Source: Janibacter limosus (lineage in GTDB: Bacteria; Actinomycetota; Actinomycetes; Actinomycetales; Dermatophilaceae). Taken from it: a stretch of DNA of 64,000 nucleotides. A program made the position numbers and the translations under genes. Below the pieces are notes generated by a model that saw nothing but the letters and a program-made list of their open reading frames with translations, did no database searches and had not been told where the DNA came from. This document shows, in pieces, positions 1-64,000 of this stretch (position 1 is the stretch's first letter; each line of letters begins with the position of its first letter). The stretch is from assembly GCF_004295485.1 (NCBI RefSeq), contig NZ_CP036164.1, positions 2,356,001 to 2,420,000 on the forward strand, written 5' to 3'.

Positions 1-1062
1 GCCGGCGTCCCCGTCTACGAGGCGGAGGCGTACCGCACCCGACGTCTGGCCGAGCTGGACCGGGCCGCCGCCACGGGGCGCGTCCCGACGGGTCTGCTCA
101 CCCGCTGGGAGCACACCCTCGAGGACGTCTCGCTGTGGCGCTTCACGACCACGCCGACGCATGGCGGCATCGGGTCGTCGACGATCTTGGCCACCCCCGA
201 CGACGGCGAGGACCCTGACGTCAAGTCACTGCTCGGCTGGGAGTCGGCCCAGGTCGCCGACCCGGCCGATGACCTCGCGGCGCTCGTCGGCGAGCTGCAC
301 CCCGACAGCCTCGACACGGTGCTGGAGGCCTATGCCCATGCCCGGTCCGACCGGCCGGACCAGCACCTGCAGGAGCGCGCCCGGCTCGTGCACCAGATGC
401 AGCTCGTCCGCACGATGATGTCCGCCGTCGCGGCCGGCGACGACGAGGGCGCAGAGGAGCACGCGCGGCAGCTGCGCCGTCTCGACGACCGACTCGCGCG
501 CGAGGACGAGGAGCACGCGGCAGCAGCCAAGCGCGTCGTGCGGCCCGCCGCACCCGCCGCGGGGGCCGCCTCCGACACCCCGCCCGAGGCTGCCGCTGAC
601 GCCGACAAGGGCTCTTCGGTCGAGGCAGTCGAGGCCCCGTCGCGTGACGCGGACGCCACCGACAGCTCTCCGCGAGACGCCGCGTCCGGAGCGGATCAGA
701 CAGCGGGCGGGGAGGGTCACACCGTGGCCGGGCAGGACCAGACCCTCGCCGCAGACGGTGACGAGGAGGCAGCCGTCGAGGTCGAGGCCACCGGCGCCCC
801 GACGCCGGTCGAGGTCCCCGCCAGCAACACCTCGCATGCTGCGCCGAAGGACTCGGACGCCGGACCTGCATCTGCGTCTGGGGACACCATGACTCGGGCC
901 AGCGATTCCGCCACGACCGACCTGACCAGCAGCTCGGACGGCTCACCCACCACCGACACCGCCCCGGTGCCGCACTTGGTCCGCGACCACGAGACCGCGG
1001 AGATCGTCCCGCTCACCGGCGACGAGGGCGACGACGTCCTCCCGCCCTCGCCCCGCCGCTGA
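1..1062 (+). CDS. APH-fold phosphotransferase-like protein, C-terminal part, catalytic residues lost
   Basis: The frame is open from base 1, so the start lies outside the window; 353 residues are visible. Residues about 38-110 (LEDVSLWRF, then a VADPADDLAALV block and an EAYAHAR block) match the C-lobe of aminoglycoside/choline-kinase-type phosphotransferases, which commonly sit next to adnAB in Micrococcales. The expected catalytic loop HGDxxxxN reads HGGIGSST (residues 54-61), so both the catalytic Asp and the metal-binding Asn are missing. The later Asp of the IDW motif is Gly (LLGW, 77-80). I infer a pseudokinase. From about residue 140 to the end the protein is an acidic, low-complexity, Ala/Asp/Glu/Thr-rich tail with no recognisable domain. 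It converges on adnB across the palindromic repeat array. Confidence 0.6.
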   Translation, partial: AGVPVYEAEAYRTRRLAELDRAAATGRVPTGLLTRWEHTLEDVSLWRFTTTPTHGGIGSSTILATPDDGEDPDVKSLLGWESAQVADPADDLAALVGELHPDSLDTVLEAYAHARSDRPDQHLQERARLVHQMQLVRTMMSAVAAGDDEGAEEHARQLRRLDDRLAREDEEHAAAAKRVVRPAAPAAGAASDTPPEAAADADKGSSVEAVEAPSRDADATDSSPRDAASGADQTAGGEGHTVAGQDQTLAADGDEEAAVEVEATGAPTPVEVPASNTSHAAPKDSDAGPASASGDTMTRASDSATTDLTSSSDGSPTTDTAPVPHLVRDHETAEIVPLTGDEGDDVLPPSPRR

Positions 1063-1083
1063 CCCGCCGCCGCTCCGCCCCCC

Positions 1084-1315
1084 GGGTGGAGGTATACCCG
1101 CGGACGATTCCTCCTCGAGTCGGCATCCACCCACGCCGCCACCCCCACGGGTGGAGGTGAACTCGCCGACGATTCCTCCGCGAGTCGGCATCCACCCGCT
1201 CTGGGCGACCCAGCACCCACCCCACCCGCACCCTGCGAGTGGAGGTGAACTCGCGGACGATTCCTCGGCGGGTCGGCATCCAACCGTCCTGGGCGAGTCG
1301 GCATCACCCGCTCTG
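1084..1315. repeat. Array of three 49-nt palindromic repeats plus a partial copy
   Basis: Three related 49-base units lie at 1084-1132, 1149-1197 and 1237-1285, with a fragment at 1291-1315. Each folds as GGGTGGA, 5 bases, ACTCGCGGA, a 7-base CGATTCC loop, TCCGCGAGT, 5 bases, TCCACCC, with one to a few mismatches per copy. The 7-base loop and the CGGCA spacer are identical in all three. The array fills the gap between two convergent genes, as REP-type elements often do. No other copy was seen in this window. Confidence 0.8.
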
Positions 1316-1330
1316 TGCGAGCGAAGGGGG

Positions 1331-4300
1331 TCAGGCGAGTGAGCCGGCCCCGTCCTGGACGACGTCGCCGAGCAGGGCGACGATCTCGTCCTCGCTGAGC
1401 AGCTCCGGGCGGAGCGTCTCCCCCGTCGCCGCGTGGAAGAAGGCGCCGCGCACCCGATCGGGGTCGATCCCCCGCCAGCGGGCATAGGCGATCCGATAGG
1501 CCGAGAGCTGGACCGCTCGGACCCGGGCCTCGGCGCCTCGTGGCGGTCGGCCGGTCTTCCAGTCGACGACGCTCACTCCCCCGTCGTCATCGGCGAAGAC
1601 TGCGTCGACCCGGCCGCGCACCGCATGCCCGCCCAGGACGATCTCGAGCGAGAGCTCGACCTCGAGGGGGACCCGGTCGGCCCACTCGCTGGCGAGGAAG
1701 TGCTCCTGCATGACGGTCAGGTCCTCGTCGCCCAGAGACTCGTCGGCGCTGCCGGGCAGATCGAAGACGTCGACGAGACCGGCGTCGGCGTAGTGCTCCT
1801 CGACCCACGCGTGGAAGGCCGTGCCTCGACGGCCCGCCACCTGGGGCGGCTGCGGCATCGGTCGGCGCAGGTCGAGCGCAAACGCACTCGCGTCGCGCGC
1901 CAGCGAGACCAGCTGCGAGGTCGACAGGTGGGCCGGCAGCTCGACCGAGAGGTCCTGCCCCCGCGACCGTCGCCGCCGCTCGCGCTCCTCGAGCAGGAGA
2001 CGCAGCTGGTCGTCGAGCGGGTCGGCACCGAGCTCGTCGGCGACGTCTCCGGCGTCCAGTCCGGCCATCTGCGTGGCTGCCGACGCGAGCCCAGCGCGCT
2101 CGGGGGCCGGGTCCCCGCCGGGCCACATGACCTGCCGCGACACCTCGAGGGAGGGGTTGCGTACCTCCTTGGACTCCGGCATCTCCGCCTGGTCGACCTG
2201 GTCGACGACCCCCGTCACGCAGGCCTCGTCGAGGAACCGGGAGGGCAGCCGCGGCTGCTGCCCGGTTGCTCCCCAGACCCACGACCCCAGCAGCAGCTGG
2301 CTGCGAGCCCGGGTGAAGGCGACGTAGGCCAGCCGGCGCTCCTCGAGGAGCCCGTGATCGCCGTTGGCCGCCCGATAGCGCTTGAGCTCGTCCTGCAGCG
2401 CCTTGGTCTCGGCGAGCGACAGGTCGAGGTGCGGCAGCCCCTCGCGGTCGCCACGGAGGGGGAAGGGCACGCCGTCGAGGCCGGAGATCCAGCCCGACTC
2501 GTTGACCTGGCCGAGGGTCCATCCGCCCTCGTCGGTGAAGGAGGAGCGTGACGCGTGCGCGGGGAAGACACCCTCCGACAGACCGGGGACGGCCACGACA
2601 TCCCACTCGAGGCCCTTGGCCGCGTGGCAGGTGAGGATCTGCACAGCATCCTTGGTCGGCTCGACCACCGGCGCCTCCAGGCCCCGCTCCTGCTGGACGG
2701 CCGCCTCGATCCAGTCGATGAACCCACCGAGGGTCGGCCGGTCGGCACTGGACGCGAACTGCGCGGCGACGTCGGCGAAGGCGTCGAGGTGGGCGCGAGC
2801 CGCCCCGGGCGACCAACCCGGTCGGGCGAGGACCTCGATGTCGACCCCGAGCTCGCGCTCGGCCTCACCGACGAGGTCGGGCAGCGACATGCCGGCTCCG
2901 CGCCGCAGCCGGGAGACCATGCCGGCGATGTGGCGCAGCCGGGTCAGGGCGGCGTCAGAGATGGCCTGCCCGGACTCGCCGAGCCAACCGGGCTCGGGCA
3001 GCTGGTCCAGGGCGTCGATGATCGTCACGACGTCGTCGGGACCGGACGCCGGTCCACCGACGGCAGGCTCCTCCCCGGTCTCGGCGGCGATCTGCGCAGC
3101 GACCTCGGCCCTCGCCTCGCGGCCGAGGTGCCGCGCCCAGGCCCCGAGCCCGTCGAGGTCGGCCGGACCGAGCAGCCCGGGAGGTCCGGTGAGCAACCGC
3201 ATGAGCCGGTCCCCCCGCATGGGGTCCTGCACGATCGTCAGCAGCGAGATGACGTCGGCGACCTCGGGGGTGAGCAGCAGCCCACCCAGCCCGACGACCT
3301 CGTGCGGGATGTTGCGGGCAGCGAGCGCCTCGGCGATGAGGGTGAACTGACTGCGCTTGCGGCACAGCACGGCCGCGCTGCGGCGGGCCGTGCCCCCGTC
3401 GCCCGTCCCCCGCCTGGTCTCGATCCACTCCGCGACCCGAGCCGCCTCCTCGTGGGCCGTCTCGGTGCGCAGTGCCTGCACCTGACCACGCTGGGCACCC
3501 GGCCGAGCGCGAAGGGAGGTCACCGGCACCCCGCTCACGGCGCCGAGCGGTCCGGCCACGGCGTTGGCGACCTCGAGGATCGTCTCGTCGTTGCGCCAGC
3601 TCGTCGACAGGTGCTTGACCGGGGCCGGTTGCCCCGCCGTCGCGAAGTGCCTGGGGAAGGTCGCCAGCGTGGTCGCGCTCGCCCCGCGCCAGGCATAGAT
3701 GGACTGGTGCGGGTCGCCGACCGCGGTGACCGCTGCGGGCGGCTGGCCCTGGGGGGCGAAGAGCTCGCGCATGAGGACCAGCTGGGCCTCGGAGGTGTCC
3801 TGGAACTCGTCGAGCATGACCACGCGGAACCGGTCGCGCTCGGCCTGGCCGAGGTCGGGGAATCGGGTGGCGAGCGCCGCGGCGAGCGCCATCTGGTCGG
3901 CGAAGTCCATGACCGACCGCTCGCGCTTGACCTCCCGGTAGCGCTCGACGATCGGCAGGATGAGCCGCTGCTGCGCCATCGGGGTGATGACCTTGCCGCG
4001 GAAGTCCTTGGTGAAGTCCTTGTCCGAGGCCGCCACGCCCTCGAGGTGGGCCAGCGTCCGCCGGGAGAAGTCCTCGATGTCCTGCGGCGTGCACAGGTGC
4101 TCGGCCAGCTCACCGGCGAGCGAGACGATCGCGTAGGTCACGGTGGACTCGACCTTGTCGATGTCCTCCATCGGACCGTCCCACGCAAGCACGACCTCGT
4201 GCGCGAGCTGCCAGGTGGCCGCCTCGGACAGCAGTCGCGAGTCCTTCTCGTAGCCCAGCCGCAGCGCCCCCTCACGCACCAGCCTCCCGGCGTAGGAGTG

Positions 4301-4654
4301 GTACGTGGAGATCGTCGGCGTGCCGCCGAGGCCGTCGGCGTCGCCCTCGGGAGGCGTCCACACCCCGGTCTGCTCCAGCGTGGCCAGTCGGCGGGCGACC
4401 CGCTCGGCGAGCTCGCCGGCAGCCTTGCGGGTGAAGGTCAGCCCGAGGACCTGCTCAGGGGTGACCAGGCCGTTGGCGACGAGCCACACGACGCGCGCGG
4501 TCATCGTCTCGGTCTTGCCGGAGCCGGCACCCGCGACGACGAGGAGCGGCTCGAGCGGTGATTCGATGATCTCGCGCTGCTCCTCGGTGGGCGGGTGCTC
4601 CTGACCCAGCGCACGGGCGAGGTCGACGGCACCGATCGTGGGTGGCCAGGTCAT
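1331..4654 (-). CDS. adnB: AdnB-like UvrD-family helicase-nuclease
   Basis: A 1107-residue superfamily 1 helicase with a C-terminal RecB-type nuclease; mycobacterial AdnB is about 1100 residues. Visible motifs: Walker A AGAGSGKT at 41-48, Walker B LDEFQDT, GDPHQSIYAWRG, a late helicase motif VAFTRARSQLLL, and the nuclease core GRVDAVF followed by VVDWKTG near the C-terminus. AdnB pairs with AdnA to resect DNA ends in double-strand break repair, the actinobacterial counterpart of RecBCD/AddAB. The ATG overlaps the adnA stop codon by four bases (ATGA), implying translational coupling and a heterodimer made from one mRNA. The family assignment is secure, and subunit identity rests on order and length. 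Confidence 0.93.
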   Translation of the reverse strand: MTWPPTIGAVDLARALGQEHPPTEEQREIIESPLEPLLVVAGAGSGKTETMTARVVWLVANGLVTPEQVLGLTFTRKAAGELAERVARRLATLEQTGVWTPPEGDADGLGGTPTISTYHSYAGRLVREGALRLGYEKDSRLLSEAATWQLAHEVVLAWDGPMEDIDKVESTVTYAIVSLAGELAEHLCTPQDIEDFSRRTLAHLEGVAASDKDFTKDFRGKVITPMAQQRLILPIVERYREVKRERSVMDFADQMALAAALATRFPDLGQAERDRFRVVMLDEFQDTSEAQLVLMRELFAPQGQPPAAVTAVGDPHQSIYAWRGASATTLATFPRHFATAGQPAPVKHLSTSWRNDETILEVANAVAGPLGAVSGVPVTSLRARPGAQRGQVQALRTETAHEEAARVAEWIETRRGTGDGGTARRSAAVLCRKRSQFTLIAEALAARNIPHEVVGLGGLLLTPEVADVISLLTIVQDPMRGDRLMRLLTGPPGLLGPADLDGLGAWARHLGREARAEVAAQIAAETGEEPAVGGPASGPDDVVTIIDALDQLPEPGWLGESGQAISDAALTRLRHIAGMVSRLRRGAGMSLPDLVGEAERELGVDIEVLARPGWSPGAARAHLDAFADVAAQFASSADRPTLGGFIDWIEAAVQQERGLEAPVVEPTKDAVQILTCHAAKGLEWDVVAVPGLSEGVFPAHASRSSFTDEGGWTLGQVNESGWISGLDGVPFPLRGDREGLPHLDLSLAETKALQDELKRYRAANGDHGLLEERRLAYVAFTRARSQLLLGSWVWGATGQQPRLPSRFLDEACVTGVVDQVDQAEMPESKEVRNPSLEVSRQVMWPGGDPAPERAGLASAATQMAGLDAGDVADELGADPLDDQLRLLLEERERRRRSRGQDLSVELPAHLSTSQLVSLARDASAFALDLRRPMPQPPQVAGRRGTAFHAWVEEHYADAGLVDVFDLPGSADESLGDEDLTVMQEHFLASEWADRVPLEVELSLEIVLGGHAVRGRVDAVFADDDGGVSVVDWKTGRPPRGAEARVRAVQLSAYRIAYARWRGIDPDRVRGAFFHAATGETLRPELLSEDEIVALLGDVVQDGAGSLA

Positions 4655-7600
4655 CGCAGTCGTCCCCCTTCGTCATGGGCCGGGCAGGAGGAGCGGACCG
4701 GGCAGATGCGGCAGCGTCCCTCCTCCGGCTGGGCGGCGAAGGTGGCCGCAGCCATCCCGTCGGCCGCGTCGGTGATCAGGTCGTGGAAGTGTCGCGGGTC
4801 GTCCGCGGCACCGATCGGCTCTTGTCCTTGCACGGCGTTCTTGGAGGTGCGCGCCTTGCCCAGGTGCACCAGGGCCGCGCCCGCGCCCTCGGTGCCGTGC
4901 TCACCGAAACCGCCCTCGGCGATCGCCACCTGGTAGGACCCCAGCTGTGGGTGCTCGGACAGGTCCTTGGCGGTGGGCGCGGAGGAGCCGGTCTTGTAGT
5001 CGATGACCCGCACGCGCCCGTGGGCGTCGACCTCGAGCCGGTCGACGCTGCCCTGCAGCACCGCCCGGCCCAGCTCGACGCGGAAGCGCTCCTCGGTCGC
5101 CACCGGCCGCCAGCCCTCGTGGGCCGCTCGCTGGTGGTACTCCGCGAGCCAGTGGGCCATCGCCCGTGCCCGCTCCAGCTTTTGGTCGGTGACCCAGCCG
5201 GGCGCCATGCCGAGGGAGGGCCAGCGCCGCTCGAGCTCGGCCTGGAAGGCCTCCTCCCCCGCGTCGCCGAGGTCGTGCGCGAGCGCGTGGATCAGGGTGC
5301 CCACCTCGGCCGAGGTCTGGCTCGGCCCGTCTCCGCCGGCCGACTGCAGGAGCCAGCGCAGTCCGCAGTCGGTGAACAGCTGCACCTTGGACGGACTGAC
5401 GGTGACGGGGATGCCCTCCTGCCGGACCGGGCGGGTGTCGCTGAGGTCGCGCAACGCCCACCACGACGAAGGGGAGGCCCCTGCCACTCCCGCAGCGGCG
5501 AGCAAGGCGAGCCGCGCGACGGCCCGAGCGACCGCGGCCGGGTCGGTGGACGCGAGCTGCTGGCGCAGCCGCGCGACGAGTCCGGTCAGGTCGAGCGGTG
5601 CCGGGGCATCGGTCGGCTCCCGCCGCAGGACGTCCTGCGGGAGCGGGTCGACGATGTCGAGGTAGACCGACGGCTGCTCGTCCTCGGCGGCGACGGCGGT
5701 GACGAGCACGCGGTCCGTGGCCCGGGTGAGGGCGACGTGGAAGAGCCGGGTCTCGTCGTGGCGGACCGCGGCAGCGGCACCGGCCCCGGTGTGGTCACGG
5801 CCGGTCACGATGTCGACGAGGCGCTCGGACCCGAGCAGAGAGCCGCGCAGCCGCAGGTCCGGCCACACCCCCTCCTGCACACCGGCGATGACGACCGTGT
5901 GCCACTCGTTGCCGGCGGCCGTCTGCGGCGTGACGAGGGAGACGGCGTCTGCGTCGGGGCTGCGCGCAGCGAGGGAGTCGGCTGCGACGGCCTGCCCGGC
6001 GACCGCGTCGAGGAAGGCGTCGGGCCCGGAGGCGGGCAGTGCGTCCTGGTGGGCGGCCGCTGCGTCGAAGAGCGCCACCACGGCGTCGAGCGCGCGGTCG
6101 GCTCTGGCCCCGCCGCCGCCACCGGCGAGCGCCGCAGCGCGCCAGGTGTCTGCGACGTCGGCCGCCTGCCACATCTGCCACAGGACCGACTCCGCGGACA
6201 CACCCGGGGCCCACCCCGCCCCGTCATCGCCCGCGCGTGCCGCCGCCCGCCCGGCCGCGACGACGAGCGCGAGCCGGTGCAGTGGTGCGGCGTCGTGACC
6301 GAGGTGGATCAGGTGCTCGGGATCGAGCACGAGCTCACCGAGCAGCTCGTCGCTCGTGCGGATGCCTCCGGCGGCGAGCTCGTCACGGCGCAGCGCCCGC
6401 CGCAGGCGGCGGATCGCGACCGTGTCGGCGGCGACGAGGGGGCTGGCGAGCAGGTCGACCACGTCGGCCGCCGGGACGGTGTCGATGCGGTCGCGCGCCA
6501 GGTCGACGACGAGCGAGAGGAGGTGGAGAAGGGGGCGGGCCGCCGGCTCGTCGCGGACCGCCACCCGGTGGGCGTCACCGAGCACGGGCACGCCACGAGC
6601 GGCCAGGACCCGGCGCAGGGTCGCCTGCCGGGCGGCCCCTCGGACGACGACGGCCATCTGCTGCCACGGGACCCCGTCGAGCAGGTGCGCGGCGCGCAGC
6701 TCGTGGGCGATGAAGGCCGCCTCCTGGGCGCTCGAGTGCAGCACGTGCGCCTCGAGCACACCCCCGGGGGCTGCGGGGCTGCCCGACCGCTGGGCCCCAC
6801 CGCCGAGGGCGGCGATCTTGGGAACGACCCGGGCAGCCGCTGCGTGCACCTGCTCGGGCAGCCGGTGGCCGTGGCCCAGGAGATGTGTGGTGACCCGGCG
6901 CCCGGGCCACTCGTCGACCAGATGGTGCGGATCTGCTCCGCGGAAGCCCTGGACGGCGACGTCAGGGTCGCCCACGAGGACCAGGTCGACCCCCTCACCG
7001 GTCAGCGCACGCAGCAGCCTGGCGGCGGGCGCCGTGAGCTCCTGCGCGTCGTCGACGACCACGAGACGCATCCCGGAGCGCACCCGCTCCCTGGCCTCAG
7101 GGTCCTCCTCGAGCAGCTCTGCCGCGGCGGTCAGCACCCAGGCCGGGTCGAAGGCACCCGGTCGCGACAGCGCGGTGACCTCGTCGTACTCGCGGGCCAC
7201 CTCGGCTGCGGCCACCCACTCAGGTCGACCGTGTGCCCGTCCGAGCGCGGCGAGGTCGTCGGGGGTGACACCGTGCTCGATGGCGCGCATGAGCAGGTCG
7301 CGCAGCTCCTCGCGGAACCCGCGCGTCGCGAGGGCCTCGACGAGGTCCTGCGGCCACTGCGGGCCGGTGCCGCTCTCACGGTGCCCGGCGAGCAGCTCGC
7401 CGAGCACGAGGTCCTGCTCGGCGCCGGACAGCAGCCGTGGCGCCGGGTCGCCCCGCAGCACCGCGTGCTGGCGCAGCACGGCGAATCCGAGGGCGGGCAT
7501 CGTGCGGGCCATGGGCTCGGTGGTCGCCCCGGTGAGGCCGGCCGTCACTGCGTCACGAGCCGTCGCCGCAGACAGTCGCGTCGCCGCGACGAGCAGGACC

Positions 7601-7809
7601 TCGCCGGGTGCGCACTCGCCACGCGCGACCCGGTCGAGCACGGCGGCGACGGCCACGGTGCTCTTGCCGGTCCCGGGTCCGCCGAGCACGCGCACGAGGT
7701 CTCCGCGCGCCGCGACGGCAGCCGCCTGCTCGGCGTCGAGGGAGGCCTCGGAGGCGGGCCCGCCAGAGGACGGGGCCCGCAGGTGCACGGTCGGGAGCTG
7801 CTCGGTCAC
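4651..7809 (-). CDS. adnA: AdnA-like helicase-nuclease subunit
   Basis: A 1052-residue UvrD/RecB-like protein, matching mycobacterial AdnA (about 1055). Walker A is GGPGTGKST near residue 42, Walker B-like VVVDDAQE lies in the first third, and the nuclease core is GSVDRLEV then VIDYKTG. Cysteines in TDCGLRW and the C-terminal CRICPVRSSC fit the four-Cys iron-sulphur motif of AddB/AdnA-type nucleases. The frame stays open further upstream to 8019, into the divergent tetR gene. I chose GTG at 7809 (MTEQLPTV), because anything longer would cross the shared promoter region. It is the first gene of the adnA-adnB unit. Its stop overlaps the adnB start. Confidence 0.9.
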   Translation of the reverse strand: MTEQLPTVHLRAPSSGGPASEASLDAEQAAAVAARGDLVRVLGGPGTGKSTVAVAAVLDRVARGECAPGEVLLVAATRLSAATARDAVTAGLTGATTEPMARTMPALGFAVLRQHAVLRGDPAPRLLSGAEQDLVLGELLAGHRESGTGPQWPQDLVEALATRGFREELRDLLMRAIEHGVTPDDLAALGRAHGRPEWVAAAEVAREYDEVTALSRPGAFDPAWVLTAAAELLEEDPEARERVRSGMRLVVVDDAQELTAPAARLLRALTGEGVDLVLVGDPDVAVQGFRGADPHHLVDEWPGRRVTTHLLGHGHRLPEQVHAAAARVVPKIAALGGGAQRSGSPAAPGGVLEAHVLHSSAQEAAFIAHELRAAHLLDGVPWQQMAVVVRGAARQATLRRVLAARGVPVLGDAHRVAVRDEPAARPLLHLLSLVVDLARDRIDTVPAADVVDLLASPLVAADTVAIRRLRRALRRDELAAGGIRTSDELLGELVLDPEHLIHLGHDAAPLHRLALVVAAGRAAARAGDDGAGWAPGVSAESVLWQMWQAADVADTWRAAALAGGGGGARADRALDAVVALFDAAAAHQDALPASGPDAFLDAVAGQAVAADSLAARSPDADAVSLVTPQTAAGNEWHTVVIAGVQEGVWPDLRLRGSLLGSERLVDIVTGRDHTGAGAAAAVRHDETRLFHVALTRATDRVLVTAVAAEDEQPSVYLDIVDPLPQDVLRREPTDAPAPLDLTGLVARLRQQLASTDPAAVARAVARLALLAAAGVAGASPSSWWALRDLSDTRPVRQEGIPVTVSPSKVQLFTDCGLRWLLQSAGGDGPSQTSAEVGTLIHALAHDLGDAGEEAFQAELERRWPSLGMAPGWVTDQKLERARAMAHWLAEYHQRAAHEGWRPVATEERFRVELGRAVLQGSVDRLEVDAHGRVRVIDYKTGSSAPTAKDLSEHPQLGSYQVAIAEGGFGEHGTEGAGAALVHLGKARTSKNAVQGQEPIGAADDPRHFHDLITDAADGMAAATFAAQPEEGRCRICPVRSSCPAHDEGGRLR

Positions 7810-7915
7810 GAAGCCATCCCACCACCCCGCACCGACAACGCGTGCGGGCGGCAGGTGTGCAGGCGCAGGGCGCGGACGACTCGCGCGCGTGGACCGTACC
7901 CGGTGCTCTCGCGCG

Positions 7916-7974
7916 CTACTACCGGTAGGTAGGATCGTGTCGTCCGCCACACGGTGGGATCCGCCACACGGTGG
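7916..7974. promoter_or_regulatory. Divergent adnA/tetR promoter region with operator-like repeats
   Basis: The 187-base gap between adnA and tetR contains a near-palindrome centred on TACCGGTA (about 7917-7932). It also holds a 15-base direct repeat TCCGCCACACGGTGG at 7943-7957 and 7960-7974; each copy carries an imperfect CCAC/GTGG dyad. TAGGAT at 7929-7934 is a plausible -10 for tetR. The repeats lie just downstream of it, where a TetR-type autorepressor could bind. Binding is inferred. Confidence 0.45.
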
Positions 7975-7996
7975 ACCGATTTCTCCGGAGGAACCC

Positions 7997-8656
7997 ATGA
8001 GCTCCCACACGCCCGGCACCCGAGTTCAGCGGATGCCGCGCGCCCAGCGGCGCGCCCAGCTCCTCGAGGCCGCCCTCGGCGTCTTCGTCGCCAAGGGCTA
8101 CCACGCCGCTGCCATGGAGGACATCGCCGAGTCGGCAGGGGTCTCCAAGCCGGTCCTCTACCAGCACTTCCCCGGCAAGCTGGAGCTCTACCTCGCGCTG
8201 CTCGACGACCAGTGCGACCACCTCGAGGCCCTCGTGCTCGAGGCGCTCGACTCCAGCGACGACCACGAGGAGCGCGTCTACGCGACCGTGCGGGCCTTCT
8301 TCAACTTCGTCGCCGACGAGGGCGGTTCCTTCCGGCTCATCTACGAGTCGGACCTGACCAACGACCCGCAGGTGCGGCACCGTCTCGACGCGCTCGAGGC
8401 CCAGCTCGGCGAGGCCATCGCCCAGCGGATCATCCAGGACACCCCACTGCCGATGGAGCTGGCCGAGATGCTCGGCCTGGCGATGTCCGGCGCCGCCCAG
8501 GTCATGGCCCGCACCTGGCTGGCGCACGGCGCCCACTTCACCAAGGAGGTCGCCGCCCAGGCAGCAGGCCACCTCGCGTGGCGCGGGATCGGCTCCTTCC
8601 CGGTCAACCGGATGGGATCGATCGACCCCGCCACCGGCGCTGTCGCCGGCGAGTGA
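7997..8656 (+). CDS. TetR-family transcriptional regulator
   Basis: A 219-residue TetR/AcrR regulator. The helix-turn-helix is at about residues 30-60 (MEDIAESAGVSKPVLYQHF, then PGKLELY), followed by an all-helical ligand domain. A strong Shine-Dalgarno (CCGGAGGAA) precedes the ATG. It is transcribed away from adnAB and followed closely by the DUF3107 gene, the same arrangement as Rv3208-Rv3208A in M. tuberculosis. The ligand is unknown. Direct repeats in its own leader suggest autoregulation and perhaps control of the divergent adnAB unit. Confidence 0.9.
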   Translation: MSSHTPGTRVQRMPRAQRRAQLLEAALGVFVAKGYHAAAMEDIAESAGVSKPVLYQHFPGKLELYLALLDDQCDHLEALVLEALDSSDDHEERVYATVRAFFNFVADEGGSFRLIYESDLTNDPQVRHRLDALEAQLGEAIAQRIIQDTPLPMELAEMLGLAMSGAAQVMARTWLAHGAHFTKEVAAQAAGHLAWRGIGSFPVNRMGSIDPATGAVAGE

Positions 8657-8699
8657 CACGATGAGTGGCAGTTCACCCACCGACACCGAAGGAGTGACC

Positions 8700-8918
8700 G
8701 TGGAGGTCAAGATCGGCATCCAGAATGTGGCCCGCGAGGTCGTCATCGAGGCCACGGGCTCCGAGGCGGAGATCGAGGCGGCAGTGCAGACCGCGCTCGA
8801 CGGAGGTTCCCTGGTCCTCACCGACGACAAGGGCCGTCGCGTCATGGTCCCGGCCGGGGCGCTGGGCTACGTCGAGGTCGGCGAGCCGACCCGCGGACGC
8901 GTTGGTTTCGGCGCCTGA
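8700..8918 (+). CDS. DUF3107 family protein (TB9.4-like)
   Basis: A 72-residue conserved actinobacterial protein (start MEVKIGIQ, core REVVIEATGSEAEIEAAV, VLTDDKGRRVMVPA, YVEVG). I chose GTG at 8700 rather than the in-frame ATG at 8661. GAAGGAG lies five bases upstream of the GTG, and family members start at MEVKIG. The function of DUF3107 is unknown. The gene lies 43 bases after tetR and is probably cotranscribed with it, as in mycobacteria. Confidence 0.88.
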   Translation: MEVKIGIQNVAREVVIEATGSEAEIEAAVQTALDGGSLVLTDDKGRRVMVPAGALGYVEVGEPTRGRVGFGA

Positions 8919-9079
8919 TCCGAGGCTTATTTAGCATGCGGTGACAAGGACCGCAGCCAAATCGTCACATCCTGAGATTCGCAACAGGAGCCTCAGGAGT
9001 CTATGTTGATCACAGAGCCCGCACGGGGCTACTGATCGCGCCCGTACACCCCTGTCGGGCGCAGAAGGAGTGATCAACT

Positions 9080-9349
9080 GTGCTGTGGACCATCATCGTC
9101 ACCGTCATCATGGGCGCCATCATCGGTGCACTGGCTCGTCTGGTTCTCCCCGGCAAGCAGAGCATCTCGACGCTCGTCACCGTGATCCTGGGCATCCTCG
9201 GAGCCCTCATCGGCTCCTGGGCGTACAGCGCCATGTCGGATAACTCCGGCACGTCCGGCATCGACTGGATCGCTCTCATCCTCGGCGTCATCGCCGCCGC
9301 GGTCCTGATCGTGATCTACGGCATGATCGTCGGCCGCAAGCAGGTCTGA
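9080..9349 (+). CDS. GlsB/YeaQ/YmgE-family small membrane protein
   Basis: An 89-residue protein made almost entirely of hydrophobic helices: residues 1-25 (LWTIIVTVIMGAIIGALARLV), 30-50 and 65-85, ending in a short basic GRKQV tail. The glycine-rich pattern matches the GlsB/YeaQ/YmgE transglycosylase-associated (stress response) family, whose biochemical role is not established. GTG at 9080 follows AGAAGGAG. The 160-base upstream gap is A+T-rich for this genome and probably holds its promoter. A strong hairpin terminator follows, so it is likely monocistronic. Confidence 0.85.
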   Translation: MLWTIIVTVIMGAIIGALARLVLPGKQSISTLVTVILGILGALIGSWAYSAMSDNSGTSGIDWIALILGVIAAAVLIVIYGMIVGRKQV

Positions 9350-9364
9350 CGCACCACGCCTGAC

Positions 9365-9400
9365 CGAAGGGGGGCTCGCCAACTCGGCGGGCCCCCTTCG
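9365..9400. terminator. Bidirectional hairpin terminator
   Basis: Stem CGAAGGGGG...CCCCCTTCG with an inner CTCGCC/CGGCG pairing, lying between the convergent GlsB-like and ferritin-like genes. There is no U-tract, and the 3' side ends TTCGTCA. Confidence 0.75.
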
Positions 9401-9416
9401 TCATGTCCGGACGCGG

Positions 9417-10121
9417 TCAGGCGGACAGGCCGAGCCGCCCCATCCGCAGCTGGTGGCGGTCGGTGAGCCGCTGCATCAGCTCGCCGATCTCCTCGAGGGT
9501 GGCGCCGGGACGGTCGTGGCTGAGGCCGAGCACCAGGTCGCCGAGCGCCTCGCGCTGGGCCGCGACCACCTGGCCCTGGGTGAGCGCCTCTCCCATGAGC
9601 CGTCGCCCCCACAGGGCCAGCGGACCACCGCGGCGCGGGTCGTCGCGGATCCCCGCACGGACCGCCGAGACGATCGTGTCAACGTCACGGTGGCCGGTCC
9701 CCCTCGCCTGCTCGACGACGGCCCGCGAGCGAGGGTCGATGTACTTGGCGATCTCGACGAAGAAGTCGTTGGCGATGCCGTCGCCGATGTAGGCCTTGAC
9801 CAGTCCCTCGAGCAGGTCGCGGGGTCGGGTCCGCGCGTGGTAGGCCTCGAAGGCGTCCTCGAAGGGAGCCATCGCCGCGACCGGGTCGCCACCGAGCTCG
9901 GTGATGCGATCACTCAGGTGCTCGTGGTGGTGGAACTCCTTGACCGCCATGCCGGCGAGGGCTCGCTTCAGGACCATGTCCCGGGCCAGCTCGGAGTCGG
10001 CGGCCAACCGGGTGAACCCCGAGATCGTGCCGTAGGCGACGACACCGAGGAGCTCGATGGTGCCCTCACGTTCGCGGTCGCCGAGGCTGTCGGGGGACGA
10101 AGGGAGTGCCTGCTCGCTCAT
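9417..10121 (-). CDS. Ferritin-like-fold protein (MiaE-like domain)
   Basis: A 234-residue all-helical protein of the actinobacterial ferritin-like family related to MiaE (compare Rv3210c at the equivalent position). Candidate carboxylate/His ligands are in the EFHHHEHL helix (about 65-75) and in the GDGIANDFFVEIAKYID helix. The catalytic role is unproven; a di-metal hydroxylase or a storage-type fold is possible. No Shine-Dalgarno precedes the ATG. TAGGCT (10129-10134) lies seven bases upstream, pointing to a leaderless mRNA. It is divergent from rhlE. Confidence 0.78.
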   Translation of the reverse strand: MSEQALPSSPDSLGDREREGTIELLGVVAYGTISGFTRLAADSELARDMVLKRALAGMAVKEFHHHEHLSDRITELGGDPVAAMAPFEDAFEAYHARTRPRDLLEGLVKAYIGDGIANDFFVEIAKYIDPRSRAVVEQARGTGHRDVDTIVSAVRAGIRDDPRRGGPLALWGRRLMGEALTQGQVVAAQREALGDLVLGLSHDRPGATLEEIGELMQRLTDRHQLRMGRLGLSA

Positions 10122-10338
10122 GGGTCGCAGCCTAGTGCGCGACCGCGACGTTTCGGCCGGAACGCGAGGTGGCGGGTAGCATGCACATGACCAGCGGTGC
10201 CCGGTCGGCATCCTTTACGCCCGGACGAGACGTCCGGCGCGGTCGCCCCACTCGCGGCAGACCGCATGACTGACCTCCGATCGGCCCGTGCCACCCTCGG
10301 CGCGCGCTTCGCGCCGTCCACGCTGATCGTGAGACTTC

Positions 10339-11970
10339 ATGTCCGACACCACCACACCCGAGGCGCTGTCCGCCGCCGACCGCGAAGCCGTGCAGGCGAC
10401 TCCTGACGTCCAGGGCACCGCCCCCGAGGCGGCGCAGCTGACCTTCGCGGACTTCGACGTCAACCCCGAGATCGTCGCCGCGCTGGCCGACGCCGGGATC
10501 GTCCACCCCTTCCCGATCCAGGCGATGACCCTGCCGGTCGCCCTCGGCCGCCACGACATCATCGGCCAGGCCAAGACGGGTACCGGCAAGACGCTCGGCT
10601 TCGGCATCCCGATCCTCGAGCACATCGACGTCGACTCCGACGACCCGCGTCCCCAGGCCCTGGCCGTCGCCCCGACGCGTGAGCTCGCCGGCCAGGTGGC
10701 CGCCGACCTCGAGCGCGCCGGCAAGCGTCTGGGCATCAAGGTCCTGACCGTCTACGGCGGCCGTGCCTACGAGCCGCAGATCGAGGCCCTCAAGAAGGGC
10801 GTCCACGTCGTCGTCGGCACCCCGGGTCGCCTCATCGACCTGGCCCAGCAGAAGCACCTCGACCTCTCGGCGACCAAGACCGTCGTCCTCGACGAGGCCG
10901 ACGAGATGCTCGATCTGGGCTTCCTGCCCGACGTCGAGAAGATCATGGCGATGACCTCGCCGGCCCGCCACACGATGCTCTTCTCCGCGACGATGCCCGG
11001 CGCGATCGTCGCCCTGGCCCGTCGCTACATGACGCAGCCGACCCACATCCGCGCGATGAGCGAGGACGGCGAGGCCGACAGCCACACCGTCAAGGCGACC
11101 GAGCAGTTCGTCTACCGCGCGCACGCGATGGACAAGGTCGAGATGGTCTCGCGGATCCTGCAGGCCGAGGGCCGTGGCCTGACGATCATCTTCTCCCGCA
11201 CCAAGCGCACCGCGGCCAAGGTCGCCGACGAGCTCGTCGACCGTGGCTTCGCCGCGGCGTCGCTGCACGGTGACCTCGGGCAGGGCGCCCGCGAGCAGGC
11301 GCTGCGCGCCTTCCGCAACGGCAAGGTCGACGTCCTCGTCGCGACCGACGTCGCCGCCCGCGGCATCGACGTCACCAATGTCACCCACGTCATCAACTAC
11401 CAGTGCCCCGATGATGAGAAGACCTATGTCCACCGCATCGGCCGTACCGGTCGCGCGGGCAACACGGGCATCGCCGTGACCTTCGTCGACTGGGACGACG
11501 AGACCAAGTGGGCGGTCATCAACCGTCAGCTCGACCTCGGGATCCCCTCGGCCACGGAGACCTACTCGAGCAGCCCGCACCTCTTCACCGACCTCGACAT
11601 CCCCGAGGGCACCAAGGGCCGCCTCCCCCGCACCCAGCGCACCCGTGAGGGCCTGGACGCCGAGCAGATCGAGGACCTCGGCGAGACCGGCAAGTCCAGC
11701 GGTCGTCGCCAGAGCAGCCGCGGCGGCTCCGGTGGCGGACGCGACGGCGGTCGTGGCGGACGTGACGGCGGTCGTGGCGGACGGGACGGTGGTCGCGGCA
11801 GCCGTGACGGTGGCGGTCGCGACGCCGAGCGATCTGGCAACCGCGACAGCGAGCGCAGCAGCGACCAGCCCAGCGAGGCGAAGGGGGACGGCGAGGGTCG
11901 TCCGCGTCGTCGCCGCAACCGTCGGCGCACCCACGGCGGCCAGTCCGACCAGGTCCAGGACGCTGGCTGA
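10339..11970 (+). CDS. rhlE: DEAD-box RNA helicase, RhlE type
   Basis: A 543-residue DEAD-box helicase with a complete motif set: Q motif (FPIQAMTLP), motif I AKTGTGKT (about 76-83), PTRELA, GTPGRL, DEAD (about 186-189), SATMP, IIFSRT, ATDVAARGID and HRIGRTGRAG. The C-terminal 90 residues are an RGG/GRDGG tandem repeat followed by a basic tail (RRRRNRRR), typical RNA-binding extensions. Likely roles are RNA remodelling, ribosome assembly or cold adaptation. The position matches Rv3211. The 217-base gap to the divergent ferritin-like gene leaves room for a long leader, common for helicases of this class, but I see no defined RNA element in it. Confidence 0.93.
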   Translation: MSDTTTPEALSAADREAVQATPDVQGTAPEAAQLTFADFDVNPEIVAALADAGIVHPFPIQAMTLPVALGRHDIIGQAKTGTGKTLGFGIPILEHIDVDSDDPRPQALAVAPTRELAGQVAADLERAGKRLGIKVLTVYGGRAYEPQIEALKKGVHVVVGTPGRLIDLAQQKHLDLSATKTVVLDEADEMLDLGFLPDVEKIMAMTSPARHTMLFSATMPGAIVALARRYMTQPTHIRAMSEDGEADSHTVKATEQFVYRAHAMDKVEMVSRILQAEGRGLTIIFSRTKRTAAKVADELVDRGFAAASLHGDLGQGAREQALRAFRNGKVDVLVATDVAARGIDVTNVTHVINYQCPDDEKTYVHRIGRTGRAGNTGIAVTFVDWDDETKWAVINRQLDLGIPSATETYSSSPHLFTDLDIPEGTKGRLPRTQRTREGLDAEQIEDLGETGKSSGRRQSSRGGSGGGRDGGRGGRDGGRGGRDGGRGSRDGGGRDAERSGNRDSERSSDQPSEAKGDGEGRPRRRRNRRRTHGGQSDQVQDAG

Positions 11971-11987
11971 GGCTCGACCTCACCCGT

Positions 11988-12027
11988 ACGACGAAGCGCC
12001 CCACCGCATGGTGGGGCGCTTCGTCGT
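11988..12027. terminator. Perfect 18-bp stem terminator
   Basis: ACGACGAAGCGCCCCACC pairs exactly with its complement across a GCAT loop, between the convergent rhlE and parA-like genes. It should terminate both. Confidence 0.85.
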
Positions 12028-12044
12028 GTAGTGGGCGAGCCCGG

Positions 12045-12818
12045 TCAGATGACGGCGAGGATGGCCTCGGTGACCTCGCGATAGGCAGCGGCACCCTTGC
12101 TGGAGCCGGCCGTGTCGAGGATCGAGCGGCCGGCGGCGGGTGCCTCGGCGAAGCGCACGGTCCGCGGGATCGGCGGTGAGAGCACGGGCAGCTTGTAGCG
12201 CGTGCCGAGGTCGTCGAGGACCTCGCGGGCGTGGTTGGAGCGCCCGTCGTACATCGTCGGGAGGATGCCGATGGTCTTCAGCTTCTTGTTGAGCAGCTTC
12301 TTGACGTCCTTGACGGTGTCGAGCAGCTGGCCCACACCACGGTGACTGAGCATCTCTGCCTGCATCGGGATGATCAGGCCGGTCGCGGCGGTCAGCGCCG
12401 AGAGGGTCAGGACCCCGAGGCTCGGGCTGCAGTCGAGGAGGATGACGTCGTAGTCGCCGCGGACCTCCTCGAGGACCGACTGGAGGACGAACTCGCGCCC
12501 GGGACGGGTCAGCAGCTGGGCCTCGGAGCCGGCGAGCTCGATGGTCGCGGGCAGCAGGTCGATGCCGCCACCCATCTGCAGGATCGCGTCGGCGACCTCG
12601 GCCTGGCCCAGGACGACCTCGTTGACGGACAGCTCGACGGCGTCGGGGTCGACCCCGAGGCTGAAGGTCAGGCTGGCCTGCGGGTCGAGGTCGACGAGCA
12701 GGACACGACGTCCGAGCTCGGCCATCGCAGCACCGATCGACGCGACCGACGTCGTCTTGGCGACGCCGCCCTTCTGGTTGGCGACAGCGATGATGGCTGC
12801 CTTCTTCGCCCGAGCCAC
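12045..12818 (-). CDS. ParA/MinD-like ATPase (Rv3213c type)
   Basis: A 257-residue deviant-Walker ATPase: NQKGGVAKTT (about 14-23), the LVDLDPQASLT motif and LLDCSPSLGVL. GTG at 12818 is preceded by GAAAGG. There is no adjacent parB gene and no parS-like sequence nearby, so this is probably an orphan ParA (Soj-like) rather than the chromosome-partition ParA. It sits at the same position relative to rhlE as Rv3213c in M. tuberculosis. Its cargo or partner is unknown. Confidence 0.9.
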   Translation of the reverse strand: MARAKKAAIIAVANQKGGVAKTTSVASIGAAMAELGRRVLLVDLDPQASLTFSLGVDPDAVELSVNEVVLGQAEVADAILQMGGGIDLLPATIELAGSEAQLLTRPGREFVLQSVLEEVRGDYDVILLDCSPSLGVLTLSALTAATGLIIPMQAEMLSHRGVGQLLDTVKDVKKLLNKKLKTIGILPTMYDGRSNHAREVLDDLGTRYKLPVLSPPIPRTVRFAEAPAAGRSILDTAGSSKGAAAYREVTEAILAVI

Positions 12819-12926
12819 GTTGTGACGCCTTTCGATGGGAGCCGATGCAGGCTCATCCTCGCAGGTCGGCCGCTCGGGGCCGTCGCGCCACCCCGCAGCG
12901 GCGTCCCGGCAGGTCCCGCACACGGA

Positions 12927-14237
12927 TCAGACCGCCGTGACTGCGCCGATGCGCCCCTCCCTGAAGGCCTCGACGAAGAGGGCATGGTCGGTGCGCACCC
13001 GCTGCGCGTAGTCGATGCCGAAGTCCACGAGATCCCGGACGAACTCGTCCTCGCGCCCCTCGATCACCCGGGCGATGGCCTCCTCGGTCTGGAAGTCGAC
13101 GACCGTCTGGTCGCTGTCCGCGTCCGAGACGCAGTGGATCTTTGCCGTGGCGCGCCCGAGGTCAGCGACGACCGGCCTCATCTCCGACGGCTCGTGGAGG
13201 CCGCCCCAGGAGAGGTCGAGCTCGTAGGGAGACACCTCGTCGACGACGAAGCCGACGCCACGCACGGTCGTGAACCCGAGAAGGGGGTCGGCGTGCACCT
13301 GGAGCGCCCGTTGGCTGACCACCGTCCGCTCGCCCTCGTGGGCGAAGAGGTCCCGCATCCGGGGCACGTCGACCACATCGGCCAGGGCCGGGTGGTTCGC
13401 CTGCTTCATCGTCAGCACGATGTCGTTCTCGTTCGCCTCGTTGAACCCCTCGATCAGCACGCTGTACGCGGGCAGGCCCGCGCTGCCGATGCCGAAGCCG
13501 GAGCGCCCGACGACGTCCTTGACGGCGTAGAAGGTCTCGCGATCCACCCGCTTGGCCTCGGGGATGGTGCCGAGGTAGTCGACGAAGGCCGCAAGGACCA
13601 GCTCTCGCTCGTCCGTCTCGAGACGTCGCACCCCCGGCCCGTCCGCGAACCGCCGTCCGGACTCGCTCACCTCGGTCATGGAGTCGAGCATCGCGGCGCG
13701 GCTGTTGCGGCGGGCGCGCTGCAGGGTGGCGTGGATGGCTCCCTCGGTGTTGCCCAGGCGCAGGGCGAACTCGGAGTCGTCACTCCCTTCGACGAACTGG
13801 TGGACCCGATCGATGTAGCTGCGCAGGTAGGTCGTGGCCAGGTCCCGCACGGCCTCCTCGGGCAGCGCCTTGCGCCAGCCCATGAGGGCCAGCCCGGCGA
13901 CGAAGCGCTTCAGGTCCCAGGTGAAGGGGCCGACATAGGCCTCGTCGAAGTCGTTGACGTCGAAGACGAGCTCACCGTGCGAGTTGATGTACGTCCCGAA
14001 GTTCTCGACGTGGAGGTCGCCGTGGATCCACACCCGCCCGGTCCGCTCATCCGCCCAGGGCTGCTCGATGGCGGCCATGTCACGGTGGAAGAGGCAGGCT
14101 GTCCCTCGGTAGAAGGCGAAGGGGTGGTCCGCCATCTTGCGGAACTTCACCCGGAAGGCGGCGGGAGACTCCTGCATGAGGTCGGCGAAGGCTGCCTCGA
14201 GCGTGTCGATGACGAACTGCTGACGATCCTGGTCCAT
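12927..14237 (-). CDS. DUF2252 protein (kinase-like fold)
   Basis: A 436-residue DUF2252 protein. The kinase-like signature is intact: IHGDLHVENFGTY (about 127-139) gives the HGDxxxxN catalytic loop, and FDVNDFDEAYVGPF gives the metal-binding DxD equivalent. An N-terminal FYRGTACLFHRDM segment is typical of the family. Substrate unknown. TAGCGT (14244-14249) lies six bases before the ATG and no Shine-Dalgarno is present, suggesting leaderless expression. It is separated from the ParA-like gene by 108 bases and runs in the same direction. Confidence 0.85.
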   Translation of the reverse strand: MDQDRQQFVIDTLEAAFADLMQESPAAFRVKFRKMADHPFAFYRGTACLFHRDMAAIEQPWADERTGRVWIHGDLHVENFGTYINSHGELVFDVNDFDEAYVGPFTWDLKRFVAGLALMGWRKALPEEAVRDLATTYLRSYIDRVHQFVEGSDDSEFALRLGNTEGAIHATLQRARRNSRAAMLDSMTEVSESGRRFADGPGVRRLETDERELVLAAFVDYLGTIPEAKRVDRETFYAVKDVVGRSGFGIGSAGLPAYSVLIEGFNEANENDIVLTMKQANHPALADVVDVPRMRDLFAHEGERTVVSQRALQVHADPLLGFTTVRGVGFVVDEVSPYELDLSWGGLHEPSEMRPVVADLGRATAKIHCVSDADSDQTVVDFQTEEAIARVIEGREDEFVRDLVDFGIDYAQRVRTDHALFVEAFREGRIGAVTAV

Positions 14238-14277
14238 CGCTCGACGCTATGCCTCGCGCCTGTGGATCCTCTGACCG

Positions 14278-15126
14278 TCAGTGCAGGACGGGGATGGTCC
14301 CCGAGGATGCCGCGACGATCCGCTCCAGGGACTCGGGGGACGTGGTGTTCTCTCCCAGCCGGTTGTCCTTGCCGTCACCGTGGAAGTCGCTGCTCCCCGT
14401 GACGACGAGGTCGTGCTCGGCAGCCAGGCGCCGGGCGAAGATCCGGCCGTCGTCGTCGTGGTCGCGGTGGTCGGCCTCGATGCCGACGAGCCCGGCGTCG
14501 ACGAGGGTCGCCACGTCATCGGCCCCGAGGGAGCGCTGCCGCTGGGTGGCGAAGGGGTGCGCGACGACGGGGACGCCGCCGGCCGCACGGACCAGCCGGA
14601 CCGCCTCGGCGGTGTCGATCGCGTAGTGCGGCTCGTAGTAGGCCGAGCCGTTGTGCAGCCAGCGGGCGAAGACCTCGTTGCGGTCGGTCGCGATGCCGTT
14701 GGCCACGAGGGCATCGGCGAGGTGCGGCCGGCCGAGCGAGGTCTCGCCGTCGGCCACCTGGGCCAGGACGTCCTCCCACGTGACCGCGACCCCGTCGGCG
14801 GCCATGTGCTCGACGATGCGCTGCAACCGTGGCACCCGGTCCTCACGCATCCGACGCATCTCCTCGCCCAGGGTCACGTCGGCCGGGTCGAAGAGATAGG
14901 CCAGGAGGTGCACCGTCCGTCCGCGGTGCCGGGTCGACAGCTCGGCACCGCGCACGAGCTCCACCCCGTGGCGCTGCGCGGCCTCAGCCGCCTCGTCCCA
15001 CCCCACGGTGGTGTCGTGGTCGGTGATGGCCAGTGTCGTCAGGCCCGCCTCGGCCGCCTGGGCGAGCAGGTCGGCGGGCGCATCAGTGCCGTCGCTGCGG
15101 GAGGAGTGGGTGTGCAGGTCGATCAC
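14278..15126 (-). CDS. PHP-domain metal-dependent phosphoesterase
   Basis: A 282-residue PHP protein with the metal-site motifs in order: DLHTHSSRSDG (3-13), ITDHDT (about 36-41), RGAELST, VVAHPF and TGSSDFHG. Such stand-alone PHP proteins hydrolyse phosphoesters (histidinol-phosphate-like or nucleotide 3',5'-bisphosphates); the exact substrate cannot be read here. I chose GTG at 15126 (MIDLHTH): TAGTGT at 15134-15139 lies seven bases upstream, and homologues start at this point. GTG at 15135 is the alternative. Confidence 0.86.
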   Translation of the reverse strand: MIDLHTHSSRSDGTDAPADLLAQAAEAGLTTLAITDHDTTVGWDEAAEAAQRHGVELVRGAELSTRHRGRTVHLLAYLFDPADVTLGEEMRRMREDRVPRLQRIVEHMAADGVAVTWEDVLAQVADGETSLGRPHLADALVANGIATDRNEVFARWLHNGSAYYEPHYAIDTAEAVRLVRAAGGVPVVAHPFATQRQRSLGADDVATLVDAGLVGIEADHRDHDDDGRIFARRLAAEHDLVVTGSSDFHGDGKDNRLGENTTSPESLERIVAASSGTIPVLH

Positions 15127-15155
15127 CTCGACCACACTAGCCCGCCGCGAGGAGG

Positions 15156-15938
15156 TCAGCTCAGACCCGGCCAGCGCGGCGCGCGCTTCTCGGCGAAGGC
15201 CCGCACGCCCTCGGCCCGATCGGCGCTGAAGGCCGTGTCGTGCCAGCGGGCGTCCTCGATGTCCAGGCCCTCGTCGACCGTGACGTCCAACCCCGCGCGC
15301 ATGGCCGCCTTGGCGTTGCGGACACCGACCGGTGAGTGCTGGGCGATCCTCGCGGCCATGGCGAGGGCCTCCCCCTTCGCGTCGTCGACGAACCGGTCGA
15401 CGAGACCCAGGCGAGCGCCCTCCTCGCCGCCGATCCGCCGCGCGGTGAAGATCAGGTCGGCGGCCCGCGACCAGCCGATCCGACGGGTGAGCAGCTGGGT
15501 CCCCCCGCCCCCGGGGATGACCCCGACGGAGACCTCCGGCAGCGCGAAGCCGGCCCGGGGGCCCGCGACGATCAGGTCGCACGCGAGCGCGATCTCGCAC
15601 CCGCCTCCGAGGGCATGTCCGTCGACCGCCGCGATCGTCGGCACCGGCAGGTCGTACAGCGCCCGGTAGGCCAGCCGGTTGCCCGGGCGCTGGGCCCGCA
15701 GGTCGTCGTCGCTGAACCCGTTGCGCTCCTTCAGGTCCGCCCCGACGCAGAAGGCCTTGGCGTGGCTCGAGGTCACGACGACCGCACGCACCGACGTGTC
15801 GGCGCGCAGCTCGTCCCCCGCCGCGACGAGGGCCTGCGCCATCGCCGTGGAGACGGCATTCATCGCCTCGGGTCGGTCGAGGACGACCTCGGCGACGCCA
15901 CCGTCGTGACGCTCGATGCGGACGAGGGACTTGGTCAT
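15156..15938 (-). CDS. Enoyl-CoA hydratase/isomerase of the box cluster
   Basis: A 260-residue crotonase. The oxyanion-hole segments are AFCVGADLKE (about 67-76) and ALGGGCEIALACD (about 110-122). The catalytic-Glu region is FALPEVSVGVIPGGGGTQ. Last gene of the nine-gene leftward operon that begins with boxC. In the pathway it would hydrate 2,3-dehydroadipyl-CoA (or isomerise the 3,4 form) to give 3-hydroxyadipyl-CoA. A Shine-Dalgarno (GAAAGG) sits upstream of the ATG, 17 bases after the thiolase stop. Confidence 0.85.
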   Translation of the reverse strand: MTKSLVRIERHDGGVAEVVLDRPEAMNAVSTAMAQALVAAGDELRADTSVRAVVVTSSHAKAFCVGADLKERNGFSDDDLRAQRPGNRLAYRALYDLPVPTIAAVDGHALGGGCEIALACDLIVAGPRAGFALPEVSVGVIPGGGGTQLLTRRIGWSRAADLIFTARRIGGEEGARLGLVDRFVDDAKGEALAMAARIAQHSPVGVRNAKAAMRAGLDVTVDEGLDIEDARWHDTAFSADRAEGVRAFAEKRAPRWPGLS

Positions 15939-15955
15939 GGTGCAGGCCTTTCGCG

Positions 15956-17164
15956 TCAGGGGCGGGCGAGCAGTGCGGCGATGCCCTGGCCCACGCCGAT
16001 GCACATCGTGGCGATCGCGTGGTCCAGGTCGTCGTCGGCCATCGAGATGGCTGCCGAGAGGGCGATCCGGGCGCCGCTCATGCCGAGCGGGTGGCCGAGC
16101 GCGATCGCGCCCCCGTGCGGGTTGACCCGCGGGTCGTCGTCGGCGATGCCGAGCTCGCGCAGCACCGCCAGCCCCTGCGAGGCGAAGGCCTCGTTGAGCT
16201 CGATGACCCCGACCGCGTCGAGCTGCACGCCGGTGCGCTGGAGCAGGCGCTGGACCGCAGGTGCTGGTCCCATGCCCATCACGCGCGGCTCGACGCCGAC
16301 AGCCGTCACGGCGTCGACCCGGGCGATCGGCGTCAGCCCGTGGCGCTCGACGGCTTCCTCCGAGGCGACGAGCAGGGCGGCGGCCCCGTCGTTGACGCCC
16401 GAGGCATTGCCTGCCGTGACCGAGCCGCCCTCGAAGATCGGGCGCAGGCCGGCGAGCGCCTCGACCGACGTCGAGCGCGGGTGCTCGTCGGTGTCGACGA
16501 GCACCGGGTCGGCCTTGCGTCGCCGCACGCTCACCGGGACAATCTCGCGCGCCAGCCGCCCGGAGGCGATGGCCGCGGCCGCGCGCTCCTGCGAGCGGAG
16601 CGCGAAGGCGTCCTGGTCCTCGCGCGAGACGTCGTGGTCCACCGCGACGTTTTCGGCAGTGCGCGGCATCGGGTCGGTGCCGTACATGCGCTCCATCTGC
16701 GGGTTGACGAAGCGCCAGCCGATCGTCGTGTCCTCGAGCGTCATCCCGCGACTGAAGGCACTGTCGGCCTTGGGCAGGACGAAGGGAGCGCGGCTCATGC
16801 TCTCCGCTCCCCCAGCGATCATGAGGTCGGCGTCACCGGCGACGATCGCGCGGGCCGCGTAGCCCACGGCGTCGAGCCCGGAGCCGCAGAGCCGGTTGAT
16901 CGTCGTGCCGGGCACCGAGACCGGCAGCCCGGCGAGCAGGGCCGCCATCCGCGCGATGTTGCGGTTGTCCTCGCCGGCCTGGTTGGCATTGCCGAGCACG
17001 ACGTCGTCGACGAGCGCCGGGTCGAGCCCGTCGTGGCGCCCCATCAGCTCACGGATGACGTGGGCGGCCAGGTCGTCGGGGCGCACGCTGGAGAGCGCGC
17101 CGCCGTAGCGACCGATGGGCGTGCGGACGCCGTCGACGATGTAGGCCCGACGGGCCTCGCTCAC
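15956..17164 (-). CDS. 3-oxoadipyl-CoA-type thiolase
   Basis: A 402-residue acetyl-CoA acyltransferase. The nucleophilic Cys is in NRLCGSGLDAVG (about 88-99), the His in NPHGGAIALGHPLG and the second Cys in TMCIGVGQG. The RTPIGRYGGALS start and the motif spacing resemble PcaF/PaaJ. Its role here is thiolysis of 3-oxoadipyl-CoA to succinyl-CoA and acetyl-CoA, the final step of the box route. GTG at 17164 overlaps the upstream DUF6158 stop by four bases, so translation is probably coupled. Confidence 0.88.
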   Translation of the reverse strand: MSEARRAYIVDGVRTPIGRYGGALSSVRPDDLAAHVIRELMGRHDGLDPALVDDVVLGNANQAGEDNRNIARMAALLAGLPVSVPGTTINRLCGSGLDAVGYAARAIVAGDADLMIAGGAESMSRAPFVLPKADSAFSRGMTLEDTTIGWRFVNPQMERMYGTDPMPRTAENVAVDHDVSREDQDAFALRSQERAAAAIASGRLAREIVPVSVRRRKADPVLVDTDEHPRSTSVEALAGLRPIFEGGSVTAGNASGVNDGAAALLVASEEAVERHGLTPIARVDAVTAVGVEPRVMGMGPAPAVQRLLQRTGVQLDAVGVIELNEAFASQGLAVLRELGIADDDPRVNPHGGAIALGHPLGMSGARIALSAAISMADDDLDHAIATMCIGVGQGIAALLARP

Positions 17165-17697
17165 TGGTCGCCCGCCAGCCGCGCCCGGCCGGCGTCGGTG
17201 AGGACGCGGTCGGTGCCCTCGGTGGCGACGAGCTGCGGGTCCGACTTGTAGAGGTCGGCGCGCACGGCGGGGTCGAGGCCGACCTCGCGCGCGGCCTGGT
17301 GGGCCTCGAGCTTGTTGAGCCGCCCACCGTTGTCGGCCATCCGCTGGAGGAAGGCGCGCACCGGGTCGCCGGCAGCCGCCGCGGACGGGGTCTGCGGGTC
17401 GGGCAGCTCGACGAGCGCCTCGAGCTGGGCGATGACCGCACGGACGGTCTCGCGCCACGAGGCGGCGGTCTGGGCGATGTCGGTGGCGGCGCCGCCGCTG
17501 CCCTGCCAGGTGCGCTTGGGGTAGCGGTGGACGTACTCGCGCTCGAGCTCGAGCATGCGAGCGGTGTGGTGGGCGAACTGCTCGGCGCTGCCGTGCAGGA
17601 AGACCCAGTTGCGGGTCTCGTGGGCTCGCTTGCCCTGCGACTCGAGCTCCTCGTCGCTCAGCTCGGATGCGGGGACACCCTGGGTGGCGTCGTTCAT
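17161..17697 (-). CDS. DUF6158-like protein in the box operon
   Basis: A 178-residue protein of unknown function. Residues 7-60 (GVPASELSDEELESQGKRAH, FLHGSAEQFAHHTARMLELE) look like the small actinobacterial DUF6158 family. The last 65 residues (DPVRAFLQRMADNGGRLNKL onward) form a helical, winged-helix-like extension ending in a TEGTDRVLTDAGRARL segment. No catalytic motif or membrane segment is seen. It is embedded between the gamma-carbonic-anhydrase-like and thiolase genes and overlaps the thiolase start, so it is expressed with the degradation genes. Stabilisation of an enzyme complex is a guess only. AAGGGA precedes the ATG at 17697. Confidence 0.6.
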   Translation of the reverse strand: MNDATQGVPASELSDEELESQGKRAHETRNWVFLHGSAEQFAHHTARMLELEREYVHRYPKRTWQGSGGAATDIAQTAASWRETVRAVIAQLEALVELPDPQTPSAAAAGDPVRAFLQRMADNGGRLNKLEAHQAAREVGLDPAVRADLYKSDPQLVATEGTDRVLTDAGRARLAGDQ

Positions 17698-17719
17698 GAT
17701 CTTTCCCTTCATCGGTGCG

Positions 17720-18241
17720 TCAGTCGAGCCGACGCAGCTGGTCGCGATAGCGGGTGGAGTTGTGGAGGTACTCGCCGACGCCGAAGCGGATCCAGTCCGC
17801 GGCCTCGGGTGGGGCGGGGCGCACCTTGGCGGGGACACCGACGGCCATCGAGGACTCGGGGATCGTGGCGTGCTCGGTGACCACGGCCCCGGCCCCGATC
17901 ACCGACCGCGCGCCGATGGTGGCGAAGTTGAGGACGACCGACCCGGAGCCGATCAGGCAGCCGTCGCCGATCGTGCAGCCCTCGAGATGGACGTTGTGCC
18001 CGACGACGCAGTCGGCGCCGACGGCGGTCGGCTGCTCCTCGATGCAGTGGACGATCGTGCCGTCCTGCACCGAGCTGCGGTCGCCGACGATGATCCGCCC
18101 GAAGTCGGCGCGCAGCACCGCGGTCGGCCACACCGACGCCTCCTCGCCGAGCGTGACCGCGCCGATCACGACCGCGTCCGGGTGGACGTAGGCGGAGTCC
18201 GGGATGACCGGGACCAGGTCGCCGAGTGCGTAGATCGCCAT
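17720..18241 (-). CDS. Gamma-carbonic-anhydrase-fold protein, PaaY-like
   Basis: A 173-residue left-handed beta-helix protein with hexapeptide repeats (VIGAVTLGEEASVWPTAVLR, IIVGDRSSVQDGTIVHC). Candidate metal-ligand histidines are in VHC, GHNVH and HLEGC. PaaY-type members act as thioesterases that clear dead-end CoA thioesters in phenylacetate degradation. A similar housekeeping role for epoxide- or oxepin-type benzoyl-CoA by-products is likely here but inferred. It starts one base after the amidohydrolase stop, fully within the operon. Confidence 0.75.
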   Translation of the reverse strand: MAIYALGDLVPVIPDSAYVHPDAVVIGAVTLGEEASVWPTAVLRADFGRIIVGDRSSVQDGTIVHCIEEQPTAVGADCVVGHNVHLEGCTIGDGCLIGSGSVVLNFATIGARSVIGAGAVVTEHATIPESSMAVGVPAKVRPAPPEAADWIRFGVGEYLHNSTRYRDQLRRLD

Positions 18242-18242
18242 G

Positions 18243-19103
18243 TCAGGCCACCTGCGGCAGGTCGCGGTAGACACGAAGGGCGTTGCCGCCCAGTACCGCA
18301 GCCACGTCCGCGTCGGGCACCAGGTCGGCGACGGCGCGGGCGTTGAGGTCGGTCCCGGGCACGCCGGGCCAGTCGGTCGCGAAGATCATCTTCTTGGCCA
18401 GACGCTGCAGACCCGCGGCGGCGTAGTACTCGGGCAGCCGCTTGGGCGGCAGCCCCGACAGCTCGATCCACACGTGCGGGTTGCTCATCGCCATGAAGGC
18501 CGCCTGCTCGTACCACCAGCCGCGCCCACCGTGCGCGAGGACGATGTCGAGCTCGGGGAAGTCCCGCGCGACGGGCAGCAGGTAGGTCGGGTCGGCGTAC
18601 TGGTTGGACGACCCGGCGAAGGTCGACGTCCCGCAGTGCACGACGAGCGGGGCCCGCTCCTCCACCAGCACCTGATAGGCCGGGTAGAGCATCGGGTCGT
18701 CGCAGCGGAAGCCGCCGTGGACCGGGTGCAGCTTCAGCCCCGCAGCCCCCAGCCCGAGCTGGCGGCGCACCTCGTCACCGATCGGGTGGTGCAGGTGCGG
18801 GTTGACATTGCCCATCGGCCGGAAGCGCTGCGGGTTGTGCTCGACGATCGGCAGCAGGTCGTCGAAGAGCTGCATGCCGGTCGCCTTGGGGCTGTACTCG
18901 CAGAAGATCACGGCGACGTCCACGCCCTGGTCGGCGAAGAGGTCGTCGATGACATCGGGACGGGGTCTCCCTTCGCCGTCCCAGGCCCGCTCGAGCAGGC
19001 CCTCCGGGCCGAACTGGCGCGCCCAGTCGATCCACGAGGGGGCGAGGGTCGACAGGACGGGCACGTGGACGTGCGCGTCGACGAGCTGGTGTCCGTCGAG
19101 CAC
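18243..19103 (-). CDS. Amidohydrolase-family metal-dependent hydrolase of the box operon
   Basis: A 286-residue TIM-barrel amidohydrolase-2 family protein. Metal ligands are in DAHVHV (9-14), LVVHCGTS, VLAHGGRGWW and FATDWPG. Family members include decarboxylases and lactone or ring hydrolases; the sequence does not decide which. Placed between the ferredoxin and the PaaY-like gene, it could hydrolyse a lactone or side product of ring cleavage. It starts with GTG at 19103, six bases after the ferredoxin stop. Confidence 0.72.
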   Translation of the reverse strand: MLDGHQLVDAHVHVPVLSTLAPSWIDWARQFGPEGLLERAWDGEGRPRPDVIDDLFADQGVDVAVIFCEYSPKATGMQLFDDLLPIVEHNPQRFRPMGNVNPHLHHPIGDEVRRQLGLGAAGLKLHPVHGGFRCDDPMLYPAYQVLVEERAPLVVHCGTSTFAGSSNQYADPTYLLPVARDFPELDIVLAHGGRGWWYEQAAFMAMSNPHVWIELSGLPPKRLPEYYAAAGLQRLAKKMIFATDWPGVPGTDLNARAVADLVPDADVAAVLGGNALRVYRDLPQVA

Positions 19104-19109
19104 GGCGCC

Positions 19110-19439
<330 letters not shown>

Positions 19440-19453
19440 GTCGAATTCCTCTC

Positions 19454-20470
19454 TCAGGCGGGCTGCGGGACGGCAGGCTGCTGGTCAGTCGAGTGTCCCG
19501 GAAATAGTTGCGCGTCGGGGTCGATGTGCACCGCCGCGTTGTTGACGGCCGTGGCGACCTCGCCGAAGCCGACGGCGATGAGGCGGACCTTGCCGTCGTA
19601 GTCGGTGATGTCGCCGGCGGAGAAGACGCCCGCGACATTGGTGCGCATGGCCGGGTCGACGACGAGGTGACGGTTGTCGTGCAGCTCGACACCCCACTCG
19701 CGAAGGGGGCCGAGGTTGGCCGTGAAGCCCAGCGCAGCCACGAGCTTGGTGCAGGGCAACGACCGGGGGTCCTCTCCCTTCGGCGTGATCGTCACGGTCT
19801 CCAGGAGGTCACCACCGTTGGTCTCGGTGACCTGGGCGTTGAGGACGACCTCGACCGGCGCCGCCTCCATCTGCTCGACCGACCCGTGGTGGGCGCGGAA
19901 CTTGTCGCGCCGGTGCACGAGGGTGACGCTCTTGGCGATCGGGTGGAGCATGTTGGCCCAGTCCACCGCGGAGTCACCACCGCCGACGATGACGACGTCC
20001 TGCCCGGCGTACTCCGCCGAGCTCGGCACGAAGTACTCCAGCCCGCGGCCGAGGAAGTCCTCGCCCGCCGGCAGGGTGCGCGGGGTGAAGGTGCCGATGC
20101 CACCGGTCACGATGACCGCGCCGGCGTCGATGGTGTCGGCCGTGCTCGTCGTGACGACGAGACGCTCACGCCCTTCGCCGTCGGGCACGTGCTCGAGCCC
20201 CTGGGCCTCCTGACCCAGCAGGTACTGCGGGTCGTAGGGGGCGGCTTGCTCGACGAGGTTGGAGATGAGCTGGCGCCCGGAGATCGCGGGGAACCCGGCG
20301 ATGTCGAAGATCTGCTTCTCCGGGTACATCGCGGTGACCTGGCCGCCGACCTGGCTGAGGCTGTCGACGACAGCCGTGCTCAGACCGCGGACCCCGGCGT
20401 AGTAGGCGCCGAAGAGGCCCACCGGTCCGGCGCCGACGATGAGCAGGTCGACCTTCGTGGTGGTGCTCAT
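19454..20470 (-). CDS. Thioredoxin-reductase-type ferredoxin-NAD(P)H reductase
   Basis: A 338-residue FAD/NAD(P) protein. FAD site LIVGAGPVGLFGAYYAG (about 8-24), NAD(P) site VVIVGGGDSAVDWANML (about 165-181) and a C-terminal FSAGDITDY FAD motif. It lacks the CxxC disulphide of true thioredoxin reductases, and VGFGEVATAVNNA near the end is typical of TrxR-like ferredoxin-NADP reductases. With the adjoining ferredoxin it should deliver electrons to BoxB. No BoxA-type fused ferredoxin-reductase is present in the window. Its ATG overlaps the ligase stop by four bases. Confidence 0.85.
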   Translation of the reverse strand: MSTTTKVDLLIVGAGPVGLFGAYYAGVRGLSTAVVDSLSQVGGQVTAMYPEKQIFDIAGFPAISGRQLISNLVEQAAPYDPQYLLGQEAQGLEHVPDGEGRERLVVTTSTADTIDAGAVIVTGGIGTFTPRTLPAGEDFLGRGLEYFVPSSAEYAGQDVVIVGGGDSAVDWANMLHPIAKSVTLVHRRDKFRAHHGSVEQMEAAPVEVVLNAQVTETNGGDLLETVTITPKGEDPRSLPCTKLVAALGFTANLGPLREWGVELHDNRHLVVDPAMRTNVAGVFSAGDITDYDGKVRLIAVGFGEVATAVNNAAVHIDPDAQLFPGHSTDQQPAVPQPA

Positions 20471-22050
20471 GAGATGGCCTCCTTGGCCTCGAGTTCCTTG
20501 ACGAGCGCGCGCACCTTGAAGCGCTGCATCTTGCCCGTCGCTGTCTTGGGCAGCTCGTCGACGAAGTACACGCGACGCGGACGCTTGAAGGGGGCGAGCC
20601 CCTCGCGGCACCACGTGTCGAGCTCCTGCGCGGTCACCGCGGATCGGGTGACGACGACGGCGACCGGCTTGACCAAGCCGTCGGCGTCCTCCTGGCCGAC
20701 GACGGCGCACTCGGCGATGGCGTCGTGCGCCAGGAGCCGGTCCTCGACCTCGGTCGGGCTGACCCAGATGCCACCCGCCTTGAGCAGGTCGGTGGCCCGA
20801 CCCATGCAGGTGTAGTAGCCCTCGGTGTCGCGCACGTAGGTGTCGCCGGTGTTGAGCCACTCGCCCTGGAAGACGGTGCGGGTGGCCTCGGCCCGGCGCC
20901 AGTAGCCCAGCGCCGAGGAGGCACCGCGGACGAAGAGGGTGCCCGGGTCACCGTCGGCGACGAGCGTGCCGTCGAGGTCACGGATCTCGAGGTCGTAGCC
21001 GGGCACGGCCTTGCCGGTCGTGCCCATCTTGATCTCACCGGGACGGTTGGACAGGAAGATGTGCAGGCACTCGGTCGAGCCGATCCCGTCGAGGATCTCC
21101 AGTCCGAAGCGGGTCTTCATCCGCTCCTGCACCCCCTTGGGCAGGGGCTCGCCGGCCGACGCCCCGAGACGCACGCTGGCGAAGGTGTCGTCCGGGATGT
21201 CGCTGGAGAGCAGCCCCGCGTAGAAGGTCGGCACCCCGAAGAAGAGGGTGGGTCGGCCCGTGCGGATCCGCTCGGCCATGCCCGTGGGGGTCGGCCGCTC
21301 GGGGTTGAGCACCGAGGTGGCGCCTACCGAGAGGGGGAAGAACATCGAGTTGCCGATGCCGTAGGCGAAGAAGAGCTTCGCCACCGACAGGCAGCGGTCC
21401 TGCTGCGTGATCCCGAGGACCTGCGCGCCGTAGGTGTCGCACACCAGCCGGATGTTCTCGTGCCGGTGCATCGCTCCCTTCGGCTTGCCGGTGGTCCCCG
21501 AGGTGTACAGCCACAGGGCCCACGCGTCGGACCCTGCCGGGACCGGCTCGAGCTCGGTCGCGTCCGCCTGCGCCCCGCGGGCGACGAGGTCGTCCCACGA
21601 GAGCTGGTCGGCCCCGGTGATGACCGCGGCGTGCTCCCCCGGGTCACCGTCCCAGACGACCTGGCGCAGGTCCGGGCACTGTGCCGCGGCACCCGCGGCG
21701 GGCTCGGCGAAGGTGGAGCTCGCGACGAGGGCGACGGCCCCCGAGTCGTTGATGATCTCGGCGAGCTCGGCGGGGCCGTACATCGTCGAGATGGGCACCG
21801 CGACGAAGCCGCCGCGCATGGCACCGAGGACGCCCGCGAAGAGGGCGATGTCGTCGTTGGCGACGAAGACGACGCGGTCGTCGCGGCGCATGCCGAGCGA
21901 GCGGAAGCCCGCCGCGGCACGGCCGGTCAGCTCGACCAGCTGGTCATAGGTCACCGTCTGCGAGGGCGTCTCGACGGCCGGGTGGTCACCACGCTCTGCG
22001 GCGACACGGTCGACGAGCCAGGCTGCAGCGTTGAAGCCGGCTTCGGTCAT
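20467..22050 (-). CDS. Benzoate-CoA ligase
   Basis: A 527-residue acyl-CoA synthetase of the ANL family. AMP-binding motif LYTSGTTGKPKGAMHRHEN (about 177-195), GIGSTECLHIFLSNRPGEIK, and the C-terminal YYTCMGRATDLLKAGGIWVS and TATGKMQRFK lysine motif. The SKxGSTE-like region and the length resemble benzoate- and aryl-CoA ligases, and the position between boxC and the electron-transfer genes supports benzoate as substrate. It activates benzoate to benzoyl-CoA, the entry step. Five bases separate the boxC stop boundary from the start of this gene. A related aryl acid as substrate is possible. Confidence 0.85.
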   Translation of the reverse strand: MTEAGFNAAAWLVDRVAAERGDHPAVETPSQTVTYDQLVELTGRAAAGFRSLGMRRDDRVVFVANDDIALFAGVLGAMRGGFVAVPISTMYGPAELAEIINDSGAVALVASSTFAEPAAGAAAQCPDLRQVVWDGDPGEHAAVITGADQLSWDDLVARGAQADATELEPVPAGSDAWALWLYTSGTTGKPKGAMHRHENIRLVCDTYGAQVLGITQQDRCLSVAKLFFAYGIGNSMFFPLSVGATSVLNPERPTPTGMAERIRTGRPTLFFGVPTFYAGLLSSDIPDDTFASVRLGASAGEPLPKGVQERMKTRFGLEILDGIGSTECLHIFLSNRPGEIKMGTTGKAVPGYDLEIRDLDGTLVADGDPGTLFVRGASSALGYWRRAEATRTVFQGEWLNTGDTYVRDTEGYYTCMGRATDLLKAGGIWVSPTEVEDRLLAHDAIAECAVVGQEDADGLVKPVAVVVTRSAVTAQELDTWCREGLAPFKRPRRVYFVDELPKTATGKMQRFKVRALVKELEAKEAIS

Positions 22051-22055
22051 CAGGC

Positions 22056-23750
<1,695 letters not shown>

Positions 23751-23813
23751 GTCAAACCTTCCGTCGTTCGGATCGCGCGCCGCGGGGACCACGGCATCGG
23801 GGTACCCTCCTAT

Positions 23814-23853
23814 CTTCTACACTGACTACGCGATCCGTCAAGAGGTTGTAGCA
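23814..23853 (-). promoter_or_regulatory. boxC promoter with overlapping operator half-sites
   Basis: On the minus strand: -35 TTGACG (23836-23841), a 16-base spacer and -10 TAGAAG (23814-23819). TGTAGAA (core 23815-23821) overlaps the -10, and an inverted TGCTACAA (to 23853) abuts the -35. The leader to GTG 23750 is about 55 bases. Occlusion of the promoter by a repressor, perhaps the PaaX-type protein at 28790-29653, is inferred. Confidence 0.6.
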
Positions 23854-23874
23854 TTTATTTGTCGGACGGCAGCC

Positions 23875-24588
23875 TCAGCCGACCCCGAGCAGGCGCCGGG
23901 CCCTGGGTGCGTCGCTGCGGAACTCCTCGGTGGTGCTCTCGTGGACGATCCGACCCTTCTCCATGACCACGACGCGGTCGGCGACGGAGAAGGCCGCTCG
24001 CAGGTCCTGCTCGACGAGCAGGACGGTGATGCCCTCCTGCGCCAGCTCGCGCACGATGCCCATCACCTGCGCGACGATCGCGGGGGCGAGCCCGTCAGAG
24101 GGCTCGTCCAGGAGCAGCACGCGTGGGCCGAGCAGGAGTGCGCGGCCGATGGCGAGCATCTGCTGCTCACCGCCGGAGAGCTGGTCGCCGCGGTTGGTCC
24201 GGCGCTCGCGCAGTCGCGGCATGAGCTCGTAGATGCGCTCCAGCGACCACTCCCCGGAGTGCTTGCCCTCGGCGATGCGCAGGTTGTTGTGCACGGTGAG
24301 TGGCGCGAAGACCCGTCTGCCCTGGGGGACGATCGCGACGCCGACCCTGGCCCTGGCGTGCGTGGGCAGGCTGGTGATGTCCTCGTCGCCGACGTGGATG
24401 CTGCCGCTGTGGGTGCTGACGAAGCCCATGATCGTCGACATCAGCGTCGTCTTGCCCACGCCGTTGCGGCCGAGCAGGGCGACCGTCTCGCCGGCGACCA
24501 CGTGCAGGTCGACACCGGTCAGGACCGTGCTGCCGCCGTACCCGGCCTCGACGCCGGCGATCTTCAGGTCTGCTCCGGTGGCGCTCAT
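23875..24588 (-). CDS. Branched-chain-type ABC transporter ATPase (LivF type)
   Basis: A 237-residue ABC ATPase: Walker A GRNGVGKTT (about 40-48), Q-loop VPQGRRVF, signature LSGGEQQ, Walker B VLLLDEPSDG and the H-loop region. Fifth and last gene of a leftward importer operon and of the LivF kind. In this setting the importer most likely carries benzoate or a related aromatic acid; that substrate is inferred from position only. ATG 24588 overlaps the upstream ATPase stop (ATGA). Confidence 0.9.
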   Translation of the reverse strand: MSATGADLKIAGVEAGYGGSTVLTGVDLHVVAGETVALLGRNGVGKTTLMSTIMGFVSTHSGSIHVGDEDITSLPTHARARVGVAIVPQGRRVFAPLTVHNNLRIAEGKHSGEWSLERIYELMPRLRERRTNRGDQLSGGEQQMLAIGRALLLGPRVLLLDEPSDGLAPAIVAQVMGIVRELAQEGITVLLVEQDLRAAFSVADRVVVMEKGRIVHESTTEEFRSDAPRARRLLGVG

Positions 24589-25439
24589 CCGGCGGCCTCC
24601 TGGGTCGGGGCCGGTGATGTCGTCGACACCGGCAGGTCGGGCGGGACGGGGGTCTCGTGGAAGAGCTCCTCGAGGGAGCCCTCGCCGAGGTAGGCCTGCT
24701 GGACGGCCGGGTCCTCGCGGACCTCGTCGGCGGGCCCGTCGGCGATGAGGCCGCCGAGGTGGAGGACGCTGACGCGGTCGGCCAGCTGGAAGACCAGCTC
24801 GAGGTCGTGCTCGATGATCACGACCGTCAGGTCCTCGGGCAGCGAGCGGACCAGCTCGATGAAGCGGTGGCTCTCTGCCGGGGACATCCCGGCCGCCGGC
24901 TCGTCGAGGAGGAGCAGCTTGGGGCGGGTCGCGAGGGCGACGGCCACCTCCAGCTGTCGGCGCTCACCGTGGCTGAGGTTGCCGGTCATGATGTGCGAGC
25001 GGTCGGTCAGGCCGACGTCCGCGACGCACTGCTCGGCGAGGTCGTCGATCTCGCTGTTGCGTCGCGTCGAGGAGGTCACCCACGACATGCCCTTGCCGGC
25101 CACCCGCTGGGCGGCGAGGGCGACATTGTCCAGCGGGTTCATCGACAGGAAGAGCGAGCTGTGCTGGAAGGTCTTGCCCAGCCCCCTTCGGGCCCGCCAT
25201 GCAGCGGAGCGCTTGGTGACGTCGTCACCGGAGAAGAGGATCTGCCCACTGGTGGCCGGCAGGCCACCGGCCACGAGGTTGAAGAGGGTGGACTTGCCAG
25301 CTCCGTTGGGGCCGATGAGGGCGTGCCGACCCCCCTTCGCCACCTCGAGGCTGACGTCGTCGACGGCCACGAGCGCGCCGTACTTCTTGGTGACATTGCG
25401 CAGGGTCAGGGCCGGCGGTGCGGCGGTCGTCGCGCTCAT
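24585..25439 (-). CDS. Branched-chain-type ABC transporter ATPase (LivG type)
   Basis: A 284-residue ABC ATPase: Walker A GPNGAGKST (about 43-51), an LSHGERR signature, Walker B LLLLDEPAAGM, and the LivG-type insertion after the Q-loop (KTFQHSSLFLSMNPLDNV). The C-terminus has a Pro/Thr-rich tail of about 20 residues not needed for the fold. Overlaps of four bases on both sides tie it into the transporter operon. Confidence 0.9.
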   Translation of the reverse strand: MSATTAAPPALTLRNVTKKYGALVAVDDVSLEVAKGGRHALIGPNGAGKSTLFNLVAGGLPATSGQILFSGDDVTKRSAAWRARRGLGKTFQHSSLFLSMNPLDNVALAAQRVAGKGMSWVTSSTRRNSEIDDLAEQCVADVGLTDRSHIMTGNLSHGERRQLEVAVALATRPKLLLLDEPAAGMSPAESHRFIELVRSLPEDLTVVIIEHDLELVFQLADRVSVLHLGGLIADGPADEVREDPAVQQAYLGEGSLEELFHETPVPPDLPVSTTSPAPTQEAAG

Positions 25440-26398
25440 GCCTTGTCCTCCTGGGTGCGTCGGGTGAGGAGCTGGCGCCAGCTGGTGCCGGCGAAGCCGT
25501 GGGGCAGCAGGTAGACGGCAGCGATGAAGACCAGGCCGAGAAGCAGCGGTCCACGGCCGCCGAGGGAGGCGCCGATGTCGTCGCGGACGATCGTCACGAG
25601 GGCGGCGCCGAGCACCGCTCCCCACAGCCGTCCGCGGCCACCGACGACGACGGCCAGCAGGGCCATGGCTGAGACCTCGAAGCCGAGGTCCTCCGGGGAG
25701 ACGAAGCGGTTCTGCGCGACCCACAAGGATCCGGCCGCGCCGGCGACCGCGCCGGCGATGCCGTAGACGGTCAGCTTGAGGGTGAAGGTCGAGTAGCCGA
25801 TGGAGGCCATCCGCTCCTCGTTGTCACGCAGCCCGCGAAGGGAGCGACCCAAGGTCGACCTCGAGGTCCACCACACGATGGCGAAGCCGATGAGGAAGAT
25901 CAGCAGGATCCACCAGTACCGGACCCCGGCGAGGGTCACGGGCTCGCCACCGGGGGCCAACGTCAGCGACGGGATGCCGTAGAGGCCGTTGGTACCGCCG
26001 GTCAGGCCCTCCCAGCGCTGGGCCAGCACGTGGGCCAGCTCGGCGATGGCCAGGGTGAGCATGAGGAAGTAGGTGCCCTTGGTGCGGACCATGAGCACCC
26101 CGGTGAGCAGGGCGAAGAGTCCTCCGGCGACGACCGCGACGAGCAGCGGCACGGGGGCGAAGGAGGTGGTGTCGCGGGCGACCAACGCTGCGGCATAAGC
26201 GCCCACGCCGAAGGGGGCGGCGTGCCCGAGCGAGGGCATGCCCGAGACCCCGACGAGCAGGTCGAGGCTCACGGCCAGCAGCGCGAGCGCGAGGACGCGG
26301 CTGAGGGTGTTGGCGATGTCCGCGGGGAAGATCAGCGGGACGGCCACCAGCAGCAGGACGGACAGGACCGCGAGAGCGGACGAGAGCTTGGGCCTCAT
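25436..26398 (-). CDS. Branched-chain-type ABC transporter permease (LivM type)
   Basis: A 320-residue integral membrane protein with about eight to ten hydrophobic segments, starting with LAVLSVLLLVAVPLIF. The LivM signature LDLLVGVSGMPSLGHAAPFG lies at about 46-65, and a cytoplasmic loop SRSTLGRSLRGLRDNEERMASIG is the probable ATPase contact. It forms the membrane channel with the LivH-type protein encoded just upstream, which it overlaps by four bases. Confidence 0.9.
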   Translation of the reverse strand: MRPKLSSALAVLSVLLLVAVPLIFPADIANTLSRVLALALLAVSLDLLVGVSGMPSLGHAAPFGVGAYAAALVARDTTSFAPVPLLVAVVAGGLFALLTGVLMVRTKGTYFLMLTLAIAELAHVLAQRWEGLTGGTNGLYGIPSLTLAPGGEPVTLAGVRYWWILLIFLIGFAIVWWTSRSTLGRSLRGLRDNEERMASIGYSTFTLKLTVYGIAGAVAGAAGSLWVAQNRFVSPEDLGFEVSAMALLAVVVGGRGRLWGAVLGAALVTIVRDDIGASLGGRGPLLLGLVFIAAVYLLPHGFAGTSWRQLLTRRTQEDKA

Positions 26399-27300
26399 GC
26401 CGTCGCCTCCTTCTTGCCGAGCAGACCCTGGGGTCGCAGGAGCAGGACCAGGCCCATCGCCCCGAAGACGAGGAAGGACGCGTGGTCCGGCAGGAGCGAG
26501 ACCCCGAGGGTCTCGATCTGGCCGATGACCAGGGCGCCGACGAGGGCGCCGCTGACGGACCCGAGGCCACCGATGACGACGACCACCAGGCCCAGGAGCA
26601 GCACCCGGTTGTCCAGGCCCGGGTAGGCCGAGAGGATCGGGCCCCCGATGACGCCGCCGGCGGCGGCCAGGGCCGCGCCGGCGGCGAAGACACCGGTCAC
26701 CAGTCGCTTGGTGTCGACCCCCAGGGCGGAGACCATCTGGGGGTCGACGACCGAGGCGCGCACGAGCGAGCCCACGCGGGTGCGCTCGATGACGTACAGC
26801 GCGCCGATGGCGAGCAGCCCGCCGACGACGATGACGACGAGTCGGTAGACCGGGTAGGACTGGCCGAAGATCGTCGCGCTGCCGTCAAGACCGGCGGGTG
26901 CCGGGATGGAGCGCACGTCGTTGCCGAACTTCATCGCGATGAGGTCGGAGACCACGAGCGCGATGCCGAGGGTGAGCAGGGCCTGGTCGAGGTGACCGCG
27001 GTGGGCGACCGGCCGGACCATCGCCGACAACCCCCACCCGCTGAACCCGCCGATGACCGCAGCGAGCAGGACCGCTCCCCCGAAGGCGAGCAGCGTCATC
27101 TTCGTCCCCCCGCCCAGCAGGGCGACGGCGACGTAGGCGCCCAGGAGGTAGATCGCGCCGTGGGCGAGGTTGAGCACGTCCATGACGCCGAAGACGAGGG
27201 ACAGTCCCAGGGCGATGACGAAGAGCAGGACGCCGGTGGCGAGCCCGTCGATCATCGTCACCCCGTTGTCGGTGATGAAGTTGGCCGTCAGTGCGGTCAC
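26395..27300 (-). CDS. Branched-chain-type ABC transporter permease (LivH type)
   Basis: A 301-residue integral membrane protein. The LivH hallmark LGLSLVFGVMDVLNLAHGAIYLLGAY lies at about 31-56 and ERTRVGSLVRASVVDPQMVSALG is the coupling loop. GTG at 27300 lies 30 bases after the binding-protein stop. It pairs with the LivM-type permease. The whole five-gene set is expected to be coregulated with box genes through the operator in the promoter at 28599-28627. Confidence 0.9.
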   Translation of the reverse strand: MTALTANFITDNGVTMIDGLATGVLLFVIALGLSLVFGVMDVLNLAHGAIYLLGAYVAVALLGGGTKMTLLAFGGAVLLAAVIGGFSGWGLSAMVRPVAHRGHLDQALLTLGIALVVSDLIAMKFGNDVRSIPAPAGLDGSATIFGQSYPVYRLVVIVVGGLLAIGALYVIERTRVGSLVRASVVDPQMVSALGVDTKRLVTGVFAAGAALAAAGGVIGGPILSAYPGLDNRVLLLGLVVVVIGGLGSVSGALVGALVIGQIETLGVSLLPDHASFLVFGAMGLVLLLRPQGLLGKKEATA

Positions 27301-27330
27301 GAGGATCTCCCAGCTGTGGGTGTGGACGGG

Positions 27331-28518
27331 TCAGGAAGAGGGCTTGGTGAGCTCGTCCTCGATGACATTGGTCCAGGCGTCACCCTTCTTCTCGACCTTG
27401 CGCAGGTAGTAGGTCTGGTCCGGTCCCTGCTTGTCGGAGAAGGACCACGGGCCGCGGGGGCTGTCGACCTCGCCCGTCGCCTTGAGGCCCTCGACGATCT
27501 GGTCGCCGCCGGTGCCCTTGGTCAGCGCCTTGTCCAGGACGGCGCCCGCGTCGTAGGTCTGCATCGAGTAGACCGTCGGCGGCACCTCGTTGGCCGCGGT
27601 GTACTCCTTGACGAAGGTCGCGTTCGTGGGGTTGTCCAGCTCCGAGGAGTAGTGCAGCGAGGTGAAGATGCCCTCGGCGGACTTGCCCTGCGCCGTGAGC
27701 GCCCCACCCTCGGTCAGGAAGCCGGTGGCGTAGAAGGGGATGTCCTCGCGCAGGCCGAGCTGGTCGTACTGCTTGACGAAGGTGACGGCCTCGGCGCCGG
27801 CGTAGAAGGCGAAGACCGCCTTGGGCTTGGCGTTGCGCGCCTTCTGCAGGTACGGCTGGAAGTTGGTCGTCTTGCCGAAGGGGGTCATCTGGGTCCCGGC
27901 GATCTGGCCGCCGGCCGCCACGAAGGACTTCTTGAAGCCGGCGAGGAACTCGTCGCCCGCCGCGTAGTCGGGGCCGACGAGGTAGACCTTGCCGTCACCG
28001 ACCTCCTTGGCGACGTGGCCACCGATGGCCTCGCCGACCTCACCGTTGGCGAAGCTGGTGCGCCACACGTAGGGAGACGAGGACTTGCCGGTGATGTCGT
28101 TGGCGCCAGCGTTGGTGATGATGAGCGGCTTCTTGGCCTCGGTGAAGGAGTCGGTCAGACCCAGGGCCACGGCGGAGTTGACGATCCCGACCACGGCGTC
28201 GACGGACTCGTCCTGGGCGAGCTTGGTGCCGGCCGGGACACCGTCCTCGGGGCCCGCGCCCTCGTCGACGACGGTCAGCTCGACGTCCTTGCCACCGAGC
28301 TTGTTGTCGTTCTGGTCGAGGTAGAGGCGGAAGCCGGCCTCCATGTCCTTGCCGAGGGGGGCGTAGACGCCCGACTGGGGGACGAGCAGCGCGATCTTGA
28401 CCTTGCTGTCGTCGCCGCTGCCGCCGTCACCCCCGCCTCCGGAGAGCGCCGACCCGCCGCAGGCGGTGAGGGCGAGGGTCACGGTGATGGCCAGGGGAAG
28501 GGTGCGGGTGGCGCGCAT
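27331..28518 (-). CDS. ABC transporter substrate-binding lipoprotein
   Basis: A 395-residue periplasmic-binding protein type 1 (Leu/Ile/Val-binding family). An N-terminal signal with lipobox LTACGGS (Cys at about 21) is followed by a Gly/Ser linker. The mature domain starts KVKIALLVPQSGVYAPLG. Related family members bind amino acids or aromatic carboxylates; the operon context suggests benzoate or a derivative. ATG 28518 has GGAG upstream; an in-frame ATG four codons earlier is an alternative. First gene of the importer operon, divergent from the PaaX-type regulator. Confidence 0.88.
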   Translation of the reverse strand: MRATRTLPLAITVTLALTACGGSALSGGGGDGGSGDDSKVKIALLVPQSGVYAPLGKDMEAGFRLYLDQNDNKLGGKDVELTVVDEGAGPEDGVPAGTKLAQDESVDAVVGIVNSAVALGLTDSFTEAKKPLIITNAGANDITGKSSSPYVWRTSFANGEVGEAIGGHVAKEVGDGKVYLVGPDYAAGDEFLAGFKKSFVAAGGQIAGTQMTPFGKTTNFQPYLQKARNAKPKAVFAFYAGAEAVTFVKQYDQLGLREDIPFYATGFLTEGGALTAQGKSAEGIFTSLHYSSELDNPTNATFVKEYTAANEVPPTVYSMQTYDAGAVLDKALTKGTGGDQIVEGLKATGEVDSPRGPWSFSDKQGPDQTYYLRKVEKKGDAWTNVIEDELTKPSS

Positions 28519-28598
28519 CGAATACTCCAGGGGTGCGGTCTCGTCATTGAGGGCAACGACGGGGCGCAAAGCTCCCGACCCCGTCGTCGGTAGCACTG

Positions 28599-28627
28599 AG
28601 AATGGACGTGATTTGTTCTACAGTCAA
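28599..28627 (-). promoter_or_regulatory. Importer-operon promoter with TGTAGAA operator
   Basis: On the minus strand: -35 TTGACT (28622-28627), a 17-base spacer and -10 CATTCT (28599-28604). The TGTAGAA core (28616-28622) overlaps the -35. The 271-base gap to the divergent regulator is the most A+T-rich stretch nearby. It also contains CGAAACTGTTTCG, a 13-base palindrome just upstream, a second candidate operator. Confidence 0.55.
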
Positions 28628-28789
28628 TAGTCGTATCGAAACTGTTTCGTAGTAGTTTGAACTCAGGCGGACCTAACTTCAACGACGAAGGGGAGGTCGC
28701 ACAGCGTGTCGCCCGGCGGCGCCCTTGCACGATCGGGAGCGGCGCGGGTGTCACTCTGGGCACGACACCCGGACGAGGAGACGACAGAC

Positions 28790-29653
28790 GTGAGCACCAA
28801 GGTCGACGACGTGAGCGCACCGGTCGACGGAGAGCGTTCCAGAGCAGCCAGCGCGCGCTCCATGCTCTTGACGATCCTCGGTGAGTTCGTCCACACCCGG
28901 GACGGATCCGCCTGGACCGGAACGCTGGTCGCCGCGCTGGGCGCCCTGGGGGTCGAGGAGAAGTCGGCGCGGCAGACGATCGCCCGCACGGCGAGCCAGG
29001 GGATCATCGAGTCCGAGCGGCACGGCCGACGCGTGCGGTGGCAGCTCACCGACACCGGCCGCGCGCTGCTCGCCGAGGGCACCGAGCGCATCTACAGCTT
29101 CCTGCGCAGCCGACGCACGTGGGACGGGCAGTGGCTCGTCGTGGCTGCGGCGGTGCCCGAGTCGCAGCGCAGCACCCGGCACAAGCTGCGCACCCGGTTG
29201 ACCTGGCTGGGCCTGGGCTGCCCGACCCCCGGCATGTGGATCATCCCGGACGCCGACAAGGAGGACGAGGTGCAGGGCGCCCTGTCCGACCTGGACCTCG
29301 CCGACCGCGCCTTCGCCTGGGTGGGTCGTCGCGCCGCGGGCACCGACCCGGCATCGCTCATCGACGCCGCCTGGGACCTGGCCGAGGTCCGCACCCGCTA
29401 CCAGGAGTTCGCGGCCGACTTCACCGATCGGAGCGTCGACGACGACACCGCCGCCTTCGCCGCGCAGGTGGAGCTCATCCAGGCCTGGCGCTCCTTCCCC
29501 TTCATCGACCCCGACCTGCCCGCCGAGCTGCTCCCCCCGGACTGGCCCGGGCCGGCCGCCGCCACCCTCTTCCACACCCGCCGCGACCGCTGGCACCGCC
29601 GCGCCCAGCGCGAGTGGGACCGGATGGAGCAGGCGGCCGGCGAGCGCACCTGA
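28790..29653 (+). CDS. PaaX-family transcriptional regulator
   Basis: A 287-residue PaaX-type regulator. N-terminal winged helix: SMLLTILGEFV, then LGVEEKSARQTIARTASQGIIESERHGRRVRWQLTDTGR in segments (about 20-85). Central PaaX domain with WDGQWLVVAAAVPESQRSTRH and the MWIIPDAD segment. C-terminal PaaX domain with LIQAWRSFPFIDPDLP. PaaX proteins repress aryl-CoA degradation genes and are released by the CoA thioester; benzoyl-CoA would be the expected inducer here. GTG at 28790 has GAGGAG upstream. It is divergent from the importer operon and is the only regulator found in the box cluster. Confidence 0.88.
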   Translation: MSTKVDDVSAPVDGERSRAASARSMLLTILGEFVHTRDGSAWTGTLVAALGALGVEEKSARQTIARTASQGIIESERHGRRVRWQLTDTGRALLAEGTERIYSFLRSRRTWDGQWLVVAAAVPESQRSTRHKLRTRLTWLGLGCPTPGMWIIPDADKEDEVQGALSDLDLADRAFAWVGRRAAGTDPASLIDAAWDLAEVRTRYQEFAADFTDRSVDDDTAAFAAQVELIQAWRSFPFIDPDLPAELLPPDWPGPAAATLFHTRRDRWHRRAQREWDRMEQAAGERT

Positions 29654-29714
29654 CGCATCTCGGGCGTGAGGACGCGCCGGACGTGGGGACGCAATCTCCA
29701 CTCCGATCCCTCTG

Positions 29715-29826
29715 GTTACGTGCGGGTACGACGTGCACTTCCCGGCAGCTCGCTTCGGAGAGTCCCAGATTTCCGGGCTTCTTCGGGCAGCCTGACCCAC
29801 AGGTGCACGTCGTACCTGCAAGTAAC
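29715..29826. repeat. 112-bp element with 26-bp inverted terminal arms
   Basis: The arms at 29715-29740 and 29801-29826 begin GTTAC and contain GGTACGACGTGCAC; they pair with three mismatches over 26 bases. The interior is a 60-base segment with weak secondary pairing. The size and long inverted ends resemble a miniature inverted-repeat element or a very long hairpin. It lies in the 481-base gap between the PaaX-type regulator and the convergent GNAT gene, in which I see no coding sequence. Confidence 0.7.
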
Positions 29827-29970
29827 TTGAGGGGCGGGGCGGCCTTCCGGCCCAGGACCCAGACGGGACGGGCGCATCCCCGCGAGCCGCTGACCGACGT
29901 CGCCAAACCGCTGACCGGCCGCCGCGACCTCACGGGGAGCCGGGCAGATCGGCACGGACAGCGCAGGACG

Positions 29971-30070
29971 ACGAAGGGAGTGGCCCGACTCAAGGAAGAA
30001 GGCCGGTCAAACGACGACGGTTGGGTCACCGCCGCCCTGACCGGCTTCTTCCCCAGGGCCATTCCTTCGT
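29971..30070. repeat. 100-bp nested inverted repeat
   Basis: Outer arms ACGAAGG...TGGCC (29971-29985 with 30056-30070) enclose inner arms GGAAGAAG-CCGGTCA (29994-30009 with 30037-30052, one bulged base). The ends carry the CGAAGG core seen at terminators throughout the window. It lies between the 112-bp element and the terminator at 30086-30128. Confidence 0.65.
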
Positions 30071-30085
30071 TCGTCCGGAGCGTGA

Positions 30086-30128
30086 CACGCCACGAGCCCG
30101 GGCGATACCGGCCCGGGCTCGTGGCGTG
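30086..30128. terminator. Perfect 18-bp stem terminator
   Basis: CACGCCACGAGCCCGGGC pairs exactly across a 7-base loop, six bases beyond the GNAT stop codon. It should end the boxB-GNAT transcript and block the opposing one. Confidence 0.85.
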
Positions 30129-30134
30129 ACGCCC

Positions 30135-30667
30135 CTAGAAGCGGTGCGCCTCGACGTCGACGTAGTCGCCACTCTCCTCCTCGCCCTGCGAGCGCGAGTC
30201 GGACGGTGCCGCCGTCGTGCTCGGCTCGGGGAGGCGGCCGGAGCCGGGCTTGCCGACGTGCTTGCGCAGCGTCGCGTCGCTCTCGTTGCCCTTGTAGCCG
30301 CGCACCGCGAGCCAGTCGTGCACGGCGTCCCGGTCGGGGTGGGTGTCGCGCACGCTGTTGTGCACGTAGTTGATGCCTCGCGAGCGGGCCTCCTGCTCGA
30401 GGTGGTCCATCACGAAGGCACCGACGCCGGCGCCCTGGCGGGCGGAGTCGACGACGAGGGTGATCTCGGCGTCGCCACCCCACGTCGTGTCGAGGAACCC
30501 GAAGCCCACCACGTCGTCGCCGTCCTTGGCGACGAACCAGTCACCGGGCAGGTCGGCCCCGTCGGCGAAGTCGAGGGCAAGGGCCCCGTCCGGGGCGGAG
30601 GCGGCGATACGCGCCTTGTCCGCGTCCCAGACGGGGTTGTCCTCGCGCGCCCACGTCAGCTGGACGC

Positions 30668-30671
<4 letters not shown>
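30135..30671 (-). CDS. GNAT N-acetyltransferase coupled to boxB
   Basis: A 178-residue GNAT protein. Core strands and the acetyl-CoA loop are visible: VVGFGFLDTTW, EITLVVDSARQGAGVGAFVMDHLEQEARSRG in segments (about 65-100), then YVHNSVRDTH. The last 50 residues (basic KHVGKPGSGR, then acidic and Ser-rich) look disordered. GTG at 30671 overlaps the boxB stop by four bases, so the two should be made together. The acceptor is unknown. Acylation of BoxB, or removal of surplus acyl-CoA, are untested ideas. Confidence 0.75.
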
Positions 30672-32164
<1,493 letters not shown>

Positions 32165-32204
32165 GCTCTCTCCTAAGGTCGCGTCCTTGCGAGGTCTTAC
32201 CTAT

Positions 32205-32233
32205 GTTCTACACGTCTATGCGCGTGGCGACAA
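32205..32233 (-). promoter_or_regulatory. boxB promoter with TGTAGAAC operator
   Basis: On the minus strand: -35 TTGTCG (32228-32233), a 17-base spacer and -10 TAGAAC (32205-32210). GTGTAGAACAT covers the -10, nearly identical to GTGTAGAAGAT at the boxC promoter. The leader is about 35 bases. Confidence 0.6.
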
Positions 32234-32260
32234 GACTTTGTGGAATGTTTTCGCTGAGCG

Positions 32261-33811
32261 TCACTCCCCCAGACGGCCGAGGACCGCCGGGCTGCCCTGG
32301 ATGGCGGTGCGCTGCAGGTGGGCGTGGACGGCGCGCAGGCCGCCCTCCTCCTGTCCCCCACCGGCGCGGCCGGGACCGCCGTGGACGAGCTGCGGCATCG
32401 GGGTGCCGTGCCCGGTGGACTCGGGGGCACTGTCCCGGTCGAGGACGAGGATCCGGCCGTGGAAGGGGGCCGCCCCGGCGATCACGTCCGTCACGAAGTC
32501 CGCGTCGGCCGAGACGACGGAGCCGGCAAGGCTCCCTTCGCCCCGGGCCAGCAGCTCGACGGCGTGCTCGACGTCGCGGTACCCGATGAGCGAGCTGACC
32601 GGACCGAAGGCCTCGACCTCGTGCGGCTCGGCCCGGTCGGCGTCGTCGACGCGCACGAGGACGGGCGACATGAAGGCGCCCTTGTCCGCGTCGGCGCCGA
32701 TGACGTCGACACGCTCGAGGTCGCCGTAGACGATCTGCCCGGCCTGCGCGATGCGGGCCGCGGCGGCGCGCACGTCGTCACGCTGGTCGGTCCCGACGAG
32801 GGCGCCCATGCGCACCCCCTCCGCTCCCGGGGCGCCGATGCCGATGCCACCCAGGCGGGCCGCGACGGCCTCGGCCACCGCGTCCATCTGCGCGGCGGGC
32901 ACGAGCGCGCGCCGGATGGCCGTGCACTTCTGGCCGGCCTTGACGGTCATCTCGGTCACGAGCGCCTTGACGAAGAGGTCGAACTCCGGCTCGCCGGGCA
33001 CCGCGTCGGGGCCGAGGACCGAGGCGTTGAGGCTGTCCGCCTCGGCGTTGAAGTGGGCCGAGCGGCGCGTCACCGCGGCATCGCCGCGCAGCATCGCCGC
33101 CGTGTCCGCGGAGCCGGTGAAGCCGATGTGGTCCTGGCCGCCGAGCTCGTCGAAGAGCCCGGGGATGGAGCCGGCGACGATCTGCAGCGCACCCTCGGGG
33201 AGGGCGCCGGACTCGATCATCATCCGCACCGCCTCGACAGCGATGTGGGCGGTCGGGGTCGCCGGCTTGACGATCGTCGGGACGCCGGCGAGCAGGGCGG
33301 GCGCCAGCTTCTCGAGCATGCCCCACACGGGGAAGTTGAAGGCGTTGATCTGCAGCGAGAGCCCGTGCGGGCTGGTGAGCACGTGCCGCCCGCCGAAGAC
33401 GCCCTCCTTGCCCAGCTGGATGAAGTCGTCCTCGACGATCACCGTGCCGTCGGGCAGGCCCTTGCGTCCGAGGGAGGAGTAGACCATCGCGGTCCCGATG
33501 CCGCCGTCGACGTCGACGGCCGCGTCACGGGCGGTGCACCCCGCCTGCGCGGACAGCTCGTAGAGCCGGTCCTTGCCGGCCTGCACTGCACCCGCAGCCG
33601 CCTTGAGCGCGGCCGCCCGCTCGGGGAAGGTCATCGCGCGAAGGGAGGGACCCCCCTTCGCCTTGGCGTGCGCCACGACGCCACCGAGGTCGATGCCCTC
33701 GCTGGACACCCGCGTCACGGTCTCGCCGGTCACGGCGTCGCGGACCTCGCGGCCCTCGCCCGTCCCGGCCACCCAGCGGCCGCCTGCATAGCTCTCGAGG
33801 ATCTCGCTCAT
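32261..33811 (-). CDS. boxD: 3,4-dehydroadipyl-CoA semialdehyde dehydrogenase (BoxD-like)
   Basis: A 516-residue aldehyde dehydrogenase of the PaaN/PaaZ-BoxD group. Segments: INAFNFPVWGMLEKLAPALLAGVP, VKPATPTA, GFTGSADTAA, the Glu region NAEADSLNASVLGPD and catalytic Cys GQKCTAIRRA (about 293-302). It would oxidise the semialdehyde released by BoxC to 3,4-dehydroadipyl-CoA. No hydratase domain follows, which separates it from full-length PaaZ. ATG 33811 overlaps the upstream 3-hydroxyacyl-CoA dehydrogenase stop. A palindrome with CGAAGGG/CCCTTCG arms (33638-33661) lies inside the coding region and encodes AKGGPSLR. Confidence 0.88.
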   Translation of the reverse strand: MSEILESYAGGRWVAGTGEGREVRDAVTGETVTRVSSEGIDLGGVVAHAKAKGGPSLRAMTFPERAAALKAAAGAVQAGKDRLYELSAQAGCTARDAAVDVDGGIGTAMVYSSLGRKGLPDGTVIVEDDFIQLGKEGVFGGRHVLTSPHGLSLQINAFNFPVWGMLEKLAPALLAGVPTIVKPATPTAHIAVEAVRMMIESGALPEGALQIVAGSIPGLFDELGGQDHIGFTGSADTAAMLRGDAAVTRRSAHFNAEADSLNASVLGPDAVPGEPEFDLFVKALVTEMTVKAGQKCTAIRRALVPAAQMDAVAEAVAARLGGIGIGAPGAEGVRMGALVGTDQRDDVRAAAARIAQAGQIVYGDLERVDVIGADADKGAFMSPVLVRVDDADRAEPHEVEAFGPVSSLIGYRDVEHAVELLARGEGSLAGSVVSADADFVTDVIAGAAPFHGRILVLDRDSAPESTGHGTPMPQLVHGGPGRAGGGQEEGGLRAVHAHLQRTAIQGSPAVLGRLGE

Positions 33812-34686
33812 GCTGTCTTCTCCTTGGCGTCGTTCCAGTCGTAGAAGCCGCGTCCGGTCTTGCGGCCGTGATGGCCCTGCTCGACGAGGTCGACGAGCAG
33901 CTGCGGCGGGGCAAATCGGGGTCCGAGCTCGCGCTCGAGATAGCGGGCGATGCCCAGGCGCACGTCGAGACCGACGAGGTCGGTCAGCCGGAGCGGACCC
34001 ATCGGGTGGCCGTAGCCGAGCGACATGGCGGCGTCGATGTCCTCCGCTGAGGCGACGCCGGCCTCGAGCATGCGGATGGCCTCCAGGCCGATCGCGACGC
34101 CGAGGCGGCTGCTGGCGAAGCCCGGCGAGTCCGCGACGACGACCGGCGTCTTGCCCAGGCCCTCGCTCACCCACTCGACGGCGCGCTCGCGCCACGTCTC
34201 GTCGGTGGCCGTCGCGATGACGATCTCGACGAGCTTGCTCGCGGGGACGGGGTTGAAGAAGTGCAGCCCGAGGAGCCGCTCCGGGTGGCGAAGGGAGGTC
34301 GCCAGCGCATCGAGGGAGATGCTCGAGGTGTTGGTGGCCAGCGCGGCGTCGTCGGCGATGACCGCCTCGACCCGCTGGAGGGTGTCGCGCTTGAGCTGCT
34401 CGTCCTCCGGGACGGCCTCGACGACCAGGCCGCAGTCGGCCAGGTCGGCCGCCTCGGTGGTCGTCGTCAGGCGGCCCATCGGCTCGGCGGCGTCAGCGAT
34501 CTTGCCGCGCTCGACGCTCTTGTCGCAGGAGCGCTGGACGCGCTCGCGAGCAGCGGTCGCAGCAGCCTCGTCGCGCTCGAGGAGGACGACCGAGCTGCCG
34601 GCGAGGAGCAGTCCGTGGACGATGCCGGCGCCCATCTGACCACCGCCGACCACTCCGGTGCGGGTTGGGATGTTGCCGTCGGTCAT
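33808..34686 (-). CDS. 3-hydroxyacyl-CoA dehydrogenase
   Basis: A 292-residue single-domain 3-hydroxyacyl-CoA dehydrogenase of PaaH/3-hydroxybutyryl-CoA type. Rossmann motif GVVGGGQMGAGI (about 11-22), NTSSISLDAL, catalytic His in LLGLHFFNPVP, and the C-terminal DLVGLDVRLGIARYLE and GRKTGRGFYDW. It should oxidise 3-hydroxyadipyl-CoA to the 3-oxo form. Four-base overlaps couple it to the SDR gene upstream and boxD downstream. Confidence 0.88.
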   Translation of the reverse strand: MTDGNIPTRTGVVGGGQMGAGIVHGLLLAGSSVVLLERDEAAATAARERVQRSCDKSVERGKIADAAEPMGRLTTTTEAADLADCGLVVEAVPEDEQLKRDTLQRVEAVIADDAALATNTSSISLDALATSLRHPERLLGLHFFNPVPASKLVEIVIATATDETWRERAVEWVSEGLGKTPVVVADSPGFASSRLGVAIGLEAIRMLEAGVASAEDIDAAMSLGYGHPMGPLRLTDLVGLDVRLGIARYLERELGPRFAPPQLLVDLVEQGHHGRKTGRGFYDWNDAKEKTA

Positions 34687-35393
34687 GCCAGGCCTCCAGT
34701 TGCGTCGATGATGTCGCCGGTGATCCACGCGGCGTCCGGGCCCACCAGGAGGGCGATGACGCCCGCGATGTCCTCGGGGGTGCCCAGGCGGCGCATCGCG
34801 TTGCTCCCGGCCATCGCCTCGATGGCCTTGTCGCTCGTGATCGAGCGCAGGTACTCGGTGTCGGTCGCACCGGGGCGCACGACGTTGACAGTCACGCCAC
34901 GTTTGGCGACCTCCTTGGCCGCCACTCGGCTCGCTGCCTCGAGGCCGGCCTTGGCCGCCGCATAGGTGCTCTGCCGGGCCGGGGCGACGCGGGCGGCGAC
35001 GCTGGAGACCATGACGATCCGGCCCCCGTCGGCGACGCGCTTGGTCGCCTCGCGCAGCACGAGCAGCGCCGAGACGAGGTTGAGGGAGAGCGAGTCGTTG
35101 ATCTGCTCGCTCGTCAGCTCGGTGATGCGTGGGTAGTCCCAGCCACCGACGCAGTCGACGACCACGGTCAGCTCGCCCTGCTCCTGCGCCGCGTCGAAGG
35201 CGGCGACGACCCCCTCCTCGGTGGTCGCATCGACGGCGATCGCGCGCACGCGGTCACCGAGCTCGGCCACCAAGGCCTCGGCCCGCTCGGGGTGAGAGTG
35301 GTGGGTGATGGTCACGTCATGGTCCGCCGCGAGGCGACGGGTCACTGCCGCGCCGATCCCTCCGGCTCCGCCCAGTACCAGGGCAGTAGTCAT
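34683..35393 (-). CDS. Short-chain dehydrogenase/reductase of the box cluster
   Basis: A 236-residue SDR with cofactor motif GGAGGIGAA (about 8-16), VVDCVGG, catalytic Ser in MVSSVAAR and YAAAKAG (Tyr-x3-Lys). VNVVRPGATDTEY follows. The substrate is not evident. As first gene of an operon with the hydroxyacyl-CoA dehydrogenase and boxD it probably handles a hydroxy- or epoxy-acyl-CoA by-product, or duplicates the dehydrogenase step. AAGGGAG precedes the ATG. Confidence 0.8.
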   Translation of the reverse strand: MTTALVLGGAGGIGAAVTRRLAADHDVTITHHSHPERAEALVAELGDRVRAIAVDATTEEGVVAAFDAAQEQGELTVVVDCVGGWDYPRITELTSEQINDSLSLNLVSALLVLREATKRVADGGRIVMVSSVAARVAPARQSTYAAAKAGLEAASRVAAKEVAKRGVTVNVVRPGATDTEYLRSITSDKAIEAMAGSNAMRRLGTPEDIAGVIALLVGPDAAWITGDIIDATGGLA

Positions 35394-35415
35394 CGTCGAC
35401 TCCCTTCGTTGGAAC

Positions 35416-35471
35416 CAACATGCCACATGTTGATGTCGCCACGCTAGGTGTGTTGTAGAACTTTTGACCAA
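35416..35471 (-). promoter_or_regulatory. SDR-operon promoter with two operator-like sequences
   Basis: Minus-strand -10 TAGCGT (35441-35446) has a weak -35 TTGGTC (35466-35471) at 19 bases. TGTAGAA in plus orientation (35454-35460) sits in the spacer. Downstream of the -10 lies a perfect dyad, CAACATG-CCA-CATGTTG (35416-35432), a candidate site for a different regulator. Promoter spacing is not ideal, so this call is tentative. Confidence 0.45.
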
Positions 35472-35587
35472 GCGTGCCCGATCGGCAGGCTCGCCCACCT
35501 TCGCGGTCGGAGGGATCGAGACGGCCCCGACGACGAAGCCGCGCTCCCCTCCCTTCGTCGCTGGTCACGTGGTGAGACGATGGCCAC

Positions 35588-37090
35588 ATGAGCGAGGAGC
35601 AGCAGCAGGCAGACAACCGCAAGCGGCCGACGACGGACGAGTTCCGGGCCTTCGTCGCGCAGGACTGGGCGGAGCGGTCCGCCGACCTCCCGCCGCTGAC
35701 CGAGGCCGCGAAGCGCGCAGCGCAGCGACGGGCAGCGGTCTCCGCGGCCCATCAGGGCGAGCGCCTGGTCATCCCCGCCGGCGGGCTCAAGGTGCGCAGC
35801 AACGACTGCGACTACGTCTTCCGTCCGCACTCCGCCTTCGTCCACCTCACCGGCCTCGGAGCCGACCGCGAGCCCGATGCCGTGCTCGTGATGGAGCCGC
35901 TCGGCGGACCCGACGAGGACGCCGGCCACGAGTCCTCCCTCTACTTCCGCCCGCTCGCACCGCGTGACTCCGAGGAGTTCTTCGGCGACTCGCGCTACGG
36001 CGAGTTCTGGGTCGGTGCGCGCGCCTCCATCGAGGACGTGGAGTCCGAGCTCGGCCTCACCGGCCGTCACGTCGAGCAGCTCGAGGACGCGGTCGGCAAG
36101 GACGCGGGGCAGCTCACCGTGCGCATGGTCCGCGACGCCGACACCGCGCTCACCGCCCGCCTGGACACCGTGCGCGTCCAGGGTGGCGCCACGCAGGAGT
36201 CCCTGGCCGAGGCGGACGACGTGCTCGCCCACGGCCTGTCCCACCTGCGGATGATCAAGGACGACTGGGAGATCGAGCAGATGCAGCAGGCGGTCGACGC
36301 CACGCGCACCGGCTTCGAGGCCGTCATCCGCGAGCTGCCGAGCCTGCCCGAGCGCGGGCGCGGCGAGCGCTGGGTCGAGGGCACCTTCGGCCTCGTCGCC
36401 CGCCACGAGGGCAACGGCGTCGGCTACGACTCGATCTGCGCCTCGGGCGACCACGCCAACACGCTGCACTGGATCAAGAACACCGGCGACGTCAAGGCCA
36501 ACGACCTCATCCTGCTCGACGCCGGCGTCGAGCTCGACTCGCTCTTCACCGCCGACATCACCCGCACCCTGCCGGTGAGCGGCACCTTCGACGACACCCA
36601 GCGCGAGATCCACGAGGCCGTCGTCGCCGCCCAGGCCGCCGGCATCGCCGCGGTCAAGCCGGGCGCGAAGTTCTCCGACGTCCACGCCGCCTCCATCCGC
36701 GTCATCGCCGAGCACCTGCACGCGTGGGGCCTGCTGCCCGACGGCGTCTCGGTGGAGGACACGCTCGACACCGAGCACGGCCAGTACCACCGCCGCTGGA
36801 TGGTGCACGGCACGAGCCACCACCTCGGCATCGACGTCCACGACTGCGCCCTGGCCACCCGTGAGGAGTACATGGACGCCGAGCTGGCGCCGGGCATGGT
36901 GCTGACCGTCGAGCCGGGCCTGTACTTCAAGGCCGATGACCTCAAGGTGCCCGAGCGCTTCCGCGGTATCGGCGTGCGCCTCGAGGACGATGTCGTCGTC
37001 ACCCAGGACGGCTGCCGCAACCTCTCCGGCGAGTGGCCGCACTCGGCCGACGAGATCGAGGCGTGGATCAAGGACGTCCAGGCCAGCTGA
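35588..37090 (+). CDS. pepP: Xaa-Pro aminopeptidase (aminopeptidase P)
   Basis: A 500-residue M24B metallopeptidase. The N-terminal AMP_N domain includes RSNDCDYVFRPHSAF. Catalytic-domain metal ligands are in LLDAGVELDSLFTADITRT (two Asp), HGTSHHLGIDVHD (His), TVEPGLYF (Glu) and GVRLEDDVVV (Glu). It removes N-terminal residues before proline in the cytoplasm. GACGAT lies six bases before the ATG and there is no Shine-Dalgarno, consistent with leaderless expression. It is divergent from the SDR operon and functionally separate from the box genes. Confidence 0.92.
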   Translation: MSEEQQQADNRKRPTTDEFRAFVAQDWAERSADLPPLTEAAKRAAQRRAAVSAAHQGERLVIPAGGLKVRSNDCDYVFRPHSAFVHLTGLGADREPDAVLVMEPLGGPDEDAGHESSLYFRPLAPRDSEEFFGDSRYGEFWVGARASIEDVESELGLTGRHVEQLEDAVGKDAGQLTVRMVRDADTALTARLDTVRVQGGATQESLAEADDVLAHGLSHLRMIKDDWEIEQMQQAVDATRTGFEAVIRELPSLPERGRGERWVEGTFGLVARHEGNGVGYDSICASGDHANTLHWIKNTGDVKANDLILLDAGVELDSLFTADITRTLPVSGTFDDTQREIHEAVVAAQAAGIAAVKPGAKFSDVHAASIRVIAEHLHAWGLLPDGVSVEDTLDTEHGQYHRRWMVHGTSHHLGIDVHDCALATREEYMDAELAPGMVLTVEPGLYFKADDLKVPERFRGIGVRLEDDVVVTQDGCRNLSGEWPHSADEIEAWIKDVQAS

Positions 37091-37117
37091 GTCCGGAGCA
37101 ACGTCCGGACCGATCGC

Positions 37118-37612
37118 TCACGCAGTCGCGGACGTCAGGTTGCGACGCTGAGCAAGGAGGGCGTCGACGCGCGCCGCTTCGTCACGAGTCAGGGTGGGGG
37201 CCTCCTGCGAGCCAAGGCGGTCGCGGGCCCACGCGACGACCTCGCCCCATGCCCAGATGCGCTTGCCGCCAGGACAACCCAGCGGACGAGGGAATCCTTG
37301 CCCTCGGGTACCGACGGCCCAGTTCTGCACCGCTTGGCGGGTGACGCCCAGACGCCTGCCGACCTCAGGTCCGTCGACGAGGTCAAGGTCGACGTGGCAG
37401 ATGCTCAGACCAAGTGTCGACTCGTCCTCCAGGTCAGCAATGGCCGTGCGAGCCGCGTCGACGGCATCGACACCGTCGACATGGACGGTCACGATCACCT
37501 GACCGGCTCGCTCCACAAGGACACCGTCAAAGTGCTCGTAGAACGCATGGGACAGCGCCTCGAGCGACGCAGGCGCGATCGCCTCGAAAGAGATCGAGTA
37601 CTCGTTGGTCAT
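37118..37612 (-). CDS. Helix-turn-helix protein, possible antitoxin
   Basis: A 164-residue protein. The N-terminal 65 residues form an alpha/beta segment (YSISFEAIAP, VIVTVHVDGVDAVDAARTAI). A MerR/AlpA-like HTH follows: DGPEVGRRLGVTRQAVQNWA (about 80-99), then PGGKRIWAWGEVVAWARDRL. No catalytic motif. It lies 91 bases downstream of a small gene on the same strand. The gap contains GTTGTCTGTTGTCAAC, including the palindrome GTTGTCAAC, a likely autoregulatory site. GGGGAG precedes the ATG. An antitoxin/autorepressor role is inferred from size, HTH and pairing. Confidence 0.55.
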   Translation of the reverse strand: MTNEYSISFEAIAPASLEALSHAFYEHFDGVLVERAGQVIVTVHVDGVDAVDAARTAIADLEDESTLGLSICHVDLDLVDGPEVGRRLGVTRQAVQNWAVGTRGQGFPRPLGCPGGKRIWAWGEVVAWARDRLGSQEAPTLTRDEAARVDALLAQRRNLTSATA

Positions 37613-37703
37613 GGCATCTCCCCAGAACACGGTGTTGACAACAGACAACACTAGACGGGTTGCTCGGACAGGGCAACGGAGCGCTTGTCGCCCTAGGTTC
37701 ACG

Positions 37704-37979
37704 TCACCGACGGGGCACCCTGCGCACCTTGCTGCGGACGTCGCCGTCATCTCGTGGGCACTTGCTGGCCTCCCGCGCCAGATCCCTCGCATGCCGCTGG
37801 GGGTTCTTGGGTGTCCCACTCACTGCGATCTGACAGCACCCCTCGGTGCACCGCAACATCCCCCAGTGGCCACCCTGAAAGAGTTCGAACCGTCCGCCGT
37901 CGAGGATCTTTGCCAGCGCCTTGCGGACGTCCATGTCCTGATGGTCCGACGCAACCATCGACTTGCGCGACGTGGTCAC
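37704..37979 (-). CDS. Small HicA-like protein, possible toxin
   Basis: A 91-residue protein; core DVRKALAKILDGG, then GGHWGMLRC, a CC pair, AVSGTPKNPQRHARDL and KCP. The His-Trp-Gly plus GTPxNPxxHA pattern recalls small actinobacterial proteins annotated as HicA-like, but I cannot confirm the double-stranded-RNA-binding fold by eye. I chose GTG 37979, because GGAAGGGGG lies six bases upstream; later ATGs at 37958 and 37934 lack good ribosome sites. It precedes the HTH gene in toxin-then-antitoxin order, as in hicAB. Base composition is slightly less G+C-rich than its neighbours. Confidence 0.5.
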   Translation of the reverse strand: MTTSRKSMVASDHQDMDVRKALAKILDGGRFELFQGGHWGMLRCTEGCCQIAVSGTPKNPQRHARDLAREASKCPRDDGDVRSKVRRVPRR

Positions 37980-38109
37980 GCGCGGCCCCCTTCCCTCGAT
38001 GATTGCGGATGGCCGAGCATCCCACCGAGCGCCCACAACCGGGCCCGAGGATCCTGTCGGCCGCGCACGGTGTGGCTGAGTCAACAGCCGGACGACCTGA
38101 CCACACCAC

Positions 38110-38150
38110 GGGCGAAGGGGGAAGATGGCGGGAGTTTCCCCCCTTCGCCC
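38110..38150 (+). promoter_or_regulatory. Leader hairpin with CGAAGGGGG ends upstream of the MaoC gene
   Basis: GGGCGAAGGGGGAA pairs with TTCCCCCCTTCGCCC (one extra C) around a 12-14-base loop, ending 17 bases before the ATG. Its form matches the terminator hairpins elsewhere, but it lies in a 5' leader. It could be an attenuator or the terminator of an upstream transcript. Confidence 0.45.
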
Positions 38151-38167
38151 AACGAGAGGTCCTGCGC

Positions 38168-39223
38168 ATGTCCACCAAGACGGTCCCCGGCAACTACTTC
38201 GAGGACTTCTCGATCGGTCAGCAGATCCGGCACGCGACACCGCGCACGGTGACCGACGGCGACATCGCGCTCTACACGGGGCTCTACGGTCCTCGGTTCG
38301 CGGCGACGAGCGCGTCGACCTTTGCCGAGTCGATGGGCTTCGAGCGGATGCCGGTCGACAGCCTGCTCGCCTTCCACCTGGTCTTCGGCAAGTCGGTCCC
38401 GGACATCAGCCTCAACGCCGTCGCCAACCTCGGCTACGCGGGCGGCCGCTTCGGGGCACCGCTGCACGTGGGTGACACGGTCACGACCTCCTCGACCGTC
38501 ATCGGGCTCAAGGAGAACTCCAACGGCAAGACCGGTGTCGTCTACGTCAACTCCGTCGGCGTCAACCAGCGCGGCGAGATGGTCGTCGACTACGTCCGCT
38601 GGGTCATGGTGCACAAGAAGGACCCGGCCTCCCCCGCCCCCGAGACGGTCATCCCCGACCTGCCGGGCGCCGTTGCGGCAGAGGACCTCCTGGTGCCCTT
38701 CGACCTGACCGGTCGCGACTACGACGTCGAGCTCGCGGGCTCCCCCTTCCTCTGGGACGACTACGAGGTCGGTGAGCGGATCGACCACATCGATGGCATG
38801 ACCATCGAGGAGTCGGACCACATGCTGGCCACGCGGCTTTACCAGAACACCGCGAAGGTCCACTTCAACCAGCACGCGCAGGGCGCCTCCAAGATCGGTC
38901 GCCGGCTCATCTATGGCGGCCACATCATCAGCCTCGCGCGCGGCCTGTCCTTCAACGGCCTGGCCAACGGGCAGATGATCGCCGCGATCAACGCCGGCGC
39001 CCACGCCAACCCGACCTTCGCCGGCGACACGATCTATGCCTGGTCCGAGGTGCTCGAGCGGATCGAGCTGCCCGGCCGCACCGATGTCGCCGCCCTGCGC
39101 CTGCGCACCGTGGCCACCAAGGACACCCCGTGCGCCGACTTCCCGTACAAGGGTGAGGACGGCAAGTACCTGCCGCAGGTCGTGCTCGACCTCGACTACA
39201 CGGTGCTCATGCCCCGACGCTGA
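38168..39223 (+). CDS. MaoC-type double-hotdog hydratase, mesaconyl-CoA hydratase-like
   Basis: A 351-residue protein of two hotdog domains. N-terminal domain: NYFEDFSIGQQIRHATPRTV, with FAESMGFERMPV. C-terminal domain: FLWDDYEVGERIDH, HFNQHAQGASKIGRRLIYGGHIISLARGL, carrying the MaoC-type Asp/His region. Length and two-domain layout match mesaconyl-CoA hydratase of the ethylmalonyl-CoA pathway (about 340 residues). Nearby acyl-CoA dehydrogenase and CitE-like genes support that reading. No crotonyl-CoA carboxylase/reductase is in the window, so the full pathway is unproven. AGAGG precedes the ATG. Confidence 0.7.
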   Translation: MSTKTVPGNYFEDFSIGQQIRHATPRTVTDGDIALYTGLYGPRFAATSASTFAESMGFERMPVDSLLAFHLVFGKSVPDISLNAVANLGYAGGRFGAPLHVGDTVTTSSTVIGLKENSNGKTGVVYVNSVGVNQRGEMVVDYVRWVMVHKKDPASPAPETVIPDLPGAVAAEDLLVPFDLTGRDYDVELAGSPFLWDDYEVGERIDHIDGMTIEESDHMLATRLYQNTAKVHFNQHAQGASKIGRRLIYGGHIISLARGLSFNGLANGQMIAAINAGAHANPTFAGDTIYAWSEVLERIELPGRTDVAALRLRTVATKDTPCADFPYKGEDGKYLPQVVLDLDYTVLMPRR

Positions 39224-39237
39224 GCGAAGGGGGCGCC

Positions 39238-39978
39238 TCAGCGCGCGAAGACCTCCAGGAGCAGCGCGTGCTCGACCGCGGGGTCGCCGACGGCCTGCGC
39301 GCCCCCGCCCAGGATGTTGCCGAGCAGCTGCGCGGGCTTGGGGAAGTCGTCGGGCAGCGCCTCGTTGTAGAGCCGGTGCTCCTCGAGCGACTCGACGGCG
39401 TCCTCGAGGTGCCCGGTGACGTCGACGTAGTGCGTGCGCGTCGGACCCGAGACGACGGCGACCGCGCGGACCTTCCACGGCTCGAGCCCGTCGTCGACGA
39501 GCTCGGTGAAGATCCACCGGTTGCCGGCGTCGGCCGTCGCGTCGAGCGTGGCGAGCCCGACCGCACGGTGGTCGGCCTGGTTGAGGTTGCCCGCCGAGAA
39601 GGTCTCGGCGTGGGTCAGCGTGAGGACGAGGTCCGGTCGCGTCCGCCGGATGGCCGCGGCGATGTCGCGTCGCAGCGGGACCCCGTACTCGATGACGCCG
39701 TCGTTGTGGTCGCCGAACTCGACGGTGTCCACGCCGACGACCGACGCGCTCGCGCGCTCCTCGTCCGCGCGGGCCGGGGCGGCGTCGACCGGGTCCATGG
39801 TGTCGATGCCCGCCTCACCGCGGGTCAGCAGGTAGTAGCTCACCCGCTTGCCGGCGGAGGTCCAGCGCGCGACGGCCGCGGCCATCCCGTACTCGATGTC
39901 ATCAGGGTGCGCGACGACGCACAGGACGGAGTCGAAGGAGGTCTCATCGAGGGCGGCCAGGGCGGGCTGGGTGGTCAC
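39238..39978 (-). CDS. PIG-L/MshB-family deacetylase
   Basis: A 246-residue LmbE/PIG-L protein. Zinc and catalytic motifs: VVAHPDDIEYG (about 21-31) and NQADHRAVG (His-x-x-His equivalent). Known members deacetylate GlcNAc-type substrates, including the mycothiol precursor (MshB) and its conjugates (Mca). The sequence does not decide between these, and mshB or mca would need a genome search. TAGCGT (39986-39991) seven bases upstream of GTG 39978 suggests a near-leaderless mRNA. Convergent with the MaoC gene with a 14-base gap. Confidence 0.78.
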   Translation of the reverse strand: MTTQPALAALDETSFDSVLCVVAHPDDIEYGMAAAVARWTSAGKRVSYYLLTRGEAGIDTMDPVDAAPARADEERASASVVGVDTVEFGDHNDGVIEYGVPLRRDIAAAIRRTRPDLVLTLTHAETFSAGNLNQADHRAVGLATLDATADAGNRWIFTELVDDGLEPWKVRAVAVVSGPTRTHYVDVTGHLEDAVESLEEHRLYNEALPDDFPKPAQLLGNILGGGAQAVGDPAVEHALLLEVFAR

Positions 39979-40003
39979 GCTCCTGACGCTAGCGGCCAGG
40001 AGT

Positions 40004-40104
40004 GCGAAGGGTGTGGTCGGCGCGCATCAAACCGAAGTCCGGTACGACAACATGAGACGAACGACGACGAAGGGACTTCGGCGCGCGCCGACCACGCCCT
40101 TCGC
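40004..40104. repeat. 101-bp palindromic element with CGAAGGG ends
   Basis: Outer arms of 22 bases (40004-40025 and 40083-40104, one mismatch) begin GCGAAGGG and contain GTGGTCGGCGCGC. Inner arms CCGAAGTCC (40032-40040) and GGACTTCGG (40073-40081) match exactly. It fills the space between the stress-protein stop and the PIG-L promoter. It may act as a large terminator or be a mobile hairpin element. Confidence 0.7.
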
Positions 40105-40119
40105 CCGACGGACGAAAAC

Positions 40120-40722
40120 TCAGCCCCGCGGGTCCTGCGGACCAACCTGACCGGGCTGACCCGGCTGACGCCGCTCGTGCTCCGCCCGTGCCCGCTCCTG
40201 GTTGCGCCGCAGCTGCTCCTGCGCGGCGCGCATGGGGTCGAGCTCGGCGAGCAGCTCACGGGCGGCCTGCACGTGCTTGTGCTCGGTGAAGACCTCGTAG
40301 CGGGAGGCGACGACCTGGCTGATCGAGGTGAAGTCGCGCTGGCCACCTGTCGACCGGTAGCCCAGCCACGCCCACACGACACCGAAGACGGCACCGATGA
40401 GGATCGTGGAGATCATCCGCGAGACGATCCCCTCGCCGCCGTCGAACATCGTGAAGACCAGCCCGACGAAGACACCGATCCAGATGCCCGAGAGCAGCCC
40501 GCCGAGCATGACCTTGCCGCTGGTGAGGCGACCGCGCACCCGCTCGATCTGCTTGAGGTCGGTGCCGACGATCATGACGTCCTGGACGGGGAACTCCTTG
40601 TCGGCCAGGAAGTCGACCGCCCGCTGCGCCTCGGCGTAGGTGTCGAAGGTGTCCAGCGACATCGGGTACTCGAGCCGCAGGTGCTGCTGCATCGGTGCGG
40701 TCATGTTCGGCTGGGTGCTCAT
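40120..40722 (-). CDS. General stress protein 17M-like membrane protein
   Basis: A 200-residue protein. Residues about 18-65 (YPMSLDTFDTYAEAQRAVDF, FPVQDVMIVGTDL) match the YflT/general stress protein 17M domain. Two hydrophobic segments follow: VMLGGLLSGIWIGVFVGLVF (about 70-90) and ISTILIGAVFGVVWAWLGY (about 105-123). The C-terminus is a charged, Gln/Arg-rich tail (QEQLRRNQERARAEHERR) probably in the cytoplasm. Function not known beyond stress association. ACACTG-type -10 six bases before the ATG suggests a leaderless start. Confidence 0.75.
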   Translation of the reverse strand: MSTQPNMTAPMQQHLRLEYPMSLDTFDTYAEAQRAVDFLADKEFPVQDVMIVGTDLKQIERVRGRLTSGKVMLGGLLSGIWIGVFVGLVFTMFDGGEGIVSRMISTILIGAVFGVVWAWLGYRSTGGQRDFTSISQVVASRYEVFTEHKHVQAARELLAELDPMRAAQEQLRRNQERARAEHERRQPGQPGQVGPQDPRG

Positions 40723-40773
40723 GGGTCCAGTGTCCCACTCCCGCCTGTCAGCACCACACACCCCATGACGGGC

Positions 40774-40818
40774 CGAAGGGGGCCGGCCCACCGCGTAGGT
40801 GCGGGCCAACCCCCTTCG
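40774..40818. terminator. CGAAGGGGG hairpin terminator
   Basis: CGAAGGGGG-CC-GGCCC pairs with GGGCC-AA-CCCCCTTCG, 15 bases beyond the acyl-CoA dehydrogenase stop. Confidence 0.75.
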
Positions 40819-40832
40819 CCTGCCGGACTCGC

Positions 40833-42035
40833 TCAGCGCTTGGCCGGGTAGTCCTTCAGGATGCTCTTGCCGATGATCATCTTCTGGATCTCGGCGGTGC
40901 CCTCACCGATGAGCAGCATCGGGGCCTCGCGGTAGAGGCGCTCGATCTCGTACTCCTTGGTGTAGCCGAAGCCACCGTGGATGCGGAAGGACTGCTCGAC
41001 GACATCGGCGCAGTACTCGGCGGCCATGTACTTCGCGATGCCGGCCTCGAGGTCGTTGCGCTCGCCCTTGTCCTTCAGCCGTGCGGCCTTGACCATCAGC
41101 TGGTGACCGGCCTCGACCTTGGCCGCCATGTCGGCGATGCGGAAGAGGATGCCCTGGTGGTCGATGATCTTCTTGCCGAAGGTCTCGCGCTGCTGGGCGT
41201 ACTCGATGCCCAGCTCGAAGGCGCGCATCATCAGGCCGCAGGCCCGCGAGGCGACGTTGACGCGACCGACCTCGACGCCGTCCATCATCTGGTAGAAGCC
41301 CTTGCCGGGCTCGCCACCGAGCAGCTGTGCGGTGCTCGTCTTGTGGTTGTCGAAGATCAGCTCGGTGGTGTCGACACCCTTGTAGCCCATCTTCTCGATC
41401 TTGCCGGGGACGGTGACGCCCTGGGCGGTCTCGCCGAAGCCCTCGGTCTTGTCGATGAGGAAGGTCGACATGTTCTTGTGCGGGGACTCGGCGCCGAGCT
41501 CGGTGCGGCACAGGACGGCCACGAGGTTGGCGGAGCCACCGTTGGTCAGCCACATCTTCTGGCCGTTGATCGTCCAGTCGTCGCTGTCACCGTCACGCAC
41601 GGCCTTGGTCTTGATCCCGGCCACGTCGGAGCCGAGCGCGGGCTCGCTCATCGAGAAGGCGCCGCGTACCTCACCGGTGGCCATCTTGGGCAGGTAGTGC
41701 TGCTTCTGCTCCTCGGTGCCGTGCTTGAGGATCATGTACGCCACGATGAAGTGGGTGTTGATGATGCCCGAGACCGGCATCCAGCCACGCGCGATCTCCT
41801 CCACGCACAGCGCGTAGGTCAGCAGCGACTCGCCGAGACCGCCGAACTCCTCGGGGATCATCAGACCGAAGATCCCCATCTCCTTCATCTGGTCGACGAT
41901 CTTCTGCGGGTACTCGTCAGCGTGCTCGAGCTCCTGCGCGACGGGGATGATCTGCTCGTCGACGAACTCCTTGACCAGCTTGAGCAGGTCCTGCTGCTCC
42001 TCGGTCAGTCCGTCGGTCGTCTGCAGTCGGGACAT
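40833..42035 (-). CDS. Acyl-CoA dehydrogenase
   Basis: A 400-residue flavin acyl-CoA dehydrogenase. FAD/substrate segments: FSMSEPALGSDVAGIKTKA, MWLTNGG, RQ-type QQRETFGKKIIDHQGI, and the catalytic Glu region YREAPMLLIGEGTAEIQKMIIGK in pieces (about 360-385). The length (400) is shorter than known methylsuccinyl-CoA dehydrogenases (about 550), so that assignment is doubtful. A short-chain or branched-chain acyl-CoA dehydrogenase serving the neighbouring MaoC and CitE-like genes is equally possible. AAGGTGG precedes the ATG. Confidence 0.88.
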   Translation of the reverse strand: MSRLQTTDGLTEEQQDLLKLVKEFVDEQIIPVAQELEHADEYPQKIVDQMKEMGIFGLMIPEEFGGLGESLLTYALCVEEIARGWMPVSGIINTHFIVAYMILKHGTEEQKQHYLPKMATGEVRGAFSMSEPALGSDVAGIKTKAVRDGDSDDWTINGQKMWLTNGGSANLVAVLCRTELGAESPHKNMSTFLIDKTEGFGETAQGVTVPGKIEKMGYKGVDTTELIFDNHKTSTAQLLGGEPGKGFYQMMDGVEVGRVNVASRACGLMMRAFELGIEYAQQRETFGKKIIDHQGILFRIADMAAKVEAGHQLMVKAARLKDKGERNDLEAGIAKYMAAEYCADVVEQSFRIHGGFGYTKEYEIERLYREAPMLLIGEGTAEIQKMIIGKSILKDYPAKR

Positions 42036-42137
42036 GCGTCCACCTTCGTTGTTCGTGGGGGGTTTTGCGCCAGTATCCCAGCGCGTCCCCCGTGCCGCCA
42101 TGGTGTCCACGGGTGTCCTCGACCACGCCGGGCACGA

Positions 42138-42173
42138 CGAAGGGGGCGGGGCCGCGTGGCCCCACCCCCTTCG
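42138..42173. terminator. CGAAGGGGG hairpin terminator
   Basis: CGAAGGGGGCGGGGCC pairs with GGCCCC-A-CCCCCTTCG around GCGT, 17 bases beyond the L,D-transpeptidase stop. Confidence 0.8.
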
Positions 42174-42190
42174 CTGCTCGTCCTGCCGGG

Positions 42191-43192
42191 TCAGTAGACC
42201 CAGACGAGGCGGTTGTTGGGCATCCAGTTGTTCGCCCAGATGGCGTTCATCGCGGCATTGGAGACCCGGCAGCAACCGTGCGAGGCCGGGTAGGCCGGCA
42301 CGCTGGGGTAGCCGTGCACGGCGATCCCGCCGTTGAAGTAGATCGGGCGCCACAGGCGACCGAGCGGGCCGAGGTCGCTGCCGTTGACTCGACGGAAGAA
42401 GCGGTACCGGCCGGTCGGCGTCGTGGCCGTGTGCCACCGACCGCCCTGGTAGTAGCGCTGGCCGCTGCCGGTGCTCGTGTTGAAGACCCACGCGGTGCGG
42501 CCGTTGAGCACGACGCGCAGCACCTGACGCGTGAGGTCGATCTCGACCGCGTTGCCGCTCGTGGTGCGGGACCGGGGACGGGTGAGGCGGTCGATCTTCG
42601 CCCAGGTGGCCGGACCGCAGACGCCGTCGCGGGTCAGCCCGTAGGTCTTCTGCACGGCCATGACGGCCTGCATCGTCGTGTCGCCGTACTCACCGTCGCT
42701 GCCGGAGTGCCAGTAGCCGTTGGCCCGCAGCTTGATCTGCAGCGCCTTGACGGCGGCGCCCCTGCTGCCCGGCTTGAGCATGGGGCGGGAGCCGGACGGC
42801 GGCGGGTCGGTGGGCGTCGGCGGCGGGGTCGTCGAGCCCGCGCCGAGGCGGTCGACGACCGCCCAGGTCCTGGAGCCGCAGATGCCGTCCTTGACCAGCC
42901 CGTGGTCCCCCTGGACCTTGATGACGGCGGAGCGGGTGCCGGAGCCGAAGATCCCGTCGATGCCCCCGGGTCGGTAGCCGCCCTTGGTGAGCTTGGTCTG
43001 CAGCTCGCGCACGGCGGTCCCCCGGCTACCGAGCTTGAGCAGAGGGTGGGTCGCGGCGGCGGCGGGGACGAAGAACCCGGCCCCGGTGACTGCCGTGACG
43101 GATGCCGCGGCCAACCCACCGCGCATGAGAAGTCGACGGTGGGGCGAGGCCGCAACATCGAGCATGGCGTGACGTGCTTCGTACGTGCTCAT
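42191..43192 (-). CDS. L,D-transpeptidase with two peptidoglycan-binding domains
   Basis: A 333-residue exported protein. N-terminal signal at about 18-46 (HRRLLMRGGLAAASVTAVTG), with a twin Arg that could make it a Tat substrate. Two PG_binding_1 domains (LLKLGSRGTAVRELQTKL, and MLKPGSRGAAVKALQIKL after a Pro/Thr linker). C-terminal YkuD catalytic domain with IAVHGYPSVP and SHGCCRVSN, the latter holding the catalytic Cys. It forms 3-3 cross-links in peptidoglycan or links proteins to it. The 160-base upstream region (43193-43355) holds its promoter and leader. I see no well-defined riboswitch there. Confidence 0.9.
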   Translation of the reverse strand: MSTYEARHAMLDVAASPHRRLLMRGGLAAASVTAVTGAGFFVPAAAATHPLLKLGSRGTAVRELQTKLTKGGYRPGGIDGIFGSGTRSAVIKVQGDHGLVKDGICGSRTWAVVDRLGAGSTTPPPTPTDPPPSGSRPMLKPGSRGAAVKALQIKLRANGYWHSGSDGEYGDTTMQAVMAVQKTYGLTRDGVCGPATWAKIDRLTRPRSRTTSGNAVEIDLTRQVLRVVLNGRTAWVFNTSTGSGQRYYQGGRWHTATTPTGRYRFFRRVNGSDLGPLGRLWRPIYFNGGIAVHGYPSVPAYPASHGCCRVSNAAMNAIWANNWMPNNRLVWVY

Positions 43193-43355
43193 CTGAAGTT
43201 TTCCTATTCTCCTCCGTGGAGAGCCCCCTGCAGCCCCCCTTTCACCCTCAGACGCACCAGCACGTGATGTGGTTGCCCGGGTTCATCGAGATCTTACGGG
43301 CATCTTGCTCACGAATTGGTCACGACGATCACCGCCTGTGCACCACCACGACGGA

Positions 43356-43400
43356 CGAAGGGGGGTGACCCGGCCTGGTCCGGCCGGGTCACCCCCTTCG
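43356..43400. terminator. CGAAGGGGGG hairpin terminator
   Basis: CGAAGGGGGGTGACCCGGCC pairs with GGCCGGGTCACCCCCTTCG, a 19-base stem, 35 bases beyond the CitE stop. Confidence 0.85.
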
Positions 43401-43434
43401 AGCATCGCTCCCGCTGGGCGGCGGGAGGGACCAC

Positions 43435-44304
43435 TCAGCCCCTGGCGGTGATCGCCTCGTGGGTCGCGAGGACGCGACGGGCGATGTCGACGTGCAGGTT
43501 CTCGATCATCTTCCCGTTGTGGGTGACGACGCCCTTGCCGGCGCCCTCCTCCCACGCCTGCAGGATGCCCTGCGCCTCCTCGACCGCGGCCTCGCTCGGG
43601 GCGAAGGTCGTGTTGCAGACCTCGACCTGACCGGGGTGGATCAGGGTCTTGCCGTCGAAGCCCATGTCGCGGCCCTGCTCGCACTCCGCGGTGAAGCCCT
43701 CGAGGTCCTTGACCGCGTTGTACACGCCGTCGAGGACCGCGATGCCGGCCTCACGTGCCGCCAGGAGCGACCACGACAGAGCAGTGAGAAGGGGGGCGCG
43801 CCCCGGCACGTGGTCGGCCTGCAGCTCCTTGACCAGGTCGTTGGTCCCCATGACGAAGGCGACGAGCCGGTCGGAGGCCTGCGCGATCTCACGGATGTTG
43901 AAGATCGCGGCGGGCGTCTCGATCATCGCCCAGAGCTTGGTGTGCTCGGGGGCGCCGGCGGCCTCCATGGCCGCGACGAGCTGGCGCACCTCGTCGGCCG
44001 AGTTGACCTTGGGCACGACGATACCGTGCGGGCCGGCCTTCGACGCCGCCGCGATGTCCTCGTCGTGCCACTGGGTGCCGATGCCGTTGACCCGGATCGT
44101 CAGCTCGCGGTCGCCGTACTCACCGGACTGCACTGCGGCACAGGCGGCCTCGCGCGCGGCGGGCTTGTCGTCGGGACCGACGGCGTCCTCGAGGTCGAGG
44201 ATCAGGGCGTCGACCGGGAGGGTCTTGGCCTTGTCCAGCGCGCGGGCGTTGGAGCTCGGCATGTAGAGGACCGAGCGGCGGGGGGTGTAGGTGCTCTCGG
44301 TCAT
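43435..44304 (-). CDS. CitE-like HpcH/HpaI aldolase/lyase
   Basis: A 289-residue CitE-superfamily protein. Motifs: RSVLYMPSSNARALDKA (10-26), DALILDLEDAV, catalytic Arg in TIRVNG, metal ligand Glu in WAMIETPAAI and Asp in GTNDL, and IHPGQVEVCN. No citrate lyase alpha or acyl-carrier genes accompany it, so citrate lyase is unlikely. It more likely cleaves or hydrolyses a malyl-CoA-type thioester. Three bases downstream of the second CitE-like gene, with which it forms an operon. The pairing of a short and a long CitE-like protein resembles beta-methylmalyl-CoA lyase plus malyl-CoA thioesterase sets. Confidence 0.8.
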   Translation of the reverse strand: MTESTYTPRRSVLYMPSSNARALDKAKTLPVDALILDLEDAVGPDDKPAAREAACAAVQSGEYGDRELTIRVNGIGTQWHDEDIAAASKAGPHGIVVPKVNSADEVRQLVAAMEAAGAPEHTKLWAMIETPAAIFNIREIAQASDRLVAFVMGTNDLVKELQADHVPGRAPLLTALSWSLLAAREAGIAVLDGVYNAVKDLEGFTAECEQGRDMGFDGKTLIHPGQVEVCNTTFAPSEAAVEEAQGILQAWEEGAGKGVVTHNGKMIENLHVDIARRVLATHEAITARG

Positions 44305-44307
44305 GGC

Positions 44308-45378
44308 TCAGGCCTTCGCGTAGAGCTCGGCGAGCTCCGGGTCGTTGGCCGACAGCCGCTCGGCGAGCTCGAGGATGACCATGCACTGCTTCCAGGAGGC
44401 GTCGTCCTCCATCTTGCCGTCGATCATCACGGCACCCGCACCGTCGGGCATGGCCTCCTTGACGCGGCGGGCGTGCGCGACGTCCTCCGCGGAGGGGCTG
44501 AAGACGCGCTTGGCGATCTCGATCTGCACCGGGTGCAGGCTCCAGGCGCCGACGCAACCGAGGAGGAAGGCGTTGCGGAACTGGTCCTCGCAGGCGACGG
44601 TGTCCTTGATGTCGCCGAAGGGCCCGTAGAAGGGAAAGATGCCGTGCATCGCGCAGGCGTCGACCATGCGCGCGATCGTGTAGTGCCACAGGTCCTGCTG
44701 GAAGACGGTGCGCTGGCCCTGGTAGTCGGGGCTCCCGTCGGCACCCTTGGTCGGGTCCTGCCGCACGAGGTAACCGGGGTGGCCGCCACCGACGCGGGTG
44801 GTCTTCATCCGGCGGTCGGCCGCGAGGTCGGCCGGGCCGAGCGAGATGCCCTGCATGCGCGGGCTCGCGCCGGCGATCTCCTCGACATTGGCCATGCCGC
44901 GGGCGGTCTCGAGGATCGCGTGGATCATGATCGGGCGCTGGACGCCCCCCTTCGCCTCGAGCTGCGCGAGGAGCCGGTCGACGTAGTGGATGTCCTCGGG
45001 GCCCTGGACCTTGGGGACCATGATGACGTCGAGCTTGTCGCCGACCTCGGTCACGAGGGTGGTCAGGTCGTCGAGGACCCACGGGCTGTCGAGGGCGTTG
45101 ACGCGGGTCCACAGCTGGGTGTGCTCACCGAAGTCGACCTCCTTGGCGATCTTGACCAGGCCGGCGCGGGCGGCCTCCTTCTTGTCCGCGACGACGGCGT
45201 CCTCGAGGTTGCCGAGCAGCACGTCGGAGACGCCGACCATGGCGGGGACCTTGGCCGCCATCTTCTCGTTGCTCGGGTCGAAGAAGTGGATCATCCGGCT
45301 GGGGCGGGCGGGCACCTCGCGGACGGGCGTGGGTGCACCCACGGCGAGCGGGGTGAAGAAGTCCTTGGCACTACGCAT
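44308..45378 (-). CDS. Malyl-CoA/beta-methylmalyl-CoA lyase-like CitE protein
   Basis: A 356-residue long-form CitE-superfamily protein: [31 protein letters not shown] (about 52-62), LWTRVNALD with Arg, [12 protein letters not shown] with the metal Glu, and [12 protein letters not shown] with the metal Asp. The insertions relative to the short form (for example the [10 protein letters not shown] region and the [12 protein letters not shown] segment) are typical of Mcl1-type lyases. It could interconvert beta-methylmalyl-CoA with propionyl-CoA and glyoxylate. It is the first gene of the two-gene operon; GAGAGGA lies upstream. Confidence 0.75.
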
Positions 45379-45541
45379 GTGTGGCTCGAGTCCTCTCAGG
45401 GGGAGCGAAGGGGGATTCTCCGGGAAACCTAGCAAGCGGCCTCCCCCACTGGTTATGACCGACTTCACCCGCGGGCGCGGGAGCTCACGGTGACTGCGCG
45501 ACCTGCGCCCCCGCGCACCCCCGCCCCACTACGCTGGCGAC

Positions 45542-46054
45542 ATGAGCGAGGTCAACCTCTCCGCCCTCACGACGGAGGCGCTGGGCAAGTCCGACATCCT
45601 GTGGCTGCGGCTGCCGACGGGCGAGCGGATGACGTGGTTCGCGACCGGCAGCGACGACCTCGACGGGCACGTCCTGCTCGTCTCCGGCGGCGCCGAGGAC
45701 GACCTCGGCCCCCTCCCCGAGCAGCTGGAGCTAGTGCTGCGCAGCAAGGGCAACGGTGGCCGCCTGCTGACCCTGCGAGCGCGCGCCCAGGCCCTGACTC
45801 CCGACAACCCGTGGTGGGACCCCGCCGCTGCGGCCCTGCTCACCGTCCGGCTCAACGCTCCGGGCGACCTGCTGCAGAGGTGGCGCAGCGAGTCGACGAT
45901 CTGGCTGCTGGCTCCCTTCGGCGCACCCGTGCAGGCCCCCGGGAGGCCCGGCCCCGACGGCAGCGCCCGCGTGGCCGCACCCGTCACCGCCGGCGCGGCC
46001 GGCACCCGCGTGCGACGCCCCTGGCACCTGGGCGGGCGCGGCCGTCGAGGCTGA
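45542..46054 (+). CDS. Conserved hypothetical protein upstream of the MgtE-N protein
   Basis: A 170-residue protein I do not recognise. Residues 1-120 look folded (ILWLRLPTGERMTWFATGSD, VLLVSGGAEDDLGPLPEQLE, RWRSESTIWLLAPFG) and suggest a small alpha/beta or split-barrel domain. The last 40 are a Pro/Gly/Arg-rich tail (PGRPGPDGSARV, RRPWHLGGRGRRG). TACGCT lies six bases before the ATG with no Shine-Dalgarno, so it is probably leaderless. It is followed 35 bases later by the MgtE-N gene with its own TAGTCT box. Confidence 0.65.
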   Translation: MSEVNLSALTTEALGKSDILWLRLPTGERMTWFATGSDDLDGHVLLVSGGAEDDLGPLPEQLELVLRSKGNGGRLLTLRARAQALTPDNPWWDPAAAALLTVRLNAPGDLLQRWRSESTIWLLAPFGAPVQAPGRPGPDGSARVAAPVTAGAAGTRVRRPWHLGGRGRRG

Positions 46055-46089
46055 CCGATCCCCGTCGCACCCGCGGTTAGTCTGTGACC

Positions 46090-47364
46090 GTGAGTGCTCC
46101 CACCCGCTTCTACGTCGCGCGCCTGGCGAGTCTCAACGTCTTCGACCCTCTCGGTGACCAGGTCGGACGGGTGCGCGATGTCGTCGTCACCTTCTCCCCC
46201 TCCCGCAGGCCCCGGGTGATCGGTCTGGTCGTCGAGGTCCCGGGACGCCGACGCGTCTTCGTGCCGATGACCCGGGTGACCTCGGTCGAGGGCGGCCAGG
46301 TGATCACCACCGGCCTGGTCAACATGCGCCGCTTCGAGCAGCGCGCCACCGAGACCCTCGTCCTCGCCGACCTGCTCGAGCGCCCGGTGACCGTGCGCAC
46401 CGACGACGGCCAGGTCGACGCGACCGTCGAGGACGTCGGCGTCGAGCAGTCCGCCAGCCGCAACTGGTCGGTGACCAAGGTCTTCGTCCGCGGTGGCCGC
46501 CAGTCCCGCCGAGGCCTCCTCGTGCGCCGCAGGGGCGAGACCTTCACCGTGCCGGTCGAGGACGTGACCGGCCTCTCCGCGTCGGTGAGCGCCGCCGAGC
46601 ACTCCGCGGTCAAGCTGCTCGAGTCCGTCGAGGACCTCAAGGTCGCCGACCTCGCCGAGGTCGTCATCGACCTCGCCCCCGAGCGCCGCGAGGCGGTCAT
46701 CGCCGCCCTCGACGACGACCGGCTGGCCGACATCATCCAGGAGCTCGGCGACGACGACCAGGGCGAGATCCTCGCGATGCTCACCCAGTCGCGCGCCGCC
46801 GACGTCCTCGAGGCGATGGACCCCGACGACGCGGCCGACCTCCTGTCGGTCCTGCCCCCCGAGCGGGCCGAGACGCTGCTGCAGCTGATGAAGCCCGACG
46901 ACGCCGAGCCGCTGCGTCGCCTGCTCAGCTACGACGAGAACACCGCCGGTGGACTCATGACCACCGAGCCGGTCGTGCTCGCGCCCGAGGACACCGTGGC
47001 CGAGGCCCTGGCCGTCGTGCGCCGCGAGGAGATCACCGCGGCGTTGGCCGCCACCGTCTACGTCTGCCGGCCCCCGCTCGAGACCCCCACCGGCAAGTAC
47101 CTCGGGATGATCCACATCCAGCGCCTGCTGCGCGAGCCGCCGCACGAGAGCATCGGCCGCTACCTCGACAAGGCGATCGACCCCCTTCGCCCGGAGGCCC
47201 CGCTCGGGCAGGTGACCCGCACGCTCGCGACGTACAACCTGATCTCGGCGCCGGTCGTCGACGAGGGCGAGCGCCTCCTCGGCGCGGTCACGGTCGACGA
47301 CGTCCTCGACCACATCCTCCCGGAGGACTGGCGCGACGATCGGCACGAGGTGACCGATGACTGA
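46090..47364 (+). CDS. MgtE N-domain/CBS protein without the transport domain
   Basis: A 424-residue soluble protein. Residues about 1-150 hold two PRC-barrel-like segments (NVFDPLGDQVGRVRDVVV; LLERPVTVRTDDGQVDATVEDV). Next comes an MgtE N-terminal superhelical domain (ADIIQELGDDDQGEILAML; EAMDPDDAADLL; LLQLMKPDDAEPLRRLL) and a CBS pair (GLMTTEPVVLAPEDTVAEAL; YNLISAPVVDEGERLLGAVTVDDVLDHIL). No transmembrane channel follows. Rv1232c in M. tuberculosis has a similar plan. It may sense Mg or nucleotides for a partner. GTG 46090 is preferred over 46084, since TAGTCT lies six bases before it. Confidence 0.8.
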   Translation: MSAPTRFYVARLASLNVFDPLGDQVGRVRDVVVTFSPSRRPRVIGLVVEVPGRRRVFVPMTRVTSVEGGQVITTGLVNMRRFEQRATETLVLADLLERPVTVRTDDGQVDATVEDVGVEQSASRNWSVTKVFVRGGRQSRRGLLVRRRGETFTVPVEDVTGLSASVSAAEHSAVKLLESVEDLKVADLAEVVIDLAPERREAVIAALDDDRLADIIQELGDDDQGEILAMLTQSRAADVLEAMDPDDAADLLSVLPPERAETLLQLMKPDDAEPLRRLLSYDENTAGGLMTTEPVVLAPEDTVAEALAVVRREEITAALAATVYVCRPPLETPTGKYLGMIHIQRLLREPPHESIGRYLDKAIDPLRPEAPLGQVTRTLATYNLISAPVVDEGERLLGAVTVDDVLDHILPEDWRDDRHEVTDD

Positions 47365-47914
47365 GCGCCGCCAGAGCCGTGTGGACACCCCGCAGGAGGT
47401 GCGCCGCCAGCTGATCCGACGCCCGTCGGCCTTCTCCACCGAGGCCTTCGGGGTGATCTCGGAGAAGTTCGCCCGCTTCATGGGCACGCCCCGGTTCCTC
47501 ATCTGGATGTCGCTCTTCGTCGTCGTGTGGCTGGCGTGGAACACCTTCGTGCCCGAGGCCGCGCAGTTCGACCCCCGGTCGCTCAACTACACGCTGCTCA
47601 CGCTCATCCTGTCGCTGCAGGCCTCCTACGCCGCCCCGCTGATCCTCCTCGCGCAGAACCGTCAGGACGACCGCGACCGCGTGGCCCTCGAGCAGGACCG
47701 GGTGCAGGCCGAGCGGGCGCTCGCCGACACCGAGTACCTCACCCGCGAGGTCGCGGCGCTGCGGATCGCGCTGCGCGACGCGGCGACCCGCGACTTCATC
47801 CGCAGCGAGCTGCGGGACCTGCTCGAGGAGATGGAGACCAAGGGTCTCCAGGTCCGCCGGCGCGACGAGGTCGAGCCGGACGAGCCGACGGGTGATCCCG
47901 AACCACGCTGGTGA
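47357..47914 (+). CDS. DUF1003 membrane protein
   Basis: A 185-residue protein. DUF1003 core: FGVISEKFARFMGTPRFLIWMSLFVVVWLAWN (about 30-62) with a first membrane helix, then FDPRSLNYTLLTLILSLQASYAAPLILLAQNRQDDRDR with a second. A charged coiled-coil-like C-terminus follows (about 100-165). It overlaps the MgtE-N/CBS gene by eight bases. The soluble sensor and this two-helix membrane protein are likely coexpressed and could interact. Function unknown. Confidence 0.85.
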   Translation: MTERRQSRVDTPQEVRRQLIRRPSAFSTEAFGVISEKFARFMGTPRFLIWMSLFVVVWLAWNTFVPEAAQFDPRSLNYTLLTLILSLQASYAAPLILLAQNRQDDRDRVALEQDRVQAERALADTEYLTREVAALRIALRDAATRDFIRSELRDLLEEMETKGLQVRRRDEVEPDEPTGDPEPRW

Positions 47915-47960
47915 TTAGACCCACGTGAGGCCGTGAAAAATTCGGACCTACGATGGACGC

Positions 47961-49103
47961 ATGGCTCCCCACCCCACGATCACCGACGAGCAGCTGCGCG
48001 CCGCGCTCGAGACGGTCATCGACCCTGAGATCCGTCGCCCCATCACGGAGCTCGGCATGGTCGAGACGGCCGCTGTCGACGCCGACGGGCTCGCCACCGC
48101 GACCATCCTGCTGACCGTCTCCGGCTGCCCGATGAAGGACACGCTGACGACCGACACGACCAAGGCCCTGAGCGGCATCGAGGGCGTCACCGATGTCAAG
48201 GTCACGCTCGGCGTGATGAACGACGAGCAGCGCGCCGAGCTCAAGACCCACCTGCGCGGCGGCCAGGCCGAGAAGGAGATCCCCTTCGCCAAGCCCGGCT
48301 CGCTGACCCGCGTCTACGCGATCGCCTCGGGCAAGGGCGGCGTCGGCAAGTCGTCGATCACCGCCAACCTCGCTGCCTCGCTGGCCCAGGAGGGCCTCAA
48401 GGTGGGCGTCGTCGACGCCGACATCTACGGCTTCTCCATCCCGCGCATGCTCGGCGTCACGCACGCACCGACGCAGGTCGACGACATGATCCTGCCGCCC
48501 ATCGCCTCCGAGGTGAAGGTCATCTCGATCGGGATGTTCGTCCCCGGCAACCAGCCCGTCGTGTGGCGCGGCCCGATGCTGCACCGCGCGCTGCAGCAGT
48601 TCCTCGGCGACGTCTTCTGGGGCGACCTGGACGTCCTCCTGCTCGACCTGCCGCCGGGCACCGGTGACATCGCGATCTCCATCGCCCAGCTGATCCCCAA
48701 CAGCGAGATCCTCGTGGTCACGACCCCGCAGCAGGCGGCGGCCGAGGTCGCCGAGCGCGCCGGGTCGATCGCGATGCAGACCCACCAGCGCCTCGTCGGC
48801 GTCATCGAGAACATGTCCTGGCTCGAGCTGCCCGACGGGTCGCGCCAGGAGATCTTCGGCTCCGGCGGCGGCCAGTCCGTGGCCGACTCGCTGACCCGCA
48901 CCATGGGCGCCGACGTGCCGCTGCTCGGCCAGATCCCGCTCGACGTCTCCCTGCGCGAGGGCTCCGACAACGGCGCCCCGACCGTGCTGTCCAACCCCGA
49001 CGGGGCCGCCGCGGTCGCGCTGCGCGGCATCGCCCGTGGCCTGGCCACCCGCTCCCGCGGACTCGCCGGCCGCAGCCTGGGGCTCACCCCCACGGGTCGC
49101 TGA
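47961..49103 (+). CDS. mrp: Mrp/ApbC-type iron-sulphur cluster carrier ATPase
   Basis: A 380-residue Mrp protein. N-terminal MIP18/DUF59 domain (VIDPEIRRPITELGMV, LTVSGCPMKDTL) and P-loop ATPase with deviant Walker A GKGGVGKSS (about 115-123), VDADIYGFSIPRMLG and LDLPPGTGD. The C-terminal CxxC found in many Mrp proteins is absent; the equivalent stretch reads LELPDGSRQEIFGSGGG, as in actinobacterial forms. It would assemble or carry Fe-S clusters. TACGAT lies six bases before the ATG (47949-47954), suggesting a leaderless mRNA. Confidence 0.92.
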   Translation: MAPHPTITDEQLRAALETVIDPEIRRPITELGMVETAAVDADGLATATILLTVSGCPMKDTLTTDTTKALSGIEGVTDVKVTLGVMNDEQRAELKTHLRGGQAEKEIPFAKPGSLTRVYAIASGKGGVGKSSITANLAASLAQEGLKVGVVDADIYGFSIPRMLGVTHAPTQVDDMILPPIASEVKVISIGMFVPGNQPVVWRGPMLHRALQQFLGDVFWGDLDVLLLDLPPGTGDIAISIAQLIPNSEILVVTTPQQAAAEVAERAGSIAMQTHQRLVGVIENMSWLELPDGSRQEIFGSGGGQSVADSLTRTMGADVPLLGQIPLDVSLREGSDNGAPTVLSNPDGAAAVALRGIARGLATRSRGLAGRSLGLTPTGR

Positions 49104-49121
49104 CCACCAGCTCGACCACGA

Positions 49122-49163
49122 CGAAGGGGGCCGAGGAGAGTTGATCTCCTCGGCCCCCCTTCG
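49122..49163. terminator. CGAAGGGGG hairpin terminator between mrp and tatB
   Basis: CGAAGGGGGCCGAGGAGA pairs with TCTCCTCGGCCCCCCTTCG around TTGA; it serves both convergent units. Confidence 0.85.
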
Positions 49164-49180
49164 GCGTGCTCACGGTGGGC

Positions 49181-49555
49181 TCAGGTTGCCTCGCGGTCCC
49201 AGGGGGTGCCGGCGGGGAGCAGGGCAGCGGGCGCCGCGGCGTCGGGCTCGTCCTCGACGGAGCTCGTGCTCGCCGGCTTGTCGTCGAGACGGAAGGCGTC
49301 GTCGAGGGGCTCCAGGAGCGCCTGCTTGACGATGCGTCGCGGGTCGTACTGCCGCGGGTCGTACTGCCGCCAGTCGAGGTCCTCGTACTCGGGACCCATC
49401 TGCTCCTTGAGCTGCACCTTGGCGTCGTTGGCCATGCGACGTGCCTTGACGATGACGCGGGCCAGCTTGGCGGCGTACTCCGGCAGCTGCTTGGGGCCCA
49501 GGATGATGAAGGCGAGGAGGATCAGGACGAGGAACTCGCTCCCGTGGACCGGCAT
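49181..49555 (-). CDS. tatB: Sec-independent translocase subunit TatB
   Basis: A 124-residue protein with one N-terminal membrane helix (EFLVLILLAFIILGPKQLPEYA, 7-28), including the GPKQLP hinge, then an amphipathic helix (LARVIVKARRMANDAKVQLK) and an acidic C-terminal tail. This is the classic TatB layout. A short duplication QYDPRQYDPR appears at about residues 63-72, from a 15-base tandem repeat. It lies three bases after htrA in the sigE-htrA-tatB order known from mycobacteria. Confidence 0.88.
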   Translation of the reverse strand: MPVHGSEFLVLILLAFIILGPKQLPEYAAKLARVIVKARRMANDAKVQLKEQMGPEYEDLDWRQYDPRQYDPRRIVKQALLEPLDDAFRLDDKPASTSSVEDEPDAAAPAALLPAGTPWDREAT

Positions 49556-49558
49556 CGG

Positions 49559-50953
49559 TCAGCCTTCCTTCGCCGCTTCGAGGGTCATCGTGAGCTCCTG
49601 GTCCTTGCCGTCCCTGCGCACCGTCAGGGTGACCTTATCCCCCACGGCCTGAGCCCTGATCCGCGTGATCAGCTGGTCGAGGTCGGTGATCCGGCGCCCG
49701 TCCATCTCGGTGATGAGATCGCCGGGCTTGATGCCTGCGTCGTCGGCCGGTCCGCCGGGGACGACAGCATCACCGCCCGGCACGTCGGAGTCCTGCAGGA
49801 CCTTGGCGCCCTCACCGCTCCAGCGCCGGTCCAGGCTCACACCGATCATCGGGTGGACCGCCTTGCCGGTGGCGATGAGCTGGTCGACCGTGCGCACCAC
49901 GACGTCAGAGGGGATGGCGAAGCCCACGCCGATCGAGCCGGAGGCCTGCCCCTGCCCGGGGACCTGGGCGATCGCGGAGTTGACGCCGATGACGTTGCCG
50001 TCGCCGTCCAGGAGCGGTCCGCCGGAGTTGCCGGGGTTGATCGCCGCATCGGTCTGGATCGCGGAGATGAAGGACTCGTTCCCCGCCTCGCCGGCCGTGA
50101 CCGGGCGCTCCAGCGCCGAGACGATGCCGGCGGTGACGGTCGAGCCGAGGCCGAGGGGCGAGCCCACGGCGACCACCTCGTCGCCGACGACGACGTCGCC
50201 GGAGGTACCGATCGACAGCGGCTTCAGGTCGCCGGGCGCCACCTTGAGCACGGCCAGGTCGTAGGAGGAGTCCCGGCCGACCACCGTGGCGGGCAGCCGG
50301 GTGCCGTCGGTCAGCTCGATGCTCACCTTGCCGTCGGCGCCCGCGGCGTCGACGACGTGGTCGTTGGTGACGACGTGACCGCGGTCGTCGTAGACCCAGC
50401 CGGAGCCCGTCCCCCCGTCGCCGCCAGCGCCACGCACCCGCACGGTGACGACGCTCGGCACGGCGGCGGCCGCGATGGCGGCGATCGATCCGTCGGGGCG
50501 CTGGGTCGGGTTGCCGTCGCGCTGGACGATCGTCGGCCCACCGCCGTCGTCGCCGGCCAGGAGGCTGCCGCCCGCACCACCGATGCCGCCCGCCAGGAGA
50601 GCAGCGGCCAAGGTCATCGCGCCGGCCCCCACCCAGCCGGGTCCGCGTCGACGGGGCCGGGGTGCGGGAGGCGTCGGTGCGGGGGGCGTCGGCGCGGGCG
50701 CGGCGTGCGCGTACGCCGCCGTGGGTGCGGACTCGTGGGGGTATGCGGCCACGGGGTACTGGGCCGTCTGCTCGTGGCCGGCGGGCTGCTCGAAGCTCTC
50801 GTAGGGCAGGTACGGGCTCTGCGGCACGGGTTGCGTGTGCTCGGTGCCGACGTGGCTGCTGCTCAGGTGCCCGTCGGCCGAGAAGGTCGGTCCTGCTGGC
50901 TCGGCGGGCGGGACCGAGGGGTGGGGCTCCTCACCCGGGTGCGGAGAGCTCAT
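49559..50953 (-). CDS. htrA: HtrA-like membrane-anchored PDZ serine protease
   Basis: A 464-residue protein. Cytoplasmic Pro-rich N-terminus (1-105), membrane helix WVGAGAMTLAAALLAGGIGG (about 106-125), trypsin-like protease with catalytic His in VVTNDHVVD, Asp in SSYDLAVL and Ser in GNSGGPLL, then a PDZ domain (GIKPGDLITEMDGRRITD). It degrades misfolded envelope proteins. It lies 34 bases after the sigma factor gene, with no anti-sigma gene between. Confidence 0.92.
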   Translation of the reverse strand: MSSPHPGEEPHPSVPPAEPAGPTFSADGHLSSSHVGTEHTQPVPQSPYLPYESFEQPAGHEQTAQYPVAAYPHESAPTAAYAHAAPAPTPPAPTPPAPRPRRRGPGWVGAGAMTLAAALLAGGIGGAGGSLLAGDDGGGPTIVQRDGNPTQRPDGSIAAIAAAAVPSVVTVRVRGAGGDGGTGSGWVYDDRGHVVTNDHVVDAAGADGKVSIELTDGTRLPATVVGRDSSYDLAVLKVAPGDLKPLSIGTSGDVVVGDEVVAVGSPLGLGSTVTAGIVSALERPVTAGEAGNESFISAIQTDAAINPGNSGGPLLDGDGNVIGVNSAIAQVPGQGQASGSIGVGFAIPSDVVVRTVDQLIATGKAVHPMIGVSLDRRWSGEGAKVLQDSDVPGGDAVVPGGPADDAGIKPGDLITEMDGRRITDLDQLITRIRAQAVGDKVTLTVRRDGKDQELTMTLEAAKEG

Positions 50954-50987
50954 GCTGTGATTCTGCCTTGTCGTGCGGGCCCCGGCG

Positions 50988-51623
50988 TCACAGGGTGCCG
51001 GTCACCGGGCGCGCCATCGGGAAGCCGGAACCACCACGGCGGCGGCTCTCGGTGCGCGTGGACGGGGCGGGCTCCCGGTGGCTGAGGCTCTCGCGCAGGA
51101 GTGCCCGGCCGCGGTGGATGCGCGAGCGGACGGTGCCGAGCTTGATGTCGAGGGTCTCGGCGACTTCCTCGTAGGTCAGGCCCTCGATGTCGCACAGGAC
51201 GACGGCGGCGCGGAACTGCGGCGGCAGCGCGTCGAGCGCCCGCTGGATGTCGGCGTCCAGGTGGTGCTCGATGTAGACCTGCTCCGGGCTGGCCGTCCCG
51301 CTGTGCAGCAGCGCCGCGAACTCGTCGGTGAGCGCGTCGAAGCGCAGCCGCTGCTTGCGGCGGGCCCGGTCGAGGAAGAGGTTGGTCGTGATGCGGTGCA
51401 GCCACCCCTCGAAGGTTCCCGGGGTGTAGCCGTCGAGCGAGCGGAAGACCCGGATGAAGACGTCGTGCGTGAGGTCCTCGGCGTCGTGGACATTGCCGGT
51501 CAGCCGGTAGGCCAGGCGGTACACCCGGGCGCCGTGCTCCTCGACGACCTCGGTCCAGGTCGGCGGGACCCAGTCGGGCCGGGGGTCTGTGGTGGTCGCG
51601 GGATCGCTGCTCACGGTGTCCAT
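50988..51623 (-). CDS. sigE: SigE-like ECF sigma factor
   Basis: A 211-residue ECF sigma factor. Region 2 at about 35-95 ([32 protein letters not shown] in pieces, then [18 protein letters not shown]). Region 4 at about 130-185 ([41 protein letters not shown]). A basic Ser/Arg C-terminal tail of about 30 residues follows. It controls envelope stress genes in relatives, and htrA and tatB directly follow it. ATG 51623 is chosen, with GTG 51629 the alternative. Divergent from the O-methyltransferase. Confidence 0.9.
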
Positions 51624-51682
51624 GGTCACCGCCCAACCTGAAGGAAGTCTGGGGATGCGGACCCGGACTAGGGTGGACTCCC

Positions 51683-52315
51683 ATGACCGCCGCACAGCTC
51701 AACAGCCATGCCTACGCCGAGCAGTTCATCCCCGAGGACGAGGCCGCCGAGGCCGCTCGTCGCACCGGGAGCGAGCTCGGAGCGGTGCCGATCGGCACCG
51801 GTGGCGGCGCCGCCCTTCGCCTCCTCGCGGCCGCGGTCGGTGCCCGCCACGTCATCGAGGTCGGGACGGGGGCCGGCACCTCCGGCCTGTGGCTGCTGGG
51901 CGGCATGCCCGAGGACGGTGTGCTGACCTCCATCGAGATCGAGCCGGAGCACGCGCTGCGCGCGAAGCGCTCCTTCGCCGCTGCCGGTGTCGCCGTGCAG
52001 CGCACCCGCGTCATCACCGGTCGCGCCCTCGACGTCCTGCCGCGGATGAACGACGCGTCCTACGACCTCGTGCACATCGATGCCGACAAGGAGGGCTACC
52101 CCGACTACGTCGAGCACGCCATCCGGCTGCTGCGGCCCGGCGGGGTGCTGGCCATGGACAACATGCTCTGGCACGACCGGGTGGCCGACCCCGCGTCGCG
52201 CGATGCCACGACCGTCCTGCTGCGCGACCTCGGCAAGCAGCTGCGTGACGACGACCGGCTCATCCCCAGCCTGCTGCCGGTGGGCGACGGGCTCTTCGCG
52301 GCCGTCAAGCGCTGA
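51683..52315 (+). CDS. SAM-dependent O-methyltransferase (Rv1220c-like)
   Basis: A 210-residue class I methyltransferase of the caffeoyl-CoA/catechol OMT kind. SAM motif [16 protein letters not shown] (about 58-73), [13 protein letters not shown] and acidic [14 protein letters not shown] (about 132-145) with the metal-binding Asp, then DNMLWHD. The position beside sigE matches Rv1220c. Substrate unknown. TAGGGT (51669-51674) lies eight bases before the ATG, so the leader is at most a base or two. Confidence 0.88.
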
Positions 52316-52318
52316 GCG

Positions 52319-52672
52319 TCAGCTCCCGGGACCGGGTCCGCGGCGGAATTGCGCGGGACCCTCGGCGATCGCGACGACTTCGAAGGGCGTGATCTCCGTC
52401 GGGGCCGACCCGATGATCTGGCTGCCGGCGGAGTCGGCCGCCTTGCCGGTGAAGTCCTCGCAGAACTCGTCCCGGTCCTTGGCCGCGTCGAAGACGTAGG
52501 TGCCTTCGAACCACTCGCCCTCGACCATCCGCCAGGTCTTGAAGGCCAGTCCGTCGAGGAACATGAAGTTGGCCATCGAGGTCCCGACCACGTACTCGCG
52601 CAGACGCGCGGCGACATCGGTGGGTGCGTCGGTCAGCGACCAACGGACGGCGAGTCCATATCCAGCGTTCAT
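52319..52672 (-). CDS. Small alpha/beta-barrel protein, YdhR/monooxygenase-like
   Basis: A 117-residue protein. The pattern VRWSLTDAPTDVAARLREYV, FLDGLAFKTWRMVEGEWFEGTYVF, FCEDFTGKAADSAGS and FEVVAIAEGP resembles dimeric alpha/beta-barrel (YdhR-like monooxygenase) proteins. No cofactor motif is expected for the fold. ATG 52672 is used; a TTG two codons earlier is possible. It converges on the O-methyltransferase with a three-base gap. The family call is moderate, and the biological role is unknown. Confidence 0.6.
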   Translation of the reverse strand: MNAGYGLAVRWSLTDAPTDVAARLREYVVGTSMANFMFLDGLAFKTWRMVEGEWFEGTYVFDAAKDRDEFCEDFTGKAADSAGSQIIGSAPTEITPFEVVAIAEGPAQFRRGPGPGS

Positions 52673-52822
52673 TCGCAATCCCCTCGGGCCCGAGGGCCAG
52701 TCAGCAGTGTCCGAGCACCGTAACCAGTGGCCCTGACGCGGGACAGCCCCGTGTCATCATCCGAACGCCCGGGTACGCGAGAGCCCCCGGACGCACGGCG
52801 TCCGGGGGCTCCTCGACGGGGA

Positions 52823-53002
52823 CTACTTCTTCTGCAGGCCCTCGCAGCTGTCGATGGCCTCACCGAGGGCGAGGACCTCGTCCGGCTTCATCTCCACGAC
52901 GAGCCGGCCACCGCCCTCGAGCGGCATGCGCAGGACGATGCCGCGACCCTCCTTGACGACCTCGAGCGGGCCGTCCCCCGTGCGTGGCTTCATTGCCGCC
53001 AT
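52823..53002 (-). CDS. DUF3117 small protein
   Basis: A 59-residue conserved actinobacterial protein (MAAMKPRTGDGPLEVVKEGR, LRMPLEGGGRLVVEM, DEVLALGEAI). The compact beta-rich pattern is characteristic of DUF3117, whose function is unknown. GAAGGGAA lies upstream of the ATG. Isolated on this strand: 150 bases from the next gene downstream and 118 from the mannosyltransferase stop, so it probably has its own promoter. Confidence 0.88.
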   Translation of the reverse strand: MAAMKPRTGDGPLEVVKEGRGIVLRMPLEGGGRLVVEMKPDEVLALGEAIDSCEGLQKK

Positions 53003-53120
53003 GTGCGTTCCCTTCGGTCCAAAACCGACCAGTGCCTCACCAGCCGGCGGCGCATCCGCGCCAACGCTTGCGCTCATTATCCACCCCGGCGATGCCGTCG
53101 GCCTAATCAGGGGTACGGCG

Positions 53121-54440
53121 TCACGGCGGGGTGACGTGCCACGGCACGTAGGGAAGCAGGCCGCACGACCAGGCGACGACGCCGAGCGCCAGGAGCACGA
53201 CGACGACCACCGCGCGACGGCGCCAGTGCCGCACGACCCGACCCCCGGTCGAGGTCCGCATGGTGACCGACGCCAGCAGGGCCATGAGGGGGAAGTCGAG
53301 CAGCAGGAAGCGCCACATGCTGGTGATCGGTCGCACGACCGCGAAGAGGTAGAGCGGGTAGACGAGCGCCCACATCCGCACCTCCAGCGGGATCCACGCA
53401 CCGTGCCGACCGATGACGAGCGCGAGGTAGGTGCCGACGAGGGCGACCATGACCACGAGCGAGAAGAGCCCGCGCTGCTCCCAGGCCCAGCTGAACCACA
53501 GGACGAAGGGGCCGACGTCGGGGCGCTGACCCCATGCGGCCTGCACCTGGAAGAAGGCGTCCGGCAGGCCCGACAGGTAGCCGACGGTGACGGGCCACGC
53601 GACCCCCGAGACCCCGGTGGCCAGGCACATGATGACGATCCGCAGCCGGTCGTGGGCGAAGGGAGCGGTGCCGCTCGACCGTTCCTCCCGCCAGCGCAGC
53701 CACAGGTGGGCGAGCACCGCCAGCCCGAGCGGCGCGGCGACCCCCCGGGTGAAGCCGAGCAGGAGGGCGATGAGCGCGACCGTGAGGTAGCGGCCGCGCA
53801 TGAGCATCAGGAGCGAGCCGGCGATGAGTGCCGCCGCGAGCGCCTCCGTGTAGGGCAGGACCATCACCCCGGTGGCGGGGTAGAAGCACCACAGGGCCGC
53901 GGCGACGAAGGCGAGCCGCTCGCGGGCGGGCTGGCTGGCGGCGTGGCCGGGGAAGCTCATGACCTTCCACACCAGGAGGGTCGCGGCGGCGCCGAGCGCG
54001 AGGTTGAGCAGGATCGCCGAGGCGGTGAAGCCCAGCCCGGTGAGCATGATCAGCCGCACCATGGCGGGGAAGAGCGGGAAGAAGGCCCACGCGCTGTAGG
54101 TGATCTGCCCTGTCTCGGGGTCCGACGGAAGGGGGATGGGATAGCCGTCGGTGACGATGCGCCGGTACCACTCGGTGTCCCACAGCCGGAACATGTCGGC
54201 CAGCCCCGGGTGGAGGTGACCGACCCCGGCGGGCGACTGGTAGTAGTGGGCCGCGATCCAGATGGCGAGCACCGCCACGACCCGACTGATCGCGTAGATG
54301 ACGAGCAGCGAGCGCACCGGACGCGCCAGCACCGCCCGACCGATCTCGGATCGGCCGGCGGAGGTGCGCCACCGCGCGGGGCGGGGGGCTCCCCCTTCGC
54401 CGGCGGTGGTCGCGGTGTCAGACGAGGCCGGTGCCGTCAT
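53121..54440 (-). CDS. PIG-V-like membrane mannosyltransferase
   Basis: A 439-residue integral membrane protein with about ten helices. After a cytoplasmic N-terminus (1-45), the first helix is LLVIYAISRVVAVLAIWIA. The DTEWYRRIVTDGYP segment (about 90) resembles the GT-C acidic loop of PIG-V-type mannosyltransferases using polyprenyl-phosphate mannose. SYSAWAFFPLFPAMVR- and FVVRPITSMWRFLLL-type segments are typical of the family. The acceptor is unknown, perhaps lipoglycan. Its start overlaps the DivIVA-domain gene by 23 bases. Confidence 0.78.
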   Translation of the reverse strand: MTAPASSDTATTAGEGGAPRPARWRTSAGRSEIGRAVLARPVRSLLVIYAISRVVAVLAIWIAAHYYQSPAGVGHLHPGLADMFRLWDTEWYRRIVTDGYPIPLPSDPETGQITYSAWAFFPLFPAMVRLIMLTGLGFTASAILLNLALGAAATLLVWKVMSFPGHAASQPARERLAFVAAALWCFYPATGVMVLPYTEALAAALIAGSLLMLMRGRYLTVALIALLLGFTRGVAAPLGLAVLAHLWLRWREERSSGTAPFAHDRLRIVIMCLATGVSGVAWPVTVGYLSGLPDAFFQVQAAWGQRPDVGPFVLWFSWAWEQRGLFSLVVMVALVGTYLALVIGRHGAWIPLEVRMWALVYPLYLFAVVRPITSMWRFLLLDFPLMALLASVTMRTSTGGRVVRHWRRRAVVVVVLLALGVVAWSCGLLPYVPWHVTPP

Positions 54441-54723
54441 CACGCCGCTCGACGGGGCGGTCCGCGCGCTCCTCCAGCTCGGCGACCCGCCGCTGGAGGT
54501 GGTCGAGCACGTCGTCGACCTGGTCCATCCGGTACCCGCGCAGGGCGGTGTCGAAGCGGACCTGGTCGATGTCGTCGGCCCGCCAGTCGGTGTCCGGCAG
54601 CCCGTGGTGCGGCGCGGTGCCGACCGCCTCGGCCATCGGGTCCGGGCTGAGGCGGCCGGCGAGCACCGCGGCGAGGACCAGCACGACGAGCACGGCCACC
54701 AGGGCGAAGAGGATCCAGACCAT
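54418..54723 (-). CDS. Short DivIVA-domain membrane protein
   Basis: A 101-residue protein: one N-terminal helix (WILFALVAVLVVLVLAAVLAG, 3-23) and a DivIVA-type segment (IDQVRFDTALRGYRMDQVDDVLDHLQRRVAELE, 53-85) that starts like the membrane-binding DivIVA domain and ends in a coiled coil. Too short to be Wag31. Such proteins probably recruit or sense polar/septal DivIVA. Three bases after the LOG gene and overlapping the mannosyltransferase start. Confidence 0.78.
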   Translation of the reverse strand: MVWILFALVAVLVVLVLAAVLAGRLSPDPMAEAVGTAPHHGLPDTDWRADDIDQVRFDTALRGYRMDQVDDVLDHLQRRVAELEERADRPVERRDDGTGLV

Positions 54724-54726
54724 CGA

Positions 54727-55503
54727 CTACTCCGGCTGCTTCGGGGTCTCGGGACGCACGCGTGCCGACTCCCGCTTGACGTGCTCGACGGCGTCGACGA
54801 GGTCGTCGGTCACGTAGAGCCGGTCGATGTCGTCGGCGCTGATCATCCCGCCCTCGAGGACGGAGTCGCGCAGCCAGTTCAGCAGCCCGGCCCAGTACTC
54901 GGTGCCGATGAGCACGATCGGGAAGCCGGTCACCTTGCCGGTCTGGGCGAGGGTCACTGCCTCGAAGACCTCGTCGAGGGTGCCGAAGCCACCGGGCAGC
55001 ACGAGGAAGCCCTCGCTGTACTTGACGAACATCGTCTTGCGGGCGAAGAAGTAGCGGAAGTTGATGCCGAGGTCGCAGTAGGGGTTCAGGCCCGCCTCGA
55101 AGGGCAGCTCGATCCCGAGCCCGACGCTCGTGCCGCCGGCCTCACGGGCTCCCCGGTTGGCCGCCTCCATCGCGCCGGGGCCTCCCCCGGTGATGACCGC
55201 GTACCCCGCCTCGGCGACCAGCCGGCCGAGCTCGACGCCGTCGGCGTAGCGCGGGGAGTCGGTCGGGGTGCGGGCGCTGCCGAAGATGCTCACGGCCGGA
55301 CCGAGCTCGGCGAGCGCGCCGAAGCCCTCGACGAACTCGGCCTGGATGCGCAGCACCCGCCAGGGGTCGGTGTGCAACCAGTCGGCGTGGCCCTTGTCGT
55401 CGAGGAGTCGCTGGTCGGTCGTCGACTTGGGCACCTGGCGGCCACGCATGAGCACGGGGCCCTTGTGGTACCAGCGTTCTGAGTTCTTCCCCTGATCCGT
55501 CAC
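54727..55503 (-). CDS. LOG-family nucleotide phosphoribohydrolase
   Basis: A 258-residue Rossmann-fold protein with the LOG motifs GGGPGAMEAANRGA (about 107-120) and PGGFGTLDE (about 170-178), and a catalytic Arg/Glu pair within these. LOG proteins cleave N6-modified adenosine monophosphates to free cytokinin-like bases; bacterial members are common and their housekeeping role is unclear. GTG 55503 is the start. It lies ten bases from the dapE stop, in the same order as Rv1205-dapE neighbourhoods in mycobacteria. Confidence 0.85.
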   Translation of the reverse strand: MTDQGKNSERWYHKGPVLMRGRQVPKSTTDQRLLDDKGHADWLHTDPWRVLRIQAEFVEGFGALAELGPAVSIFGSARTPTDSPRYADGVELGRLVAEAGYAVITGGGPGAMEAANRGAREAGGTSVGLGIELPFEAGLNPYCDLGINFRYFFARKTMFVKYSEGFLVLPGGFGTLDEVFEAVTLAQTGKVTGFPIVLIGTEYWAGLLNWLRDSVLEGGMISADDIDRLYVTDDLVDAVEHVKRESARVRPETPKQPE

Positions 55504-55513
55504 GGTCGCGACC

Positions 55514-56590
55514 CTACGCGAGCCACCGGAGCACGGCCTGCTCCGCGGTGACGATCTGCTCGACCGGGCAGCGCTCCTCGTCGTGGTGCGCGAGGTTGGG
55601 GTCGCCGGGGCCGAAGTTGACCGCGGGGATGCCGAGCGTGGAGAAGCGGGCGACGTCGGTCCAGCCCTCCTTGGGCCCGACGGGGACACCGAGGGCGGCG
55701 ACGAAGGCCTGGGCGGCCGGCAGGTCGAGCCCGGGGCGGGCACCCTCGGCCAGGTCGCGCACGTGCAGCTCGCGGCCGGGCAGGACGGTCTGCACGTAGG
55801 CCAGCGCGGCCTCGGCGTCCTTGTCGGGGGCAAAGCGGTAGTTGATGAGCACGGTGCAGCTGTCGGGGATGACATTGCCCGCGATGCCGCCGGTGATGCC
55901 GACGGCCTGTAGCGCCTCGTGGTAGTCCAGCCCGTCGACGTGGACGGTCGCCTCCTCGTGGGCGGCGAGTGCGGCGAGGACCTCGTGGGCGTCGTGGATC
56001 GCGTTGTGGCCGTTCCACGGGCGGGCGGAGTGCGCGGCGATGCCCTTCAGCCGCACCTCGACCCGCATGGTGCCCTTGCAGCCGCCCTCGACGGCCGCGT
56101 TGGTCGGCTCGAGCAGGACGGCGAAGTCCGCGGCGAGCAGGTCCGGGTCGGACTCGGCGAGCAGCTGCAGCCCGTTGTGGATCGCGTCGACCTCCTCGGC
56201 CTCGTAGAAGAGGAAGGTGATGTCGCGGCTCGGCTCCTCGAGGAGGGCGGCCTTGAGCTGGACGGCGACGCCTCCCTTCATGTCGACGGTGCCGCGGCCC
56301 CACAGGACCTCGACGCCGCCGACCTGCTCGCGGCGGACCGGCAGGTTGGCCGGCTCGCTCGTGAGAGGCACGGTGTCGATGTGTCCGGCGAGCACGACCC
56401 GCTCCTCGCGGCCGAGGTGGGTGCGGGCGATGACGGTGTTGCCCCGGCGGATCACCTCGAGATGACGAAGGGGGGTCAGCGCGGCCTCGATCGCGTCCGC
56501 GATGGCCGCCTCGTCGTGGCTGACCGACTCGATGTCGCACAGCTGCTGGGTGAGGGTCACGACGTCGGCGGTGAGGTCCAGGCTCGGCAT
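55514..56590 (-). CDS. dapE: Succinyl-diaminopimelate desuccinylase
   Basis: A 358-residue M20 metallopeptidase. Metal ligands: LAGHIDTVP (His, Asp; about 68-76), GRGTVDMKGG (bridging Asp), FYEAEEVDA (Glu-Glu) and the C-terminal NLAHHDEE. The dimerisation domain has AHSARPWNGHNAIHDAHEVL. It removes succinate from N-succinyl-LL-diaminopimelate in lysine and cell-wall synthesis; dapD and dapC are also in this window. TAGGCT (56598-56603) lies seven bases before the ATG with no Shine-Dalgarno, suggesting leaderless expression. Confidence 0.92.
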   Translation of the reverse strand: MPSLDLTADVVTLTQQLCDIESVSHDEAAIADAIEAALTPLRHLEVIRRGNTVIARTHLGREERVVLAGHIDTVPLTSEPANLPVRREQVGGVEVLWGRGTVDMKGGVAVQLKAALLEEPSRDITFLFYEAEEVDAIHNGLQLLAESDPDLLAADFAVLLEPTNAAVEGGCKGTMRVEVRLKGIAAHSARPWNGHNAIHDAHEVLAALAAHEEATVHVDGLDYHEALQAVGITGGIAGNVIPDSCTVLINYRFAPDKDAEAALAYVQTVLPGRELHVRDLAEGARPGLDLPAAQAFVAALGVPVGPKEGWTDVARFSTLGIPAVNFGPGDPNLAHHDEERCPVEQIVTAEQAVLRWLA

Positions 56591-56665
56591 GCCCGCCAGC
56601 CTATGGCGTCGGGCCCAGCCCGGTGCCGGCACCCGGCGCCGGCACCCGAGATCCCGTCCTGGCCG

Positions 56666-56852
56666 CTCCGGCCGTGACTCACGCCGTGAATCACTGATGC
56701 AGGCTCGGCACCTCGGCACCTCGTCCCGGCTACTCCGGCCGTGACTCACGACGTGAATCGCGATGCGGGCTCGGCACCTCGGCACCTCGTCCCGGCTACT
56801 CCGGCCATGACTCATGGCATGAATCGCGATGCATGGGATGAGTCATGGCCGG
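56666..56852. repeat. Three 66-67-bp direct repeats, the last ending in a perfect 15-bp palindrome
   Basis: Copies start at 56666, 56733 and 56799; each opens CTCCGGCC and contains GTGACTCAC-type dyads. Copies one and two continue with GGCTCGGCACCTCGGCACC. The third diverges, so that CCGGCCATGACTCAT (56801-56815) pairs exactly with ATGAGTCATGGCCGG (56838-56852) around a 22-base loop. They fill most of the gap between dapE and the HTH gene (56591-57022), in which I find no other gene. Confidence 0.8.
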
Positions 56853-57022
56853 AGGGGCAGGAGACCTCCTGCAACAAACCTGCGGAAGCCCGCGCACGCC
56901 ATCGCCCCGGAACTCCGCCATCACCCCGGACTCGGCAATCCACACCCCTCGCCGAAGGACGCCGTCGGCCCACAGGCGTGGAGACCTCCGGCGGTACGGC
57001 GCCCGGGCACCGAGTATGGAGC

Positions 57023-57742
57023 ATGGCCCCCGATCCGGACCCCGACCCCGCCGCTGATGCTGACCCCGCCGCCGAACCAGACCCCGCCGCCGAACCAGAC
57101 CGCGCCGCCGAACCAGACGCGATCCTGTGCCCGATGCCCTGCGCCCGATGCGACGAGATGGGCCCCGGCGGTTGCGAGGACTGCCTCGACTGCCTCCTCT
57201 GGCCGGAGGTCCCCCCGGCCAGCTCGCCCCGCGAGATCGCGCCGCTCACGGGTCCGATCGCCCCCACGATGACCGAGGACCTGCGTCGCCGCCGTTCCGC
57301 CCTCGACATCGGTTCACGGATCGGGTTGGTGAGCCGCCGCTACCGTCGCGAGCACGACCTGAGCCAGCGGATGCTCGCCGACGAGCTCGGCTGGACCCAG
57401 CCGAGCGTCAACCGGGCAGAGCGCGATGCAGCGCCGTTGAGCCTGCATCGGGCCGGGGCCTTCCTGAGGCACGTGGGCTACCGACTGGCCGTCGTGCCCG
57501 TCCACGGTGACGCGGCGGTCGCCCTGGGGGAGGATCCGGACGAGGCCTGGGGCGCGCCCGACCTGATCGCCCGGGACGCCCTCGGTCGGCGTCCGCCGCC
57601 CCACGCCGAGGTCTCGTGGAACCCGGCCATCGATCGGAGGCTGATGGCGGGTGCCCGCGGTCACGAGAACCCGTGGACGTGGCGTGTCCACAGGCGGCAA
57701 GCAGTTGTCCGGCACGCGGCAGGGTTTCGTAGGATCGGGTCC
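57023..57742 (+). CDS. XRE-type HTH protein, in frame with dapD and lacking its own stop
   Basis: About 240 residues before the dapD ATG. Residues 1-35 are an Asp/Pro/Ala repeat from an 18-base tandem repeat (DPAAEP units). A Cys-rich patch follows ([11 protein letters not shown], then [10 protein letters not shown]; about 36-62), zinc-finger-like. An XRE HTH is at about 100-155 ([38 protein letters not shown]), then a C-terminal segment ending PWTWRVHRR. No stop codon separates it from dapD; codon use worsens in the last 20 codons, as if read through a former intergenic region. The start is uncertain: ATG 57023 has no good ribosome site, and 57269 is an alternative. Confidence 0.55.
57705..57735 (+). 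promoter_or_regulatory. Leaderless promoter of dapD
   Basis: TTGTCC (57705-57710), a 19-base spacer and TAGGAT (57730-57735), seven bases before the dapD ATG. Transcription should begin at or next to the ATG, allowing DapD to be made independently of the in-frame HTH protein. Confidence 0.6.
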
Positions 57743-58675
57743 ATGACGACGACGCGCGCAGCCTGGGGCCACGGAGTGGCCACCGTGACGACCGACGGAT
57801 CGGTCCTGGACACCTGGTACCCGGAGCCGACCCTGGGCGAGGCCCCCGAGGCCGTCCAGGTGCCCGAGGAGCTGCTGGCCCTCGCCGGTGCGGACGAGGC
57901 CCGCGGCGTGCGCACCGAGGTCGTGACCGTCGCCATCGACCTCGACGCCGCCCCCGAGGGCGCGTCCGACGCCTACCTGCGGCTGCACCTGCTCTCCCAC
58001 CGCCTCGCGGCGCCCAACTCGATCAACCTCGACGGCCTCTTCGGCCAGCTGAGCAATGTCGTGTGGACCAACCACGGTCCGTGCCCGGTCGAGGGCTTCG
58101 AGGCCACCCGTGCCCGGCTGCGCGCCCGCGGTCCCGTCCAGGTGACGAGCATCGACAAGTTCCCCCGCCTCACCGATTACGTCACCCCGTCGGGCGTGCG
58201 CATCGGCGACGCCGACCGTGTCCGCCTCGGCGCCCACCTCGCCTCCGGCACGACCGTCATGCACGAGGGCTTCGTCAACTTCAACGCCGGGACCCTGGGC
58301 ACCTCCATGGTCGAGGGCCGGATCAGCCAGGGCGTCGTCGTCGGCGACGGCTCCGACATCGGTGGCGGCGCGTCGACGATGGGCACCCTCTCCGGCGGCG
58401 GCACGCAGCGCGTCTCGATCGGCGAGCGCTGCCTCGTCGGCGCCGAGGCCGGCGTGGGCATCGCGCTGGGCGACGACTGCGTCGTCGAGGCGGGCCTCTA
58501 CGTGACCGCCGGGACCAAGGTCACCCTGCCCGACAGCACGGTCGTCAAGGCCGCCGAGCTCTCCGGCCGCAACGGCCTGCTCTTCGTCCGCAACTCGGTC
58601 ACGGGCACCGTCGAGGCCCGCGACCGCACCGGTGACGGCATCGCGCTCAACGACGCGCTGCACGCCAACGACTGA
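57743..58675 (+). CDS. dapD: Tetrahydrodipicolinate N-succinyltransferase
   Basis: A 310-residue protein of the actinobacterial DapD type (M. tuberculosis DapD is 317). N-terminal domain: [15 protein letters not shown]-terminal left-handed beta-helix of hexapeptide repeats: [31 protein letters not shown] in pieces (about 150-180), [40 protein letters not shown]. It succinylates tetrahydrodipicolinate, the step before DapC and DapE. ATG 57743 is set by the family start and by the -10 box seven bases upstream. The frame is open far upstream into the HTH protein. Confidence 0.92.
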
Positions 58676-58676
58676 C

Positions 58677-59552
58677 GTGACCGGACGCGAGCACCCACCC
58701 CTGGTCGACGAGCGCGGCCCCCGGTGGCCCATCGCCGTGGCGATCGTGTGCGTGCTCGCGCTCGTCGTGGGCATCGGGGTGTGGTTCACCCGCGATCGCA
58801 TCGGCCTCTTCCGCAGCGAGGAGTGCCGGGCGACCGCGCTCGATCAGAGCGTGACCTTCCAGCCCGACCAGATGCACAACGCGAGCACCATCGTCCTCAT
58901 CGCGGTCAAGCGCGGCATGCCCGCACGCGCCGGCAGCATCGGGATCGCCACGGCCATCCAGGAGTCCAAGCTGCGCAACCTCTCCTACGGTGACCGTGAC
59001 TCGGTCGGCCTCTTCCAGCAGCGGCCGAGCCAGGGCTGGGGCACCGTGGAGCAGCTGCAGGAGCCCGTCTTCGCCACCAACGCCTTCTACGACGCCCTGG
59101 TCAAGGTCGACGGCTGGCAGGACATGGTGATCACCGAGATCGCCCAGGAGGTCCAGCGCAGCGGGTTCCCCGAGGCCTATGCCGACCACGAGCGAGAAGG
59201 CCGGATCATCGCCTCCGCCATGAGCGGCCACTCCCCCGAGGGATTCGTCTGCCGGCTCGACGACCCGACGGCCGCCGGCCGCCCCGACACCTTCGTCCGG
59301 GCGCTGTCCGAGGAGACCGGGCAGACGGCCACCGCCACCGGGCAGGTCATCACGGTCGACGCCACCGACGACCGGCACGCCTGGGCGGTCGGCGCCTGGT
59401 CCGTCGCCCAGGCCCAGGCCCGCAACGTCGTCACGGTTCAGGTCGGTGCACGCGAGTGGTCGCGCGGCGGGGGCGACGGCGCCATGCGCTGGACCGACGC
59501 CCAGACCCCGGTCCCCGCGGGCCAGGTCGTCGTCACCCTCCACGAGGGCTGA
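58677..59552 (+). CDS. Membrane-anchored lysozyme-fold-like protein
   Basis: A 291-residue protein. One N-terminal helix (WPIAVAIVCVLALVVGIGVWF, about 16-36) anchors an extracellular domain. The conserved core IGIATAIQESKLRNLSYGDRDSVGLFQQRPSQGWG (in pieces, about 82-120) has the AxQESxL Glu and a GLFQQRP motif like those of transglycosylase/lysozyme folds. NAFYDALVKVDGWQDM and QRSGFPEAYADHE follow. Catalysis is not demonstrated; the family is widespread in actinobacteria without known function. GTG 58677 is one base after the dapD stop. Confidence 0.7.
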   Translation: MTGREHPPLVDERGPRWPIAVAIVCVLALVVGIGVWFTRDRIGLFRSEECRATALDQSVTFQPDQMHNASTIVLIAVKRGMPARAGSIGIATAIQESKLRNLSYGDRDSVGLFQQRPSQGWGTVEQLQEPVFATNAFYDALVKVDGWQDMVITEIAQEVQRSGFPEAYADHEREGRIIASAMSGHSPEGFVCRLDDPTAAGRPDTFVRALSEETGQTATATGQVITVDATDDRHAWAVGAWSVAQAQARNVVTVQVGAREWSRGGGDGAMRWTDAQTPVPAGQVVVTLHEG

Positions 59553-59591
59553 GCCGCTCCCCCCTTCGTGCATTGCCACAGGGGAAGGCAA

Positions 59592-59625
59592 CGACCCCCT
59601 CCGCCCGTGAGGACGAAGGGGGTCG
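59592..59625. terminator. CGAAGGGGG hairpin terminator
   Basis: CGACCCCCTCCG pairs with CGAAGGGGGTCG (one mismatch), between the convergent membrane-protein and citrate synthase genes. Confidence 0.7.
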
Positions 59626-59643
59626 GTGTGGCGGTGCTGTGGG

Positions 59644-60927
<1,284 letters not shown>

Positions 60928-61039
60928 AGGTATCTGCCCTTCGGTCGTTCCGTGCCGCGGAGGCGGTGGCCCCGGGCATGCGGTTTCGTCCCAAAACTAC
61001 CTCAGCGGTGGGCTGGATCACCACGCGGGTACCGCCCAG

Positions 61040-61085
61040 CGGACCGCCGCGTGTGCATCAGGCGGACCGCCGCGTGTGCGTCAGG
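61040..61085. repeat. 23-bp tandem duplication
   Basis: CGGACCGCCGCGTGTGC(A/G)TCAGG occurs twice head to tail (61040-61062, 61063-61085). The second copy includes the dapC stop codon. Confidence 0.75.
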
Positions 61086-62235
61086 AGCACAGGCGTGCGG
61101 CGGCCGCCGCGATGCGCTCGTCGCTCGCCGACAGCGCGACCCGCACGTGCTGGGCACCCGCGGCGCCGTAGAAGTCGCCGGGTGCCACGAGGATGCCCAG
61201 GTCGGCCAGCCGGTCGACGGTGACCCGGCACGGCTCACCCGCGGTGGCCCACAGGTAGAGGCCCGCTGCGGAGTCGTCGATGCGCATGCCGAAGCCCTCG
61301 AGCGCTGGGCGCAGCACCTCGCGCCGCGCACGGTAGCGCTCGCGCTGCGCGGCGACGTGCTCGTCGTCGCGCACCGCCGCGAGCAGCGCCCGCTGCACGG
61401 GCCAGGGCACGATCATCCCGGCGTGCTTGCGCACCTCGAGCAGCTGCCGGACCAGCGTCGGGTCACCGGCGACGAAGGCCGCGCGGTAGCCGGCGAGGTT
61501 GGACTGCTTGGAGGTCGAGTAGACGGCGAGCAGGCCCTCGGTGGAGCCACCGGTGACCCGCGGGTCGAGGATCGACGGGGTCGTCGGCAGGTCGGCGTAG
61601 GTCTGCCCGCGCTCCTCCTCGGAGCGCCAGTCGAGCTCGGCGTAGCACTCGTCGGAGGCGACGACCACACCGCGCGCCCGGGCCCACGCGACGACCTTGG
61701 CCAGGTGCTCCACACCGAGGACCTTGCCCGTCGGGTTGCTCGGGGTGTTGAGCCAGAGCAGCTTGGGTGCGCTCGAGGGGGTCGTCGGACCGAAGGCGGT
61801 CGTGGCGTCAGCGGCGAAGGGGGTCGCCCCCGCGATCCGTGCGCCCACGTCGTAGGTCGGGTAGGCGACCCGAGGGAAGGCGACGACGTCGCCGGCCCGC
61901 AGACCGAGCAGGGTCGGCAGCCACGCGACGAGTTCCTTGGAGCCGATCGTCGGCATGATGCCGTCGGGGTCCAGACCGGGCGCACCGCGACGGCGGGCGA
62001 ACCACTCGGCGATGCCCTCACGCAGGTCCGGCGTGCCCCACGTCTGCGGGTAGCCGGGTGCATCGGACGCCTCGCGCAGGGCGTCCTGGACGACCTCGGG
62101 GGTGGCGTCGACGGGGGTGCCGACCGACAGGTCGACGATCCCCTCCCCCTTCGCCTCGTCGGCAGATGAAAAGGCTCTCGCCCGCTCCTTGGCAGGAGCG
62201 AGCGAGTCCCATGGGAAGTCAGGTAAAGACGTCAC
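61081..62235 (-). CDS. dapC: Succinyldiaminopimelate transaminase (DapC)
   Basis: A 384-residue class I/II aminotransferase. Motifs: DLSVGTPVDATP (35-46), LNTPSNPTGKVL, SDECYAELDW with the cofactor Asp and Tyr, and the PLP lysine in YSTSKQSNLAGYR (about 233). The conserved link ferredoxin-dapC (Rv1177-Rv1178 order) and the nearby dapD and dapE genes support DapC, which converts N-succinyl-2-amino-6-ketopimelate. GTG 62235 lies 17 bases after the ferredoxin stop. Confidence 0.85.
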   Translation of the reverse strand: MTSLPDFPWDSLAPAKERARAFSSADEAKGEGIVDLSVGTPVDATPEVVQDALREASDAPGYPQTWGTPDLREGIAEWFARRRGAPGLDPDGIMPTIGSKELVAWLPTLLGLRAGDVVAFPRVAYPTYDVGARIAGATPFAADATTAFGPTTPSSAPKLLWLNTPSNPTGKVLGVEHLAKVVAWARARGVVVASDECYAELDWRSEEERGQTYADLPTTPSILDPRVTGGSTEGLLAVYSTSKQSNLAGYRAAFVAGDPTLVRQLLEVRKHAGMIVPWPVQRALLAAVRDDEHVAAQRERYRARREVLRPALEGFGMRIDDSAAGLYLWATAGEPCRVTVDRLADLGILVAPGDFYGAAGAQHVRVALSASDERIAAAAARLCS

Positions 62236-62251
62236 GAATCGTCACGCTGCG

Positions 62252-62578
62252 TCATTCGTCGTGCTCCTGCGGGGGCAGAGCGGCCACGATCGGGTGGTCC
62301 TTGTCGATCATGCCCATCTTGGCCGCGCCGCCGGGGCTGCCGAGGTCGTCGAAGAACTCGACATTGGCCTTGTAGAAGTCCGCCCACTCCTCAGGAGTGT
62401 CGTCCTCGTAGTAGATGGCCTCGACGGGGCACACCGGCTCGCACGCACCGCAGTCGACGCACTCGTCGGGGTGGATGTAGAGACTGCGCTTGCCCTCGTA
62501 GATGCAGTCGACGGGGCATTCCTCGATGCAGGCCTTGTCCTTGAGGTCGACACAAGGCTGCGCAATCACGTACGTCAT
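62252..62578 (-). CDS. Seven-iron ferredoxin (FdxC/FdxA type)
   Basis: A 108-residue ferredoxin. Cys in QPCVDLKDKACIEECPVDC and CVDCGACEPVCP (about 39-50) fit one 3Fe-4S and one 4Fe-4S cluster, followed by a helical C-terminal half (WADFYKANVEFFDDLG). It is 50-60% alike by eye to the box-operon ferredoxin at 19110-19439. Likely the general low-potential carrier. TAGTAT seven bases before the ATG, part of a promoter shared with the divergent GNAT gene, gives a leaderless mRNA. Confidence 0.92.
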   Translation of the reverse strand: MTYVIAQPCVDLKDKACIEECPVDCIYEGKRSLYIHPDECVDCGACEPVCPVEAIYYEDDTPEEWADFYKANVEFFDDLGSPGGAAKMGMIDKDHPIVAALPPQEHDE

Positions 62579-62585
62579 GCCCCAC

Positions 62586-62592
62586 ATACTAT
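62586..62592. promoter_or_regulatory. Shared, symmetric -10 box for divergent leaderless genes
   Basis: ATACTAT reads TACTAT rightward (62587-62592, eight bases before ATG 62601) and TAGTAT leftward (62591-62586, seven bases before ATG 62578). The two start codons are only 22 bases apart, so one -10 element must serve both genes. Confidence 0.65.
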
Positions 62593-62600
62593 GTCGCTCC

Positions 62601-63626
62601 ATGAGCGATCTGATGGTGGGTCTCACCACAGGCACCCGCGTCGCGGTCCGGACGCAGATCGACCCCGCCCCGGCGCACGGCCCGACCCTGACCGACACGG
62701 TCGGCGAGCTCCTCGCCCTCGACGACGAGCAGGTGCACATCGCCACCCGCACCGGCGAGGTGGTCCTGCGCCGCGACCTCGTCGTCGCGGCCCGCGCCAT
62801 CCCCCCGAAGCCGACCCGCCGCGGCGCCCCCCACCGCGCCATCACCATCGAGGACCTGCACCTCGTCATGACCAAGGGACAGCCCGGCCTCGATGAGGAC
62901 TGGCTGGGGACGAAGGGAGCGGGCTGGCTCCTGCGCGCCGGCGCCGGGTGGACCGGACGGTCCAACTCGGCCCTGCCCGTGGGCGATCCCGGCCTGCCCC
63001 TGCCCGAGGCGGTCGACGCGGTCGAGTCCTGGTACCGCGAGCGCGAGCTCGCGCCGGTCGTCATGCTCCCTCGGCCGGTCGGTGCCGGCACGAGCGACGA
63101 CCCGCTCGGAGCCCTTCTGCTGCAGCGCGGTTGGCTCGAGGGCCATCCCGCCGACGTGCTCACCGGCCGGACCGAGACGCTGCTGCACGGCGCCGGTCCC
63201 TCCCCCACCGGGTACTCGCTGCAGGCCAGCGACGCCGCGGACGAGGCGTGGCTGGCGGGCGGCTCACCACGACTGCTCCAGCACCTCGACGCCGCGCGGC
63301 GGATCCTGGCGCTTCCACCGCGTCAGGTCTTCCTCACCGCCCGCGACGCCGCAGGCCACGTCGCCGGCGTCGTGCGCGTGGCCCTGGCCGACGGGTGGGC
63401 CGGCATCTTCGGCCTGCACGTCGACCCCGACCACCGCGGGCGAGGCCTGGGCCGCTGGCTGACGGTCGAGGCCCTGCGCGCGGCCGCCGACGCCGGCGCC
63501 TCACTCACCTACCTGCAGGTCGAGCCGGGCAACGAGCCCGCCCAACGCCTCCACCGGGGGCTCGGCATGACCGCGCACCACGACTACGTGTACCTGGCCA
63601 GGCTTCAGGATTCCGCACGACCTTAA
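62601..63626 (+). CDS. Two-part GNAT N-acetyltransferase (Rv0428c-like)
   Basis: A 341-residue protein. N-terminal segment (1-75) has a small beta-barrel look (LTTGTRVAVRTQID, GELLALDDEQVHIATRTGEV). C-terminal GNAT core: VFLTARDAAGHVAGVVRVAL, acetyl-CoA loop VDPDHRGRGLGRWLTVEAL (about 276-294), and LQVEPGNEPAQRLHRGLGM. The plan matches actinobacterial histone-acetyltransferase-like Rv0428c proteins. Acceptor unknown. The last residues (QDSARP) and the TAA stop are encoded by the palindromic repeat at 63606-63643. Confidence 0.8.
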   Translation: MSDLMVGLTTGTRVAVRTQIDPAPAHGPTLTDTVGELLALDDEQVHIATRTGEVVLRRDLVVAARAIPPKPTRRGAPHRAITIEDLHLVMTKGQPGLDEDWLGTKGAGWLLRAGAGWTGRSNSALPVGDPGLPLPEAVDAVESWYRERELAPVVMLPRPVGAGTSDDPLGALLLQRGWLEGHPADVLTGRTETLLHGAGPSPTGYSLQASDAADEAWLAGGSPRLLQHLDAARRILALPPRQVFLTARDAAGHVAGVVRVALADGWAGIFGLHVDPDHRGRGLGRWLTVEALRAAADAGASLTYLQVEPGNEPAQRLHRGLGMTAHHDYVYLARLQDSARP

Positions 63627-63707
63627 GGAGATGCGGACCCTGGGCCGCACGACCTTAAGGAGATACCCCCCAGGATCCGCACGACCTCAAGGAGATGCGG
63701 ATCCTGG
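63606..63707. repeat. Palindromic 38-bp repeats supplying stop codons to two convergent genes
   Basis: Two 38-base copies (63606-63643 and 63670-63707) and a half copy (about 63645-63666). The right copy has perfect 12-base arms, CCAGGATCCGCA and TGCGGATCCTGG, around a 14-base loop. The loop holds CCTTAAGG (left and half copies) or CCTCAAGG (right copy), which gives TAA or TGA stops: the left copy ends the GNAT gene and the right copy ends the phosphopantetheinyl transferase gene. Confidence 0.8.
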
Positions 63708-64000
63708 GCTGCTCGCCTTCGCCCTCTCGAGCGCCTCCGCGGACTCGTCCTGATCGTGGGTGATGACCCCGACCTCACCTGTGCCATCGAAGGCGAGGGC
63801 GGCGAGGTAGCCGTGGAGGGGCACGGGGAGGGGCTGGACGTGCCGGCCTGCCAGGTCCCTCGAGCCGGTGGCCTTGAAGGTCGCCTCCCCGCGCACCCAG
63901 GTCTCGACGTCGGGGCCGCGGTCGAGGGCCTCGACGTCGACACCCACGGGGTCGGGCGAGGTGGCGACCAGGACCAGGGGTCCGGCGTGGGCGACGCTGA
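63687..64000 (-). CDS. 4'-phosphopantetheinyl transferase-like protein, C-terminal part
   Basis: The C-terminal 104 residues of a gene that continues beyond base 64000. VGVDVEALD gives the metal-binding Asp-x-Glu motif, and VRGEATFKATG the WxxKEAxxK-like helix (here E...K). LPVPLHGYLAALAF is the typical late strand. These identify the Sfp/AcpT-type transferase superfamily, which loads the phosphopantetheine arm onto carrier proteins. The final residues (SSPGSASP) and TGA stop come from the palindromic repeat. Partial; the start is not visible. Confidence 0.7.
   Translation of the reverse strand, partial: SVAHAGPLVLVATSPDPVGVDVEALDRGPDVETWVRGEATFKATGSRDLAGRHVQPLPVPLHGYLAALAFDGTGEVGVITHDQDESAEALERAKASSPGSASP

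Follow-up and report, generated by a model that had tools for sequence, protein, structure and literature searches.

The described system closest to the locus reported here is the proteobacterial Box pathway (BoxABC-D; Azoarcus/Aromatoleum evansii), whose BoxA has a plant-type reductase part. That pathway and our locus, which lies within a 64,000-nucleotide stretch of the genome of the soil bacterium Janibacter limosus (the window), have ligase, BoxB, BoxC, BoxD and thiolase in common, but the window lacks BoxA, carries a separate thioredoxin reductase (TrxR)-type predicted ferredoxin–NADP(+) reductase (FNR) and an FdxA-type ferredoxin, and adds amidohydrolase, DUF6158 and GNAT genes. Its regulator is of the PaaX type, whereas that of A. 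evansii, BoxR, belongs to the XRE family according to a Box-cluster survey (PMC10803450). That survey scores clusters by their components and classes those lacking BoxA as incomplete; for one proteobacterial chromosome copy, it takes the missing BoxA to be an impediment to degradation (PMC10803450).

A complete box cluster without BoxA

Positions 15156–35393 of the window contain a complete aerobic benzoyl-CoA (Box) cluster, in which every gene but the regulator lies on the minus strand. A first-pass annotation had reported ligase, BoxB, BoxC, BoxD and thiolase genes, and all of them lie where it had placed them and exceed curated NCBIfam cut-offs: benzoate-CoA ligase (20467–22050; TIGR02262, 532 bits, cut-off 375), the 2,3-epoxybenzoyl-CoA dihydrolase BoxC (22056–23732, with a possible earlier start at 23792; TIGR03222, 874 bits, cut-off 712), the diiron benzoyl-CoA 2,3-epoxidase BoxB (30668–32164; TIGR03225, 754 bits, cut-off 499), the 3,4-dehydroadipyl-CoA semialdehyde dehydrogenase BoxD (32261–33811; NF008868, 598 bits, cut-off 444) and a pcaF-type 3-oxoadipyl-CoA thiolase (15956–17161; TIGR02430, 633 bits, cut-off 597). 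BoxB aligned with the solved BoxB 3per at 635 bits, and the six residues that we take to be the diiron ligands of 3per (E120, E150, H153, D211, E240 and H243) are all conserved, as E138, E168, H171, D229, E258 and H261.

The hydratase, dehydrogenase, importer and PaaX-type regulator of the same annotation were also recovered, as family-level matches below curated NCBIfam cut-offs. The enoyl-CoA hydratase, for a β-oxidation-like step (15156–15950; Pfam ECH_1, 206 bits), reached no cut-off among the 25 NCBIfam families listed, and the 3-hydroxyacyl-CoA dehydrogenase (33808–34686) matched NF005875 at 293 bits (cut-off 319). A LIV-type ABC importer (23875–28515), which probably takes up benzoate, comprises LivF (23875–24588), LivG (24585–25442), LivM (25436–26398), LivH (26395–27300) and a binding protein (27331–28515), with matches to urea/branched-chain NCBIfam families below cut-off and to PF13458 at 244 bits. 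The regulator gene (28706–29653, plus strand) separates two minus-strand blocks; its product matched the PaaX NCBIfam at 167 bits (cut-off 265) and all three Pfam domains, PaaX, PaaX_M and PaaX_C, above gathering scores. No convincing inverted repeat that might serve as its operator was found in 28400–28800 or 32100–32300.

The remaining genes encode a short-chain dehydrogenase/reductase (34683–35393; PF13561, 152 bits), a GNAT acetyltransferase with a 4-base overlap with boxB (30135–30671; PF00583, 41 bits), a PaaY-like hexapeptide protein of the gamma carbonic anhydrase type that is possibly a thioesterase (17720–18274; TIGR02287, 135 bits, below the cut-off of 320), an Amidohydro_2 hydrolase conserved beside the FNR and FdxA pair (18243–19103; PF04909, 126 bits) and a DUF6158 protein with no assigned function (17161–17712; PF19655, 58 bits, cut-off 27). 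The start codon of the DUF6158 gene is uncertain, its frame being open from 17838, and homologues recur in actinobacterial box loci.

The separate ferredoxin (19110–19439) and reductase (19454–20470) genes had been annotated with exact coordinates. The 4-base overlap claimed between reductase and ligase also held, the stop codon of the ligase gene and the start codon of the reductase gene sharing ATGA at 20467–20470; together with the 14-nt gap between reductase and ferredoxin, this is an operonic arrangement. The reductase and BoxB genes sit in different blocks of the window.

The claim that no fused BoxA is present was borne out genome-wide: across the complete, single-contig 3.55-Mb genome, window included, the best match to BoxA (TIGR03224) scored 27 bits against a cut-off of 459. 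Nor did BoxA reach the cut-off in any of 60 actinobacterial boxC genomes searched, or in any of 11 actinobacterial boxB/boxC genomes of a class sample that shares at least one genome with the 60. Given these searches, which gave nothing in its favour, a true BoxA encoded elsewhere in the genome and acting in trans is very improbable; only an unrecognizable analogue could remain.

Identity of the reductase and the ferredoxin

Residues 5–329 of the 338-residue reductase align with 3lzw, its best solved relative (298 bits), which we take to be B. subtilis YumC. Nine of its ten best solved entries are named ferredoxin–NADP reductase. The exception, 2zbw (279 bits), was deposited as a thioredoxin reductase, and every other listed entry of that name scored at most 98.4 bits. 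The annotated label of TrxR-type reductase therefore stands for the fold, which is that of Pfam Pyr_redox_2, but not for thioredoxin reductase as the identity, which we rejected because CxxC is absent from all 63 distinct reductase sequences, the window's own included, the TIGR01292 match, at 152 bits, falls short of the cut-off of 343, and the nearest solved relatives are mostly FNRs. These comparisons suggest a TrxR-type FNR that would reduce ferredoxin with NAD(P)H. Among the 120 homologues listed, all of 323–365 amino acids (7,933 of 7,999 scored candidates matched), none was an FNR–FdxA fusion.

The same evidence bears on whether the enzyme is instead a thioredoxin-type disulfide reductase that shields the pathway from oxidation and does not feed BoxB. 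The Pyr_redox_2 and TIGR01292 matches, the name thioredoxin reductase given to homologues by several sources and the closeness of 2zbw speak for such a role, but the missing CxxC, the sub-threshold TIGR01292 score, the higher score of 3lzw and the company of FdxA in all 26 loci with the reductase in cis make it highly unlikely.

The ferredoxin matched NF045480 (FdxA_Actino) at 140 bits (cut-off 125) and aligned with the solved ferredoxins 2v2k (107 bits), presumably a mycobacterial ferredoxin, and 1bc6 (7-Fe). Its cysteines follow the 7Fe pattern (C9, C17, C21, C25, C40, C43, C46 and C50), a spacing that predicts one [3Fe-4S] and one [4Fe-4S] cluster. The only other FdxA-family match in the genome (E 0.001) is a second FdxA, probably housekeeping, at 62261–62578 on the minus strand (NF045480, 193 bits), which is 51% identical to the box ferredoxin.

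Distribution of the pair and alternative electron donors

A survey for the same pair in other box neighbourhoods, proposed alongside the first annotation, found FNR and FdxA in cis at 26 of 80 boxC loci, all in Actinomycetota. Fused BoxA occurred at seven, all in Pseudomonadota, as one polypeptide with two CxxCxxCxxxC motifs in stop-to-stop frames of 384–458 amino acids (the frame of L083 is cut by a contig end), and at no locus did BoxA occur together with the pair. FdxA stood without FNR at 4 loci, 26 had neither donor and 17 were undecidable. The arrangement is a widespread variant, not peculiar to this genome, in many but not all actinobacteria with the pathway. In a class sample, FNR was found in 7 of 12 boxB genomes versus 60 of the 284 other genomes (p 0.007 by Fisher's test, with phylogeny not controlled); the other five boxB genomes gave no FNR.

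At 26 loci, BoxA and the pair are both missing although at least 4 kb of sequence is present on both sides, so the pair need not stand in cis. A search for this FNR type at E 1e-60 came up empty in 14 of these 26 genomes, including 12 of the 21 actinobacterial ones, so BoxB evidently can live on other donors; box loci of Pseudonocardia and Actinomycetospora are examples from genomes lacking both BoxA and FNR; a crude motif scan gave no consistent candidate for another local donor at these loci. In line with this, BoxB in the window might be fed by a general ferredoxin, such as the second FdxA with its 51% identity, and another NADPH–ferredoxin reductase, leaving the box pair as only a high-flux booster. 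A review adds that BoxA is needed in minor amounts only (PMC4498308). We nevertheless regard a general donor as unlikely, since the pair is kept in cis at 26 loci and co-varies with BoxC, and since a genome with two box clusters (L053 and L177) carries a pair in each.

Over 26 rows, distance correlations were 0.93 for BoxC–FNR, 0.75 for BoxB–FNR and 0.67 for BoxB–FdxA, compared with a BoxB–BoxC yardstick of 0.82, and none of 5,000 permutations reached the observed values; neighbours that are inherited together can show correlated distances without being in contact. The FNR tree called for five label changes between box and non-box sequences, with the starred branches alone forcing one. An approximately unbiased (AU) test that left out L079 (long branch) and L114 and L133 (no box gene near) did not reject a single clade of box FNRs (p 0.284; 27 versus 33 rows), and the box FNRs may have one origin or several.

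Gene neighbourhoods bear on a further alternative, that the pair works for a different enzyme encoded in the operon, be it the amidohydrolase, the PaaY-like protein or an unidentified oxygenase. The amidohydrolase directly adjoins the pair here and in most pair loci, and matches of at least 300 bits occurred at 27 of the 80 boxC loci. However, it is also found at loci that lack the pair (L029, L036, L037, L064, L065, L067 and L085) and was not matched next to the pair at L049 or L053, and neither it nor the PaaY-like protein belongs to a redox family. Among the enzymes encoded in the cluster, only BoxB is known to need a reductase, and service to a different enzyme seems very unlikely. At five of the 26 pair loci (L024, L033, L049, L052 and L053) the first recognized gene to follow boxB is that for FNR, and no ligase match intervenes.

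Proposed electron route and comparison with known systems

The absence of BoxA from the whole genome, the recurrence of the pair in cis, never with BoxA, and its co-variation with BoxB and BoxC support the earlier suggestion of a modular replacement of BoxA. Gene content and family identities complete the basis for this reading; from it we infer electron transfer, nucleotide preference, docking and cluster types. Very probably, the pair is a split substitute for BoxA that passes electrons from NAD(P)H through FNR and FdxA to BoxB. The FAD-containing FNR would be reduced by hydride transfer from NAD(P)H and would hand single electrons to the FdxA-type ferredoxin, which, once reduced, would dock on BoxB and reduce its diiron centre. 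O2 would then be activated at BoxB, converting benzoyl-CoA to 2,3-epoxybenzoyl-CoA, which BoxC would open. The dicluster-ferredoxin part of BoxA would thus be retained in kind, with the reductase half apparently swapped for an unrelated flavoprotein fold.

If the split pair or a general donor does serve BoxB, scoring that requires BoxA would discard working actinobacterial pathways. We tentatively propose, as a joint picture somewhat less likely than not, that BoxA is a proteobacterial addition and not part of the epoxidase core. In this picture BoxB would be a diiron oxygenase tolerant of its donor, able to take various dicluster ferredoxins at its ferredoxin-binding face; its electron supply would have been swapped repeatedly (fused BoxA, FNR with FdxA, FdxA alone or no dedicated donor), and the pair would be an actinobacterial plug-in module for diiron and Rieske oxygenases. 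The variant would lend itself readily to testing how donor-tolerant a diiron epoxidase is, and, with just two genes, the pair may represent a portable redox module for the oxygenases of actinobacteria. We found no description of the pair with BoxB in open-licence literature on the box pathway, BoxA/BoxB, actinobacteria, ferredoxin and FNR/FdxA, consisting mostly of titles and the starts of abstracts, and an earlier description is possible.

BoxA (TIGR03224) and the pair are alike in proposed role, each combining an FAD reductase with a dicluster ferredoxin of the bacterial type, but BoxA is one polypeptide with two [4Fe-4S] clusters, whereas the window encodes two polypeptides, with a 7Fe pattern and a TrxR-type reductase. 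With the TrxR-type FNRs (PDB 3lzw, 6gas, 5xhu, 5ygq and 3ab1) the window's reductase shares the alignment to 3lzw and the lack of CxxC; unlike them, it is encoded with a dedicated FdxA in a catabolic operon. The box ferredoxin has the cysteine pattern of actinobacterial FdxA (2v2k) and differs in eight extra residues in the C-terminal part of the alignment. Outside box clusters, four pairs (L178, L180, L181 and L183) had no oxygenase of a recognized redox family among the neighbours tested. In other actinobacterial genomes, pairs of the same two families, mutually adjacent as in the box cluster, occur beside Rieske oxygenases (L172 and L187) or about 2 kb from a Rieske protein (L170); these differ from the box pair in that the neighbouring oxygenase is of the Rieske type and their FNRs fall on non-box branches of the FNR tree.

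Gene content and proposed electron-transfer genes of the box cluster

The host genome is a single contig of 3,545,254 bases (completeness 99.99%), and the window BoxC shares 98% identity with its counterpart in Janibacter limosus NBRC 16128, which makes a Janibacter host almost certain. The box genes form two minus-strand blocks with a plus-strand PaaX-type regulator between them. The upstream block (35393-30135) encodes an SDR protein, 3-hydroxyacyl-CoA dehydrogenase, BoxD, BoxB and a GNAT acetyltransferase; the downstream block (28515-15156) encodes a binding protein, four ABC importer genes, BoxC, ligase, reductase, ferredoxin, an amidohydrolase, a PaaY-like protein, DUF6158, thiolase and enoyl-CoA hydratase. 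Five Box proteins (BoxB, BoxC, ligase, BoxD and thiolase) and the ferredoxin exceed curated NCBIfam cut-offs, and the remaining genes match at family level. By gene content, and with the reactions established for the Box pathway, the cluster is thus complete, as the first-pass annotation had claimed, and would convert benzoate to acetyl-CoA, succinyl-CoA and formate. The flanking genes (12045-15141 and 35588-37090: ParA-type ATPase, DUF2252, PHP-domain protein and M24 aminopeptidase P) look unrelated to benzoate.

The same annotation had placed a separate ferredoxin (19110-19439) and a TrxR-type reductase (19454-20470) in the boxC operon with a 4-base overlap to the ligase. This arrangement was confirmed: the overlap is ATGA, and 14 nt separate reductase and ferredoxin. 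The best solved match of the reductase is the ferredoxin-NADP reductase (FNR) 3lzw, which we take to be YumC of B. subtilis (298 bits, residues 5-329 aligned). Nine of its ten best solved matches are named ferredoxin-NADP reductase, the other being the thioredoxin reductase 2zbw (279 bits); further entries named thioredoxin reductase among the matches listed score at most 98.4 bits. CxxC is absent from the stretch aligned to the window reductase in all 63 distinct reductase sequences, the window's own included. The reductase's next best gene in the host genome is 31% identical (93 bits). The box ferredoxin passes the FdxA cut-off, and its cysteines 9, 17, 21, 25, 40, 43, 46 and 50 align with those of the solved ferredoxin 2v2k and the 7-Fe ferredoxin 1bc6; the genome's one further FdxA at E 0.001 (62261-62578) is 51% identical to it.

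In the route that we propose, NAD(P)H would reduce the FAD of FNR, which would pass single electrons to the ferredoxin and thence to the diiron site of BoxB. The positions that we take to be the diiron ligands are conserved in an alignment with solved BoxB.

The genome search for a boxA homologue proposed in the first-pass annotation returned none, with a best match to the BoxA profile TIGR03224 of 27 bits against a cut-off of 459. Six weak matches, two of them the box ferredoxin and the second FdxA, cover short stretches only (48-85 model positions), and carry no weight because 13 of 14 control genomes also show them.

Distribution of the pair and of BoxA

Using the window BoxC as query against genome contigs, we took the best 80 of at least 595 confirmed relatives, a sample of 61 Actinomycetota, 14 Pseudomonadota and 5 others that is biased to close relatives, and scored each locus for BoxA, FNR and FdxA. 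The pair sought in actinobacterial neighbourhoods was found in 26 loci, all Actinomycetota, and BoxA in 7, all Pseudomonadota; 4 had FdxA alone, 26 neither donor (counted only with at least 4 kb of sequence on both sides) and 17 were undecidable. No locus of the 80 combined BoxA with the pair. Whole-genome searches covering 79 of the 80 loci (all except L042) placed BoxA above cut-off in eight genomes (1/49 in one batch, 7/30 in the other), all Pseudomonadota, and in none of 60 Actinomycetota. It was not found at cut-off in 11 of 19 non-actinobacterial genomes, one of which (G053) carries a 272-bit BoxA fragment at a contig edge; G044, G064, G066 and G078 gave partial reductase-domain matches of 84-91 bits.

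In an even class sample sharing at least one genome with the boxC loci (G130, with the same coordinates as G010), boxB occurred in 12 of 296 genomes and in none of five others of the host's family. BoxA reached cut-off in none of the 11 boxB genomes besides the host, with partial matches of at most 82 bits (E 1e-5) in eight. FNR (E ≤1e-60) was present in 7/12 boxB genomes versus 60/284 others (Fisher p 0.007, phylogeny ignored), counts that may be low at up to seven candidates scored per genome.

Within the family, Janibacter species and a Lapillicoccus carry box loci (L008, L009, L010, L014). L009 (Janibacter terrae) has boxC, ligase, FNR and FdxA, with no BoxB match within the 10 kb upstream examined, unlike L008 and L010. 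The pair is tied to more than the ligase, since FNR follows boxB without an intervening ligase match in five pair loci and boxC in L011. One Geodermatophilus genome (G045) has two box clusters, L053 and L177 (BoxC, BoxB, ligase, FNR, FdxA), each with its own pair. Across the window and the 25 pair loci that have BoxB, BoxC, FNR and FdxA (26 rows; L009, having no BoxB, was dropped), pairwise distances correlated at 0.93 for BoxC-FNR, 0.75 for BoxB-FNR, 0.69 for FNR-FdxA and 0.67 for BoxB-FdxA, with BoxB-BoxC (0.82) as yardstick; none of 5000 permutations reached any of these values, part of which is expected from host relatedness alone.

Accessory genes recur too. The Amidohydro_2 hydrolase (18243-19103), a gene we do not know among Box enzymes, is conserved in 27/80 loci, including loci without the pair. 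The GNAT gene (30135-30671), which overlaps boxB by 4 bases and is also found in L008, L010, L018, L019 and L022, might serve acylation of the ligase or another box enzyme. DUF6158 (17161-17712) recurs in, for example, L008, L010, L012, L016, L019, L022, L024 and L033.

Box clusters without the pair

The pair is not obligatory, because 26 boxC loci (L026, L031, L034, L038, L039, L045, L050 and others), BoxB clusters all, have neither donor nearby. FNR lies elsewhere in 12 of these genomes, three of them Pseudomonadota with only 40-43% identity; in the other 14, no FNR of the window type was found at E 1e-60 (43 candidates scored in the larger genomes of one batch). Twenty-one of the 26 are Actinomycetota, nine with FNR elsewhere and 12 without. 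As neither a local donor nor FNR at this threshold was found in those 12, their BoxB must draw on another donor. FdxA alone is retained in L017, L018, L042 and L043; FNR lies elsewhere in the genome for L017 and L018, and was not found for L043 at E 1e-60. On the most economical reading, BoxB has the ferredoxin as its true partner, and it is the reductase that can be exchanged; a weak, transient contact with BoxB would make donor exchange easy.

Recruitment of the pair and comparison with other systems

In the FNR tree, 14 box FNRs, the window's among them, form one all-box branch (SH-aLRT 95), and the other 14 box rows fall in five further places, one being the long-branch row L079; labels change 5 times against a shuffled mean of 21. 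This pattern suggests several recruitments but does not show them, since a single clade of box FNRs survives the AU test (p 0.284). Mapping onto the BoxC tree requires 13 changes of the pair state and 11 of the neither state (5 and 4 forced by well-supported branches), so gain or loss in cis is recurrent.

Titles, the beginnings of abstracts and some passages of the open-licence literature gave no description of an FNR+FdxA pair with BoxB. A passage of PMC10803450 treats a cluster without BoxA as incomplete, and passages of PMC12008989 describe boxBC in uncultured UBA5794 actinobacteria with boxA unnamed.

Outside box clusters, nine genes from 7 of 20 regions were tested as neighbours of FNR+FdxA. 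An oxygenase is not always beside the pair, as a CoA-transferase (L180), cupins (L181), an alpha/beta hydrolase (L178) and an AMP-ligase (L183) were among them. Pairs adjoin Rieske oxygenases in L172 (4665-7417) and L187 (5532-8299), and in L170 (5766-10353) the distance to a Rieske protein is about 2 kb; these three loci suggest that FNR+FdxA is a general redox module of actinobacterial oxygenases.
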